Shown: positions 1 to 64,000 of the stretch, piece by piece
Layout of the letters: every line of letters begins with the position of its first letter
How positions within the stretch are numbered: position 1 is the first letter of the stretch
NCBI GenBank assembly: GCA_019973155.2
Contig: BPQB01000016.1
Coordinates: 496,001-560,000, forward strand
DNA: 64,000 nucleotides
Direction: 5' to 3'
Source of the DNA: Phanerochaete sordida
Lineage: Eukaryota > Basidiomycota > Agaricomycetes > Polyporales > Phanerochaetaceae
The notes under the pieces: generated by a model
Databases searched by the model: none
What the model saw: only the letters and a program-made list of their open reading frames with translations
Told to the model about the DNA's origin: nothing
Made by a program: the position numbers and the translations under genes

Positions 1-1195
1 ATAAGGGCGGGATTCCGCCTTTCCAGGTCATGATTCCCTGGAGTCCCATTTGCACCATATGCAGAGCAAAGGGAGGCGACGTGACGTCGCGCCAGGCGTA
101 TTGGTGCAGCAATCAGGGGAGGCGCCGCTAGGTCTTCGGCGATTGGCGGCTAGGAAGCCGAGAATATCGGCCGGAAACATACCATCGGGGCGGGAAGACA
201 GGAGATGGAAATGGGTCGCGCATGGGAAGCACGCCCGGTCTATAGGAAGGTGGAGGCCTGGAGTCCTAGGAGCCGAGAACGGGGCTGCACGCATGGCGAA
301 GCCCGCTCAATCTTTCATACGCCACAGGCTTGGCTAAGAGTCGCTTTGCGGTGACATGAGTGAGATGGCGCAGCAGCAATACAAGGACGACGCTCACGGC
401 GTGAGGTGCCACCTTTTCTAATCGCTGATGCGGCTTCACCCGGGTCTTCAACAGCTCCTGGCGAGGCGGTGCTTCACATGACACTCCTCATGTTCCAAAC
501 CAAGCGGGTTGCACAGTGCGAGCCTCGGGCTTTGGATAGTGGAAAGGCAATCATCAGACAACGCTGATAGCGAGAGTTGAAGCGAGCGATACTTACAGGT
601 GCGTCGATATGTCAGAGCGAGTGCCACGGAAGCACGCTCGGGCATTCTTGACCAGACACATCGTAAATCGCCATTGCTGGAGATATCCGCTAGACGAAGT
701 GTATAAACACCTGAAGCTGTACAGGACGTGTACACGAAAGTGGAGCGAACCGACACGACGGTATAACACGTGAACGCGAGCCAGTGCAACTAGATCCGCG
801 GCTATTTCATAGATGAGTTCATAGAAGAACAACATTGTCAGCAATGTAATGAGGCCTGAGGCCCACATACTTCATCGACATCGTCAGGTGGCCAAACCTT
901 GTGCAAATGAGGACCCGTTCAGCCTTCCAGCGCGTGTATCTTTTGCTGATGCGCTCGAGCTGCGTTCCGTATATCACAGCCTCAGCTTGAGCACGCGCCC
1001 ACCCTAGGTGTCGAGTATCGCTGTACGGCAAGCCTGGACGTCTCAGATAGTATGTTCCGCCGAAATAACTCGGAGGTTCGCGGTTGAAGGCAGGCAGAGC
1101 GAGGTGACGGTCGAGACGAAGAAGCGGCGGGCGTCTTCTCAACCTTTAAAACGGCAGTCGCGAAAACGCATATACTCAATAAACGAATAAGAAAT
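1..1195 (-). pseudogene. Relic of an unidentified multi-exon gene, left copy
   Basis: Reading on the minus strand, conserved stretches alternate with intron-like sequence (for example a GTATGT donor near 869 and a TAG acceptor near 805), but no continuous frame can be assembled. The same stretch is present inverted at 31640-32826, also broken. Short hydrophobic stretches suggest a membrane protein, yet I could not match it to the DUF6533 family or to any other family. It is probably a decayed gene already present before the duplication. Confidence 0.4.
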
Positions 1196-1202
1196 TTGGA
1201 GC

Positions 1203-2013
1203 CTTACACTGCGGACAAGCCAGAATTTCCTAGCGCGGGAAATGTTCCTGACTAGGGACCCGAATGGTAAAATATCCGGGTCGTTTCCCACGACATTTCT
1301 GGAGCGCTGAAAGGTAACGATTCTCGAGAATTTCGCTGGTATGTCCTGTAACTGGAAAGTCCGTGTTTGCGAGGCCAGGAAGTGGCTAGGAAACGGCCTG
1401 GAAACGCTCTAGGAAGGAAACATTGTAGCACACAGGAAATTGTAATGAAATCCATGCTTTCCCAGCCCAGTTTGGGTACAATTCCGGGTGGCAGAAAGGT
1501 GTCATTTTGGCCACATGGAAACATTGTGTAGCCCGGGACCGGAAACTGTCCGATAAGATCAAATTTCACGCCCCGTGAAACTGAAACCCTCCGGAAACTT
1601 GATTGAAATATTACATTTCGGGTCTTCAAGGCTTTCACGAGGCATGAAATTTAATCTTATCGGCGAATTTCCTGTCTCGGTGCACACGATGTTTCCGCGC
1701 TGTCGATATGATGTGTTTCCGGCACCCATAAATGTACCCAAATTGGACCGGGAAAGCATGAATTTCATTACAATTTCCAGTACGCTACAATGTTTCCTTT
1801 CTAGACCGTTTCCAGACCGTTTCCTAGCCATTTCCTGGCCTCGCAAACAGGGACTTTCCGGTTACAGGACATACTGGCGAAATTCTCGCGAATCGTTACC
1901 TTTCAGCGCTCGAGAAATGTCGCGGGAAATGGCCCGGATACTTTACCATTCGGGTCCCTAGTCAGGAACATTTCCCGCGCTAGGAAATTCTGGCTTGCCT
2001 GCAGTGCTTACAG
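1203..2013. mobile_element. Foldback (long palindromic) element
   Basis: The two halves are imperfect inverted repeats of about 400 bp each, with the centre near 1608. The outer ends read cttac-actg on the left and cagtgcttacag on the right, then share AAGCCAGAATTTCCTAGCG. It lies inside the block missing from the right arm of the segmental duplication, so it is a later insertion. Two mirror-image open frames of 128 codons (1252-1638 minus and 1575-1961 plus) come from the palindrome and resemble no protein family. It is probably a non-autonomous foldback element or MITE. No target-site duplication could be fixed. Confidence 0.7.
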
Positions 2014-2770
2014 TGAGCGGGCACATTCAGTCATCTATAATCCATACCTATGACACTGCAAACATGTCGAGATTTCAAGCGATCTGAAATGTTCCAGAAC
2101 AGGATGAGAAAAGGTTTCATTTGTGTCGGATTTCGGGTGACATTTCTGAGTGGCTGAAATGCATCCTTTCGAACGCATTTCTTGAGAATTTCGTGCGGCA
2201 AGATATCCTACCTGCAGTGTGTACTCGAAATTGGTACGAAATTATGCCGAAAGTTACGACTTTGGGCGCATCGGAAATGTGCCTGAAATGCACTATTTCT
2301 AGCTCATTTGTGGTGCATGTCGGCATGCCTGAAATGCTGACTCAGCTGTCTTGGCACACGAAATGCTTAGAAAAGGCTCACTTTCAGCATAATTTCTGGC
2401 GCTCCGAGACGATACATTTCCTGCCACGTGAAATGCGTGCAGTAGGGGTGAAATTTGACCTTTCTACAGCATTTCTGTGACAAAGGAAATCTTTCCTTTC
2501 ATACCGGCTAACATGCGTCCTTTCATGTGACATGACATGCATGCAGCCGCGTTGTCTTTCTTTGTCATTTCCAGAGCATTGCTAGTCTATCTTTTGGTAC
2601 AATTGCGTTCCTATTTCAGTTCTGCGGACCAGACAAGCTTTCAGGTCTCACGAAATCGTCCCGAAATGTACCAAAAAGGCTGAATTTCATCTATCCCGAA
2701 ATAGACCTCGAAATCTGGCTCAAACGAAACCTTTCAGCTCCCTGTTCTGGAACATTTCAGGCCGCTCGAA
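2014..2770. repeat. Tract dense in GAAAT/ATTTC words
   Basis: The pentamer GAAAT or its complement ATTTC recurs every 10-40 bp on both strands, usually as TGAAATG, GGAAAT or CATTTC. The same word also punctuates the neighbouring foldback element. No gene is visible. The tract is absent from the right arm of the duplication, so it arrived with, or is part of, the foldback insertion. Confidence 0.6.
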
Positions 2771-2853
2771 ATCCCGCGATGTTTGCAGTGTGAGTTTGAG
2801 CCTCGAGAGTCGAGGGAAATGATACAAAAAAAGAAGCAACAGCAAAGCAAGCC

Positions 2854-2860
2854 AAAAAAA
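2854..2860 (-). terminator. RNA polymerase III terminator of tRNA-Arg
   Basis: A run of seven T on the minus strand lies 21 nt downstream of the tRNA 3' end. This is the expected Pol III stop signal. Confidence 0.7.
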
Positions 2861-2881
2861 CGGGACACAGATCCCAAGGAT

Positions 2882-2952
2882 GACCACCGCAGGGGTCGAA
2901 CCTGCAATCTCCTGATTCGTAGTCAGACGCGATGCCATTTCGCCAGGCGGCC
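2882..2952 (-). tRNA. tRNA-Arg(ACG), left copy
   Basis: The 71-nt sequence folds as a tRNA. The acceptor stem pairs GGCCGCC with GGTGGTC (with G-U pairs), the anticodon loop is CTACGAA (anticodon ACG) and the T arm is GCAGGTTCGACCCCTGC. There is no intron. It is identical to the copy at 31457-31527, although the flanks have diverged strongly, so it is probably functional and under selection. ACG is read as ICG after deamination and decodes CGU, CGC and CGA. Confidence 0.93.
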
Positions 2953-2997
2953 ATGTATTTGCCAACCCTCCCATCCAATACAAGCAAGGACAGTCGA

Positions 2998-3018
2998 ATT
3001 GCAGGTTCAACCCCTGCA
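2998..3018 (+). other. tRNA T-arm relic
   Basis: This 21-bp stretch repeats the T-arm of the adjacent tRNA-Arg with one change (GGTTCAACC for GGTTCGACC) on the opposite strand. A diverged equivalent lies at 31381-31405. It probably comes from an old partial tRNA duplication; no complete second tRNA can be folded. Confidence 0.5.
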
Positions 3019-3308
3019 CCTACCGATATCGTACGGGAGCACTAATATGCGATATGTCACTTACGCAGTAGCTTCCAACGGACAGCTGTTTCCAGCAGAT
3101 GCTGCTCAGAAGCATGCCCGGCTTGGGGACCTTCCCTGTATAAAGGGAGAAGCACGAATGCAGAGTTATCTTCACGCGTCGACCAATAAGTTTCACTGGC
3201 CACCACTGTTCGTCCCTCGTACAGCTTTAAGAAGCTCGCGAGTCTGCCGTCGATTAATTATATCATGCCGCTACATTTCTCACCGCGTCATACGCCAACA
3301 CATCTCCG

Positions 3309-4221
3309 CTCAACCCTCGCAGCAGCAACAATCGGCTCACCCCTTCCACGCTGCACAAGCACGACCGCCTCCCACCCATGCGCCCGCGCCGCGGCGACGC
3401 CCTCCGGCAGCGCAAAACGCGCAGTACCGCCCACCCACGCGCCGAGCACGACCGCGTCGCGCACGACGTTGCGGTGCGGCAGCTTGCGCCCCGCGTTCTC
3501 GCCGCGCGCGATGGCGACACGGTGCGTCGTGGGGTCGTAGAGGATGAGGCGCACGAGGGCGGGTGGGTTAGGGGGCCGGAGCCGGTCACTTTGGTGGTGG
3601 TAGAGGGAGAGGGCGGAGGAGGGGAGGTGGAGAAGGTGACGGAGACGGAGTTCGCGTGCGGGGCGGACGCGCCCTCTCGGATGAGTGCGTTGAGCTCGTT
3701 CTGGCGCGCGCCGACGCCGTTTGAGGTGCCGTTCACAATGCCCTGCCCCGCCATCAGCACCCGCCCGTCTCATAACAGCCACAGCGCACGCACCTGAAGC
3801 GTGTACACCTTCCGACTTCCCATCGCCGCAGCGTACTCGCGCTGGCGCGCGTCCCAGCGCGCGTCGCCGAACGAGTCCGGCCAGCCGACGTAGTCCCAGT
3901 ACGTGACCTCGTACGTGAGCACGAGCGCATCCGTCCCGTTCAGCGTTTGGCGCTGTGTGTCGCTGGGCGTGTCTTGTGCCTCAAGCAGACGGAGGACGTT
4001 CGCGTTCGCGGGCACGAGGAGCAGCCTTGAGATTGGAAAAGCTCTATGACGGTGAGCGAGGTGGAGGGCGGGGGTAAGATGTCGGACTTGTATGCGGGCT
4101 ACGCTGTAGATGTAGGTGGGGGTATACTCGTGAGCTCGGAGCTACCTGGGGCTGGAAGGTTGTCAGGTACGCAGACCTTGTCTGTGCCCGACGGACGGAA
4201 TGGGTTGAAGGCGCTCTTCAT
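3309..4221 (-). pseudogene. DUF1223 pseudogene (left copy)
   Basis: It is homologous along its length to the intact DUF1223 gene at 30158-31075. The start codon (4221) and much of the frame survive. Compared with that copy it has an in-frame TAG shortly before the conserved TYKLDIL-equivalent segment, a 4-nt deletion directly after the second cysteine codon of the CSSC motif, which removes frame and motif context, and a changed stop region (GTGTAG to GTTGAG). The second exon is still recognisable in a different frame (MARGEN and PHRNV words). It is clearly not functional. Confidence 0.85.
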
Positions 4222-5229
4222 TTGAGACACTGGAGCCTCCAGCTACGTTGATGGTGAATCTGGGTGACGTCGTAAGCGTGACTGGTCAATGAGAAAAGTC
4301 TAGGCGACGCACCCGAGCAGCCAAGCTTACAGCCCTTGGCTTTATACCTCCCGAGCGAGTGATATGCCTGCAGCTCGGCCTTTGTCATCTTCAGGCGCGT
4401 TACTCATGGCGGCATCGCTGAGTATGCTGTCACGTCACAATGCGGGAGGCCGAGGCAGGGCGCCGGGCAGAGGTGCGAGACATGGCGGCGAGTGGGAGGC
4501 GAGAAAGCGGTGCGCGCTCGGGCGCGGGGCAGTGCAGCCGCGCCGAGGCTTTGTGGCGTCCGGCAGCGCATGTGACGCGATGTCCAGCGCGCAAGCTTCC
4601 GCACCCAGCTCGCTGCACGCAGCGTGGAGTATTACGCAGATGTAGCTATCAAAAAGGACATTCGCGCCTCATAGCCGGAGTTTACAATCCAAGCGACTCA
4701 GCATAAGTTATCTGATTGGCTCATAGTTATTAGAGCCGCGTTATAGGCGCGTAGTGCAGCTCCTAGGCCTCAATCTCTCCAGACAAACCCAGAGCAGCGC
4801 TGACTGTATTGCGATGCGATGTGGTTCCCTCGTGGTGCCATCCCTGGAGGCGCGAAGGTCACGACATGGCCCAGTCCACGGTCATCGGATTGTCGGAGAA
4901 CTTTCAGAGCTGCCGGCCCGCTCTGGGCCCGCCCTGCCACGTGTCAAGAGCGCCCTTACCTATACCGGGCACACCGCCGCGTCGCTGCGGGTTTCATCCT
5001 GCGAGTCATCGCGATCCCTGGGATTGCGCGGTGGCACGCCCACATAGGTAGGGCATGTAAGTGGATGCGTTTCTTTGTATGTGGGCTATGCAGGATTACC
5101 GGGTGGCATGGCTCGGGTCCTCTTCTGAATCGTGCTCTCTTCCAGCTGCTCGCGGTGGTTGATGCCAGATTCCACAGGCGAGCTCATGTCGAGGTAGGTC
5201 CTAGTCTTAACGATGTGGAAAATCTGCTC

Positions 5230-6621
5230 ATGACTACATCACATAGCGCTCATAGCCATCACGCATTGGCCCGCGTGAGGCGTCGGGATGGCGATTCCGT
5301 CGCTCGGGCTCTGGTAGTCGATCCTACCCACCCAAGCCCACGGCTACCTCAGGAGTTACTCGACAACATCATCGACACACTCAGATACGACCCCGTCGCC
5401 TTGTCGGCACTGTCGCTTGCCGCGAGGTGCCTGCATTTCACGGCTCGACGCCGTCTCTTTCGCTCCCCCACGATCGTCACTTCCCACACGTCCTTCGCAT
5501 CGTTGGTGGAGACTCTGCGACATGCTCCTCTACACATACGATACTACGTCGAGAATCTCACATTCGCGCTGTCGGCCATGATGACCGAGGACTTCATGCT
5601 GCCTGCGAACAGCTCCGCAGAGGCCGTGACGCCACTCCTCGTCGCTTCCCTGCTCCAGCTGCTCCCGAACCTCAGCTCGCTGACGCTCGACAGAGTGCTC
5701 TTCCCGAGCGAGGGCGACGATTCGGACGGGATACCGGGGGACCAGGCGATGCACGGTCTCGAGCAGGTCTCACTCACGGGCATGCGGACACTTCTTGAAG
5801 ACGGCCTGCGCGACTTCCATCCTCTCTCAGCGCTTCTCGGCGACCTCGAAACCTTCCCCATCGACGACCCCCCACCGTTTCCGCTCCCTTTCCTTCCCCC
5901 ACTCGCGCCGCTCCCCGCCCTCCTGCCTCCGTCCCCTACACATTCGCACAACCTCGAGAGCACGCAGCCGCCGGCGCTCGCACCCGGGTGGCTCCGCAGC
6001 TTCGCCCAGACCCGCCCGCTGCTCAGCCCGTGGAGCAGCCTGCGCGCACTCGACGTCGCGTGCCGCACGCCCGCCGACGCGGCGCACGTTGGCGCGTTCC
6101 TGCGCCTCGCGGGCGCCCAGCTGCTGCGGCTCGGCTGTGCCGTGCACGGCGACCTCTTCCGCACCACCCACGCCTCCCCGTGCACAATCTCAGAATGCGA
6201 AACGTACGATGGTATCGTGCGCGCGCTCGCGCTCAAGGAGAGCTGCCCGCGCCTCGAGACGCTCGCGCTCCGCGCGGCGGTGCGCGACCTCGGAGGGCAC
6301 GTCGGCGCGCTGCTCGGCCTCGCCGCGGCGCTCCTCGCCCGCCTCCCGCCAGCGCTCCGCCGCTTTGCGCTCGAGCTCGACCTGGGGCGCGACGTCGCGC
6401 GGGCACGGGTCTGCGTGTGGGACGGGGCGCACGGCGGGTGGGCGGTGCTGCGGGACGCGCTCGCGGGCGCACGTGTCGTCCACTTTGACGTGTGCTGGCG
6501 GTGTGCGCGCGAGGGAGTGGGTGTAGCTGAGCGGTGCGATGGCGCGGACGTTCTCGATAGCGTTTCTGGGATAATGGACTGCGGCGCCTTCACGGCGGCG
6601 TCTCGCTGGGAGGTTTACTGA
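5230..6621 (+). CDS. F-box protein, divergent member
   Basis: An uninterrupted frame of 463 codons from ATG at 5230. The F-box is at residues 37-75 (PRLPQELLDNIIDTL and following), then a leucine-rich, largely helical region with LPNLSSLTLD-type segments, a proline-rich linker and a C-terminal part resembling the substrate-side domain of the other F-box proteins in this window (PRLETLALR, ALRRFALELDL). F-box proteins join SCF ubiquitin ligases through Skp1 and choose substrates with the C-terminal part. Upstream in-frame codons continue to 4819, but GTAGGT..ATAG pairs there look like introns, so the start is uncertain. The gene interrupts the left duplication arm and has no counterpart in the right arm, so it was inserted after the duplication. 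Confidence 0.72.
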   Translation: MTTSHSAHSHHALARVRRRDGDSVARALVVDPTHPSPRLPQELLDNIIDTLRYDPVALSALSLAARCLHFTARRRLFRSPTIVTSHTSFASLVETLRHAPLHIRYYVENLTFALSAMMTEDFMLPANSSAEAVTPLLVASLLQLLPNLSSLTLDRVLFPSEGDDSDGIPGDQAMHGLEQVSLTGMRTLLEDGLRDFHPLSALLGDLETFPIDDPPPFPLPFLPPLAPLPALLPPSPTHSHNLESTQPPALAPGWLRSFAQTRPLLSPWSSLRALDVACRTPADAAHVGAFLRLAGAQLLRLGCAVHGDLFRTTHASPCTISECETYDGIVRALALKESCPRLETLALRAAVRDLGGHVGALLGLAAALLARLPPALRRFALELDLGRDVARARVCVWDGAHGGWAVLRDALAGARVVHFDVCWRCAREGVGVAERCDGADVLDSVSGIMDCGAFTAASRWEVY

Positions 6622-6901
6622 GGGAAGTCTGCCCGGAGTTTTTGGATAGCATATTGCACGGATAATCACGGGATACAGAATACACGGCTGTAGGATATAT
6701 AGGGCGGTTCTTTGCTGGTATTTGCGCGGTTCGAGAACGAACGAGAACTGCTGGAGATGCGGGAGGGTCGTCGAGATGGCTTGTTGCCGCGGTCGTCGGT
6801 GTGGGAAGATCGATGCTCGAGGTGCGGGGGTAGTATGGCGCACAGCTCGACTTGACGCGCACTGCAGCGTGCTGTACGCCACATATTCCTTCGCGCTAGC
6901 T

Positions 6902-7523
6902 ATGGCGCCACGAAGGAGGATCTACAGAAGTGGGCCGGACTCTTCCCGCATCCTTGGAACCTGTCTCACGTCTACAGTAGTTCCTCTGCTGTGCAAGGCA
7001 GAGGATAGACCGGCACCACGAAAGACAGATGCGAGCGGGCCGAGGAGCAGGTACGCTGTCAAGGCGTACTAGAGCGTGTCCAGATTACTGAGATTCATGA
7101 CTCCGGAGCCTCACCCGCTTGAAAGCGCGAATCGGAGGCTGGCTACGACGCGCAGGTCTACGTCAGGCTCCCGGTACCGCCGCAATGACCAGCAGGCCTG
7201 GTCTCACGTCGCTCCCACAGGAGCTCCTAGACCTCATCGTCGACCTGCTCAGCGACTCGCGGTAGGCCTTGGCCCATCTATGCCTTACATCAAGGCTGTT
7301 CTACGGCCGCACGCGCCAGCATCACTGCCGGTCGCTCACCATCACCACGCCGCGCAGGTCGTTCGCAGCGTTCGTGGAGGATCTGGCTGATGCCCACGAC
7401 AACATTCGGCCCCACGTCCAGCATCTAACGCTCTTGCGCTATGGGATGAAGGACGGCGAGGACGGCAAGCCCCCCGAACGCGTCACGGCTGGGCTCGTCA
7501 AGGCACTTCTGGAGCTCCTCCCG
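6902..7523 (+). pseudogene. F-box pseudogene, 5' part only
   Basis: It is the inverted-arm counterpart of the F-box gene at 27973-29527. The same three-exon start is present: a 28-nt first exon from ATG 6902, a short second exon, an intron starting GTACGC, then the F-box exon. In the F-box exon a CAG codon has become TAG (SDSR-stop-AL). Homology stops abruptly at about 7523, after LLELLP, and unrelated sequence follows. Nonsense plus truncation make it a pseudogene. The truncation point is also the inner end of the left arm. Confidence 0.85.
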
Positions 7524-8178
7524 GGTCGGGCGCTCCAACCAGCGCGGGGCTGAGGTCCCTGGCACTGCTCGGACCCGGCGGCGCTGGGTACGCGCCGTGC
7601 GGCGGACTCCCCAGGGCGCCGTCAAGAACAGTTCGATGTGCATGCTGCAGCTGCGACACCAGGTTCTCTACTTCTGCGGTACCCTCCATTTTGCGCACAT
7701 CCAGGCAGCTCCGTCGAGACCGGCCTCGGCTGACCGTCTGTCGACCACGGCGAGGAGCGCGGCGCGGCGCCGCTAGTGTGCGAGCCTCCCTGGGCAAGCC
7801 GCCGCTTGGGTCCCAGACAGTAAACGTCCCACAGTAAGACCTAGTTACACGCCTGCGTGCTGCCTTTAAGACGCGCGCCCTCTAGGAGTGTCTCCCGTCA
7901 CATCAGCACCACTTCAGGTTGTGGAATGGATTGTTTGTGCCAGGACACTCGAAATCCTGCTGCATCATACGACATCGACTTTCATAATATATTGCACACA
8001 TTTCCATATCATAAATCTCGTCATTCACGCTGGGCCGAGGCCCGCGAAATATACTCTTGGCAGATTTTCGGTGAGCTCCACGTATATCCACTCGATGTCA
8101 CCGGCTTGGACTGCGCACCGGAGTCCCCCTGCTGCGGCGCCGGATGCTCTTCCACGTATGCCGAATATCGGGAATCCT
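7524..8178. other. Intergenic, no gene seen
   Basis: This is the unique sequence after the truncated F-box copy and before the 3' end of the first DUF6533 gene. No protein family, tRNA or repeat was recognised. Confidence 0.5.
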
Positions 8179-9787
8179 CTAGTACTCCGTGGTTTCCTCG
8201 TACTCTTGATCGCTGTCGTCCTCCCAGAACGATATGTCTTCACCGATATTTCCGACGAGCGATCGCCCGCGGGGCAGGTGGAACCGCACAGCCGAAAAGT
8301 GCGATGTCTGTTGCGCCCCTGAGGGAAGCGACAGATCTGGAGGGGCGTCCCCCAGCGACCGCAGATTGAGGATGAAGCGGCTGATGAGCACCAACGGCTG
8401 AGAGTGCGGCGGTCAGCGCGCATATCGCGTCTGCACTGGACCAAGGGCGTTCTCACCAGCAGCATGCTCAGGATCGAATCAAACTATGTGTGCTCTGGTG
8501 AGATGCTGGCCTCTCGTCGAAAGGTACGGCAGACGAGCTCTTCGTACCTCATACGGATCGGACGGCAACGCGCTCTTCAAGACGCCAATGGCGAGACACG
8601 CACTGTACGCAATACTGAGCGCGTGCACTGTCATGAAGCGCTGCCGACTGACATGAAGAACAACACGCCTGCGCAGTGCGTCGTCAGGTCCGCCTTTCCA
8701 GTGACAAGGGCTTCTGAATAACGCACCGTCCCGGAGCATACAGGTGGACGCAGAGATGTGGATGTTCGCGCGCGCGGCATCGCGCCATTGACAGTATGTT
8801 TTCAGCAGGACCAGAGCGAGGACCAGGCTCAGCACTGCCATTGCGTAGCTGTTCAAGGCGAGAAACCCTGTATCACGGACGCGATGCCTTTGAGTCATTA
8901 TGCGAGGGAATCACCACCTGCACGTACAGCTGCAACATGGTATTAGTAGGCACTTTGAAATCAACGCGTTCAGGACGCACATTTTCACTCCATTCGGAGA
9001 CATGTTCAAGGTCTGTGTGCAGGAGTTGGCGGGCCAGTGCGCATAGGAGAAGGTAGAAGGAGAGATGGTTATGTACTAAATAATTGAGCGCATGAGAAGG
9101 ACAAAATGGATATAGACCCACCAAATTACATGCACCGGGAACAGAGCCCACTAAAAGCATGGCTAGCCCCAAGCGCACATTACGTCCCCAGATCGCATAC
9201 ACACGCAGAGCAGAGAAGACTCCAGGTGCAAAAACCAGCGAGCATGAGTCATACGGTGGTACATTAGGTATCGCAGGAGCTCACTGTTAATTTGGGCGTA
9301 TGCTAAGAAGTACAGGCCCTCTTGAGCTAGATAAAATGAGCTGCAGTTGCTGAGCAGAGTACACCGGTAAATGATCCACTCGTTAAATATGCGAGACAAG
9401 ACCATACCTCGTGGGTTTATTGGGAAAGGTGTACTGGAGCAGAAATATTGCAATGGTGCTTCCTCTCGTGCTGAGGTACAGTAGGCTTGTCATGGTCAAT
9501 GGACGACGCCAGATGACATCGATCTCACTCCGAAAGGAGATGACGTAGTCGTAGAGCACCAACGCTGAACATACATTAATGAGGCATTCAATGAGTATTT
9601 CCCCAGTATTTCCACCGAAAAGGGCAAAATGAACGCACTGAATGCTGCTACTTGCTCATATTCAGCGATGGATCTAGAGAGAGCATTTAAGTCACGAATA
9701 ATGTCAAGCATGGCCTGAGGCATGACTTGTCGCTCACACCAATGAGAGATATCGCTGCGCTTGAGCGTCGGACAGCTGAGAGCCCAT
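8179..9787 (-). CDS. DUF6533 membrane protein, copy 1
   Basis: Twelve exons (minus): 9738-9787, 9639-9673, 9408-9564, 9285-9349, 9122-9219, 8981-9075, 8928-8929, 8727-8867, 8653-8668, 8548-8602, 8457-8483, 8179-8397. They sum to 960 nt, 319 residues. The DUF6533 core is ALVLYDY followed by WRRP; later segments FSALRVYAIWGRN and LVLALVLLKTYCQW are membrane helices, followed by LRDG and the C-terminal NRF-like helix and GNIGED motif. This is a fungal family of multi-helix membrane proteins of unknown function. Exon 7 has only two bases (CT); without it the frame is lost. The exon pattern is shared with five paralogues. The gene is intact by this model. The start is ATG at 9787. Confidence 0.82.
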
Positions 9788-10789
9788 GATCGAGGCAATC
9801 AAGCCAGGCTCAAAATTCTGGGTTGCCTGAGAAGACTCAGCGTGGCCTCTATATACCTACGCGCAAGTACGTCAGTATTTGGGTTCAGAGGAGGCCATGA
9901 ACTCGAGAGTAACACTGGTGCTTCTACAGGGCACCCCAGATGTTGCTGGAGACATCAGTTCCATTAACTGTTAATGTGGACACGTAGGACACAGGCCATG
10001 GCCAGAACGAGCTTTTGTAGAGCCTGAGAAGACGCGGAGATGAATGTCGCAGACATTCGCACGCAGCAGAAATGATCAGTTGGCATCGAAGGCCTGGAAA
10101 TGGCGAAGGCAGGGACATGATAGAGCCATAGAGGCCGTGCCCGTAGCACCTGCCAGAGTTGGATGCTAGGCAGAGCCCCCGGTCGCGTGCTGGTTCTGCG
10201 GAGTGCCGGAGAGAGTTTGTGTCCGGTCTGGTGGAATGCGGGCAGAGAGATGGGCGCCCAGTAATTGGACCAATGAAAGTTTCCACCGCTGCTTCTGCTA
10301 CGTAACTCTATACCACGACTCCAACGCGCTCGCGCTCGACGATATCAATCGTCTCGATGCGTTCGAGTCAGCTGCGGCTTGTCCGATCCCCGCTGCGCGG
10401 CGACCGCAGGTATCCTCCGCGCTCCGCGACAGCTCCACATGGAGGATCGAGGATACACCGCAAAACGCGACGTGCAGGCACCACCTGTGTTGTGCACGCA
10501 CTGCTTGGGATCGGAAGGGATCTATCCGGCCCGATCAAAGGTGCCGACGGCGTGCACGGCACTCGTTGGAGCATCTGTCGTCGGACAAGCAGCCGACGAC
10601 CTACAGCGGGGAAAGAGGGAGCGACAGGCGTGCATCCCTCATCTGTCTCATCGTGCCCATTTCTACGACACAGGTATCGACGGCCGCCGGTGGCTCGAGC
10701 CCATCGACATCCTCCTCTACTGCATTTTCCCGGTGAGCCCAGACCTGATTTCAAGTTTGGCTCAGCGAATCCGGCGTGGACCGCGCACC
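9788..10789. other. Intergenic, no gene seen
   Basis: This is the promoter side of DUF6533 copy 1 and the 3' side of copy 2. Open frames here lack family resemblance. No repeat or RNA gene was recognised. Confidence 0.5.
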
Positions 10790-12443
10790 TCAGGACCGTG
10801 CTACTGCAGCGCCACGCGACTCGGGTCTGCAGCGGCCGCAAACGTGCGTGCCGCATCCAGGAGCGCCGCCGTCCGCCGCGTCCTCCCCAGCGCTGTCCCC
10901 GCCGTACGACACGTCCTCGCCGATGTTCCCGACGAGCGACCGTCCGCGGGGCGGCCGAAAGCGCACGGCAGACAGGCGTGGTGTCTGGCGTGCTCCGGAC
11001 GGAAGTGACAGCTCCGCAGGCGTTCGCCCCAGTGCCCGCAGATTAAGGAGGAATCGGTTGATGAGGATCAGGGGCTGCGCGTGCAGAGGTCAGCAGGTGT
11101 GCTGCGCCTGAAGACGTGTCCTGACCGGTATCATGCCCAGGAGCGAGCCATCCTGCGTAGGGAGTTTTGGTGAGCTACCTGGCACAGTTAGAACAGGAAG
11201 CGGTTATAATTTCCACGTACCACAGCCGGAGATGGCCCTGCGAGCTTTACAACGTCAATTGCAAGAATGATACTGTGCGTGGAATTTACAACAAACAGTG
11301 CAGCAGATCGCTGTTCACTCACACAAAAAATAATACGCCTGGAGGGCACATGTTTAGGTGTAGTCGCGCTTCACCTCTAAAGACCTTCTTCACTCACCAT
11401 CTCGGAGGATGCAGGTAGAGACAGATAAATGGATATTCAACTGTCTGGCAGTACGCCACTGAGAATATGTCTTGAGCAAGATTAAGACCAGGACCAGGCC
11501 GTGGAGTACGATCGAATGAGTGTTCAAGACTGGAGCAACTGTGGCGTGACCGCAAGGTCCATGAGTGATCGTGCGAAACATGGGCTGCACCTACGGCTGT
11601 AGTATGGTCAAAACATCAATACGAGCACATTAATCCTAATTTCAAAGACGCACATCTTCAGCTCCCGCGGAGGCATATGCAAGGTCTGCACACAGGAGTC
11701 GACGGGCCATGGCGCATACGAGAATGTGGAGCGGAATATGCTTGCGTACTGATGGATGTGGGCATGCAACGCCTATTGGGGGACCGCAAGGTCGGGCTCA
11801 CCAGAAAGAACGCGCCAGACACAGCGCCAGTGAGGAGCATAACCAGTCCCAAATACCCGTTTCTTCCCCAGATGGCGTGTACACGTAGAGCGGAGAAGAC
11901 TTCACGCGTATGATCAAAGGTAGTCAGTGATTTCGAGGCTCAATAAGACGCTGCAGGAGCTTACTATCGGCTTGTACGAATCCTAAGAGATTTAAACTCG
12001 TTATAATCAGGTAAGTCGCCTTGCAGTTGCTTGGACAGGTCCACAATCAGTTGATCTGCCCTCTGGATCCGCGGTGTAGAGCCTTACCTTGTGGGAGCGG
12101 CTGGAACGGCATATTCCGCTAAAAACGACGCGACCATGTTCCATCTCGTGCTGAGGTGTAGCACGCTGGTGACTGTAAGCGGTCGACGCCAGATGGTATC
12201 CACCTCGCCCGAGAAGATGACCAGATAATCATAGAGCGCAAGTGCTGGGCATGCGTGCAGCAGGTCAACCAGTCCGTAGATCCACGGGCACAAAATGAAC
12301 GCACTGGATACCGCTAGCTGCTCGTATCCATTGGTGCGTCTGGAGGTGCACGCGGGTCAGTGAGTATGACATGAGACATGGCATGTCGCGTACGTTGCGG
12401 AGAGCTCCGACCCCAGGTCGGCGCCAGACAGCTGAGAGCTCAT
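10790..12443 (-). CDS. DUF6533 membrane protein, copy 2
   Basis: Twelve exons (minus): 12394-12443, 12305-12339, 12088-12244, 11965-12029, 11802-11899, 11654-11748, 11595-11596, 11398-11538, 11323-11338, 11221-11272, 11126-11152, 10790-11074. They sum to 1023 nt, 340 residues. Landmarks are LALYDYLV, WRRPLTVT, FSALRVHAIWGRN, LVLVLILLKTYSQW, ILRDG, INRFLLNLRALG and GNIGEDVSY. The second exon is 35 nt, the fourth 65, the fifth 98, the eighth 141 and the ninth 16, as in the paralogues. The 2-nt exon is CC, between TACAG and GTAGGT. The intron before exon 11 uses the CTACGCAG acceptor, because nearer AG sites break the frame. Function is unknown. Confidence 0.8.
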
Positions 12444-13483
12444 GATCGCGGCCGTGCCACTGGAGACGATTTTGGGGGCCTTGGGATCGCGTCTGCACAC
12501 GAGGGCTCAGCATGACATTTATGTGCCTGGCAGGCAGATGCGTCAGTATCTGATTATCGAGGATGCCATCCAAGCACAAGGGATATAGTCTGCGCCGCAC
12601 CTCGGGGTCTCAAACGTCGCTGGAAATCTCAGCCGCGCCGCCGCCGTGAGGCGCCGTCTTCGCGGCTCGCAGAGCCGGCAGAGGGCACACGCGGAAGGAC
12701 ACACTCTGCGCTCCAGTGTTGCGCTGGATGCCCCCCAGACAAAGCACCAGGGAGCGGAGGTCCGGCTCTGACACACGGAGTGCTCGCTGTGCGCTGACCC
12801 AGGCACAGTGCGTGCTGGGCGCCGCACCACATGCCGATTTGGCGTGCTGTACGGGCCCGATGTGCTGTGGCGGCGCAGAGTGCGCTACATATCCCTGGAC
12901 GTGTGAAGGTACTCTATGGCTTTTACTCGTGCAGGGTAGAGGGACCTCCTAGGGGCTGCGCCGGGGCATATCGTGTACGGCGTCGAGAATCTGCCCAAGC
13001 TAACGTCGGCATGCGCATGGGGCTTAGACTGCGAGCGTGGAACAAAAGGCGTCCGGGAAGGAGTTGCCCACGTAGTCTTTCAGATTGCCAAGACAATCTA
13101 GGCCATGTCTGGAGGTGATCGCAATATGGGTAAGAGGGATTTAGAGGAGTGCTTTCAGCCGGTCTGCCAAGTTGTCGCCGTCCGCATGATCAGAGCGACA
13201 CACGGTGCGACACACCAGCTGCGGGATTTGCATTTGCGGTTTGTGCGAGCGTGGAGCGCAGGAGGAATGGATTTGGGGTCCGAAGAGTTTCGCAGCGAGG
13301 TGGCCAGCAACGGTAGTAAGGATCTCGACCCAAGCCCGTGCGCTGCGATATGGCATGTGACGGACCGACCGCGCGCGGTTCTGCAAGGCTGTAGGATGTG
13401 CGAACGGCGTCAGTGCCAAACGCGCGACTCGCGGGGCTAAGGAGGATGTCTCCTGTCAGATTGGTCGCTGGGCAAGTAGTCTG
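12444..13483. other. Intergenic, no gene seen
   Basis: It separates DUF6533 copies 2 and 3. Open frames up to about 110 codons exist on both strands but look like chance frames of GC-rich DNA. No repeat or RNA gene was recognised. Confidence 0.5.
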
Positions 13484-15313
13484 CTACGAAGAGGAAGGCG
13501 AGAGGCATACTGGACGCACACAGTCTCTGAGCGCCGAAAAGTGCGGCCGTCGAACGTTTATCTTTCCATGGTATATATATATCCGAAGTTTCACTAGTTT
13601 GAGGCACTCGACGTGCTCCCCTGCATGATATTCACGGTAAGCCCACACCATATTAAAGCGACGCCACCGGCTTGGATTGCGCACCCCAGAATCGTCCTGT
13701 CGCAGCGCTGAAAAACCTTCCACGGTCGACGGCAGCGGACCCTCCTCCAGTGCTGCTACCGCCTCCTCGCACTCTTCCCCGGCGTCGTCCTCGCCGAATG
13801 ACAAGTCTTCGCCGATGTTCCCGAGGAACGACCGCCCGCGGGACAGCAGGAAACGCACAGCGGAGAAGTGCGCCGTCTGCGCGGCCACGGGCGGGAGCGA
13901 CAGCTCTGGGCCCGCGCCGCCAAGCGAGCGCAGGTTGATGATGAAGCGGTTGATGAGGACGAGGGGCTGGGCGTGCAGAGGTCACTGCGCGTGCCGCGGC
14001 CACGGAGCGACGAGGAAAGCTCGCACCAGCATGACGCTCGGCACGCCGATGACAGCGGACAGGTCCTGCATGCGTGCCCGTGAGTCTGCGGGTGTGCCGG
14101 TGCGAGTAGGACAGTGGACGGACCGCGCTCAGAGGCCTGAGGCTCCGCAGGATCCCCGTCGCGAGGGTGACGCTGCGCACGGCTGCATCAGGGGGCGCCG
14201 GGACGGAGCGCGGGGAGCGTACATGAAGCACAGGACCCCTGCACATGCTGTGGCTCAGTGCGCCAGAACAGCACGGGGCCGTGGGGCTGCGCACCGTCCT
14301 GGAGGAGGCAGGTCGTCCCGGAGAGGTGGATGCCCCCCGTTCTGGCTTGGCGCCACTGGCTGAAGGTCTTCAGCAGGACCAGGATTACGATGAGACACTC
14401 GGCCGCGATCGTCAAGCTGTTGAAGCTTAGCGTCACTGCGTCGCGGACATATCCGAGTTGTAAGCAGATCGTGCAACGCCTCGGACCCGCGCAGCACCCA
14501 CAGCTGCAACGTTGTAAGCAATGATAGGGCGTTATGCGTCATGTCCGCACCAAGAGGTGGGCTGCGTACATTCTGTACTCTCTGGCGGGGACGTCGGAGA
14601 CCTGCACACAGGCGTCGATGGGCCAAGATTCGTACGTGTAGGTGGATCGGATGCTTTCATACTGACTCATTTAACATGCGACGTCCAAGGCATTGTCAGG
14701 GCCGTGGACTCACTAGGTAAGCTGCGCCCGTTGTGGAGCTGAGCGTGAATATGAGCAGTCCGAGAGGTAAGTTTCTTCCCCAGATGGCATAGATGCGCAG
14801 AGCGGCAAAGACTTGATATGGAACGGTCAGCAGTTCGACTGCTCACAGAGGCATGCCTAATACGTACAGCTTGGTCGTAAATATGCTATAAAAAGCAGGC
14901 TGTTCAGCGCTGTATAGATGCCATTGCAGTCACTTGGAGCCGCGCATGAGTGCATATACGATCGCGCGACTCGGCGCAGGGAGTTCACACCTTTTCGCGT
15001 TATCTGGAAAGGTATATGTCACCAGGAACACCAGCATGGCGTTCCATCTGACGCTCAGATGCAGCAGGCTTGTGGCGGTGAATGGCCGACGCCAGACGGT
15101 TTCAATCTCGTCTGGGAAGGAGATGAGATAGTCGTAGACAACCAGCGCTGAAGGCAAAGTTCGACAGTCAATCTCAAGGCATTTATGCGAGAGGATGAGT
15201 AGCGCACCGTATGACGCTGCCTGCGCATGTGAAGCAATGGACCTGGGAGAGACGGGAAATGAGGATCAGCTAGCATGCTCAGAGTGGCATGGAACGGGAT
15301 GTGGTGCTTACAT
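13484..15313 (-). CDS. DUF6533 membrane protein, copy 3
   Basis: Exons (minus): 15312-15313 (start AT), 15208-15242, 14991-15147, 14868-14932, 14714-14811, 14570-14661, 14502-14503, 14295-14435, 14223-14238, 14124-14172, 14027-14065, 13484-13966. They total 1179 nt, 392 residues. Landmarks are LVVYDYLISFPDEI, WRRPFTAT, FAALRIYAIWGRN, LIVILVLLKTFSQW, INRFIINLRSLG and GNIGEDLSF. Exon 7 is the 2-nt CT. Oddities: the region matching exon 1 of the paralogues has no ATG and contains TAG, so the start may be the ATG formed across the first splice junction (AT|G), or the gene may be losing its 5' end. The C-terminal tail is long and could contain a further intron. Confidence 0.68.
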
Positions 15314-15717
15314 GTTAGAGATTTCCTCCCGCAGCTATTGAGTGGACTGAGGCCCCGCGCAGGCTCTATATACCTGCGCATAAACTCAGGCCGAGGACAG
15401 AGACCTTGGGCGGCAGCGGACAATGCTGTACATGGCCGACATTTCACATTCCATCATTCCTGCTGGTGAGATATACTGCGCCCCGGCCATTGCGAGCTAG
15501 GGTCCTGAGCCCCTGTGCAGCTAAAGTCAGCGCTAGACCCAAGGTACACTTACTCTTTCGCGGGGATGTGGCCCCGGTTGTCTGGATTGTAAGGCAAAGT
15601 GACAGCACCAGCGCGCTCCGCGCCGCCGCGACGCAACCGGCGGCGTCGGATGCTTAGGAGGAATAGCAGTGGCGAGATGCAGCCCCAATTCCTTGTACGG
15701 GGAATTCCGGGTCGTCA
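15314..15717. other. Intergenic, no gene seen
   Basis: Upstream of DUF6533 copy 3. Traces of the paralogues' first exon (without a usable ATG) lie at 15312-15361. Nothing else was recognised. Confidence 0.4.
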
Positions 15718-16187
15718 GATTTGACTGGCTCGGCTCGAAGCCAGGAAGCGGGCCAAGCCGAGCCAGAAACCTCGGCTTACGCTGGCTTATCGCTTGATTT
15801 GCTAGTCAAGCCAGCTGAGCCAAGCCGACAATGCCTCGGCTGAAAATTCCATGGTGAGCGTTACAAATATGCGTTCGTTACAGTATGCTTACTATAAATG
15901 CCCAAGGATACAGTGCAATTCTGTGAAGAATGTGAGAGCGTGAGGGTCAGCTCGACACACCTCGCTTGCCTGAGTCCCAGTGGCCTTCTATTATATGTCA
16001 GCTATGGAAGGTCCAGGTGTCCATTTTATAACACTCGCCCCGCTGTTCACAAGCCGCGGCTCAGGCCAAAGCCGAGTCTGTGGCTTATGGCTTGCGGTGG
16101 CTCGCGGCTTGGCCATCTCTCCGACCAAGCCTGAGCCGGCTCAAGCAGAGCTAAAGCCTGGCCAAGCCGGGCCAGTCAAACCACTAC
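15718..16187. mobile_element. Inverted-repeat element rich in GGCTTGGC words
   Basis: The ends are inverted: TTTGACTGGCTCGGCT at the left and, read from the other strand, TTTGACTGGCCCGGCT at the right. Inside, GGCTTGGC/GCCAAGCC and GAGCCGGCTC-like words recur near both ends in opposite orientation, with a unique, AT-richer middle. This fits a non-autonomous DNA transposon with subterminal repeats. No coding capacity is seen and no target-site duplication could be fixed. Confidence 0.6.
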
Positions 16188-16602
16188 TGTATGTTGAACA
16201 AGGACTCAGATAGCAGGGGGAAGGAGACGCGGAGGCCTGGATTGCACGGCAACGCGATGCCGGAGCATCACAGCTGTCGCCTAGAAGGCCAGGGGGGCAT
16301 GGACCCGACAGTGCCACGACGGCCGTGCGGGTTGGCGGAAACGAAGGTAGACGCTTGCCAAAGCGGGAGGGAAGGTGTGTGCTTACGTGATGGATATGGT
16401 GATGGCGACCCCAGATTGAAACGGCTCTCGTCCTCTGACTTGTTCAATCGCCCACAGCAGATGGCTCACTAACAGCCTCCAACAACTCGCTCGTTGCCCA
16501 CTTCCACCAGCACCCACATCCCCGCAGCTCTCCAGCTGCGAACGCCCACGACCCCGTCCCGTCACGCTCTTTTGTATTCTATCCTCCCCTTGACCACCCA
16601 CC
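16188..16602. other. Upstream region of the 16.6-kb membrane-protein gene
   Basis: No gene. The last 100 bases are pyrimidine-rich, as is common before fungal start sites, and CCACC precedes the ATG at 16603. Confidence 0.45.
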
Positions 16603-18815
16603 ATGGCTGGCCTCCCTTCACCGCCGTTCTCCAGTGCGTATCTGAGCCGTCCTGCTGCAATACCCTGCTGATCTCCTTGCCGTTGCACCCAGACCCCTTC
16701 GCCCCGCCGGCGTCCACGTGCGTGCCCCCTCACGAAAGCGCATACTCCCGCTAATCACGCTTGCAGGCCCACCCAGTCCAGCACGTCTTCCTCTGCCGCC
16801 TCAAGCACGGCCAGCTCGGCATCACCAGCGAGTGATTCCTCCACCACATCCGCCACATCCACCTCTGCGTCGTCCGCATCCTCGCCGAGCAGCGCCAGCT
16901 CCGCCTCCAGTGCCTCCTCCGCCTCGAGCACCTCCGCCTCCTCCACGAGCGCATCCACGGGCTCCTCCTCCTCCTCAGCCTCCGCGCCCACCTCCACACC
17001 CTTCTCGGGCCCGTCCTCCGCCTCGAGCCCGTCCGCGGCGCCGCCCTCGCAGCGCAGCAGCTCCGCGTCCATCATCGCGTCCACGCAGTCCGACGGCAGC
17101 GTCGTCTACGACACCACCTACGTCGTCACCTCGCCGTCCGCCACGAACAGCGTCGCCGCCGCGCAGGGCAGCGGGACCTCCAAAGGGTGAGCCCTTCTCG
17201 CAATTTTCCTGCACGACCCTGCGTTTTGCCTCCGTCGAGCGCCTCGGGCGAAGCCCGCCGCCCCTCGCGAAGTGTTCGCACGGGTGAGGCCGCGGCAGTG
17301 CTGTGCGCGGCGCGCTGGGTTCTTCGGGCAGAGCGAAGCGTTCTTGGGCGGGGTCTGCATCTGGTGGAAAGACAGATGGAAGTCCCAGCGGTGCCGGCGA
17401 TGGATACCCCGTTGCCCGCCTCTGAAGCCCAAGACGCGCCCCATTTCGCGCACATCCCTGCAGCGACTGTCCTACGGGCGCGCGAAATGACTCGCTCGTC
17501 GCGCGGTCGCGCGCGTCGACGCGACGCGTGACGTACGACCGAGACCGCTGCGGACTGTGCAGCTGGCACGGTACTCCTCTAATAGGTGCAGCGGCCTGCA
17601 GCGCTTCTTTCATTTCCACCGCTTCTCGCTTCCCTTCTCCGCTTCCCACACACTCACCCGCCCCCCAGCTTCTTCGAAAACAAAGGCGCCGTCGCCGGCG
17701 TGTTCACCGTCGTCGGGCTCATCGCACTCGCCGTCGCCGTCGCGCTCATCACGAACGCCGTGCGCCGGCGCCGCGCGCACAAGCTCGACCGCGAGATCGA
17801 CGAGGCCGCGCGCGAGGCCGCGCACGCCGGCGTGCACCCGCCCGACCTCGACGACGACGACTTCGCGTTCGGCGCGCGCAGCGTGTACACCGACGGCACG
17901 CACGGCGCCTATGCGCAGGCGCCGCTCAAGCACCTCGAGGCGTACAACATGAGCGAGCTCCCGCTCACCGCCGACCCCGCGCAGTACGACACCGCGCAGT
18001 ACGGCGGCGCGGGGTATGGCGGCGCGGGGTACGGCGGCGCCGCGGGGTACGGCAGCACCGCGGTGGAGGCGGGCCACGCGGGCGTCGGCGCCGCCGGCCT
18101 CGCGCGCGCGCGCAGCCAGACGCAGCCGTACAACGCGTTCGCCGGGCCCGGCGCGCACGCCCCGCCCGCGTTCTTCGACGCGCCGCCGCCCCCGCCGCCT
18201 GTGACTGCGTACGGGGGCGCCGCGGGGCTGCTCGACGCCGCAGGCCTTGGGGCGGGCGCCGCGGGTGCGCTCGCGCGGGGCCCGAGCCAGCATGGCGGGC
18301 AGTATGCCGCGGGCGGGGCGCGCGCGCTGGACGCGTATGCGGAGCCGTATGGCGCGTACCCGCCGGCGCCTCAGCAGACTCAGCAGCAGGCGCAGCAGCC
18401 TCAGCAGCAGCAGCAACACCAACCTCAACAGGCGCAGATCCAGTATGCGCCCCAGCTAGGTGGGCAGGGGCAGCAGAGGCCGGTGTCGGGCGGGGAAGAC
18501 GTGTATGGCGGGTACGCGGGCGATGCGTACGGTGCGGGTGCGGGCGCGGGCGAGTGGCGCGACGAGCAGCAGTATGCGCACGCGTACGGCGACGCGCCCG
18601 AGTACCGCGACGACCACCAGTATCCGCACGACCAGCAGTATCCGCAAGAGCAGTTCCGCGCCTCGCACGAAGAGGAGAGCAGCGACGACGACGAGGGCGA
18701 GTACGCGCGCGCGGAGCCCGCGTACGCGCGCCACGAGAGCCGCGCGAGCGTCGGTGATGATGAGGATTATGGGTATGGAGGGGCGAGGCGGGTGTTGAAG
18801 GTCGCGAATGAGTAG
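16603..18815 (+). CDS. Ser/Thr-rich single-pass membrane protein
   Basis: Exons 16603-16633, 16693-16717, 16767-17186 and 17669-18815 total 1623 nt, 540 residues. Residues 20-150 are almost purely Ser, Thr, Ala and Pro, a mucin-like stalk likely to be O-mannosylated at the wall. A membrane helix follows at about 166-188 (GAVAGVFTVVGLIALAVAVA), ended by RRRR. The cytosolic part has an acidic DLDDDD stretch, YGGAG repeats, a poly-Gln-rich block (about 385-420), repeats of QYPHDQQYP type and an acidic tail. The layout recalls fungal cell-wall stress sensors of the Mid2/Wsc kind, but no cysteine-rich WSC domain or clear signal peptide is present, so the family is not assigned. The 25-nt second exon and the 482-nt last intron are unusual here. 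Confidence 0.72.
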
Positions 18816-19684
18816 GGCGTGGGCGGCGCTGCCTCTCGCCGTCCTCCCGTCCTACTCATACTCCTCGCCCCGACGCCCACGCCGCACGCCGCGTTTCTTC
18901 ACGTCGCCTGCTGCCAGCGCCGCCCTGTTTCGCTCTTGCGCCAACGCCCCTTCGTTGTTCCTTCCCTGTACTTGCTTCTCTGTACCTGCTTCCCTGTCGT
19001 TCCCCCGCCGCCGCCGGACGCTTGTCCTAACTTATGTACGCCCTGTGCCTGTGCCTACGTGTAGAGCCCCGATGCTGTGGGTAATCGAACCTGCTTTGTC
19101 TTCGCGTGCTCCCTGCGTGCACCGCGCCCGTCGAGTCGCACTTCCCTGCTTTTCCGCCGCGTGCTGTTCTCTTGGTGAGTGTTTTCGTCTGCGTTGTGGT
19201 GTTTTGCTCGCTGTGCTTGTGCGTCACAGGTCTCTCTCTGGCTTCATGCCAGTGCGCTCATCGCGCGCGTCCATGCTCTTCCGACAGATATTCCACTGCG
19301 CATGCGCGGAGCCCAGCGCGCCTCGTGGTGCCTCACCGGTCGGCCCTGACGCTCCCGCATCGCAAGCGTGCCGCGAAAATGAACCACGCTATGCACGCAG
19401 TCTGTCTCTGCGTCGTGCGGAATCCCGCTTTGTGCAACGTTCGGCGTGCTCCTTTCGGCACAGGGTCCTCGCGCACGATGTCTGCGCCCACGTCTACCTA
19501 CCACGGGAGCTGTGCAGGGCGTACGAACGCGCCATCGGACCATGTACGCGGCTCGTGCGCCCTCACGACGCTGCATCTCGACATCCGCGCATATCGCCAC
19601 GAGCACCGCCGGGTTATATAGGTCGCAGCCGCGACGGACGCCAGCGCACGCCTCCCTCTTCTCGCACTCACACTCGTGCACCCC
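18816..19684. other. Intergenic, no gene seen
   Basis: This holds the 3' flank of the membrane-protein gene and the 5' flank of the next plus-strand gene. A long open frame crosses it but shows no protein-like composition. GTTATATAGG at 19613-19622 is a TATA-like box about 65 nt before the ATG at 19685. Confidence 0.45.
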
Positions 19685-20759
19685 ATGCAAACACCCGAGC
19701 TGGCGCTGCACCTGCCGGGCACGTTCGCCTGGGAGCCCGTCTTCGCGCACGACAACACCGCCAGCGCCGCGCCCGCGACGATCCGCGCGGAGCTGCCGCG
19801 CACCACGACGTTCAGGCTGCGCCCCTTCGACGCTGCCCTCCGCGCTGCCGTGCGCGCGCAAGCGGACGCCAGCCCGTCAGTCGTAGCTGCAGCGGACGAT
19901 GCAGCGCCGCGCGCGTTCGCGGTCGTCAGCGCCGCGGCGACGCTGCGCGGTGCGCCGGTCTCCGAGCTCTCCGCCACGATGCAGGACCTCGTCGCATGCG
20001 CGCACGCGCACACAGAGCGCACCGAGGCCACCCTGGGCGGCCACAAGCAGACATGTGCGTGGGCCGCTGTGCGCGGGCGGGTGCGTGCTGACGCGGACCT
20101 GGGCGCACTGCTAGACGTCGTGCCGCCGCGCGCCGCGCTGCGGCTGTACCAGCGGACGTTCCGCGCCGCGGGCGTCGTGTACAGGAGCGACGCGGTCGCC
20201 GCCGCGCCGGGCCCGGACGAGGCGGTCGACATCGCGCTCGCCGTGCGGCAGGTCGCGTTCGTGCGCGACCTCGAGGTGAGCGCGCCGCGCGTGGGGCACA
20301 CACGAGACTGAGCGCAGGCTGCGCAGGTCGTCTGTGGCGGCGCGGCCGCGCCGCTGCCCCCCGGGCGCGTTGTAGAGTTGGCCGGCGGGGACGGCGACCT
20401 CAACGTGGGGGCCGATGGACGGTGCGTACGACGCCACCGTTGCTTGAGCGCGGCGCTCAGCGCCGCACAGACATGTCTGGCTTGTGCCGGTGTATACGTT
20501 CGACGCGGCAGAGGCGGCGTCGGGCTTCGAGCTCGCCGATAGGGGCACGCACCGCGTACTGCGTGCAGTGCACGACGCCGCGATGCCGTTGAGGATCACC
20601 GAGCTCGTGCTCTTCCGCGGGGCGCACCGCGAGCGCGCGAGCGGGACGGACACCCTGGAGTGGGAGGGCATGACGAACGATATCAATGGAGGCCAAAGCG
20701 ACGAGTGCTTGTACTTGATGTGGAAGACGCATCCCGCGCCCAACCGTCCGATGTACTAG
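19685..20759 (+). CDS. Unknown conserved-looking protein, 324 residues
   Basis: Three exons, 19685-20275, 20327-20421 and 20471-20759, total 975 nt. All junctions are GT-AG, and a TATA-like GTTATATAGG lies about 65 nt upstream. I do not recognise the family. The N-terminal two thirds are Ala- and Arg-rich with regular beta-like segments (TTTFRLRPFDAALR, LRLYQRTFRAAGVVY). The C-terminal part contains VWLVPVYTFDAAEAA and NGGQSDECLYLMWKT. No signal peptide, membrane segment or catalytic motif is evident, so it is probably cytosolic. The neighbours give no functional hint. Confidence 0.7.
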
Positions 20760-20925
20760 TGGTAGTGTCTTGACCTCGTCTCGTATCAAGTGTACGTCGC
20801 ACATGACGGCGTCCGAATATAACACAATCTATAGTCTGTTCTATGATACAGGATTACAATATACAAACAAAAAGTCGTAAATAATACCACACATCTAGTA
20901 AACAGGATACGTGTGAAGTCGGAGC

Positions 20926-23855
20926 TCACCGCTTCCTAGCTTCGACAACCTCGATGATGACCCGGCCAACACATTCGGACCCTCCGCGCTCATAGACGCC
21001 GATGTTCACCTCGCCGACGTCCGCCTTGACGGGCGTGCCCGAGAATTCGACCACGCGCTTCTCGGCGCCGGCACTTGCGACCGCCGTGAGGTCGACCTTG
21101 AGGAACCGCGGAAGCTTCTTGCCGCCCTCGGGACGGACCTCGAGAGGCTTCGTGTGCGAGAGCGGCAGCATGAGCGCGATGCGGAACTGGAACGGCTCGC
21201 CAGTGCGCTTGAGCATGCGTGGCGTGGGCACCGGCCCTGCGGCGGTTGTGCTTCGGCTCAGCTGGCCAACATGCGAAGACTCGGCGACAGAGAACGACGG
21301 AGACGGCGACCCGGCTACGGAGGGTATCAGTACAACGGAGATGTCGGAAAGCACATAGCAGACGCACCAGGAGTTAGCTCGTCCACGTTGTTCCCCAGAG
21401 CTCGGACATACTCGATGCCGACACTGAGGTCGTCACCCGGCAAGCCCTCGGCCTGGCTGAACCGCTTCTCCGTCGACATGCTGCGGAAGACCTTGGCCAT
21501 CTGGCTCGTGACGCGCTTCGTGCGCACCTGGCCCGCGGCGGCGACAGGTTGGTCTTGCGTCGCCTTGGGTACAGGCACGCGCGCGGCGCCGAAAGGAACA
21601 AGACGCGCGGCAGATGCGCCGTGTTCCCCGACGGAGACCATGCTCGCAGCCGAACGCACGCTACGGACGCTTCGCGCACGCTGGATGACCGCTTCGGTGG
21701 CGTGAGTGCGCGCTGACTCGCCAGACCCGTCGGACTCCACGGAGGCAGAGCGTGTGAGAGGGGCGCCCTGGGCGTAGGCGTGCGTCTTCGAAACGTACGT
21801 CTGCGGAGGCGTCGCAAGGAGCATGGTCGACGGAGAGCGTCCAGGAGGGCCGAAGTCGGGACGGCGGCGAGGAATGGAACGCCCACCAGTCGAGTCCGAC
21901 GGGGAGCCAGGAATGCTCACGCTTGCTCCCGTCCAACCACTCGTCGCGCTTGGAACGTACATGGCGGCGTTGATGTCGTCGAAGGGATTGTCGAGACTTG
22001 GAGATCGTCCGTCCTCGGCCATTATGAGGGTCGGCTTCCCGATGACAGGTCTCTTCTTGTTGTTCGTGCTGCCGATGTTCCGCACCGTGTCGCTGACGCG
22101 CCGCGCGGCCGTACGAACCCTGGTCAGGAACTCTGCCTTGCTCATGACAGCCGGCGACCCAAGGCTCCTGCTACTCCAGGGCGACTCGTTGCCCATCCGC
22201 GTGCGGACACGACGAAGTTCGGTCCCAACGTCTTGCCCGTTCACGTCGATACCGATCCCATACCACTTCTTCTCCTCCTCGGTCCACGCGCGCTGAGCCT
22301 CTTCGCCGATGAGGGCAGTATCCTCGACTCGTGCGAAACGGCGGAAGGCAGCAAGCGAGATACCAAAGAGAAACAGCCCGCCGACGATGCCGAACGCAAT
22401 CTTCAGTCCGAGAAGCAGCTTCGCCTTCGTCGCTGCAGAGAGCTGGGTGCCAGTCTTATCATGCGAATGCGCGTAGTCAGCGGGAGTAAGTGAGATGGGA
22501 AGACTCGCGTGCGACGTCGAGTGCGTGACATGGGAGTAGGCCGTGAACGTGATGGTTATATGCGAGTAGTCGGAAAAGTTCTGGGGCATCGTGCCGGTGA
22601 TCGTCGCAGCGGAAGGGTTGAAAGTCAGGAACTGCGTGGAGGCGTCCGGGTCGAAGGCAGCAGAGAGCGAGACATCGTCGTGTCCGCCAGGTCCAGTAGC
22701 GTTCGATAGGTAAGGTGCCAGAGCGAAGGTCCATGGCTGTCCACCCTGGATGAGAACCGGCTGCAGCATCGGAGCGGTGAAGTACGACGGGACTACGGCG
22801 ATGGAGACGTTGGTCTCTATCGTCTGGTTCACTGTGGTCGTGATAGTCACCGGCAGCACGGGATCGTCTTCATCGATGTCCATGCCGTCTGGAGGAGTCC
22901 CGCTCAGTGTCTTGCTCGCCGTATCGTAATCTAGCCAGCTCCCATAGAACGAGGTGTCGACCTCCATGGTGACGATGTCCGAGGGCTGGATAGGCTGCCC
23001 ATCCAAGAGTACACCAGAGAAGTCCGCAGGAGAGTTGAGAGAGACTGAGAACTCGGTGTCCGCAGTGACGTTGATGGTCGGCAGGGAGATCACAGACAGA
23101 GAAAGCTCGTGTTCAGCTACGAAGATGTCGAACGGTAGAGAGCCGCTAGAGTAGCCTTCCTGGTCCGAGCCATGCAGAGACAGAGCCAGGGAACGAGGGA
23201 AGCGTTCGTCTCGCGTGGGCGGCGTTACGCCATTGAATGTGATGCTCCTCGGGTTGAACTCGATCCAATCTGGCAGAGGAGAACCGTCGCGCTGGAGCGC
23301 AGCATAGAAGATGTCCTCGACTGTGTCCGAAGTGAAGGTGTCGTACTCGAAGCCGATGCTGAAGGACCACTTTGGAGGGATTCGAAGAGCCGGCACCTCA
23401 GACTTCAGCGCAGAGTTCTGCGAGACAAGGTATACCGAGGAGAGAGAAGGGTTAGGAAGTTTGAACTGTTCGACGACGGGGTGCTTGACCTTGGGTGCAG
23501 GTGCAGACGACACGATGAGCGAGAAGCTGGAGGAGTCCTGGTCAGAGGGATTAGACTCTTTCGCAGTCAGCGTGATCGTGTGAGACCCTTCGTCCCCCTT
23601 GGAGGGAGTCCCGTGGAAAGACAGAGTGTTCCGGTCGAAGGCCAACCATCCCGGGAGGTCGGTAGCGGTGTACTCCAGTGTCGCGTTGCGAGTCGAGACA
23701 AATGTGTTGTTGGAGGCAGTCCATGAGTAAGGAGTGTTTGTTCTAGCAATGAGAGGTAGTTGGTCCTCAAGAGAATGTTGTACCACGACGGAGGCGAAGA
23801 CGGGCGTGCAAAGGAGAGTCGCCGAGAAGACGCGAAGTAAACGAGCGACGTGCAT
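20926..23855 (-). CDS. Axl2-like protein with cadherin-like (CADG) repeats
   Basis: Two exons (minus), 21368-23855 and 20926-21314, total 2877 nt, 958 residues. The intron has donor GTGCGT, branch TACTGAT and acceptor CCGTAG. A signal peptide (MHVARLLRVFSATLLCTPVFA) is followed by several dystroglycan-type cadherin-like domains, each marked by W-L-x-F-D and GTP words (LPGWLAFDRN, SFHGTPSKGDEG, SGTPPDGMD, ITGTMP), many N-glycosylation sites, a membrane helix near residues 480-505 and a Ser/Arg-rich cytosolic region. In yeast Axl2/Bud10 is a plasma-membrane landmark for axial budding; in filamentous fungi relatives act in septation and conidiation. The last ~110 residues look like another CADG unit (FLKVDL, FSGTPVKADVGEVNI) on the cytosolic side. 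Confidence 0.85.
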
Positions 23856-24180
23856 AGCGATGGCTGTAAGGGAAGGAGAGTCTTTGTCGCGGATCCACAG
23901 GACTAGTCGGCCAGCGACCTCAACCAGCGACAAGACTGATGAGAACGGAGAGCGCGACGTCGACGAGACCTTCGTGGTGGATGTTGAGGACAGAAACAGG
24001 GCGTCTATTGTTCGAAGCGAAGCGTAAGGAACAGTGTTCACTTTCGATAAGCAGCGTTCGTTGACTCAGTAAGCGAAGTAACGAACGATGATTACAGTTA
24101 GCTTATACACTACCGCAAGTAATCAGTAACCGTACGAGTAAGTACCGATGAAACATGAGCGACCACACCCACCACGCAGC
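23856..24180. other. Promoter side of the Axl2-like gene
   Basis: A non-coding 325-bp stretch. It is AT-richer towards 24060-24140, with repeated GTAAG/AAGTAA words. No TATA box can be chosen with confidence. Confidence 0.4.
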
Positions 24181-25764
24181 CTAATACTCTTCAAGTGTCG
24201 ACTGCACGACGTACTTGCGACTTTGTAAGGCAGCTACAATGACCATGTCCGTCTCTGATAGCTTCTGCTCCAGCCGCGCATCTCCTCCGAAAGCCTGCTT
24301 CAGGCGCAGCCAGACCAGATTCACCCTCGTCACCCCGGTGCCCTCGATAGCAAATTTGAGCGTTGTCCACAGGGTTTGCGGCATCAAATCTTGCGCACGC
24401 TCTACCGCAGGCTGTGGATGCCCCTCGAAGTCGAACTCGAGCGCGAAGGTGTATGCAGTCGGCGGCAGAGCGTGGAGCAGCGCGACGACGCACTGGAACA
24501 GGCTCCGCATGTACGGTAGGGAGCACCACAGCGGTACACGCACGACGAATGTCTCGAGGCGCGGGCACCACTGCGCAACGGCAGGCAGCTGAGCGACATG
24601 CGCGTAAGGGCCGCTCGGGAAAAGCGCAGGATTCCGCCCGGCGAAGAAGTCTGGCCAGAGGCGATAGCGCAGCGTTGCGAGCTGCAAGCCCGCGGTCACG
24701 AGTGTAGCGCGCAGCTCTGCGCTAGGGGTACCCGCGGCGTGGTGCACGGGCGCGATATCGAGCGCAGTCAGCGTTTGCGCCGAGAGCGTGCGCGTGTGGC
24801 GGAGGAGCGGGAGCCAGAGCGAGTCGCGCACGTCGCCCATGCGCAGCGTGCGCACTGTCAGCGTACGCGGAAAGTACGCTGCGCTGGGCAGCTCGGGACC
24901 GAGCGGCTCGAGGACGGGCCAGAGGGAGGTAAACTGGTCCTTGAACGTCAGTGTGTTGACGTCGCTGAAGAGGGACATGATCTCGAGGTAGGCCTTGCAG
25001 CTCCACGATTGCCAGGTTGTGTCGGCCTGGATGAACGACAGCTCCCGCAGCTGCCGCTGGGGCCGAGGTCGATCCCAGATGTCTCTGCATGCTGCGGGTT
25101 GGATGACGACGAGATTGAAGGTCAATGTCTGAAGGTTGGGGAGGCGTTCCAAGAGCGAACTGACGAGCTCTGCTGTGACAGCTTCGGTGGGTGTGCCATC
25201 CTCGGCGTCCTTCATCCCAAAACGCGACAGCGTGAGATGCTTTATGTGCTGCCGCGTATGCAAATGGGTACGCTCCAGGTCTCCACTGAACGATGCGAAT
25301 GACTTGAGCGGCGTCGTGATGGTGAGCGACCGACAGAGGTGCTGGCGTGCCCGCCCGTACAGCGCTTTTGACGCAAGGCATATGGAGGCCAGATCCGCGC
25401 GAGAGTCACTCAGGTCGTCGACAATGAGGTTCAGAAGCTCTTGTGGGAGCGCACTCAGTCCACCGGGCCTGGAGCTTGCCTCGGACGAAGCAGTGGCTTG
25501 CTGTCGAGAACCCCGCAGCCAAGTGCGAATCTTCGCTTTGAAATGAGCGAAGCTTGGAGGTCTGACGTCTAAGCTGTCAGAATTGCGCGCATAGCAAACT
25601 GGTCCATAAAACGTACCCGCCTCTCGCATTCCTAGAATTCGTATCCTGTAGTGCTGGTAAGTTCCCTTCCCTATTCGCCAGATGGATTACTGAACACATT
25701 AGACGAACGGAAAGGAAACGACGAAGGTTAGCTCACATCTGTGAATCTTCCATCGTGGCTTCAT
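24181..25764 (-). CDS. F-box protein, cluster member 1
   Basis: Exons (minus) 25737-25764 (28 nt), 25617-25689 and 24181-25561 total 1482 nt, 493 residues. The F-box is at residues 70-110 (LPQELLNLIVDDLSD, CLASKALYGRARQHL). The rest is leucine-rich (LPNLQTLTFNLVV, LRHTRTLSAQTLTAL) and ends TLEEY. The start exon MKPRWKIHR and the short second exon were placed because the same two exons, in the same phases, are open in the other two cluster members and in the left-arm pseudogene. The second intron has donor GTACGT, branch CTGAC and acceptor GTCAG. The likely role is substrate receptor of an SCF ubiquitin ligase; the substrate is unknown. An upstream open stretch to 25899 is also conserved, so a further 5' exon is possible. 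Confidence 0.82.
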
Positions 25765-26106
25765 AGCTGACGCTGCAAAGAAGGACGTGGTGAATTGCAC
25801 ATTGAAGAGCGCGTCTAGCTGGGCTGTGCGCCAAGCAACCCTGGTAACCCAGACGGTTGTGGTAAGCCTCATCAACCAGAGATCTCGACAGATCCGCATG
25901 GTCAGATGTTTTCTTCCCTTCTAGAACTTTGCAAATATCATCCTATAACGTGAAAGCTGGCGTCCACCTACAAAAGGTTCTGCATAGTGTCCCAAGAAAG
26001 AGAGTAAAAGTGGGTGTTGCGAAGTTATATATGTGGACTACAGGTGGCTTTCATATCACTGTGGTAATGAAGAAGAGAACACGAGCAGCTAAATGCGCCA
26101 TGCAGT
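25765..26106. other. Intergenic between F-box genes 1 and 2
   Basis: This holds the upstream region of cluster member 1 (25765-25899 similar to the corresponding region of the other members) and the 3' flank of member 2. No separate gene. Confidence 0.45.
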
Positions 26107-27653
26107 CTAATATGCTCCAATACTCGACTGCACGGTGTACAGTTGGCTTTCTAAGGCAGCCAAAAACAACGTATCCCCCTCTGACAATTCCTGCCGCAGC
26201 CGTACATCCTCTCCCGCCGCCAACTTCAGGTGCAGCCACACGAGATTCACCCTCGCCACTCCCGCGCGCTCGACAGCAAACTTAAGCATCTCCCACAAAT
26301 TTCGCGGCATGCACTCCTGCGCGCGCCCCGCTGCTGGCCACGGGTGCCCCTCGAGATCGAGCTCGAGCGCGAACGTGCGCACCGTCGGCGGGAGCCCGCC
26401 GAGCAGCGCGACAATACACTCGAAGAGGCTCGACGCGTACTGCAGCGAGCACCACAGCGGCACGCGCACGATGAACGTCGTGAGGCGCGGGCACCAGCGC
26501 GCGACGGCGGGCAGCTCCGCGACATGCCTGTACGGCCCGCCCGGGAAGAGCCCGGTGCTCCACGCAGCGGGGGAGTCTGGCCAGAGGCGGCAGCGCAGCG
26601 TCGCGAGCTGCGCGCCCGCGGTCACAAGTGCGGCGCGCAGCTCTTCACGAGGGTCGCCTGTGCCGACGTGGCGCATCGGCACGATGTCGAGCGCTGTGAG
26701 CGTTGGCGCAGGAAGCGTGCGTGCGTGGCGGAGGAGCGGGAGCCAGAGCGTGTCGCGCCTGTCGGCCATGCGCAGCTTGCGGACTGCAAGCGAGTGCGGG
26801 AACCACGGCGCACTGGTTCGCTCGGGGCTGGACAGGTCTTGCGCCCATATCGAGTTGAGCTGATTCTTGAACGTCAGCGTTCCGATGTCGCTGAACAGGG
26901 ACAGGACCTCGATGTAGGGCTTGCAGCTCCACGGTTGCCAAGCTGCTTCGGCCTGGATGAACGACAGCTCTTCTAGCTGGCGCAAAGGCCGTGGCGTCTC
27001 CCAAAGGTCTCGAGATGCCTCGGATTTAAAGGCCACGAGGCTGAAGGTCAGGGTCTGGAGGCTGGGAAGGAGTTCGAGCAGAGAACTGACGAGCCCTGCC
27101 GTGACGTATTCAGCGTGCTTCATCCCAAACCGTGACAGCGTGAGATGCTTGATGTGCTGTCGCATGCCCACAATTCCTTCCAGGTCCTTTACGAACTTTG
27201 CGAACGACTTCCGGGGAGTCGTGATGGTCAGCGACCGACAGAGATGCTGGCGTGCCGGCCCGTACAGTGCTCTCGATGCAAGACACATCGAGGCCAGATC
27301 CGCGCGAGAATCGCTCATCTCGTCGACGATGAGGTTCAAAAGCTCTTGCGGGAGCGCGTTAAGATCAGCCCGGGGGCCCGGCCTGATTGTAGTGACGGCT
27401 TGTCGTCGACCTACTGGGAACCAGGTGCGTAGCTTAGCCTTGAGGTGGGGGATGCTTTGAGAACTAGTAACCGTCAGCATAACAAATACATTCGCGACAT
27501 GAAGCGTACCTGCTAGTACTCGTGCTCACGGTTGCCAGTGCTTTCCCTACTCTTTCCAGGAGAGGGATCACTGAATAAGACGTCAGACGATTTCTACTCC
27601 AAAAATGTGGAAAACATCGGGTTACTTCTGTAGACCTTCCCTCGTGGAGTCAT
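26107..27653 (-). CDS. F-box protein, cluster member 2
   Basis: Exons (minus) 27626-27653 (28 nt), 27510-27570 and 26107-27463 total 1446 nt, 481 residues. It starts MTPRGKVYR. The F-box LPQELLNLIVDEMSD is followed by leucine-rich segments (LPSLQTLTFSLVAF, LPAPTLTALDIVPM) and the tail IGAY. The final third (TFALELDLEGHPWPAAGRAQ) is almost the same as in member 3, so these two are close paralogues. A downstream ATG at 27480 lies inside the second intron and would give a shorter product if that intron were kept. Probable SCF substrate receptor, target unknown. Confidence 0.82.
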
Positions 27654-27972
27654 AGTCAACGCTGCCAAGAAGTACGTGGTGTACAGTACGCTGAAGGGCC
27701 CAGCTGAGATGTCCTCTCCGCAGTTCTGCGATCGATCTTCCCACACAGCCGGCTCTGGCAACAAGCCATCTTGACAAGCCTCCTACATCTTCAGCTGTTC
27801 TCGTCTTTGCTTGAGTCTGCCAAAAATAGTACAGAGCCCACACAGAGCCTCCCCGAAACGACAAGATAATTTCGAAGAATCCAGCAGCAGTCAAGGGGTA
27901 TTTCAAATTATTCTACAGAACACATCGCCATAATCAAGAGATAAATACGACCAGCCACACACATTATGCAGT
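27654..27972. other. Intergenic between F-box genes 2 and 3
   Basis: The first 150 bases upstream of member 2 resemble the upstream regions of the other members (LYTTYFLAALT-like frame before the ATG). The rest is the 3' flank of member 3. No separate gene. Confidence 0.45.
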
Positions 27973-29527
27973 CTAATACGCTTCAAAAGTCGACTGCACG
28001 GTGTACAGATGGCTTTCCAAGCCAGCCAAAATCATTGTATCCGTCTCTGACAATTCCTGCCTCAGCCGCACATCCTCTCCCGCCGCCAACCTCAAGTGCA
28101 GCCACACCAGATCCACCCTCGTCACCCCCGCGCCCTCGATTGCAAACTTGAGCATCTCCCACAAATACCGCGGCATGCACTCCCGCGCGCGCTCCACGAC
28201 GGGCCACGGGTGCCCCTCGAGGTCCAGCTCGAGCGCGAACGTGCGCACCGTCGGCGGCAGGCCAAACAGCAGCGTCGCGACGCACTCGACGACGCCCAGG
28301 ATGTACCGCAGCGAGCACCACAGCGGCACACGCACGGCGAACGTCGCGAGGCGCGGGCACCACCGCCCCACGGCGGGCAGCTGCGCCGCGTGCGCGTACG
28401 GCGCGTGCGCGGCGTGGAAGTCCGGCCAGAGGCGCACGCGCAGGCTCGCGAGGTGTGCGCCCGCGGTGCCGAGCGCCGCGCTCGCCTCCGCGGACGGTGC
28501 GCGCGCGGCGTGCGGCACGAGCGCGACGTCGAGCGCAGCGAGCGCCGGCGCGCCCGCGGCGAGCGTGCGCGTGTGGCTGAGGAGCGCGAGCCAGTGCGAG
28601 GCGCGCACGTCGCCCATGTGCAGGTGGCGCACGGCGAGGGCGCGCGGGAAGCACGGCGCGGGCAGGAGCTCGGGGTCGAGCTCGCCGGGCGCGGGCCAGG
28701 GCCACGCGAAGCGGTCCGTGGACGTCAGGGTGTCGATGGCGTGGAAGAGCGAGAGGATCTCGAGGTAGGCTTCGCAGCCCCAGAGCTGGGCGGTCTCGAC
28801 CTGGAGGAAGGACAGCGCGGCGAGCTCGAAGTGGGGGAGCGGGCGCTCCCAGAGAGCTCTGTCGGGCTCGGGCGCGAGCGTCACGAAGCTAAAGGTCAGC
28901 CTGCGGAGGTGCGGGAGGAGCTCCAGGAGCGCCTTGACGAGCCCTGCCGTGACGGGTTCGGGAGGCTTGCCGTCCTCGCCGTCCCTCGTTCCATAGCGTG
29001 AGAGCGTGAGATGCTGAACGTGCGGCCGAATGTCGCCATGGGTCCCCGCCAGGTCCTCCACGAACGCTGCGAACGATCTGCGGGGCGTCGTGATGGTGAG
29101 CGATCGGTAGATGTGCAGGCGGGAGCGGCCGTAGAATAGCCTTGACGCCAGGCGTAGGCACGCCAGGGCCTGCCGCGAGTCGCTGAGCAGGTCCACAATG
29201 AGGTCTAGGAGTTCCTGTGGGAGCGAAGCTAGACTAGGCCTGCTGGTCATTTTGGCGGCAGTTTGACGTCGACCGGCGCGTTGCAGCCAGCCTCCGATTC
29301 GTGCTTTCAAGCGGGCGAGGCTTCGGAGTCATGACTCTCAGTAATCTTTACATGCTCTAGTGCGCATTGACAGCGTACCTGCTTCTCGCCCCGCTCATAT
29401 CTGTCTTTCGTGGTGTCGGTCTATTATCTGTCTTGCCCAGCAAAGGGACTACTGAAGACGTGAGACAGTTTCCAGGGATGCGGAAAGAGTCCGGCTCACT
29501 TCTGTGGATCCTCCTTCGCGGCGTCAT
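27973..29527 (-). CDS. F-box protein, cluster member 3
   Basis: Exons (minus) 29500-29527 (28 nt), 29379-29451 and 27973-29320 total 1449 nt, 482 residues. It starts MTPRRRIHR. The F-box is LPQELLDLIVDLLSD with LRLASRLFYGRSRLH, then a leucine-rich region (LPHLRRLTFSFVTL) and a tail ending TFEAY. Its 5' part (28912 onward) lies in the right arm of the inverted duplication and is the source-like match of the pseudogene at 6902-7523. Codon third positions in the middle of exon 3 are almost all G or C. Probable SCF substrate receptor. Confidence 0.83.
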
Positions 29528-30157
29528 AATCAGCGCGAAGTAATATGTGGCGTCCAGCACGTACGTTGAAGTGCGCGTCAAGCCGAGCTGTACGCCATGC
29601 TTCCCCCGCAGCTCGACCATCGATCTTCCCACACCGACGACCGCGGCAACGGACCATCTTGACAGCCTTCTTGCGTCTCCAGTCATTCTCGGCATCTATT
29701 GCATTTCCGGTAAGAATGCGAGGTGCCTGTGTCAGGGCTACGAGTTACATATCAGCCGCCAAATTTGTGTGAGTGGTGGGTAGGGAGCACGCGCACTGGG
29801 TCAGCGCGTCACATGCACGGCCGGACGCCACAAAGCCTCGGCGCGGCTGCACAGCCCCGCGCCCGAGCGCGCATCGCTTTCTCGCCGCCCACTCCCTGCC
29901 ATGTCTCACAGCGCTGCCCGGCGTCCTGCCTCAGCTTCCCGCCTTGTAACGTGACAGCCTCTTCAGCAGTGCAGCTATGAGTAACGCGCTCGACGATGAC
30001 AAAAGCTGGGCTCCCGGCATAACACTCGCTCGGGAGGTATAAGGGCTGTAAGCTTGGCTGCTCGGGTGCGTCGCCTAGGCTTTTCTCGTCGACCAGTCAC
30101 GCTTACAACGTCACCCAGATTCACCACTCAACGTAGCCGAAGGCGCCAGTGTCCCAA
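29528..30157. promoter_or_regulatory. Divergent promoter region, F-box 3 / DUF1223
   Basis: This intergenic DNA serves an F-box gene on the minus strand and DUF1223 on the plus strand. TATAAG at 30038-30043 lies 115-120 nt before the DUF1223 ATG and is conserved in the left arm (TTATA near 4341-4345). The block corresponds to 4222-4600 plus 6735-6901 on the left; the divergent F-box gene is absent here. Confidence 0.6.
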
Positions 30158-31075
30158 ATGAAGAGCACCTTCAACCCATTCCGTTCGTCGGGCAAGGACA
30201 AGGTCTGCGTACCTGACAACCTCCCAGCCGCAGGTAGCCCCCAGCCCACGAGTATACCCCCACCTGCATTTACAGTACTACCCACCTACAAGTTAGACAT
30301 TCTACTCCCGCCCTCCACCCCGCTTACCATCATCGAGCTCTTCCAATCTCAAGGCTGCTCGTCCTGCCCACCCGCGAACGCGAACGTCCTCCGCCTGCTC
30401 GGAGCACAAGACACGCTCAGCGCAGCGCAGCGCCAGACGTTGAATGGGACGAACACGCTCGTACTGACGTACGACGTCACGTACTGGGACTACATCGGCT
30501 GGCCGGACACGTTCGGCGACGCACGCTGGGACGCGCGCCAGCGCGAGTACGCTGCGGCGATGGGAAGTCGGAGCGTGTACACACCTCAGGTGCGTGTGCC
30601 ATGGCTGGTATGAGATGGGCTTATGCTGATCGCAGGGCAGGTCATCGTCAACGGCACCGCCAGCGGCGTCGGCGCGCGCCAGAGCGAGCTCGACGCGCTC
30701 ATTCGCGAGGGCGCGTCCGCCCCGCACGCGAACTCCGTCTCCGTCACCATCACCTCCCCTTCCTCACCCTCACCCTCCTCCACCCCAACCGAGATAATCA
30801 TCTCCGGCCCCGCAACCACACCCGCCCTCGTGCACCTCATCCTCTACGACCCCGCGACACACCGCGTCGCCATCGCGCGCGGCGAGAACGCCGGGCGCAC
30901 GCTGCCGCACCGCAACATCGTGCGCGACGCGGTCGTGCTCTGCGCGTGGGACAGAGGGAGCGCGCGCTTCGCGTTGCCGGAGGGCGTCGCGGCGGCGCGC
31001 GCGCGTGGGTGGGAGGCGGTCGTGCTTGTGCAGCGTGGAAGGGGTGGGGCGGTTGTTGGTGCTGCGAGGGTGTAG
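30158..31075 (+). CDS. DUF1223 family protein, intact copy
   Basis: Two exons, 30158-30589 and 30641-31075, total 867 nt, 288 residues. The 51-nt intron ends at the second of two AG sites, which alone keeps the frame (VYTPQ|VIVNG). The thioredoxin-like core holds IELFQSQGCSSCPPAN with Cys67 and Cys70, then the family words VTYWDYIGWPD, REYAAAMG and YTPQVIVNG. DUF1223 proteins are small thioredoxin-fold proteins of unknown substrate found in bacteria and fungi. No signal peptide or membrane helix is seen. An S/P/T-rich loop (about 180-205) interrupts the C-terminal half. The start is the first ATG after a TATA box; its inverted twin at 3309-4221 is dead. Confidence 0.87.
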
Positions 31076-31380
31076 CGGGGGCGTGCTGGTACGTGGTGCG
31101 ATGAGGACTGTAGCGGGACGATATAATTCACGGTACACTCACGGGCACCTTGGAGCTGCACAAGGTACGAACAGCGGTGGCCAGTATGAATTATAATATT
31201 AAGCTCAAGTGAAGCTTATTGGTCGGCGCATGAATATAGTTCTGCGTTCGTGCTTCTCGTCTTTGATACAGGGAAGGTCTGCAAGCCCGGCCATGCTCCT
31301 GAGCTGCATCTGCCGGAAGTACCTGTCCATTGGAAGTTACTACGTGTGGAAAATCAGAGCTCCCATACGATATCGATAGG

Positions 31381-31405
31381 TGTAGGGGTTGAACCAACCT
31401 GCAAT
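31381..31405 (-). other. tRNA T-arm relic, right arm
   Basis: Read on the minus strand this is ATTGCAGG followed by GGTTCAACCCCTA, the diverged equivalent of the relic at 2998-3018. Its presence in both arms shows that it predates the duplication. Confidence 0.4.
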
Positions 31406-31456
31406 ACTGGCTGACCACTGGCGGTATGCAGTGACTGACAAATTCATCCACTGCAT

Positions 31457-31527
31457 GGCCGCCTGGCGAAATGGCATCGCGTCTGACTACGAATCAGGAG
31501 ATTGCAGGTTCGACCCCTGCGGTGGTC
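31457..31527 (+). tRNA. tRNA-Arg(ACG), right copy
   Basis: 71 nt, identical to the copy at 2882-2952: same acceptor pairs, anticodon loop CTACGAA and B box GGTTCGACCC. There is no intron and no encoded CCA. The flanks differ clearly from the left copy, so the identity points to selection or gene conversion. Confidence 0.93.
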
Positions 31528-31551
31528 AATGTCTCTACCGTACCAGACTTG

Positions 31552-31584
31552 TTTTGCTTGTTATTTCTATTATTTTGTTTTTTT
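31552..31584 (+). terminator. RNA polymerase III terminator region
   Basis: TTTT at 31552-31555, then seven T at 31578-31584, downstream of the tRNA. Confidence 0.6.
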
Positions 31585-31639
31585 GAAAGAAATAACATAT
31601 CTCTTCTGATATTGTCTTCCTAGACCCGTGCAGGAATCT

Positions 31640-32826
31640 CAAGTGCCATAACGCTGAATTTACCTCCTGAAAGTTACGGGCCATCATGTTCATTTACTAC
31701 GCTTGCGCGTTTTCGCATTCTGTCGTTTTTCAAGGCCATTTAGCCGCCCGCCACTCCTTCGTCCCGACCGTCACTTCGCTCTGTTTGCCTTCAACAGCTG
31801 ACCTCCGAGTTATTTCAGTAAATCATATCTGATACGTCCAGGCTTGCCGTACTGCGATACTTGATACCCAGGCCGAACGCGTGCCCATGCTGAGGCTGTG
31901 ATATACGGACCGCAGCTTGAGCGCACTCTCATATGCGCACCGCCTGACGATGAGCTCTATGCATGTGAGCCGCGTTCTTGACATCGCTGACCTTCTATGA
32001 ACTCAAATTTATGGAATAGCCGCGGATCTAGTTGCACTGGCTCAGGCACGTGTAATACCGTCGTGTCGGTTCGCGCCACTTTCGCGTCCACGCTCTGTAC
32101 AGCTTCCGGTACTTCTACACATTTCGCCTGGCGGATATCCCCAGCAATGACGATTTACGTTATGTCTGGGCAAGAATACCCGGGCGTGCCTCGGCACTCG
32201 CTCTGACATATGAATGAACCTGTAAGTATCGCCCGCTTCCACTCCCGCAATCAGCGTTGTCTGACGATCGCCTTTCCACCATCCGAGGCCCGGACGCTTG
32301 CACTGCGATATTCTTGGCGTGGAACATGAGGAGTGTCATGTCGAGCACTGCCTCGTCAGGAGCTGCTGAAGACCCGAGTGAGGCCGCATCAGTGGGAGCG
32401 ATTAGAAAAGCGGGGCGCCTCATGCCGTGAGCGTCGTCCTTGTATTGCTGCTGCGCCATCTCACTCATATCGTCACCGCACAGCGACTCTTGGCTATGGC
32501 TGTGGCGCATGAAAGATTGAGCGGGCTTCGCCATGCGCCCATACCCGTTCTCGGCTCCTAGGACGCCAGGCCTGCACCTTTCTATAGACCGGGCGTGCTT
32601 CCCTTGCGCGAGCCATTTCCACCTCTTGTCTTCTCGACCCGGCGGTATGTTCCAGTCCGCTATTTCCGGCTTCCTAGCACGCCAATCGCCGAGGACCTAG
32701 CGGCGCCTCCCCTGATTGCTGCACAAATACGCCTGGTGCGACGTCACGTCGCCTCCCTTTGCTCTGCATATGGCACAAACGGGACTCCAGCGAATCATGA
32801 CCTGGAAAGGCGGAATCCCGCCCTTA
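31640..32826 (+). pseudogene. Relic of an unidentified multi-exon gene, right copy
   Basis: Inverted counterpart of 1-1195. No continuous frame can be assembled. Shared words such as GCGGATCTAGTTGCACTGGC mark homologous segments. The family is not recognised. Confidence 0.4.
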
Positions 32827-33010
32827 TGCCATAGCAAGCCTGGCTCTAGACACGCTCGCGGGCCCTCCTCTCGGCGTGCCCGCCACCGCCTCTTCATTGT
32901 CAGGCCACGATGCTGCGACCGTCGCACGGGAAGGCTCCCCTTCAAGGCATATATGCTCGAGCGGGCAGCCCTGTCTCCATCTTGGACACGTCCTTGTCCA
33001 GCAGCAAAAA

Positions 33011-34706
33011 ATGGAGACAAGCATGCCCAACTCTGCGCTGCAGCAAGCCCAGGCGAGGTACGTCGTGCCTTCTGCCGCGTGTCGAACCATAACACTCTTG
33101 CTGATGAGACCCACAGCGAGGCATATGCGTGCGTCGTCTGGTCGGCATTCGGTGCGTACTCTCGTCGTCTTCTCAGTACGCACCGTCTGACGCGCCGCAG
33201 CGCTCGCCATCTACGACTACGTCGTCACCCTCCCGAGCGAAGCCAAAGTCGCGTGGCGGCGCCCCTTCACCGCCACGACGGCCCTGTTCCTGACCACGCG
33301 CTGGACGATGGTCGCGATCGTGGTCACGAACGCCGCACCGATCGCACACGTCGGGTGCGCTTCTCCCTTTCCATCTCCGTGCGCCGCGCACACACTAAAG
33401 TTAGGTTCTGCCACAGACACTGCGTCGCAGTCGTCTGGGTGAGCCAGGTACTCAGCTCGGTATCGTTCGTGCAGGCCGCAGGTGCGCGCTTTCGCTTCGT
33501 ATCTTTGTTCCGCGATGAGCTGAAGACCACGCAGTGTTCTCTGCGCTGCGGATCTTTGCGCTCTGGCGCAGCAACTACGTGCTCGCGTTCCTCGTGCTTG
33601 CCCCTGGCCTTGTCCCCGCGGTATTAAACCTTGTACGTCATGTCCGCCCCGATGATTTCGGCCGCGGCTAACTGCTGTCCACCTCAGTACACAACTGCGT
33701 TCCACAGCGCCTCCGCGTTCGTGCTGTGTTCGGGCGGCGCCAAGACGTCTATGCTGCCCCACGCCGAGCTCATCATGTGCGTCTGCCACTTAAGTCTTTG
33801 AATGTATCGCGATACTGACTACCACCACAGATGTATGTCGGCCGTCTAGAAGCCGTCTGACGCCAAGCTGATGTTCTTCAGTGCTCCACGTCTCGCGGTC
33901 GTGCTTACTCGCGATGGACTCGCTTGTCTTAGTCCTAACGTGGCTTCAGACGTTTCGCCAGCTGCGCAGCGCGCGCGAGTTGGATGTGCGGCTGTCGCTG
34001 TCGCGTTGCCTGCTCCGCGACGGTGCGTCTATCTGCAATGCGCCTCATTGTTCCCTCGCTGACAGCGTTCAACGTAGGCACTTTGTACTTCTTGTACGCA
34101 TCTCCTTTGTCCCAGGAGAGTCTTTTGCTGACGCGCAGACAGCCTCATGCTCGCGATGAACGTTGCCGACATCCTCACGTTTAACACCGTGCGCTACCAC
34201 AACTCCACTGCCGAGCCGATTACTCACCGCCCTCCAGATCGCATCTCCGATGGCGTCTCTCGCCCAAATCTTGGTACGCCTGTCCTCCACGCTCGTCGGG
34301 ACGCACGCTGACCCCTGCCACGCAGCCGTCCGTGCTCATGAACCACTTCATCATCAACCTGCGCACGCTACCGCCCAGCGGTGCAGACGCGCGGCCGGAT
34401 CCGACGTGGCTCCGCCCTCGGACGCTCTCGACGATGAGCTTCCCGATGCCGCCGTTCCTCGGGAACATCGGCGAGGAGCTCGTGCACGGCGACGCGCCCG
34501 ACCCAGAGGACGGGTCTGAGGAGCTCCTCATGCAAGACCTCGACTCGCTGACCGACGACTCTGTGTCGAGCGCCGGTACTGCGGCCAGTCCTCGCAGAGA
34601 GCCAGAGGACATCGAGGTGAGGATGTGTGTCCACGTTCGGTGGTGGAAGGCCTTGCTGACTAAGTGATTCGGTGTATCGTCTCATGAATAGCTCAGATAT
34701 GTGTAG
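33011..34706 (+). CDS. DUF6533 membrane protein, copy 4
   Basis: Thirteen exons: 33011-33057, 33117-33151, 33201-33354, 33417-33481, 33535-33632, 33688-33776, 33831-33832, 33882-34022, 34078-34093, 34143-34188, 34238-34273, 34326-34616, 34692-34706. They sum to 1035 nt, 344 residues. Landmarks are LAIYDYVVTLPSE, WRRPFTAT, FSALRIFALWRSNY, LVLVLTWLQTFRQL, LLRDGTLYF, MNHFIINLRTL and GNIGEELVH. Exon 7 is the 2-nt AT (CCACAG|AT|GTATGT). The 49-nt intron after exon 10 looks like coding DNA at first sight; leaving it in gives a false frameshift. Multi-helix membrane protein of unknown function, intact. Confidence 0.85.
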
Positions 34707-35175
34707 CGCCGCGCGCTGCTGCCTATCAGCTGGCACTGGAAGATTTTCCTGCCTGCTGCGCAGATCTTGGATCGGGCTGCTTTCGCACACTGCCGCGCGA
34801 AGATCAGTCTCAGCCGTCTAGAGCCCTCACTGCACTCGATCAACATTATAGAGAAGGCACGAAGCAGGCTATTTAATGCAGGTAATATCCATGCCGGAAA
34901 ATCCTGAAGTTCGCTCGTTCAACGCTCGTTGGTTCCGATCGTACACGACTTCCTCTATTCCTATTCCCCCGCTGCAAATCGATTAATTACAGTTCGGTCC
35001 TCTCCCTCTAAGCGCCGCACTGCACCCTGCACAGCCTCGAAGCACGACTCAAGTATTGTCAGCGCCGCGCCTTCTGCTCTTCCATCTCGCTCTTCCATCT
35101 ACTCCTCTAACATGCTTCGACTCTCGCTTCCACGACTTCTCTCAATGAAGCTGTCCTCTTGCCGCTGGCGATACC
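34707..35175. other. Intergenic, no gene seen
   Basis: The 3' flank of DUF6533 copy 4 and a pyrimidine-rich stretch (34940-35110) before a possible small gene. Nothing else was recognised. Confidence 0.45.
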
Positions 35176-35616
35176 ATGCCTTCTTCCCGCACCTACCCGT
35201 TTATCAGCTCTGCGGTCGCAGGGTGGGCTGCCGCCCCCGCGCCCTTCGTCCGTTTCGTGTGCGATCACGGAGATCCTACATGCGCGCCATGCAAGACTCC
35301 GTCCTGCGGACGCGCACGCGCGGTGATAGACACCCTCCTCGAGCGCCACGCGCCCTGCGCTGCATCAGAGCTCGGCCGCCCCGGGCAGATCTCCTGGCCT
35401 CGTCCACGCGAGGCCCGAGATCGGCGCAGATCGTCCCTTCCGATTCTGTGGCGCATGGCGAGACTGCGCGCGCGCGCTGCCCGACGCTGCCCGCTTCGTG
35501 GGTACTGGCAGAGCCGGTACTGGCGCTGCAGCGAATCAAACGGGCACAACGAGCCGTCGAACGCGAGCGCATTGCGCGCTTCGCCTAGTCGAGGTCCCGG
35601 TCATCCTGCGGATTGA
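35176..35616 (+). CDS. Possible small Cys-containing protein
   Basis: An open frame of 146 codons from ATG, following a pyrimidine-rich, promoter-like stretch. The first half is plausible protein, with a cysteine cluster (CDHGDPTCAPCKTPSC). The second half is Arg-rich and may be a chance frame, because another frame over the same bases also looks protein-like near 35400-35590. No family recognised. It may be a gene with a missed splice or frameshift, or not a gene. Confidence 0.3.
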   Translation: MPSSRTYPFISSAVAGWAAAPAPFVRFVCDHGDPTCAPCKTPSCGRARAVIDTLLERHAPCAASELGRPGQISWPRPREARDRRRSSLPILWRMARLRARAARRCPLRGYWQSRYWRCSESNGHNEPSNASALRASPSRGPGHPAD

Positions 35617-35797
35617 CGGTCCATCATCGCGCAGAGACATCTTCTCTGCGAGAAGCACCCGAGCCGCTGCTGATATGTTTCATCGTGCTGCTAGTGTTCA
35701 TATCCCAGGGATGTTGCGGTCTATAAGTTCGGTTCTGGGATGGTCCAGGATTCTGCACATACAGTATTACCGGACACACCATCTACTCACCAGCACA

Positions 35798-37763
35798 ATG
35801 GCCTCTACGCCGAACGCAGCGTTGCTCAAAGCCTTCGAGGGAATGTATGTGAACGCATCTATCTGCTCGATCCGCCTGGCTGACAAATCTATGTAGGCAG
35901 GAGAACTCATATTCCACATGGGCGGCATTTAGTAAGCGACTCTTCTCCGAGCTAGGCATCACGCTCATTTTACATAAGCTCTCGCGACGTACGACTTCCT
36001 CATAACCTTTCCATACGAGCTGCGGCTGGTGTGGAGACGGCCTTGGAACGCGACAAACGTTTTATTTCTGACGACGCGGTGGATCATGGTCGCGGGTGCG
36101 ATTGCCGTGGTCGCGCCAAAAGCGCCGACGAGGTAAGATTCCGCCTTCCTTTCACCACTTGAACCTCATGCTAACTCTGTCGACGCAGTAATTGCAAGGT
36201 AGTCCTCTGGGTCGACCAGATTCTAGGCTACATATCCTTCGCCCAAACTGCTGGTGAGGTCATCCGTGCTTACACTGTGTGCCGCATTGACTTACATCAG
36301 TCTCGTATGTCTAGCGTTCTCTGCACTGCGCATCTTTGCTATCTGGAACCGTAACTACGCGCTAGCAGCGGTCATCTTTGCGCTCGGCTGCGTGCCAATT
36401 GCGGGCAACATTGTACGTCGTTCGGTACTCTTACCGATGCCTTCCTGTACTGATTATCTTAGTATCTCGCCGGGTTTCACAACACTATCAGCTTTGTATC
36501 GCGGCCCGTCTCTGAATGTATCGAGACGATTACGGTCTCCGAGGATAATCTGATGATGTACGTCCCAAGACCCTGCACAGACGGCTTTTACGCTGACAAT
36601 CCCCAGGTGTAGGTCAAATGGACATTCGCTGTCTATAATCATGACTTAGCACGACTGTCCAGGGCTTCACATACTGTAGCGGAGTGTACGGTACAAACCG
36701 CCCGGGGGTGCGTTACGCTCCGACCTGCCCTCCGGGCTACAAACCGACGTCATTCTGTGGGTGATTTCTTGGGTTTCTGGCTCATTTTCGCTGCGTCTGA
36801 CGATGATAAAGGAAAAATATAGGTGAAAATGGCGGGGAAGAAGCGAAATGACCGCACAAAACGCGACATTAGCTGGTATCATGTTGATTTTGGCAGGGTT
36901 TGGGCCTCGGGGCGTTACGAAAAGGGTGAGATAACAAACCAAAAAGGGGGTGCGTTATGCGTTACGGTTTGTACCGTACACTCCGCTACAGTATCGCGCG
37001 GCTGCGCGATCGCAATGGATGGTCTAGTCCTTGTATTGACGTGGCACAAAACGTTCCGCCAATGGCGCGATGCACGAAACCTGAACATCTCTTTGTCGGC
37101 ATCGACCTGTCTCCTCCGAGACGGTACGTCGCGCGAGACTATCATTCTCTCGTCACATTGACGTAGCATCAACAGGTACCTGGTACTTCTGGTAGGTCGG
37201 AAGAGCAGGGTCACCTAGGCTGCCAACGCTGACTCGTCTGACAGCGGCCTGTTGGCCATGAACATAGCAGAGATGGCAACGATCAGGACGGTAAGCCTAT
37301 ATTCGTTGACACACTGGGTGGATTTCTCACTAGATAGTCCTCAGGTGGGGACCCCGCTAAGCTCATGCCTAGTTCAAGTCCTGGTGAGCATAATCTGGGA
37401 CGTCGTCTGGACTAGACTGTGCGCTGAGCCATGAAATATAGCCTTCTGCGCTCGTAAACCACTTCATCATTAACCTGAGATCGCTCAACCCGGCGAATGC
37501 CTCTATGTCCGGGGAGCCGCCTCTTTCGCAGATATCGTCGCTGCATATCCGGGCACCGAACTCTTTCCTCGGTAATATTGGCGAGGACCTCGACTACGGC
37601 GAAGGTTCTTTCCGGGAAGAGGATGGCACAGAACGCTCCTTCACGTCCGGCTCGTTCGCTCAAGATATCTCTACGACCGTCTCCTCTGAGAAACTCGATG
37701 CTATCGAAGTAAGTATGTGCGCTATCGCTGGAGGAGTTAAAATGCTGAACACAGATATCATGA
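35798..37763 (+). pseudogene. DUF6533 gene, copy 5, broken by a MITE
   Basis: Exons 35798-35844, 35897-35931, 35979-36132, 36189-36253, 36315-36412, 36463-36557, 36607-36608, 36663-37123 (with a 320-bp insertion), 37176-37191, 37245-37290, 37345-37383, 37442-37708, 37755-37763. Without the insertion they sum to 1014 nt, 337 residues. Landmarks are LATYDFLITFPYE, WRRPWNAT, FSALRIFAIWNRNY, LVLVLTWHKTFRQW, LLRDG, VNHFIINLRSL and GNIGEDLDY. Everything apart from the MITE is intact, and exon 8 has the family length of 141 nt once the MITE and one TA are removed. So the gene was whole until recently. Exon 7 is the 2-nt GT. Confidence 0.85.
36674..36991. mobile_element. 318-bp MITE, TA target, perfect 27-bp inverted ends
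   Basis: The ends are exact inverted repeats of 27 bp beginning CTGTAGCGGAGTGTACGG, and the element is flanked by TA on both sides (36672-36673 and 36992-36993). This is the pattern of a Tc1/mariner-mobilised MITE. GGGGGTGCGTTA occurs near both ends in the same orientation. It has no coding capacity. It sits in exon 8 of DUF6533 copy 5. The intact ends suggest recent insertion. Confidence 0.9.
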
Positions 37764-39195
37764 CAGACCCCGAGCATTCGTGGAATGGCTGCTTGAGACT
37801 GCCATATTGCATGTCCCTGGTCCATCTATCGACTTTGCCGCCTTTGATCACATATATTCTTCCGAAGGGCTATCCTATGGCTGAACAGGACACTCGATGT
37901 GTGATGCGGAACGCTGGAGGTCCAGGAGAGCGTTCGGGCATTGCTCGAGCTGCCCGACGTGGTCATGCTCTCCGGCGAGTTTTCGAGACGTGTGTGAAAA
38001 CTTTGGTTGCAGGACCTCATAGTGGTTGGACAGAAACAGCTCGCGGCTCAGGCGAAGGCTTGATGAGCGGGCTAGATGGTCGGCACTGCGCTCGCTCCTA
38101 CAGCGTTCTCTCCCAGGCCCGACGCTTCTGCAGCATCACCGCCCGATTGCTCCCCGTATTCTATGTCCCGGTTTACTTGACAGACTCTCATGTCCTGAAG
38201 TGCGGGAACGGGCTCGGGAGAGGTATGTAGATAGGTACATATAAAGCAAAATCGTACGTCTATCTGCCGCGCCCTTTAATTTACGAGGCACTTCTCTAAT
38301 TGCCTGCCATGACCTAGAGAATTGGACAGGCGGTAATTATGCAAGACTCGCATTTGACCTCGGATTTAGGTCCGCCAGCATCGGCAGGGCGTAGCTCACC
38401 ATTCGACAGCTTCCAGCGATGAGCATGTCCCTCTTCCTAAGAACACTGAAGTTTTCAGCTATAGGCTGTGCTTCAGGTGGCTGGTCCCACCTCGTTGGCA
38501 GATCGCCCTGAGAAACGTTACGGCATGGCACAGGATCGGGAGTAAGGTTCGAGTTCCGTCAGCAAAGGATACCTAGAACGTCCGTATCTTCCATTCACCT
38601 TGGTGATCTCATCTTTCCCACGTACCTGCAGTGCCGCTGCTTGGATCTTACGTTGCCGTCGAAGACGTATGACTGAAACTCGGACGTACTGTGTCGCACA
38701 TCGGCCTTGTTGAATACAAGGATCGTCGCAGCCATGTCTAACCAGACGTAGCAAGTCTCGCTGGTCGGGCTCTGGGGCCTTATACAAGTGGTATTTCTTG
38801 TAGTAAGCAGGATCTCTCCATGTCCTTATTATGTACGGTGATACTGACCTGCCTAGAAGGCCACAGCAAGATTTTGTTTGGCAGATCGTATTAGATCTAT
38901 GATTAGATTATTATCCTGCTCCAATGATTGTAAACAAAGCCTTCGCGGCAGTGCTTCTCGGGAGCGACACGGCCAACATAGCCAGTCCCTGTACGCCACG
39001 CACCCTTGTCTGCCATTTCCAGCACTCACACGAGCCCTTTCCGCACAAGACACCCTCATCCTAGTCAGGTATCCCTGCAGCCGAGGCCCTGAAAACGCAA
39101 TAATCCGCGAGATGTGAACGACGCTTATATGGGCCCGCAGAGCTGCTGTGTGTCTTCATTCACACCGGCATATAGGGACTTCCCTGAAGAAAGAC
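37764..39195. other. Intergenic, no gene seen
   Basis: It lies between DUF6533 copies 5 and 6. A GGTTCGAG word near 38537 does not fold into a tRNA. ATATAA near 38240 and AT-rich sequence around 38870-38930 are the only marked features. Confidence 0.45.
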
Positions 39196-40622
39196 ATGGA
39201 CGCAGACCAGTCGGACACTCAGCTGCTGCAAACTGTCCAGGCAATGTGCGTTTCTGCTCACTGTATATGTTGACCCTCGCTCATGCGCATCGTAGGCAAG
39301 CGAATAATTATGTCTCCTGGGCAGCCTTAGGTGCGTCCTATCAGACGAGTTCCCAATGCTGCCCCAGATATTCAGCAATAGACAGCTCTGGTGCTCTACG
39401 ACTTTGTGACCACTTTCCGACACGAGATGCGTATCGTGTGGATTCCTCTCGCACGCTGGGCTACGGCCTCTCCGACATCTCGTCGCATCCCGCTCAATGC
39501 GCGCGCCGGGCTGTTTCTGACCATTCGCTGGGCTATGGTGGTAGCCGCGCTTTTGATCGTGGTACCTGTTGCGCCAAGGTGCCGCTAGCTTCTCCCGCTC
39601 CTCGGGAAATGCCAGTGGGCTGATCTCTGATCGCAGCCGATGCGAAGGTGATGTCTGGGTGTCCAACATCGTGGCGTACGTCGTGCTCTCCCAAGTCGCT
39701 CGTACGCTCACGATCTATCGAATCTGCTGTCCACATATTACTAACCGGGAATTGTATCAGTGTTCTCTGCCCTTCGGATTTTTGCCATCTGGTTCAAGAA
39801 CTATACTCTCGCTCTGATCACGCTCGCGCTTGGCCTTGTGCGCGTTATCGTCAACATTGTACGCATCCCACTTCACCCGCCGTTTCGCTACGCACTGACA
39901 TGCGCAGTACGTCGACGGCTTCAGGAGCAACTACTCGTACGCCGGCTGGCCTGTGTCCGGCTGCGTTCAGAGTGTGACGCTTTCCGACACAGAACTCACC
40001 CTGTAAGTCTCTTCCGTAGTGAAGATTCCTAGAATATAGACTGATCTCATGCTGATATTGCGGCAGATGTAGGTTTTGTCACTACTCCCCAGATCGCGGC
40101 TTATGCGTGCGCCCCAGGTCTTTACCTCTCACGCGCGACCGTGATTGCGATGGACGTCCTCGTGCTCGTGCTCATCTGGGCCAAGACGTATCGGCAATGG
40201 CGCGACGCCCGCACCCACCTCGGTACACCATCGGTCGTAGCCTGCTTTCTCGTCGACGGTACGCTCTTGCTATTACATACCAGGCGTATCAGCGCTGACG
40301 CAGAAATTGCAGGAACGTGGTACTTCTTGTACGTGGCGCGCGCCGTTGTAACATGATGCTGCGTCGATGCACCGCCGGCTGACGTGCGCTGCCAGCGTGC
40401 TCCTTGCGCTCAATATCGCGGACACGCTTACCTTCAGCACCGTACGCCCACTCATACCCGGTCCTCTTCCCGTCGAGCTGACCCCGCAACAGACCGGCTC
40501 CCTGCTCAGCTCGCTCACCCAAGTCCTCGTACGCCACATTCTTGTCTCTTCTCCACATTACATTGACTATGACCCGAAACCGCAGCCGTCGGTCCTCATG
40601 AACCACTTCATCATCGACTTGC
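39196..40622 (+). pseudogene. DUF6533 gene, copy 6, 5' part (split by 17-kb insertion)
   Basis: Exons 39196-39245, 39296-39330, 39386-39578, 39637-39701, 39761-39858, 39908-40002, 40067-40068, 40118-40258, 40313-40328, 40396-40441, 40493-40528, and the first part of exon 12, 40586-40622. Landmarks are LVLYDFVTTFRHE, FSALRIFAIWFKNY, LVLVLIWAKTYRQW and MNHFIIDL. Exon 3 is 39 nt longer than in the paralogues and replaces WRRP with an extra 13-residue stretch. Exon 7 is the 2-nt AT (GGCAG|AT|GTAGGT). After CTTGC (40618-40622) the reading runs into the LTR and stops within two codons. The remaining coding sequence is at 57700. Confidence 0.87.
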
Positions 40623-40818
40623 TGTAACGGCTCGCATTCCCGATTAGGTACTCGCTAGCTTACGTAACTCGTAGCTTACCGTTCTCGTAGCGTAGTCGCG
40701 TTCGTCTTGACAAACCAACACCAGTCTTAGCTCACCTCGGGCTCAGTCGCCCTCTATAGTCTCATCCTCATGCTATAGAACTCGTTCATACCCTCTCGGG
40801 GCGGCCCTGCCCTTGACA
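40623..40818. repeat. 5' LTR
   Basis: 196 bp, begins TGTAACGGCTCGCATTCC and ends CCCTTGACA. It is followed by GATTGGTTCGT, a possible primer-binding region whose tRNA could not be named. Confidence 0.88.
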
Positions 40819-41995
40819 GATTGGTTCGTCCCCAACTTCGGACGTCTTTTCGCTTTTTTCGCTCTTTTTCGTCCTTCGTCGGCTTCCTCCCACTGGCGGC
40901 CTCGCTTCCCCTCGACCGCCAGCATCGCAGACTCTCAACAGAGTTGCTCAAGACACTTCCCCCTCGCTCACCGCTCGCTCCCGCAGGGCTGCACGCCCTG
41001 CGCACTTGTCCAGCCTCCCGTTGCTAGGCTAGGCGCCGCTGTCACCACCTGCCGCGGCACCTCCCTCGAGCCAGCACGATTCCCCTTGCATCATGGCCCA
41101 CCCACCCTCCCTATTCCTTCGCTCTAGTCGTCGTTCTCAACCCCACATCCAGTCCCTCAAGTTTTCCAGCTCGCCTACTCGCGTTTTGCGAGGCGCCTGC
41201 GTCTCGCATCACTCCATTCGCGAGGCCTCGGCGGAAAAAAGGGGGATAGGGGACGAGGGGACGAGGAGCTTTCGAGGGTGCGGAGATGGGCTGAACGGAG
41301 GTGAAAGGACAGGTGCGCACCCACTTGGAGAAGTCGAGCCGGGTCCAGAGTCCTCGAAGGACCGGCTCGCACGAGCAGCGCCGTCCCGCAAGCTCGTAGA
41401 CGTCAGTCGAAGAGCGAGCGAGGACGTGCGTCCCCTCGGTGGTCGCGCACGCGACCTTTGGAAGAAGAAGACCGACAGCCCGTAGCTCGCAAGGGCTGTC
41501 GTGTATGGAGCAAGTGCTCCGCATCCGCTCGCAGTCTTGCGAAGAGCGGTGCGGACGTGCGCGCACTCTCGAGCGAGCAGACACCCCGCACACCCGCCAG
41601 CTTCCCAAGAGGTGTGCGGAGGTGCGCTCTCGTCGACGCGTAGCGTCTCCGGCAAGTGTCCTCGACGCTTGCTCGAACCTCGTTCGCGTTTCCGCGATTT
41701 TTGCGGCTTTTTACGCCGTTCTTCAAGACCATTTTTCGACGCTTTTCAAGCACCTTCGGCACATCCTCATCGACATTCCCCGTCCTCGACGCCTCCGCCA
41801 TCCCTCGAACATCATACCACACCCCCTCATCTCCGCATAACTGGCCTCATTGCCGGTCTCGAACCCCTCCCTCGTCGTCACGCTTTGCCCTCTGCGGACT
41901 CCTCGCCACTTCACATTCGCTCCCAGTGCATCCTCGACCCTCGACTCTCGATCCTCGGGCTAGGCTTCGGTCTACGCCACCCCTTCACGACACTT

Positions 41996-42344
41996 GTCAT
42001 GCCGCGTGCTCGTACGCACACCTCGCGCACCTCGTCTCTGTCGGTCATGGCTTCGGTCGTGATGCGACCTCTCGCACCCCTCGAACTCGACTCGACATGG
42101 TTTGCGCTGCAGCGCACCATGCTCACCTTCGTCCCCGGACTCCTTGCCTTCTCACAGGCTCTCGTCACCATCTCGCGCGCTTGGTTTTGCCCTCGTCCTC
42201 ATCATCTCGTCACCTCGTTTCGCTCCCCCTTAGTTTTGATCATGACGTCCCCTGCACTATGTACATGTTCCTTTGCCTTTCGCACTCGTTCCCTTGCTTC
42301 GTCTCGACCCTCACGACCTTATCCCTAGTAGCTGCTTCGCTCGC
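41996..42344. repeat. 349-bp direct repeat, left flank of KDZ element
   Basis: It begins GTCATGCCGCGTGC and ends GCTTCGCTCGC. It matches 57108-57456 with a single difference found by eye (TATG versus TACG in the CTGCAC-TRY-GTACATG stretch). It belongs to the LTR-retrotransposon interior and now brackets the KDZ element. Confidence 0.9.
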
Positions 42345-43019
42345 ACCCCATGGGTGGTTGCCAAAACATCGGCAAAGGGGTCTACCCAGACAGGGCGAAG
42401 TATTGGCCGGGGCTAGTGCCAGGCCTGTGGCTGGCTAGCCTGGCCGATGTTTCGGACACTGCTCTCCGTGGTGCAGCCTTGCAGAGCAGCCTGCCATATG
42501 CGGCAGGCATTCAAACTCAGCTCATGCACGTGCACCTTGGCTCTTGTGCGGCTACGCAGACCCGCCAAATTGGGTAGACTGACTGTCTACCAGTTTCGGG
42601 AATAGGTTCCCACGCCTCTCGAGGCCTAGGGCAGGCAATACGCCCCTTCCACGCCTATACACGGGCCTTCTGGGCATTTAGCAGCACGGGTGGGGGCTCA
42701 ATACATTCGGTAGTACAGTACATGGGTGGTGTAAATAGTTCCTTGCACGCCAGGCGGCATACGGCCGTACATCCGCCGTCCACGCGCCCGCGCAGCTGCA
42801 CGCCACCCATGCAGCGCAGCCGCACGCATCGCCCTCGCGTCCGCCGTCAATCCAGCCATGCGCACATGCGATACTCTCGCGCCTCCCGCCCACGCGCGTC
42901 CGCTAGCCCACGCCCGCGCGCGTCCGCCAGCCCACGCGCCCGCGCGTTCGCTACCCTCCCCGTTCGCATTTGCATCGCGGAATGGTGCGGCCGCGCACCA
43001 GCGATCAGCGCGACTGCAA
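42345..43019. other. KDZ element, left subterminal region
   Basis: Non-coding. It holds AAACATCGG-type words and, at about 42880-42955, a short tandem repeat of a CGCGCGTCCGC-CAGCCCACGC type unit. Confidence 0.5.
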
Positions 43020-46000
43020 TCACCTCCGCCTCCTCGCTACTGCCGTCTTCTGAGCTCGCTTCGTGGGCTGGCCTCTCGGAGCGTTCTGGGTAGCCGTCTT
43101 CCTGGCCCTCTTCGCCGCGGGCTGGCCCTTGGGAGCGTTCTCTAGCGCTCGCTTCTTCGGATCAGGACGAACCTCGCCCTCAGAAGCCCTACAGGTCGAA
43201 GTATCAGTAGGTGAGCCAAATCAGAGGATATGGCAGACTTACGGCTCTGACTGCTTCGCGGCGAGGACCTCTTGCACGGCCCACTGAACGTCGAGCATGC
43301 TGCGCGCCCAGTCCTCAACGTCCGCGAGGGCCCCCAAGCAGACGAGCGACGAGAGGATGTTGATCCACCCATTCTTGCCGGGTATCAACATCGTGGACCA
43401 GTCGCCGGCTCCCCCAATGGCAGGGTGTCCGTCGGCGTCGCGTACACGCCACGCCGGGTTGCAGGAGGACCACCATGCCGTCCAACGCGCTTTGTACGTG
43501 GCGTGTAGCGCCTGCTCCTTCTTGTCCGGGACGACAGTCTTCGCGCGGGCGCGCTGAATCCAGTCCCCGACTTCGACAGGTCTGTGCGCGGGCGGAAAGC
43601 CGGGTCTCTGCGTCGAGGAGTGAGCAATAGATAGCACGCGATGGAACCACGACGCACCGCGTAGCCAAAGTCAAGGGCGCGCTCCAATTCCACCCAGTCT
43701 GCCAGCATCTTCTTCCACAGGTATTCGTAGGTGGGCGGTACAAGCTCGTTCACGAGCGTGGTGTACTGCTCTTCGATCCACCGCGCGTTGTCCGGCAGAT
43801 CGTCGAAGGATGGCGCAGGAGGAGAAGGGGAAGGCTGAGCCCCAGCACCGGTTCCTAGAGCTCCCGCGGCGAAGGCGGTCGAAGCTGTGGAGGAGAAGGC
43901 GGCAGCAAGTCGTGAGACGTTCGCCGTAGGGACCGACGCGGGGAAAAGGATCGCTGGCTGTGCAGACTCCGAGTCTAAAGAGCCGCCTGTTAGCTCGGTG
44001 CGGTACCAAACGACGGACGGAGTGCGTACCTTGCAGAGAGCCTTTGGGATCCAACCGAGCGCCTTCCGAGGACTCGCCAGGTGCACTGGTTCCGTCTGGG
44101 GTAGCCGCAGGGCGCGGACCGGCGTCATCTTTGCGCTGCGAGGACGTGGGCGATGTTGGTGTGGGGCTGGGACTGCGTTCGCGGTCTTCTTGCTGTGGAG
44201 GGGCCTCAGTCTGAGGCTGCGCAAAGGCGGTCTGAGGATCGAGCTCGGGAGCTGTGGATTGGGCGGGCTGAGATTGTTGAGCAGCGGCACGGCCCCGAGT
44301 GACACGAGGGGAGGCGGGAGGAATGGGCGCTGCCTCCTCTTCGGGAACGTAGTCGGCCTCGTCACGTGGAGCTTCGCGCGCGCGCTGCCGCGCAAGAGCC
44401 TCCTCGTGCAATTGGCGCTCAATCTCACGGCCCCTCCAGATCGCGTCGGCATTCTCCTTCGACCACACATCCTTCTGCTCGACTGGTATCTTATTCAGCC
44501 GCTCCAACTCCCTCTCCATGTCCTTCTGCGACATCCTCGCCAACATCTGGCGAAGCGCAAGGTGAGCCCATTCGGGTACTTCGAGGTTTCGGGCGCGCGG
44601 TTTCGGTTTCGGTTTCGGTCTCGGCTTGGGCGCGCCAGGCTCTGCATCGCCGGGGGGATTATTCGAAGACGCAGTGGTCGTCTTGCGCTTCGTAGTGCCA
44701 GAAGTTGGGCCCCCCTGTGTGTCGCGCTCGGCGCCCTCCGGCTCTGGTCCGGGCGTGCCGTCGGCGGCGTCGTCCTCGCAGCCGTGCATGCGGAACCGAG
44801 GCAACTCGCCGCCGCCGCTAGGTGCAGGTGCGCCTCCTGATTCTGCACGTCTTGCGGTAAGATACCATCCCTCCGCTCCGTAGCTAACGCTCACCTTTGG
44901 TCGCTTGCAGGTATTCCATGAAGGTCCCCAGGACCTGCTTCTCAAATTTCTCGGGGTTGAAGAGGTGAAAGTTACGTGGGCACTTCTCCGCTGTCTTCCC
45001 CGAATTCACGACAGCTAACAAGTATTCTTCTTCCCCTTCTTCGGGAGGGTTTCCAGCGAGGAGCGTGAAGTTTCGCAGGCCGGTGTACTGCGTCAGCAAC
45101 TTCCAGAACGGCTTCAAGAACACGACGAGACGGTTTCGTGCTCTGCGCGCACACGGGACGTCAACATACAGGCCACGACGATTCTAAAGTACAACGACGT
45201 ACTCCTCCTGGTCCTCTGGGTCGTCGGACGGCCCGCCCGCGCTCTGCTCGCGGTATTCCCCGTCTGCCGCCTCGTTCGCCTCCTTCGCTCTCCGAGCCCA
45301 CTCCGCCTGCGTCTCCTCGTTCTCTTCCTGCAGCAACTCCTTGGCGATCACGGTACGTAACGCAATACCGCTTTTGCCCGACTCCTCATTACGCGCGGTA
45401 TACAGCTCGTTGACACGCGCAATGTTGTCCGACAAATAGAGCTGAACCGCCGTGACGCTCTTGGCGCGCGGGGCGGTCGGCTTGCGCAGGTTCTTCGCGA
45501 ACCCCTTGAACGGGTTGTTGCGATCGCCGCCGCCGTTGAGGCGCGTCCACCGGTAAGTGTAATACCCCTTCATCGACTGCTAGTAGTGAGCATGGCACTG
45601 ACGGCGAGCTGACCTCTAGACTTACATCATTTGCGGCGCGCATCGTTCGGCCCTTGTCCCACGTACTCCCCCCCTCGCCGTACATCTCGCGGATTTCCTG
45701 CCACTTGAAGGCCTCCCAGAACGTCTTCCGCAGGCTGACGTAGAACTCGTCAAGCTCGCTCGACTTTCCCCCGTACGTCCTCATGATATCCTCGTACTGC
45801 TTGACGAAACCTTGCAGGTAGTCGGCAGCCTTCCCCGTGAAGCGCCCGGGATGGCCAGACCTCTTGCCGACGGCCGCGAGCCGCTGCTCCTTCGTCCGGG
45901 ACCTGCCGCTGGCGTGGACGAACTCGACCTCGTCGTCGTCGTCGTCCTCCGGCGGGGGGGTTAAGGGAGGGCCCAGCGGCGGGGGATCGTTGTTGCCGAC

Positions 46001-46141
46001 GGTCGCGGCGACCGGGTCGACCTGGGCAGCAGGTGTCGTGGTCGAGGAGTTTTGGTCAGGACCGTCCAGAGAACCGTCCGTCTGGTGAGCGGGGGTGTTT
46101 CCTTGCTGAGGTTGGCTGCTCTGCGGTTGTGTAGTAGGCAT
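43020..46141 (-). CDS. KDZ-associated protein, 938 residues
   Basis: Seven exons (minus): 45626-46141, 45203-45579, 44895-45142, 44030-44842, 43658-43986, 43243-43607, 43020-43188, total 2817 nt. No domain is recognised. A Gln/Pro-rich start and acidic EDDDDDEVEF come first, then a conserved-looking helical region (FYVSLRKTFWEAFKWQEIRE), FLKPFWKLLTQYTGLRNFTLL, a KPRPKPKPKPRAR stretch near residue 440, a long Pro/Gln-rich linker, a Trp-rich C-terminal domain (YKARWTAWWSSCNPAW) and a strongly basic tail (KKRAL, KRARKTATQ). Basic ends suggest a DNA- or RNA-binding nuclear protein. It is transcribed divergently from the RNase H1-type gene. All frames are intact, so it is probably a working part of the transposon. 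Confidence 0.8.
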
Positions 46142-46462
46142 GGCGAGTGTCAGAGCTAATGGCAGAGGTATCCGGCGTGGGGGAGACGAGCCTGGACACC
46201 GCCCTCTTGACGAAGTTTTGGACGACTCGCGTCGGATCGATGGCGCGATGGCGTGATGGCGCGATGGCGCGATTGCCCAATTTCCGGTGCGTAATGATCT
46301 CCTCAGCTCTTGCCTCGCGTTCTGATGGTGGCTTTTCAGGTATATAGGTCTTGCCGCCGCCCGAGTCCTGCCCTACGCCCCTTTGCTTCACCGCCACCAC
46401 CCTCTCGCGCCTCGTTCAGCCTTCCCCCCCGTCTCGCCGCCTTCTGCTGCCTGTCCGCCGAC
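46142..46462. promoter_or_regulatory. Divergent promoter inside the KDZ element
   Basis: TATATAGG at 46341-46348 faces the plus-strand gene that starts at 46463. A short tandem repeat of GGCGYGAT units (46240-46275) lies on the side of the minus-strand gene. Confidence 0.5.
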
Positions 46463-47786
46463 ATGCAGTACAAGGCGACCGTGTGTGGAGAGGTGGGCCC
46501 CGACCGGTAAGCCTCGCACGTCTTTGTACTGAATGTGCCGCTGACACGTCACCCTTGCAGGGAGACGTCGGCGCCCGCAAGCAGCCCGCCATCGAGCCAA
46601 GCCACTCAGGCGCCGCCATCGTCCCAGACCGCCCCGCCGACGTCTTCACCTCAGGCTGCGCCAGCTTCGCCCCAGGCTGCACCGCCGATAGCCGGCCCGT
46701 CTTACCGGTCAATTGCCCAGGTCGCAGCCGCTCGACAGATTCCCGCTGAAGTGTAAGCGTGGGATTGTCTCTGATACGCCTGGCTAATCACGCGGTGCGG
46801 CTCAACAGGTTTGCGCAGCTCGAGCTCATCAACCGGCAGCTGGAGATGAGCGAGCACTCCCCGATGCCTCCTCAGCCCGTCATCGAGATCATCGACGGCT
46901 GGTACGCCGTCTACTGCGGCCGTTACGTCGGCTGTTTCACCAGCAGGTTCGTGGTTCTCGCTCATCGTGAACACTCACTAACGCCCGCGTTCAGTGACCT
47001 GGTCATGTCGTTGACGAATGGCTGGCCGAACAACTCCAGTAAGAAGTACTCGTCGTTCCGGGACATGTACTACGCCTGGAAGAGCGGTTGCATGGAGCGG
47101 CGCGTCCACGGCAAGATGTCTCCGCACTCTCTCGTCCCGTACATCGTCTCCGACGCCGAGGCGGAAGAGCGCCTTCACTACCTGCTAGCTCAGATGGAAG
47201 ATACCTCGATGAGCGAGGACGAAGGTGCGCCGCAGACTGCCGCGACCGACGCTACGGCTGCCCCGGCCGCCGATAACGTCCCCGCCACCACGGCCGTCCC
47301 CGACGCCCCCGCCGCCGAGACCGTCCCCGACGCCCCCGCCGCCGAGACCGCCGCCCCTACTGCGACTTCCAACGATGCACCCGCTGCATCGACCGCCAAC
47401 GACGCGCCCCCTGCTCCGACCGCGGCGCCCTTTGCATCTGGCTCTACCGGTTCAACGTCGACGCCGACGCCCTCGTGCGGTAAGTCACTTCCGGCTATCG
47501 CTATCGCTCGAGCTTATCTGATTTGCGTAGCTGCTTTTGCCGCGCGCGTTACGCCCGCGCCGGCCGCCTGGGTTGTCGTGCGTGGATTACGCCCCGGCGT
47601 ATACTATGACCGGTGAGTGTCCATGTGTCTCATCGCTTAGCGAGTGACTCATACTCCCCCAGCGACGCCTACATGGCTGCTCGCGGCAACAGCCGTGCCG
47701 CCTGGGCTTTCCCCGCTGCCACCGTCGAGGCCGCCGACGCGCTGTACATCGAACATTTCCCGTCGTCCCGAACCTTGTCTCGCTGA
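46463..47786 (+). CDS. KDZ-associated RNase H1 N-terminal-domain protein
   Basis: Six exons, 46463-46506, 46561-46752, 46809-46946, 46995-47479, 47531-47612 and 47663-47786, total 1065 nt, 354 residues. Two domains of the caulimovirus-VI / RNase H1 hybrid-binding type are seen. Residues 110-155 hold WYAVYCGRYVGCF and a KKYSSFRDMYYAW end; residues 299-345 hold WVVVRGLRPGVYY and a FPAATVEAADALY end. The first keeps the aromatic and basic pattern that grips RNA-DNA hybrids in RNase H1. The second is shorter and less typical. An Ala/Pro/Thr-rich linker with DAPAAET repeats joins them. No RNase H catalytic domain follows. The likely role is nucleic-acid binding in transposition (inference). Confidence 0.8.
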
Positions 47787-48080
47787 CGTCTTGCGGCTCC
47801 GCCGTGTACCTCGTAGTCGAGAGCCTGTACACCTCAGCGCCGTGTGAGAATATTCCAACTGACTCAGCCGTCCGTGCCCGTATCGCCCGCGCGCCGCTTC
47901 GCTTGTGGTCAGGCACCGTTGCCTTTGAAATTTGCGCGCTCTATCTGAGCCATCGCGATGGCAGACTGATTTCGCGAGTACCTGTGCCTGGTTATCTGAA
48001 GATAATCTCAGCCACCAGGCCTCCAACTGCCGGTCTCGGATGCCAACGTCATCGCGATGGTGAGATCATGCCCGCGCCCA
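47787..48080. other. KDZ element, non-coding spacer
   Basis: This is the 3' flank of the RNase H1-type gene. No gene or repeat recognised before the 46-bp repeat block. Confidence 0.4.
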
Positions 48081-48420
48081 TCTCCCGCGCGACCGCGCGT
48101 CCGTGCGTCCGCCTCTCGCGCGCCCGTCTCCCGCGCGACCGCGCGTCCGTGCGTCCGCCTCTCGCGCGCCCGTCTCCCGCGCGACCGCGCGTCCGCCGCC
48201 CTTGTGACGACTCGCTGGCCCCTTCGCGGCCGCCCGCCCGTGTTCGTGCCCTTGCGGTACGCGATAGTGAGATCATGCCCGCCCGCGCCCGTCTCCCGCG
48301 CGTCCGCGCGTCCGCCTCTCGCGCGGCCGTCTCCCGTGCGACCGCACGTCCGCCCCCCTTGTGACGTCTCGCTGACCTCTTCGCGGCCGGCCGCCCGTGC
48401 TCGTGCCCTTGCGGTATGCC
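48081..48420. repeat. GC-rich tandem repeat (46-bp units)
   Basis: Two perfect 46-bp units starting TCTCCCGCGCGACCGCGCG run from 48081 to 48172, with a partial third to 48195. A degenerate second block (48240-48360) repeats the pattern, including GAGATCATGCCCGC and CCTTGTGACG leader words, so a larger ~200-bp unit is also duplicated. Non-coding. Confidence 0.75.
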
Positions 48421-48899
48421 TGTGCGCGAGGCTTGCGGTGTACGCGTCTCGGTACCAGCCTCGACAGTGATGCCGATCCACCGCTTCAGCGGAGCGATTA
48501 CCGCGCATGCCAGGTCGATTCAGAGTCCTGCGGTTCGTGAACGCAGTTCTTACGTGGTCTGTACATGTATTTCAGTCTTGGCGTATATACTAAAGGCTTT
48601 CTGCGGGATCATTCGAGCAAGCGTCGCGAGGCGAGCAGAGATGAACGTTCGTGGCGCAGCCACAAGGCTTGGCGCCCTTTCGACGTGCAGCACAGCGTAT
48701 AGCAAGCTACGTTAGGTATCAACGGACAAATAAGATATATACATTTCTTCTCCCCTGCTCGGATAGAGACCCGCAGCTCTATTAAGCCTGACGCACTTCA
48801 CCCAATAGCGTGGTTATCAGTGACGCCACATCGGTAGGCTAGACGCGAAAGTGCCGTGGATGCATACCTCCGCTCTGGGCGCGGTCGGGGTAACGGGCG
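48421..48899. other. KDZ element, non-coding spacer
   Basis: Nothing recognised between the GC-rich repeat and the satellite array. Confidence 0.4.
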
Positions 48900-50640
48900 A
48901 CGCACGGTTGAGCTGGTATACGGCTCAGCAATGCGATAGAATTCACTCGCACGCCGCGAATTACCTCCATTGTAATGTAACTCATCGTGTGCGGATTGGG
49001 GAGTCCACCGGGATACCGAGATGTCGTACACGAATGCTCGAAGACCCTGCATGTCAGGGTCTGTGTGCGATGCGAATGTAACACATATAGCAACATATTA
49101 ATGCATTCCAGACAATTTGCGCGTCGCTGCGTACCTTGAATATGGTGCACCACACGTGTACCGAATGGTGAGCCCGCCGTGGCACTAAAGTGCCGTACAT
49201 GCGTACCGAAAGTCTCGGCACGCTCGTACCGTTTAGCGATACATATCTAGTCTACATTATAGCTCAGTAAAACAGTCCAAGTCATTCGCGCATCGCCCCT
49301 TACCTCTAATGTGGTGCACCACACATGTGCCGAATGGTGAGCTCCCCGGGACACTGAAGTGGCGTACACGCGTCCCGAAAGCTTCGGCACGCTCGGACTT
49401 GCCTGCGATGCGTATATAACATATATTATAGCTCATTAACGAAATGCAAGCCATTTGCCCGCCCCTACATACATGCAACCTAGTGCACCGCACTGTGTAG
49501 CCATCGGTGAGCACATTGGGGCACCAAAGTGCCGTACCTGTGTACCGAAAGCTTCGGCACGTACGGACTGGGGAGCGATGCGTATCTGACGTATTTTATG
49601 TGTCAGTAACACGATCCAAGTAAGTTGCATGGTCCTACATACCTGTAATATGATGCACTACACGACGTGCCGATTGGTGAACCCAATAGGTCACCAAAGT
49701 GCCGTACGTGTGTACCGAAAGCTTCGACATGTCCAGACCTGCGCGCGATGCGTTTCTGAGGTATTTTATATGTCAGTAACACAGCACAAGTCATTCGTAC
49801 TGCTCTACATACCTGCAATATGATGCACTGCACGGTGTGCCGGTTGTTGAACCCGGTGGGACACCAAAGTACCGCACGCGCGTACCGAAAGCTTCGGCAC
49901 GTCTGGACGTGTTAGCGACGCGCATCTGACCTAATATATGTGTCAGTCAAACGTTCCAAGTAAGTTGCGCCGCCATACATACCTGTAATATGATGCACTG
50001 CACGGTGCGCCGGTTGGTGAACACACTGGGACACCAGAGTGCCGTGCGTGTGTACCGAAAGCTTCCGCACGTCCAGACATGTTAGCGACGCACATCTGAC
50101 CTAATTTACGTGTCAGTAACATGATCCAAGTAAGTCGCGCGGCCCTACATACCTATAATATGGTGCTCTACACGGTATACCGTTTGGTGAACCCGCTGGC
50201 CCACCAAAGTACCGCACGCGTGTACCGACGGCCTCGGCACGTCCGGTCGTGCTAGCGAGGCGCATCTGACCTGCGTTATATGTCAGTAACACGATACGAG
50301 CAGATAGCACGCCTCTACATACCCGTAATATGGCGTGTCGCACGAGATGCCGATTGGTGAGCCCAATGAGACACCAAAGTGTCGTGCGTGCGTACCTAAA
50401 GCTTCGGCACACCAGAGCTCCATTGCGGAGAATATCTAGCCTATAATAGATGTAAGTACCACAGAGCGAGTCGCGCGCATGCCTCTACGTACCCGTAATA
50501 TAGCTCGCCGCGCTGTGTACTGCTTGGTGAGCATGCTGGGACACCGAAGTGCCATGTAAGCGTACCGAGAGCTTCCGCGTCTCCGGATTTGCTTGAGATG
50601 GACGCCATACATAGTATCATATATGTTTGAAACATGATAC
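48900..50640. repeat. ~170-bp satellite array, about ten units
   Basis: Monomers of 166-172 bp follow head to tail. Each carries GGTGARC, then GGNACACCAAAGTGCCG, then ACCGAAAGCTTCGGCACG, then a CTACATACCTGTAATATG stretch. The GGTGARC word falls at about 48998 (degenerate), 49167, 49336, 49505, 49674, 49843, 50015, 50186, 50352 and 50523. Units differ at many positions, so the array is not young. It lies in the KDZ element upstream of the transposase gene. No open frame is conserved between units. Confidence 0.88.
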
Positions 50641-51559
50641 AGGCAATCCGAGCCTCGCGAAGGCGACAAATCGGCCAGGATGAAGAGAGACGATCCCGCC
50701 TCCCTTCCATTTTGGGAACCAAGTCGCCCGACACAGCTCCGCATTTGGAAAGCTCGTCGGGCGTCTAATATTCGAACCATACGTCCACACCAACCACGAC
50801 AACGTCTGACGAGCGCGGCACGCCAGCAGCGCCGCGCTCAGGCCAGGGGCGGAGGGCAAGTGGCCAATGAAGCACGAGATTGATTAGGAGTCGTGGTCGC
50901 GAAGCTGCAGTGGGGGTCGCGGTACAGGTAGGTCGTGTCTTGCGTTTCCACGACATCCACGCTTTGCTTACCGGTCTATGGGCGGGCTTTCAGAGCTGAG
51001 CGCTGAGTATTGAGTGCTCGAACGGCCGTATGGCTGGTAGTAGTCGATGCGGCCATTCTGGCGGGGCGCGCGTCACCGGTCGAGACTCCGCGGAAGCAAA
51101 TATCGATCACCTTTTTTGGGCGACTCGGCCTCTCGGAGCCCTCATCGTACTGGCTGCAGCATGTACGACAGACCTGGAGTGCACGAAGGTGAGCTTGAAA
51201 TACCAATAGGTGTACGGTGCGACTAAACTGTGTGGCGCAGCCGGCGGCGGCGGTCGCGGCGTATCCGCCGAGCGGCGGGCAAGTATCGCGCCGCCTAGCC
51301 TTATTTGGGGCACCCACATCTCCAACCGAATACCCGCCCGCCCCTGCCCTTGAAACGGGCTCACCGGCGGCAATTCCCGGCCCACCGACTGGGTCGCACC
51401 TCTGCCCGTCCGACCCTTGCCGATTTTTCTCTGCGCCGCGCCCGAGTAGCCCCACGTCCCCCTCATCGCCTCCTTCACTCCCTCCTTTCGCCCTACAGCT
51501 CCCCTGCCTCCCCTTCTCGAATTTGGACAGCCACAAGCGAATCTTACCGCTACATCAGC
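50641..51559. other. 5' region of the KDZ transposase gene
   Basis: No coding exon with family resemblance. The last 150 bases are pyrimidine-rich, as is common before fungal start codons. Confidence 0.45.
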
Positions 51560-54500
51560 ATGTCCGACGCTCGAGAGCGCAAGCGCAAGCGCGGCGAAAA
51601 AACGTCCATCTTCAACTTGCGAGAAGTCGATGTCCAGCGAGCCCCCTCCGGACGCGCAGTCCTCAACCGCATCTCCGACGACGGTAGACGCATGTTCCGC
51701 ACCGAGCAGCGTTTGCGCGTCCCGAACGTGAAGAAAACCCCATCCATCAACGAGCTCCTCGACGAGCAACTCGCATGGAACCCGTCTCCTCCCGAACTGG
51801 GCGAGCTGGACGACCTGGAGGCCCCACACGAAGACCCTCCCGAGTCTGCAGAGACCGAAAAAGGCGCCAAGCAAGGCCCCAAGACGTTCGCCACTCTCGT
51901 AAGTTTTCTTCTCCGTCCGTCGTGATGCCTGCTCGATTACTAATATCGCTCTTACCTTTTTTTGCCTCGCAGACGCACGACCAAGTCCTTCTCGACTGGG
52001 CTGCGACACATCGCGACCTGTTCGTCGACGAACTCCTGCGTCTCGACGGATTTCGCGGAGGAGACCGCCAACGATGCTCGCGCTGTCCTCGCGACGCCGA
52101 CGCTTCTCGGCTGCCGACGATCCGCTGCTTGGACTGCACGACCGGAGATGTCGTGTGTCGGCAGTGTTGCCTGGCGGCTCATGCAGACAACCCTTTCCAT
52201 CGCATCGCGGTACGTTCTGAGTGCTCGCCGGCGCCGTGTCGTGCTCTGACGCGGTTCACAGGAATGGAACGGCAAATTTTTCGCAGTGACCACGCTCCAG
52301 CAGCTCGGACTCGTCATCCAACTTGGCCATCCGCCTGGCGAGCACTGCGCCATCCCCGCCGCCGCCCCTCGCAGCTTCGTCGTCATCCACACTAACGGTT
52401 TCCACCCCGTCAACGTGCAGTTCTGTCAATGCGACAAGCAGTATCGCGCAGGAACCCGCGTTCAGCAACTTCTTCGGCGCGAGTTGTGGCCAGCGACACT
52501 CGACGATCCCTCCACCTGTTGCACGTTCCGTGTGCTCGAAATGTTCCACATGCTCACCCTCCAGAGCAAGGTCACCGCCTACGACTTCTATCTCACCCTT
52601 CAGAAGACGACGGACCGCTTCAACATCGGGAAGCCCGTGGTAAGTTCAAGTTCCTCAGTCGATAGCCCGCGTGACTGACCCCTCCCCAGGACCGCTTGAA
52701 GCCTTTCCTTCGAACTGTGCGACAGTGGCGACATGCTCAGGCATTGAAGCGCGCCGGACGAGGCCACAAGGAAGGCGGCGTCAAAGCAACCAAGCCAGGT
52801 GAACTCTGTATTCGCTGCCCAGCCTGTCCGAGGCCTGGCGTGAATCTCCCTCCCAACTGGGACACGGTCTCTGACAACCTCAAGTATGTTGCCCTCTCGT
52901 CGTCGTCGTACCTGTTCTCACGGTCTGTAGGTTCATCTACACGACCTTCGTCGCCATCGACGCCAACTTCCGCCTGAAGCGGCGCACCATTTCGAACGAG
53001 ACGCACGATCCCTCGATGTCCTCTGGGTGGGGACACTTCGTCGAAGGCGGGCCCTACCGAGAGCACCTCAAGAACTACGTCTCGCAGGAGGATGTAAGCC
53101 TGTTTCGTCGTCTTCAACAAGGTTTCCGCTGACCCTCTATGTAGATTAGCACGTGCACGGGCTTCGCTGCGCTCATGCACGCCAACACGCGGTTCCATAA
53201 GGGCTACGCCACGACCGGCGTCGCGATGGCGATCGACGCACGACACGGTTTCATGTTGCCGAACGGAGTCGGCGACCTCCAGAAGGGCGAGAGGTGAGTC
53301 GCACATTCGCCCGGTTGAGCCCTGCGCTCACGCTCTTCGTAGAAATTGTAATATAGACTACATCACGATGTGCGCGCTCTTGCACATCCCTCCCCCTTCT
53401 GAGCTGCCGCTCGTGTTATCCTACGACATCATGTGTCAATGGATACGCTGGCTCCTCCAACGCATCGCGGCCCTTCCATCTCACCTTCAAATCGAGCTTC
53501 CGGCCGGCGAAGTCCGCTACGCCATTCCGAAGTACCACCTCAACGGACACAAGGAGGAAGGACACAACCAGTACTCGCTGAACTTCATGTTCGGCGTCGG
53601 CAGGACGGACGGAGAGGAGGTCGAGAGAGGGTGGTCGCGTTTCGACGCTACGGCGGCGAGCACGCGGGAGATGGGTCCGGGGTCGAGGGAGGAGACCCTC
53701 GAGGACCACTTCATGTTCAACAACCAAGAGAAGTACATTAATCTCGGTGTGTCCGTATCTCGTCGTCGCCGCCATAGCTTGTAATTAAGATGTAGGGACT
53801 GCGCTACATAAACGAGAACGTGCCGCCGTGGCAGCGTTCGTTCGATTCGACCGCGCGCATACCGACCTCGTCCTCGAACTGCAGCCGGCACACGTCGCGG
53901 AGTGGAATGCGGAGATTATTGCTTACGAAGCCGACCCTAGCCGGCCCGACCCGTACTTTGTGAAGGCGTCAGGTACGCAATTTTTCATTCTCTCCCTTCC
54001 ACGATGACGAACCCGCCAGGGATGAGCGAGGCCGAGATTCGCCTCCAGCTCGCGAAGGAAGAAGAGGAGGCCAGCGCAGGCACCCTGACGCTCCACGAAG
54101 TCACCCCCACCTCGATGATCGCGACTCTGCTGGATCTGGAAGAGCAGCAGTGAGTCTACATATCCTTTGTCCTGCTACCTTGTCTCAACGAAGAAACAGG
54201 CGCAAGTTCCGAACGAAATATCCGTGCACCGCCGGCGGGACGCCTGCACAGACGGCGGAGGCAATCGCCAAGCGGGCTGCTTTGCGGCATCGTCTCAACA
54301 GCGTACGCGCGGTCCAAGCCGTATACATGCCGTGCGTCGCGCGCAAGCTGGCGCAGTATCGCCTCGACCTTCTTCCTACCCGCCTCGCCTCTGCTCCTAG
54401 GCCGCTCCCCGCCGAAATCGATCTCCTCGATGTCCCAGAGCGCCAACCGCTCTTCCTTCCTCATCAGCTCGAAGAGGACGAACTGCAGGCCTCGGTCGCT

Positions 54501-55374
54501 GGTCTGGCCGATCTCGAGGCCCGGTTGCGAGACGGGCAGCTCAGCGACAGTCTCGACAAACTGCGTGTTCACCTCCATATCCGCTCACGTCTCATTCGCT
54601 TCAAAGACCGCCACATCTGTCACCAGCGCGCGAACACGCGCGCGCGCACCAAGATCGACCAGAACGAAGTCAAGATCGCGGCACTCAAGGAGAAGTATCG
54701 CGCGGCGCGGAAGGCAAAACTGGCTCTCGTCGGCCCTGGCTCCTGGGAGCGGCGCTGGCGCGTCTTGCTCGACTCTGACGTGACTTCGCTCCGTGGCGAC
54801 GACGAGGTGGTTGGCGTGGGCACTTCGGAGGGTAAGAGGACATTGTCGTGGATCTGGATGGGCGCGGACGCAGAGGGTGGGGACGCGAACGGCATCCGGG
54901 GCCTGAACGACGGTAAGTTCTCCTAGGTCTCTCTGAACGTTCCAATTTAATCCTTCGACAGCCCTCCACGTGGAATACTTCAAATCGCGAGCGCGCCGCG
55001 AACGTTATCGTGAAGAGACAATACTCCTTCAAGAGGAGAAGCGACGCACTCTGGCCTCCCTCGAGCATGCTGCGCTTGAATGGGACTGCCTCGAGGGCCA
55101 GGTCCGATCGCTCAAGCCTGACGAAGTCGTCGGAGAGGGCGCGGCCGCGTATGCCGCCAGCCGCGCGGCGATCGAGCGCGCTCTGCGTGCACGATTCCAC
55201 ACCATCTGGACCACGATATCCCCACAAGCACGCGCTCTGCTGGCGGTAGACAGCAACGCTACGGACGGACTCGAGAACGACGAGGTCGCCGACCTTCACT
55301 TCGCCGCGGCCGCCGACGCGGATTCGGACGACGACCCGCTACGGGACCTCGAAGACTCCGAGGAGGAGGAGTAG
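51560..55374 (+). CDS. KDZ transposase with CxC2-like cysteine cluster
   Basis: Eleven exons: 51560-51898, 51973-52209, 52262-52639, 52690-52883, 52931-53093, 53145-53293, 53343-53746, 53796-53972, 54020-54149, 54200-54912, 54962-55374. They total 3297 nt, 1098 residues. The N-terminal cysteine cluster has Cys148, 151, 165, 168, 175, 178 and 179 with His183 and His189, typical of the zinc-binding CxC2-like domain. The DDE core shows Asp393 (FVAIDANFRLKRR), Asp515 (LSYDIMCQW) and Glu578/579/581 (GRTDGEEVERGW). Family words ARHGFMLPNG and KYHLNGH are present. Coiled-coil-prone Arg/Glu-rich segments and an acidic tail (DLEDSEEEE) follow. No stop or frameshift is seen, so it is probably active. 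Cut-and-paste transposase in the nucleus. Confidence 0.93.
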
Positions 55375-57107
55375 CACGCTATATCGTAGAAGTTCATGAA
55401 TACATACATATATGAGTTGCCTGCGTGCCTGAAAACCAGCCAGAAACCGGTGCGAAGCCTTCGCGCGGGACTTAGCGAGTTTTGGGTAGGTGCCCACTGG
55501 GACTCCAGACTTAGACGTTTCGCCGCGCGATTGTCACGTGACCTACCGCTCAGATCCCGCTGCTGACCTCTAGGCGGTACCGCAGGGCTGTACAGGGTGT
55601 AGAAGCGTATGAAACTCCGGATAGTATTACGTTGCAATGTATACCGTGCGTTTAAGGTCTACTGTGATGTAACATGGTGCCTGGGCTCATGCTAGAGATT
55701 AATACGGTAGAAAATCAAATTATATTCGTAGAGAGCTAAATGAAGCTCGTTGAATGGCACAGGCGAGTGCGGCATATCTTATATAGCTGTAATACGCTTA
55801 CATATACATTCCCTAGTCTCTATCGAGCCGTAAACAGGTCAAATCGTGCTAAGGCGCCGTGGGCGGAGGGAAGGCGTGGTAGTGCTATAAACCGAGGGAT
55901 CTGAAGCTTTCTGGGCATACCAGGCCGCCCAGTAGGCACAAAATGAAACGGAGAAGAGGGCTACTTGCCTGTATAGTCGCGTATCCGACCCAAGCGAGCA
56001 TGACGTGGCAAAAGCGCCGACCTGCACGAGCTGCTGGGTCGCCGTCGCAACGCGGAGCCTGCTGCGTCCACCGTCGCGTGGAGAGGCGCATGTGCGTCTG
56101 CAGCGGCACCAGCAAAGACAGGAAAGTGGGTGGCAAATCCAGAAGGGGCGCGTACCGGACGGTGCGGTGCGCGCGAGCGCGAGCGCGGAGAGCGCGGCAG
56201 CAGCCGGGCAGGTCCGGGGAGCAGCGCACGCCGCTGCGATGCCGTCGCGGTCTACCAAAGCCGCTGCCTCCACTATTGTGGTGAGGTATGCGCGGCCGCA
56301 AAGGAAACGGCGAGGAAAGCAGGCGCGAGGCGGCGCGAGGCCGCGATCCGGGAGGACCAGGGGGCAGCGTACGCGGCCAGGGCGCCGCTGAGGTATTCCG
56401 GAGCTCTTCCATCATCGCATCAAAGGACGCGCGGGGCAGGAGGAGCCAAGGTGGGGGAGGGGTAGCGCGCGGCGGTGCAACGTGCACGAGGAGGGGGCCG
56501 AGCGCGAGGTGGCGGTCGGGCCAAATGCACCTGTAGAACGTCGCGGAAGCGTTCGAGCAGCATCAGCGGTCGACGAGAGGAGTGTACGCGGCGGCTGCAG
56601 ATACGTACAGGGTCCAGAATGGCCGCCCTACCAGCAGGGGGGCGAATTCCAACGGCGCCGGCCGCGGTGCCTGGCGAACTGCGCATCCTGTGAGCGCTGC
56701 TATAAGCTTAAAGGAGGCAGATACATACCACAGAGCATACTGCCCATATTGGCAAGCTGCTCGTACCCTCCAAGAGGCCAGATCCGTGACGGTGATACGA
56801 GAATAGGCCCCAAAGGGCTGCCAACAACCTGCAACGGCGATATTTCCCGATTGGGAAGGCCTGCGGTTGTGGCGTTGACCGGCCGTTGCCGCGAAATATC
56901 GCGCAAAGCTGCAGCGCAGTCGATAACCAGCCCCATATACCATTTTGATGGCTGAGTTTGAACCTGGCAGAGGCTCGAGGTAGGGCACCAGCCCCGGAGC
57001 CGCGTCCGAAACATTGGACACAACCCCCAGGCAAAGGCCCGGGGCCAAAACATCGGACCGCGTGGCATCACCCAGGTGCTGATGTTTCAGACTTGCCCCA
57101 ACGGCTC
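55375..57107. other. KDZ element, right non-coding region
   Basis: Open frames at 55839-56487 (minus) and nearby are Arg/Ala-rich and lack protein-like composition. Near the end, AAACATCGG-like words recur at 57010, 57046 and 57083 as the right subterminal region. Confidence 0.45.
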
Positions 57108-57456
57108 GTCATGCCGCGTGCTCGTACGCACACCTCGCGCACCTCGTCTCTGTCGGTCATGGCTTCGGTCGTGATGCGACCTCTCGCACCCCTCGAACTC
57201 GACTCGACATGGTTTGCGCTGCAGCGCACCATGCTCACCTTCGTCCCCGGACTCCTTGCCTTCTCACAGGCTCTCGTCACCATCTCGCGCGCTTGGTTTT
57301 GCCCTCGTCCTCATCATCTCGTCACCTCGTTTCGCTCCCCCTTAGTTTTGATCATGACGTCCCCTGCACTACGTACATGTTCCTTTGCCTTTCGCACTCG
57401 TTCCCTTGCTTCGTCTCGACCCTCACGACCTTATCCCTAGTAGCTGCTTCGCTCGC
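57108..57456. repeat. 349-bp direct repeat, right flank of KDZ element
   Basis: It matches 41996-42344 except for one base. It is followed directly by the last 41 bp of the LTR-retrotransposon interior and the polypurine tract. Confidence 0.9.
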
Positions 57457-57497
57457 TCATCCCTCCCTTGCTCATCAGCTGGAAAAAAGGGAGATAC

Positions 57498-57694
57498 TGT
57501 AACGGCTCGCATTCCCGATTAGGTACTCGCTAGCTTACATAACTCGTAGCTTACCGTTCTCGTAGCGTAGTCGCGTTCGTCTTGACGAACCAACACCAGT
57601 CTCACCTCACCTCGGGCTCGGTCGCCCTCTGTAGCTTCGCTCCTATGCTATAGAACTCGTTCTCACCCTCTCGGGGCGGCCTTGCCCTTGACAC
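57498..57694. repeat. 3' LTR
   Basis: 197 bp, TGTAACGG to TTGACA, preceded by the polypurine tract 57481-57497 and followed by the target duplication CTTGC (57695-57699). Confidence 0.88.
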
Positions 57695-57699
57695 TTGCG

Positions 57700-58084
57700 C
57701 GCCGTCAACGATGCGGCGGGGGCGGAGGAGACCAGTGCGTCTGCGACCAGCGCAGTCATGTTCAACCGCGCGCCTGCCTCGACATACCCCGGCACTATCG
57801 GCAGCATCGGACAGGAGTTGTCATTCGGCGACGAAGGCAGCACCGTCAACAAGAATCGGGCGCGTCTCGGATCTCCGGGGCCCTGGAGCAGAGACGTACG
57901 TCTCACAGTAGAGGACACCGAGGCATACTGTACGAACATGACCAAGAGTTCACGGCCTGTGACCTGTGACGCTCGCCGACGGTCCAGTTCGCAGTTCAGC
58001 GCGCGTCCAGACGCCCAAGGGGCCAATCAGAGCGTGGGAATGACGTCGGGGCGCGTCAGCGCCCGCCGAAATTGCCCTCCGTGA
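57700..58084 (+). pseudogene. DUF6533 gene, copy 6, 3' part of exon 12
   Basis: The frame resumes exactly after the second CTTGC. It contains GSIGQELSFGDEG, the counterpart of the GNIGED motif that ends every other DUF6533 copy here, after a linker RAVNDAAGAEE. A second MITE (57928-58162) lies just behind VEDTEAY, so the native end of the exon is disturbed and the stop at 58082-58084 is inside the MITE. Joined with 39196-40622 it would complete a family-type protein. As it stands it has no start. Confidence 0.82.
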
Positions 58085-58162
58085 CCTGTGACCCCGGTTC
58101 GCCGACGTGCTGTTCATGGCCTCTGTGACCGTGACGTGAACTCTTGGTCATGTTCGTACAGT
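57928..58162. mobile_element. 235-bp MITE, TA target, perfect 27-bp inverted ends
   Basis: The inverted ends begin CTGTACGAACATGACCAAGA and match perfectly over 27 bp. TA flanks both sides (57926-57927 and 58163-58164). It is a different sequence from the MITE at 36674 but has the same TIR length, CTGTA start and TA target. The interior repeats GTGACCTGTGAC words. It sits at the 3' end of the split DUF6533 copy 6. Confidence 0.8.
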
Positions 58163-58591
58163 ATGCGCTGTGAGAGCGCATATCCTTTGGATCGACGGCC
58201 AGTCGGCTGCGATGCAGGTCGTGCTCTTCCCGCTCTAGACAACTGTAGTGCGACACGAAATATCAAATCAGCCTCTGAGTCTCTCACTCGATGTATTTGC
58301 TGTCCAATACATACACCGGAAAAACGTGGTATCTGCATGGTATCGACCCATAGCACAAGGACTGACTGTAAAAGTCGAGGAGGCCATGCTTGCTCGTGAG
58401 CTGACGTGCTCGTGCATACAGGAGGCACAGGAGTGCCTTGGAGCCTCGCACGTGTACCAGTGCGCCCAGCCAGACTGGGCACGCCGCAGATGGAAGAAAA
58501 TTATCACATACAGCCAATATCCAAACACATAAGATACATTGCGCGATCCAACAAACAGTCCAGTTTTGCTTCACATGCGCCGTCGGGGCGC

Positions 58592-60214
58592 CTACTGCTC
58601 GCTGACGAACACGGCGGCCATGCCCATGCCGGAGCCGATGCACATGCTCGTGACGAACACCTTGCCGCCTGTCTGCTTCGCGATGTTGAGGCCCGTCGCG
58701 ATCTGGCGTGCGCCCGCTGCACGTCGGCGTCAGTGTGGAGTCAAGATAAACAGAGCAGGAGCAAGACGTACTCATGCCGAGCGGGTGCCCGATGGCGATC
58801 GCGCCGCCGTTGAGGTTCACCTTCTCGAACGGGATGCCGATCTTGAGCACGCTGTACACGGCCTGGCTCGCGAACGCCTCGTTGATCTCGAAGAAGTCGA
58901 TCTCGTCCTTGCCCAGGCCCGTCTTCTCGAGCACCTTCGGGATCGCGAACGCCGGGCCGATGCCCATCACGCGCGGCGGCACGCCGACCGCGACGCTCGT
59001 CACGAACTTGCCGACGATGGGCAGCCCGAGGCGCTTCGCGGTCGAGCGGCGCGTGAGCACGACCGCGGCGGCGCCGTCCGAGACTTGTGAGGCGTTGCCT
59101 GCAGCACCAAGTCAGTGATGTCGCGGTAGGGGGTGTGGGTGGCGAGACTGACCAGCGTGTGTCGAACCACCCTCCTTGAACGCGGGCTTGAGCTTGCCGA
59201 GGCTCTGCGCGGTGACGCCGTCCCGAACGCCGTCGTCCTGGTCCACAACGATCTCCACCTCCTTCTCGGTCTTGGGGTCGACGACCTTCACGCGGATGGG
59301 GACAATCTCGTCCTTGAACTTGCCCGCCTTCTGTGCCGCGGCGGCCTTCTGGTACGACTTGGCCGCAAACTCGTCCTGCTGCTGGCGCGTGATGCCATAG
59401 TCGGCTGCGACGTTCTCGGACGTGATGCCCATCGGAATCAGGCAGTCCTCCGCCTCCTGACACGCGAGCACCTTCTCCGAGTACTCGTCCGCCTGCGCGC
59501 GCGCACCGAAGCCGAAGGTCATGGACTCGACACCGGCACCTACAGGCGTGGGTCAGCTGATGCTCATCAGGTGGAAGACGATATTGGTTGAGCTGGGAAC
59601 GCGACTGGGCAAGCGAGACACGTTCTGCGATGCCTGAGGCCGCTTCGGAACGAGAGCGGATAGCCGGTGCCAGCGCATTCGTCTTCGCGTTGTGGGACAG
59701 GGGGAGAACGGAGAAGAGCGAGAGAGTCCTGAAGACCACACGAACTCGTTACTCACCAATACCAATGTCAATCTGCCCCAGCGCAATCTCGTTCGCGATC
59801 TGCGTCACAGCGGTGAGGCCGCTCGAGCACTGGCGGTTGACGGTGTTGACCGCGGCCGTGTTGGGAATGCCCGCCGCGAGCGCAGCCATGCGCGCTGCGC
59901 TCGCGCCGCCGCCGGGCGGGAGGACGTTGCCGACGGCGATGTCCTCAATGAGTGCAGGGTCCACGCCGGCCTTGGTGTACGCCGCGCGCAGGATTTCGGA
60001 GAGGATCTCCTCGGGGCGCGTGTCCTTGAAGCCGCCGCGCTTCGCCTACACGCCCGTAAGCAGGCTGCGCGGTCCTCGCGGGCGGGGGACGCACCTTTGT
60101 CATGGCGGAGCGCACGGCGGCGACGATGACCACGTCGTTGTCGTTCTGGGCGGTGACGCGCGCCTTGGCGGACGTGCCGGCGAGGTTGGAGAGCTTCTGC
60201 GCGAACGAGGCCAT
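58592..60214 (-). CDS. 3-ketoacyl-CoA thiolase (acetyl-CoA C-acyltransferase)
   Basis: Five exons (minus), 60095-60214, 59757-60045, 59153-59539, 58772-59098 and 58592-58716, total 1248 nt, 415 residues, near the usual length (yeast Pot1, 417). The enzyme cleaves 3-ketoacyl-CoA with CoA into acetyl-CoA and a shortened acyl-CoA, the last step of beta-oxidation. Catalytic residues are present: Cys113 (NRQCSSG), His370 (AIGHPLG) and Cys400 (MCIGSGMG). Family words GVESMTFG, GNASQVSDGAAAV and NEAFASQA are intact. The second intron (217 nt) is long for this genome. No clear PTS2 start or SKL end is seen, so peroxisomal versus other location is open. CATATAAC on the minus strand, about 70 nt upstream, may be the TATA box. 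Confidence 0.95.
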
Positions 60215-62517
60215 GTCTGCGGGTGTGGGGGTGGGGAGAGGTGGGGAGAGCAGGAAAACAGGTGGAAGGCGAGACTGCTGGGTTATATGCGAGACCCGGA
60301 ATGGGCACCGGACGCCAACAGGCTCACAGCGCTTTCACGTGTTTTTGGATGCTACCCGGCGCGCGGGCTCGATTCGGAAAGTGCGGCGGGAGCGGAGTCG
60401 GGCTTCCCTTTCCCGGTAACCCCGAGCTTTCTGCACAGCGTCGACCACAACGGCGTCGTAGCCTGGCCCAGCACGCACAACAGTCATGGCAACCTCTGGC
60501 GCACAGGCACCCGGACCTGGCAAGGCGTGCGGGCTGTAAGTGTCCCGCTGCACACATGCCGCCTTCAACGTCCAGCCTTACTCAGCCCTGGAGCCGCCTC
60601 CCGGCTCGAGATGCCTCATGAAAAGCGAATCAAGGGCGCGCAGACGACGTTGCCGGACGCGGTCACAAGCCCTGGGCGCAGCCCCAGCCACAACACTCAT
60701 CTCGCGCCATCGGAATTCTGCAGGCCATGCGCTGCGCCGTGTCCGCACCGACGCAGGGAGCTGCATTCCGAACCGGAGACACGCAGGGTTCGGGCAACGA
60801 GGTTCGTAGAGGAAAGAAATACATGCTATACGGCTATGCGGGCCTACATCGTCGCACCATGACGACACGGTATTGAATTGCTGCCCGAGAATGCAGCATC
60901 CCGGCATCTCCGCGCGCGACGCGCCGCCGCCGTCGTGACGGGCACACGGCGACGATACCCCACAGCACCCCATGCGCCCCCACACCCGCACACACAGCCG
61001 GCGCACGCACAGCACCTGTCTGTGGCCGGTTAGCAGCGGCCTAGCGATCCCGACGTCGTCACGGTGTCGTTGAGCTCTGGCGATCGCCGGCCACGAGGAT
61101 CGACGCGTCCCGCCGCCGCACCCCAGATCGCCGCGCCCACGCAGACCAGCCCGGCTGCTGCGCACGCACAGGGAAATGGGGGCCGCGCATGGTGGTCCCA
61201 CAGTGGCGTCGCCTAGCGTCCAAATGAATGGCGTGCGGGAAGACCAGGCTGCGATCGGGAAGCGTATCTTGCTCGTGCGATAGGGCGCGCAGGAACCAGC
61301 GGTGCGGATACTTCGTGTTGCAGCGCGTTGTGGACGCGGTGGAGGTGCTGCTGGACGCGAGTGTGGTCGCGGCTATCGATCCCGCAGTGAGCGATCGAGG
61401 GCCGCGGGCCTGGTCCGCGGGCGCAGGCGTGCGTGCAGATCGATGTCGTCGAGGTGTGGTTGGAGGTGAGGTAGACGGGGCCCGGTGCACCTCTGTCTGA
61501 GATACGCGCTATTTGTGGAGAGGGCGCCCGGCCGTCCTTGAGGTTACTGGCAAGGAACGAGACGTGCAGCCGCCTTCGCGAATGGCTTTGTATGCGGGGG
61601 CGCAGACTATTTCGTAGGACAGGCTTCTTCTTGGAGAGGACTGGTCGGTGACGAGAATCCGGCGGGGACTTCTAAAAGATTGCAAGCGCGGGGAGTTAGA
61701 TGGTCAGACAAAAGGGAGGGAGTCGAGAGAACGGCCAGCGCTACGAGTAGGGCGATGGCGCGCTCGCCGCCCTCTCTTTCGATGTCTGCGCAATGGGCTC
61801 AGGTCGCAGTCATGGAAGCTGCTTCAGGCCTCGTTGAGCGCGATGTCCGCGGGGATACTAACTTTAGAAAGCCAGATGGCAGGATGAGCGGAGGATGGGA
61901 GGTACGTGAAGTCATATCGGGCGGTCTAGAGAGCTAACAATCAGCTCGTCTCTGTACCAAATGCGACGCACCAGCGATACACCAGGTGTTTCTGATCCCT
62001 CGACGTCTGGCAGATGTCCTCTATGTCCCCCGTACTCTTCTGTGCCTCCTAACATCGAGCATACCCCACGCCGCGTCGCAGCCGTTTCATCAGTACGAGA
62101 CGGCTCTGAAAATGTTCAGCGAGACCACTGTAGAGCGACGTGTGAAGCCGGCGTAGCCGTACACGTCGTCAGAATCCCCATTCATACCGCACATCTCGCT
62201 AGAGAATTCGAGGGAAAAGCGCAGATATATTGCGTGAAGGAGCAAAGTACATACAAGAGACGACGAGCTGTCCCTCCATTACGGGCCGTACCGACTGCGG
62301 CGTGTAGACGTCGGCATGATCTTAGGATGAAGGAGTCCCTCTCCCTGCGAGAAAGGCTCAAGGTCGCCGCGTAGACCAGCGCGGCCGGCGGCGGCGGCGA
62401 CCCCAAATATCGCCCGCGAGGTGAAACTTTCGATGGAGAGCCGCCGCGCAAGGTTCGGCCCTATATACCCACGCCCAAGCCACCATCATGATGGCCCGGC
62501 GCGTGCCGGGCGCGCCC
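60215..62517. other. Intergenic, no gene seen
   Basis: About 2.3 kb. Open frames exist on both strands but none shows family resemblance or a convincing splice pattern. No repeat or RNA gene recognised. Confidence 0.45.
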
Positions 62518-62527
62518 CCATAAAAGG
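62518..62527 (+). promoter_or_regulatory. Possible TATA box
   Basis: CCATAAAAGG lies in GC-rich DNA about 330 nt before an ATG at 62851. A second TATA-like word, CCTATATACC, is at 62460-62469. Confidence 0.35.
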
Positions 62528-62850
62528 CGGCGCGCGCGCAGAAGTTTGCTCTCTACAGTCAACTCGACCTCTGGAGCCCGCGCCCGGATTCTTTTGCTGA
62601 GGGGCGCGCACTGCCGCTCCGACTTGGGGAGGTCGAGGAGAGGGATCGACTCTGTCGGGTCGTTAGCTGGGCATGCCGTTTGCTTCTGCAACCCACTGGT
62701 GAGCGGCCAATCAGCTTTTGGCACAGTCCTTTCGCGCCCTGCGCACGTACTTGTCTACTGTAGAGTTTACTACGCCCCGTCGCTCTCGTCAATACACTGC
62801 ATTTGCCAACAACTCCCAAGTGTGCTCTGTGTGAAGCCGAACCCGTCACT

Positions 62851-64000
62851 ATGAGCGTGTCGTCCCCGCCGCGAGACTGGCTGTCCGAGACGACGTTGGA
62901 ACAGCCAACGAAGTTGCCTCTCTGCACAGCTTGCCTATGCAAAGCACCATCCTCTGAGAGATCTGTCAAGAGCACTGCATGACCCGTATGACGCAGCACA
63001 CGAACGACGACCGAGACGGCGCTTCGCGGCTGCAACCTCCGCTTGCAAGTGCTTCCGACCTGAAGCTTGAAGGCCTGACCTCCTCTTCTGGAACGCTGCG
63101 TCAATACGCGCACTTTGTGAGCGACGAGTCCAGCGATGCGGTGCCGTATCTGACTTGCGCGACAGGTGTACGCGCTACGCCTCCGTCGAAACCCTGACGA
63201 AGTCCGTGCGGACATTCCGCTCCTCGCGCGAAGTCCTCGACGGCCTCCAAAGGCACTCTACCAAGCTCTGCCGCGGCGCAGGGGCGCAGCTCAGTGCTCG
63301 TGTGCTGCGGGCCAGCAGAGTGCACATGCGCTCTGGACAGCCGCCGAGGCTCAGCTCTCCGACAGCTGTCCTTCTGTCCAGGCTGAACCCGTAGCGAGTC
63401 CCCGTCGCAGGGTAGCATCCCTTGACGCGTTTTCCGCTGTGTCGGACGGCTGGCACTGGACTGCGTCGCGTCGAATGGGCGATGTGGGGACCGCTTCGTG
63501 CCTTCGTCCGTGTCGACATGGACGTCCAGACGTCCAGCCATACTCACCGGCTGTCTTGCGCAGGTTATACACACGACGACGGCCGTCGAAATGTCTTCGC
63601 GCAACGCCCTCCCGGTGCGCCCGCCGGCGAGACAGTGTAAGCTGGGGCAGGCTCCGTTTCGCCGACGCTCCACGACCTTGTACGGCCGCGTCCTACGTCG
63701 ACCGTCAGCTCTCGCGCAAGCCACGACGGCACGAACCTTCCTTCGGCCCCACAAGATCGTACGTACCCGTCCGTGTCACCCTTGACAGCCCTTGACCGCG
63801 CCGATCCCCACAGCCGAGCAGCACCCCGCCAACACACCATCCCCACCCGATACCCGTCGGACTCCCCCACCACGACCCCCAAGTCCCCGCCCACCCGTCC
63901 TCCCCACCAGCTCGTGCCGTCCGGCCCACGCCCCCAGCGCCGCCGGCGCACCCGAGACGTCCGCCCGGGATCGTCACGCACGGGCGCGTCGGCGCCAGCG
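62851..64000 (+). CDS. Possible multi-exon gene, unresolved, runs off the window
   Basis: A short frame starts at ATG 62851 (MSVSSPPRDWLSE..., 43 codons, with LCTACLCKAP). Further open stretches follow at 62979-63197 and 63166-63795, and the first two together read like fungal protein (SDLKLEGLTSSSGTLRQYAHF). I could not fix the introns, and no family is recognised. The minus strand is also open here. Treat as a pointer only; the 3' end is beyond the window. Confidence 0.25.

Follow-up and report, generated by a model that had tools for sequence, protein, structure and literature searches.

The window analyzed here, a stretch of 64,000 nucleotides from the wood-rotting fungus Phanerochaete sordida YK-624 (contig BPQB01000016.1, positions 496,001 to 560,000), carries six genes of the DUF6533 class with a shared architectural peculiarity: between exon 6 and the exon encoding the next conserved helix (exon 8) lies a putative exon of just two nucleotides, flanked by two introns, A and B (Table 1). 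The dinucleotides named in the original prediction were all recovered at their coordinates, each embedded in YAG-NN-GTRNGT on the coding strand, and the present models of all six genes place the end of exon 6 in phase 2, as had been proposed. The expected flanking intron length of 49-66 nt holds for 11 introns but not for intron B of gene 5, the MITE-bearing copy, at 383 nt. The coding length of gene 4, formerly given as 1035 nt, is revised to 1068 nt without the stop codon, both values being multiples of three; this gene is the only one of the six completed to its stop. Among the profile matches listed, PF20151 (DUF6533) scores above its curated cut-off in at least five of the six genes, as it does in the spliced gene 4 and in the related public protein P0005; gene 6 is not among the listed PF20151 matches, and its exon 8 was recovered in the helix-exon search.

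Table 1. Coordinates of the putative two-nucleotide exons and neighboring features (positions within the window)
Feature	Position	Strand	Remarks
Gene 1, 2-nt exon CT	8928-8929	-	CAG-CT-GTACGT; codons ATC (I), TGG (W)
Gene 1, intron A, 51 nt	8930-8980	-	
Gene 1, intron B, 60 nt	8868-8927	-	
Gene 2, 2-nt exon CC	11595-11596	-	CAG-CC-GTAGGT; codons ATC (I), CTC (L)
Gene 2, intron A, 57 nt	11597-11653	-	
Gene 2, intron B, 65 nt	11530-11594	-	
Gene 3, 2-nt exon CT	14502-14503	-	CAG-CT-GTGGGT; codons ATC (I), TTG (L)
Gene 3, intron A, 66 nt	14504-14569	-	
Gene 3, intron B, 66 nt	14436-14501	-	
Gene 4 (NCBI PsYK624_065980, model without 2-nt exon), 2-nt exon AT	33831-33832	+	CAG-AT-GTATGT; codons ATA (I), TTG (L)
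Gene 4, intron A, 54 nt	33777-33830	+	
Gene 4, intron B, 49 nt	33833-33881	+	
Gene 4, exon 6	33688-33776	+	ends in phase 2; identical exon in NCBI model
Gene 4, exon 8 (helix exon)	33882-34022	+	same splice sites in NCBI model, read out of frame
Gene 5, 2-nt exon GT	36607-36608	+	CAG-GT-GTAGGT; first codon ATG (M)
Gene 5, intron A, 49 nt	36558-36606	+	
Gene 5, intron B as modelled, 383 nt	36609-36991	+	holds MITE
Gene 5, 27-nt inverted repeat of MITE	36674-36700 and 36965-36991	+	
Gene 6, 2-nt exon AT	40067-40068	+	CAG-AT-GTAGGT; codons CTA (L), TGT (C)
Gene 6, intron A, 64 nt	40003-40066	+	
Gene 6, intron B, 49 nt	40069-40117	+	

Spacing, phase and frame across the family

The two-nucleotide reading holds well beyond the six paralogues for which it was put forward: sites were found in 140 of the 141 places in the same genome that encode exon 8, representing 140 distinct 60-mers. 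The strict form YAG-NN-GTRNGY precedes exon 8 in 118 of these places, and a weaker AG-NN-G[T/C], with fitting frame and intron sizes, in a further 22, where the assignment rests on frame and intron sizes, the weaker motif alone being expected about once per scanned window by chance. Neither is present at L069, an exon-8 fragment whose upstream sequence belongs to another gene, presumably that of the DNA primase small subunit. For PF20151 loci whose helix-exon match stayed below the threshold or was absent (e.g. L037, L039, L050-L052, L060, L064-L066 and L068), looser profiles yielded nothing usable.

The distance between the inner acceptor and donor was scanned from 0 to 30 in two sets of copies. 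Set 1 comprised 69 of 74 profile matches, after removal of L020 at 61, a truncated duplicate, and of four weak matches below 30 bits: L028 and L032, which belong to a class with an 8-nt exon, L030, which shows an AG-AT-GTACGT site, and L019, the cut end of another copy; L008-L001 lies outside this set. With the MITE copy (gene 5) omitted from the scan, spacing 2 occurs in 58 of the 68 remaining copies and every other spacing in 0-6, compared with a mean of 0.6 and a maximum of 3 when these windows were shuffled 60 times by mononucleotide. Set 2 consisted of 72 later-fetched copies, hand-picked as not already covered from the 127 places returned by the exon 8 search; C2:205914-206078, with three internal stops, and C2:78976-79095, inside L012, were omitted. 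Under the same rule spacing 2 occurs in 59 of these 72 copies and other spacings in 0-5 (200 shuffles: mean 0.76, maximum 4).

The flanking introns are uniformly short across the family, with intron A at 47-68 nt and intron B at 46-73 nt, apart from the one B of 383 nt. Intron A contains a CTRAY branch motif in 82 of 140 copies (24 when shuffled) and intron B in 67 of 140 (27 when shuffled), and the donor is of the GC type in two copies (GCAAGT and GCAGGT). The paralogues are widely diverged, with a median protein identity of 32% (38 models, 703 pairs), and their intron interiors are no more similar than shuffled sequence (0.72 vs 0.71).

Exon 6 was located with its own profile, which gave 33 copies at 8 bits or more, 32 of them with a donor (L057 being without one), and in all 32 modelled copies it ends in phase 2. 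Inclusion of the two bases restores the frame in 31 of the 32, whereas direct joining of exon 6 to exon 8, granted equal freedom in the choice of YAG acceptor, is in frame in 2 and out of frame in 30. The phase-2 frame is open for at least 20 codons in 69/69 copies of set 1 (other phases, 42 and 27) and 69/71 of set 2 (32 and 28), and contains the conserved Cys in 68/69 and 67/71 respectively, counts for which the intron B acceptor was picked to fit the frame. That the two bases finish one codon and open the next, as originally claimed, is thus a point on which the spacing scan, exon 6 phasing, frame with conserved Cys, and P0005 agree. Neither of the two codons is a stop in any of the 140 copies, and the second specifies L, M, F, I or V in 121. 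As a separate observation on how the second base combines with the start of exon 8, any base placed before TN makes a codon for a hydrophobic residue.

When the alternatives were counted, other donors, again as anticipated, and other acceptors suited only a minority of copies. An in-frame version with a single intron is available in 19 of 139 copies, while retention leaves an open, in-frame reading in 12 of 139 copies for intron A and 18 of 140 for intron B.

An exon at the same gene position is also seen in a sister subfamily of P. sordida, the AWEALF-type DUF6533 proteins, in seven copies of which it measures 8 nt; in an eighth, L026, intron B has been lost and the sequence reads through collinearly. 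The place, phases and short flanking introns are the same as for the two-nucleotide exon, but the 8-nt version is six bases, i.e. two codons, longer, from which it would follow that the exon at this place shrank or grew by whole codons.

Public protein models and alternative splicing routes

The expectation that gene finders would miss so small an exon is borne out by the public P. sordida models of this class: the three examined are all wrong here. P0001, the NCBI model of gene 4, joins exon 6 directly to exon 8 and is frameshifted; taking the two bases out of our own model of this gene yields the NCBI protein with no difference at any residue. When they are kept, the frame continues to the FIINLR and LGNIGE motifs, both of which are present in P0005. 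P0004, the model of the L042 gene, includes a spurious 23-nt exon that keeps the frame and adds seven residues, and P0006 enters intron A and then stops. As an observation on annotation, the NCBI models use other splicings, yet each of these disrupts the conserved protein.

P0005, a protein of 360 aa encoded continuously on a 1277-base contig, matches the spliced L015 copy at 63% with an ungapped junction. The size of its contig suggests that it represents a transcript, although it could come from an intronless gene; no intronless copy of the two-nucleotide class was found among 127 genome places when a stop-free read across the junction from the conserved Cys was sought. Among the alignments listed, P0009, P0010, P0018 and P0019 have at least one extra residue near the junction and P0015 a short deletion, while P0003, P0017, P0022, P0024 and P0026 have no alignment across it.

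These models embody two other ways of reading the gap. The splicing adopted in P0001 amounts to a single longer intron joining exon 6 to exon 8, with the inner YAG-NN-GTRNGT a coincidence or a regulatory element. We consider this very unlikely: the frame counts for direct joining and the small share of copies with an in-frame version speak against it, as do the exactly one spacing of the inner motif and the loss of the conserved helix and C-terminus from the gene 4 product. A second reading, for which P0004 with its intact frame offers an annotated example, has the inner exon extend beyond two bases through use of an upstream acceptor. It is comparably improbable as a general account, given that the seven added residues are absent from the family, that spacing 2 predominates family-wide and that P0005 has no extra residues; individual copies may still use such a longer exon as a minor form.

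That the inner site is used stepwise as a recursive splice site or stwintron, with nothing retained in the mRNA, is the least credible reading: the adjoining acceptor and donor do resemble a ratchet point and stwintrons are known in fungi (PMC6616335), but spacing 0 stays at chance level, the loss of two bases breaks the frame, exon 6 closes with a G in just 11 of 140 copies, and the donors of both introns are complete, so that no donor is split. Taken as classes in their own right, a zero-nucleotide recursive splice site, in which YAG is directly followed by GTRNGT, was found in one of the 68 windows of set 1 and two of the 72 of set 2; a stwintron, in which an internal intron splits an outer splice signal and nothing is kept, is at odds with the complete donors and the loss of frame.

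Proposed splicing mechanism, precedents and significance

The evidence thus points, with a probability we put at about 95%, to each gene of this DUF6533 class having an internal two-nucleotide exon that is constitutive and has a short intron of the ordinary kind on either side. One codon would take its last base from this exon and the following codon its first, where the fifth predicted transmembrane helix begins, and omission of the two bases would shift the frame and destroy the C-terminal half of the protein. Splicing complexes cannot occupy an acceptor and a donor simultaneously when these are only two bases apart; the two introns would therefore be recognized singly, by intron definition, and consequently removed in succession, the two bases staying attached to the neighboring exon that is ligated first.

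Several aspects of this arrangement have precedents. Arabidopsis, Drosophila and humans all have known exons as small as 2-5 bp (PMC12940212, citing earlier work); hence, a two-base exon is not new as such, and its family-wide occurrence is a variant of the known ultra-short exons. A search of an open-access literature collection found no report of a two-nucleotide exon in DUF6533 genes. A close fungal parallel comes from the CYP621A P450 genes of Fusarium, in which an exon of one nucleotide, confirmed by RNA reads, is shared by 20 orthologues within the genus (PMC12940212): it too is exposed by out-of-phase flanking exons, conserved, located in a conserved motif and missed by annotation, whereas in P. 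sordida there are two bases, in about 140 paralogues of one genome, known from genomic sequence.

In plants, APC11 and VPS55 have single-nucleotide exons for which intron definition and stepwise removal have been proposed (PMC4674806, PMC8831610); these are likewise constitutive, frame-essential and overlooked by annotation, but involve one base and one or few gene copies per genome instead of a large family. The P450 genes of Phanerochaete chrysosporium, from the same genus, combine short introns with micro-exons in many paralogues, the shortest reported being 6 bp (PMC1184071), with an 8-nt exon in CYP5141A1 (PMC12940212); unlike the case of DUF6533, they do not share one and the same exon family-wide. 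Stwintrons and zero-nucleotide recursive sites (PMC6616335, PMC4674806) resemble the present genes in having two successive splicing reactions at one place under intron definition, but keep nothing between the introns where the DUF6533 genes keep two bases.

The predicted fold of the family resembles that of GPCRs, with Ste2 apparently the best match, and the fruiting-body gene snb1 carries the domain of this family (PMC10949477); corrected gene models therefore matter for the discovery of fungal receptors. A whole mushroom gene family is misannotated here, the three public models examined being frameshifted, padded or truncated. More speculatively, and in our estimate rather unlikely as a whole, P. 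sordida could possess at least 140 Ste2-like seven-helix receptors hidden from annotation by a two-nucleotide exon located where helix 5 begins, the loss of which exon would remove helices 5 to 7; by forcing ordered two-step splicing in every member, this exon may act as a shared checkpoint or switch. Were this so, correct double splicing would yield a receptor and any slip a truncated, decayed message. As far as the literature searched shows, no other genome would have so many exons at the lower limit of size, and the approximately 140 natural variants of this one two-nucleotide exon, with their divergent introns, would form a panel for studying how the spliceosome copes with an exon that is too small for it to bind, and the order in which the introns are removed.

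Splice-site spacing across the expanded family

Phanerochaete sordida belongs to the Polyporales and causes white rot; the window corresponds to bases 496001-560000 of contig 16 in its 40.8 Mb genome. A profile search of this genome recovers at least 150 places matching PF20151 (DUF6533), often clustered, among the matches listed, on contigs 2, 58, 86 and 104; the family is greatly expanded in this organism. The original prediction placed a 2-nt exon (exon 7), bounded by introns A and B, between exon 6 and the helix-encoding exon 8 of six such genes in the window, and on rechecking the window sequence the six dinucleotides agree exactly in position with those claimed.

Exon-8 copies were collected in two sets. 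For set 1, 60 genomic regions were taken and an exon 8 profile was built, yielding 74 matches, of which 69 were retained after removal of one duplicate and four weak matches; set 2 comprises 72 additional places selected on exon 8, independently of the splice site. Scanning a fixed 113-base window 5' of exon 8 for YAG-N(k)-GTRNGY with k from 0 to 30 recovers k=2 in 58 of 68 set 1 copies (the copy with a MITE, gene 5, being excluded), every other k in at most six, and k=2 in at most three copies when the windows are shuffled. The identical rule applied to set 2 gives k=2 in 59/72, other spacings in at most five and shuffles in at most four.

With the MITE copy included, the strict site lies 5' of exon 8 in 118 of 141 places. 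A further 22 have AG-NN-G[T/C] where expected, departing from the strict pattern by an AAG acceptor, by an atypical donor or, in two copies, by a GC donor; since chance alone should produce this relaxed pattern roughly once in each window, these 22 depend on frame and intron sizes. Both GC donors following the two bases belong to one locus (L054; GCAAGT and GCAGGT), the remainder of the donor being kept. The sole place lacking a site, L069, is a fragment without the upstream half, adjoining what we take to be a DNA primase small-subunit gene.

YAG and GTRNGY are kept around the site over 140 copies, with adjacent intron positions at no more than 0.22 bit; because site selection itself sets the AG and G in this comparison, a fair test comes from the spacing scans. 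Protein identity, compared among the best 38 models, has a median of 32%, and inside introns A and B the copies resemble one another no more than shuffled sequence does. The branch motif CTRAY is enriched in both introns (82 against 24 expected in A, 67 against 27 in B), and their two donors score similarly. In gene 5, the inner end of the MITE supplies a CTACAG acceptor that would preserve the frame of the modelled exon 8.

Location of individual features
Feature	Location	Length	Remark
Gene 4, exon 9	34078-34093	16 nt	also in NCBI model
Gene 5, MITE	36674-36991		
Gene 5, MITE inverted repeat	36674-36700 and 36965-36991	27 nt	
Isolated DUF6533 exon-8 fragment, L069 and L141	G000:C2:614630-615936		G000, P. 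sordida genome
8-nt exon copies	L003, L006, L027, L028, L032, L033 (two)	8 nt	loci of second subfamily

Reading frame and a sister subfamily

The frame of exon 6 was set by a separate profile blind to the 2-nt site, which found 33 copies at 8 bits or more and a donor in 32, all 32 ending in phase 2. The claim that the two bases restore the frame was borne out: with them exon 8 is in frame in 31 of these 32 copies, as against 2 when joined directly with equal choice among YAG acceptors. The phase-2 frame of exon 6 stays open over 20 or more codons in 69/69 copies of set 1 and 69/71 of set 2 (the other two phases in 42 and 27, and in 32 and 28, respectively), and carries the conserved-position cysteine in 68/69 and 67/71. 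In both full sets the counts for the intron B acceptor are not independent, because it was picked to suit the frame. Across 140 copies the two split codons are free of stops, and in 121 of these copies the second encodes L, M, F, I or V. In-frame one-intron alternatives are available in 19/139 copies, and retention would keep the frame in 12/139 for intron A and 18/140 for intron B.

A second DUF6533 subfamily, whose helix is AWEALF-like, carries an exon of 8 nt at the corresponding position in seven copies, with phases matching those of the 2-nt exon (e.g. reading TANRLAIAW); an eighth copy (L026) has lost intron B and reads through collinearly as SAIHIAVAW. As 8 is 2 plus two codons, the exon length has changed by whole codons.

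Protein models across the junction

The NCBI protein for gene 4, public as PsYK624_065980 of P. sordida, matches our gene 4 model minus the 2-nt exon letter for letter; it confirms every other splice site upstream of the frameshift and exposes an annotation error. Including the two bases lets the frame continue over all remaining exons, giving a protein of 356 residues that contains the motifs FIINLR and LGNIGE, both shared with P0005, a protein from a read assembly (source tag lgn). Two further P. sordida models are erroneous, each differently from gene 4: in P0004 a 23-nt exon inserts seven extra residues, and P0006 reads into intron A and then stops. According to the genome paper, genes were predicted with BRAKER2 and then manually curated (PMC8530024).

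P0005 is continuous, with 360 residues on a 1277-base contig, and is 63% identical to a spliced copy (L015) over 185 residues with one gap, away from the junction, where ARKIVWATR aligns with ATKVVWITR. As such genes have about four introns 5' of the junction, its contig likely derives from a spliced transcript. Compared as proteins, P0027 of P. carnosa and P0002 of Daedalea quercina are likewise unbroken across the junction.

Proposed mechanism and precedents

Introns A and B are both short, and each would form a complete unit for intron definition. They are most likely removed sequentially, the two bases being carried with whichever exon is joined first, as likewise inferred for a single-base exon of Arabidopsis (PMC4674806). 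The exon should be constitutive, because skipping or retention would cause a frameshift in most copies. Single-base exons are reported from plants (PMC4674806) and Fusarium P450 genes, and exons of 2-5 bp are said to be known elsewhere (PMC12940212); the novelty, within the literature searched, is one 2-nt exon kept across about 140 paralogues in a single genome.
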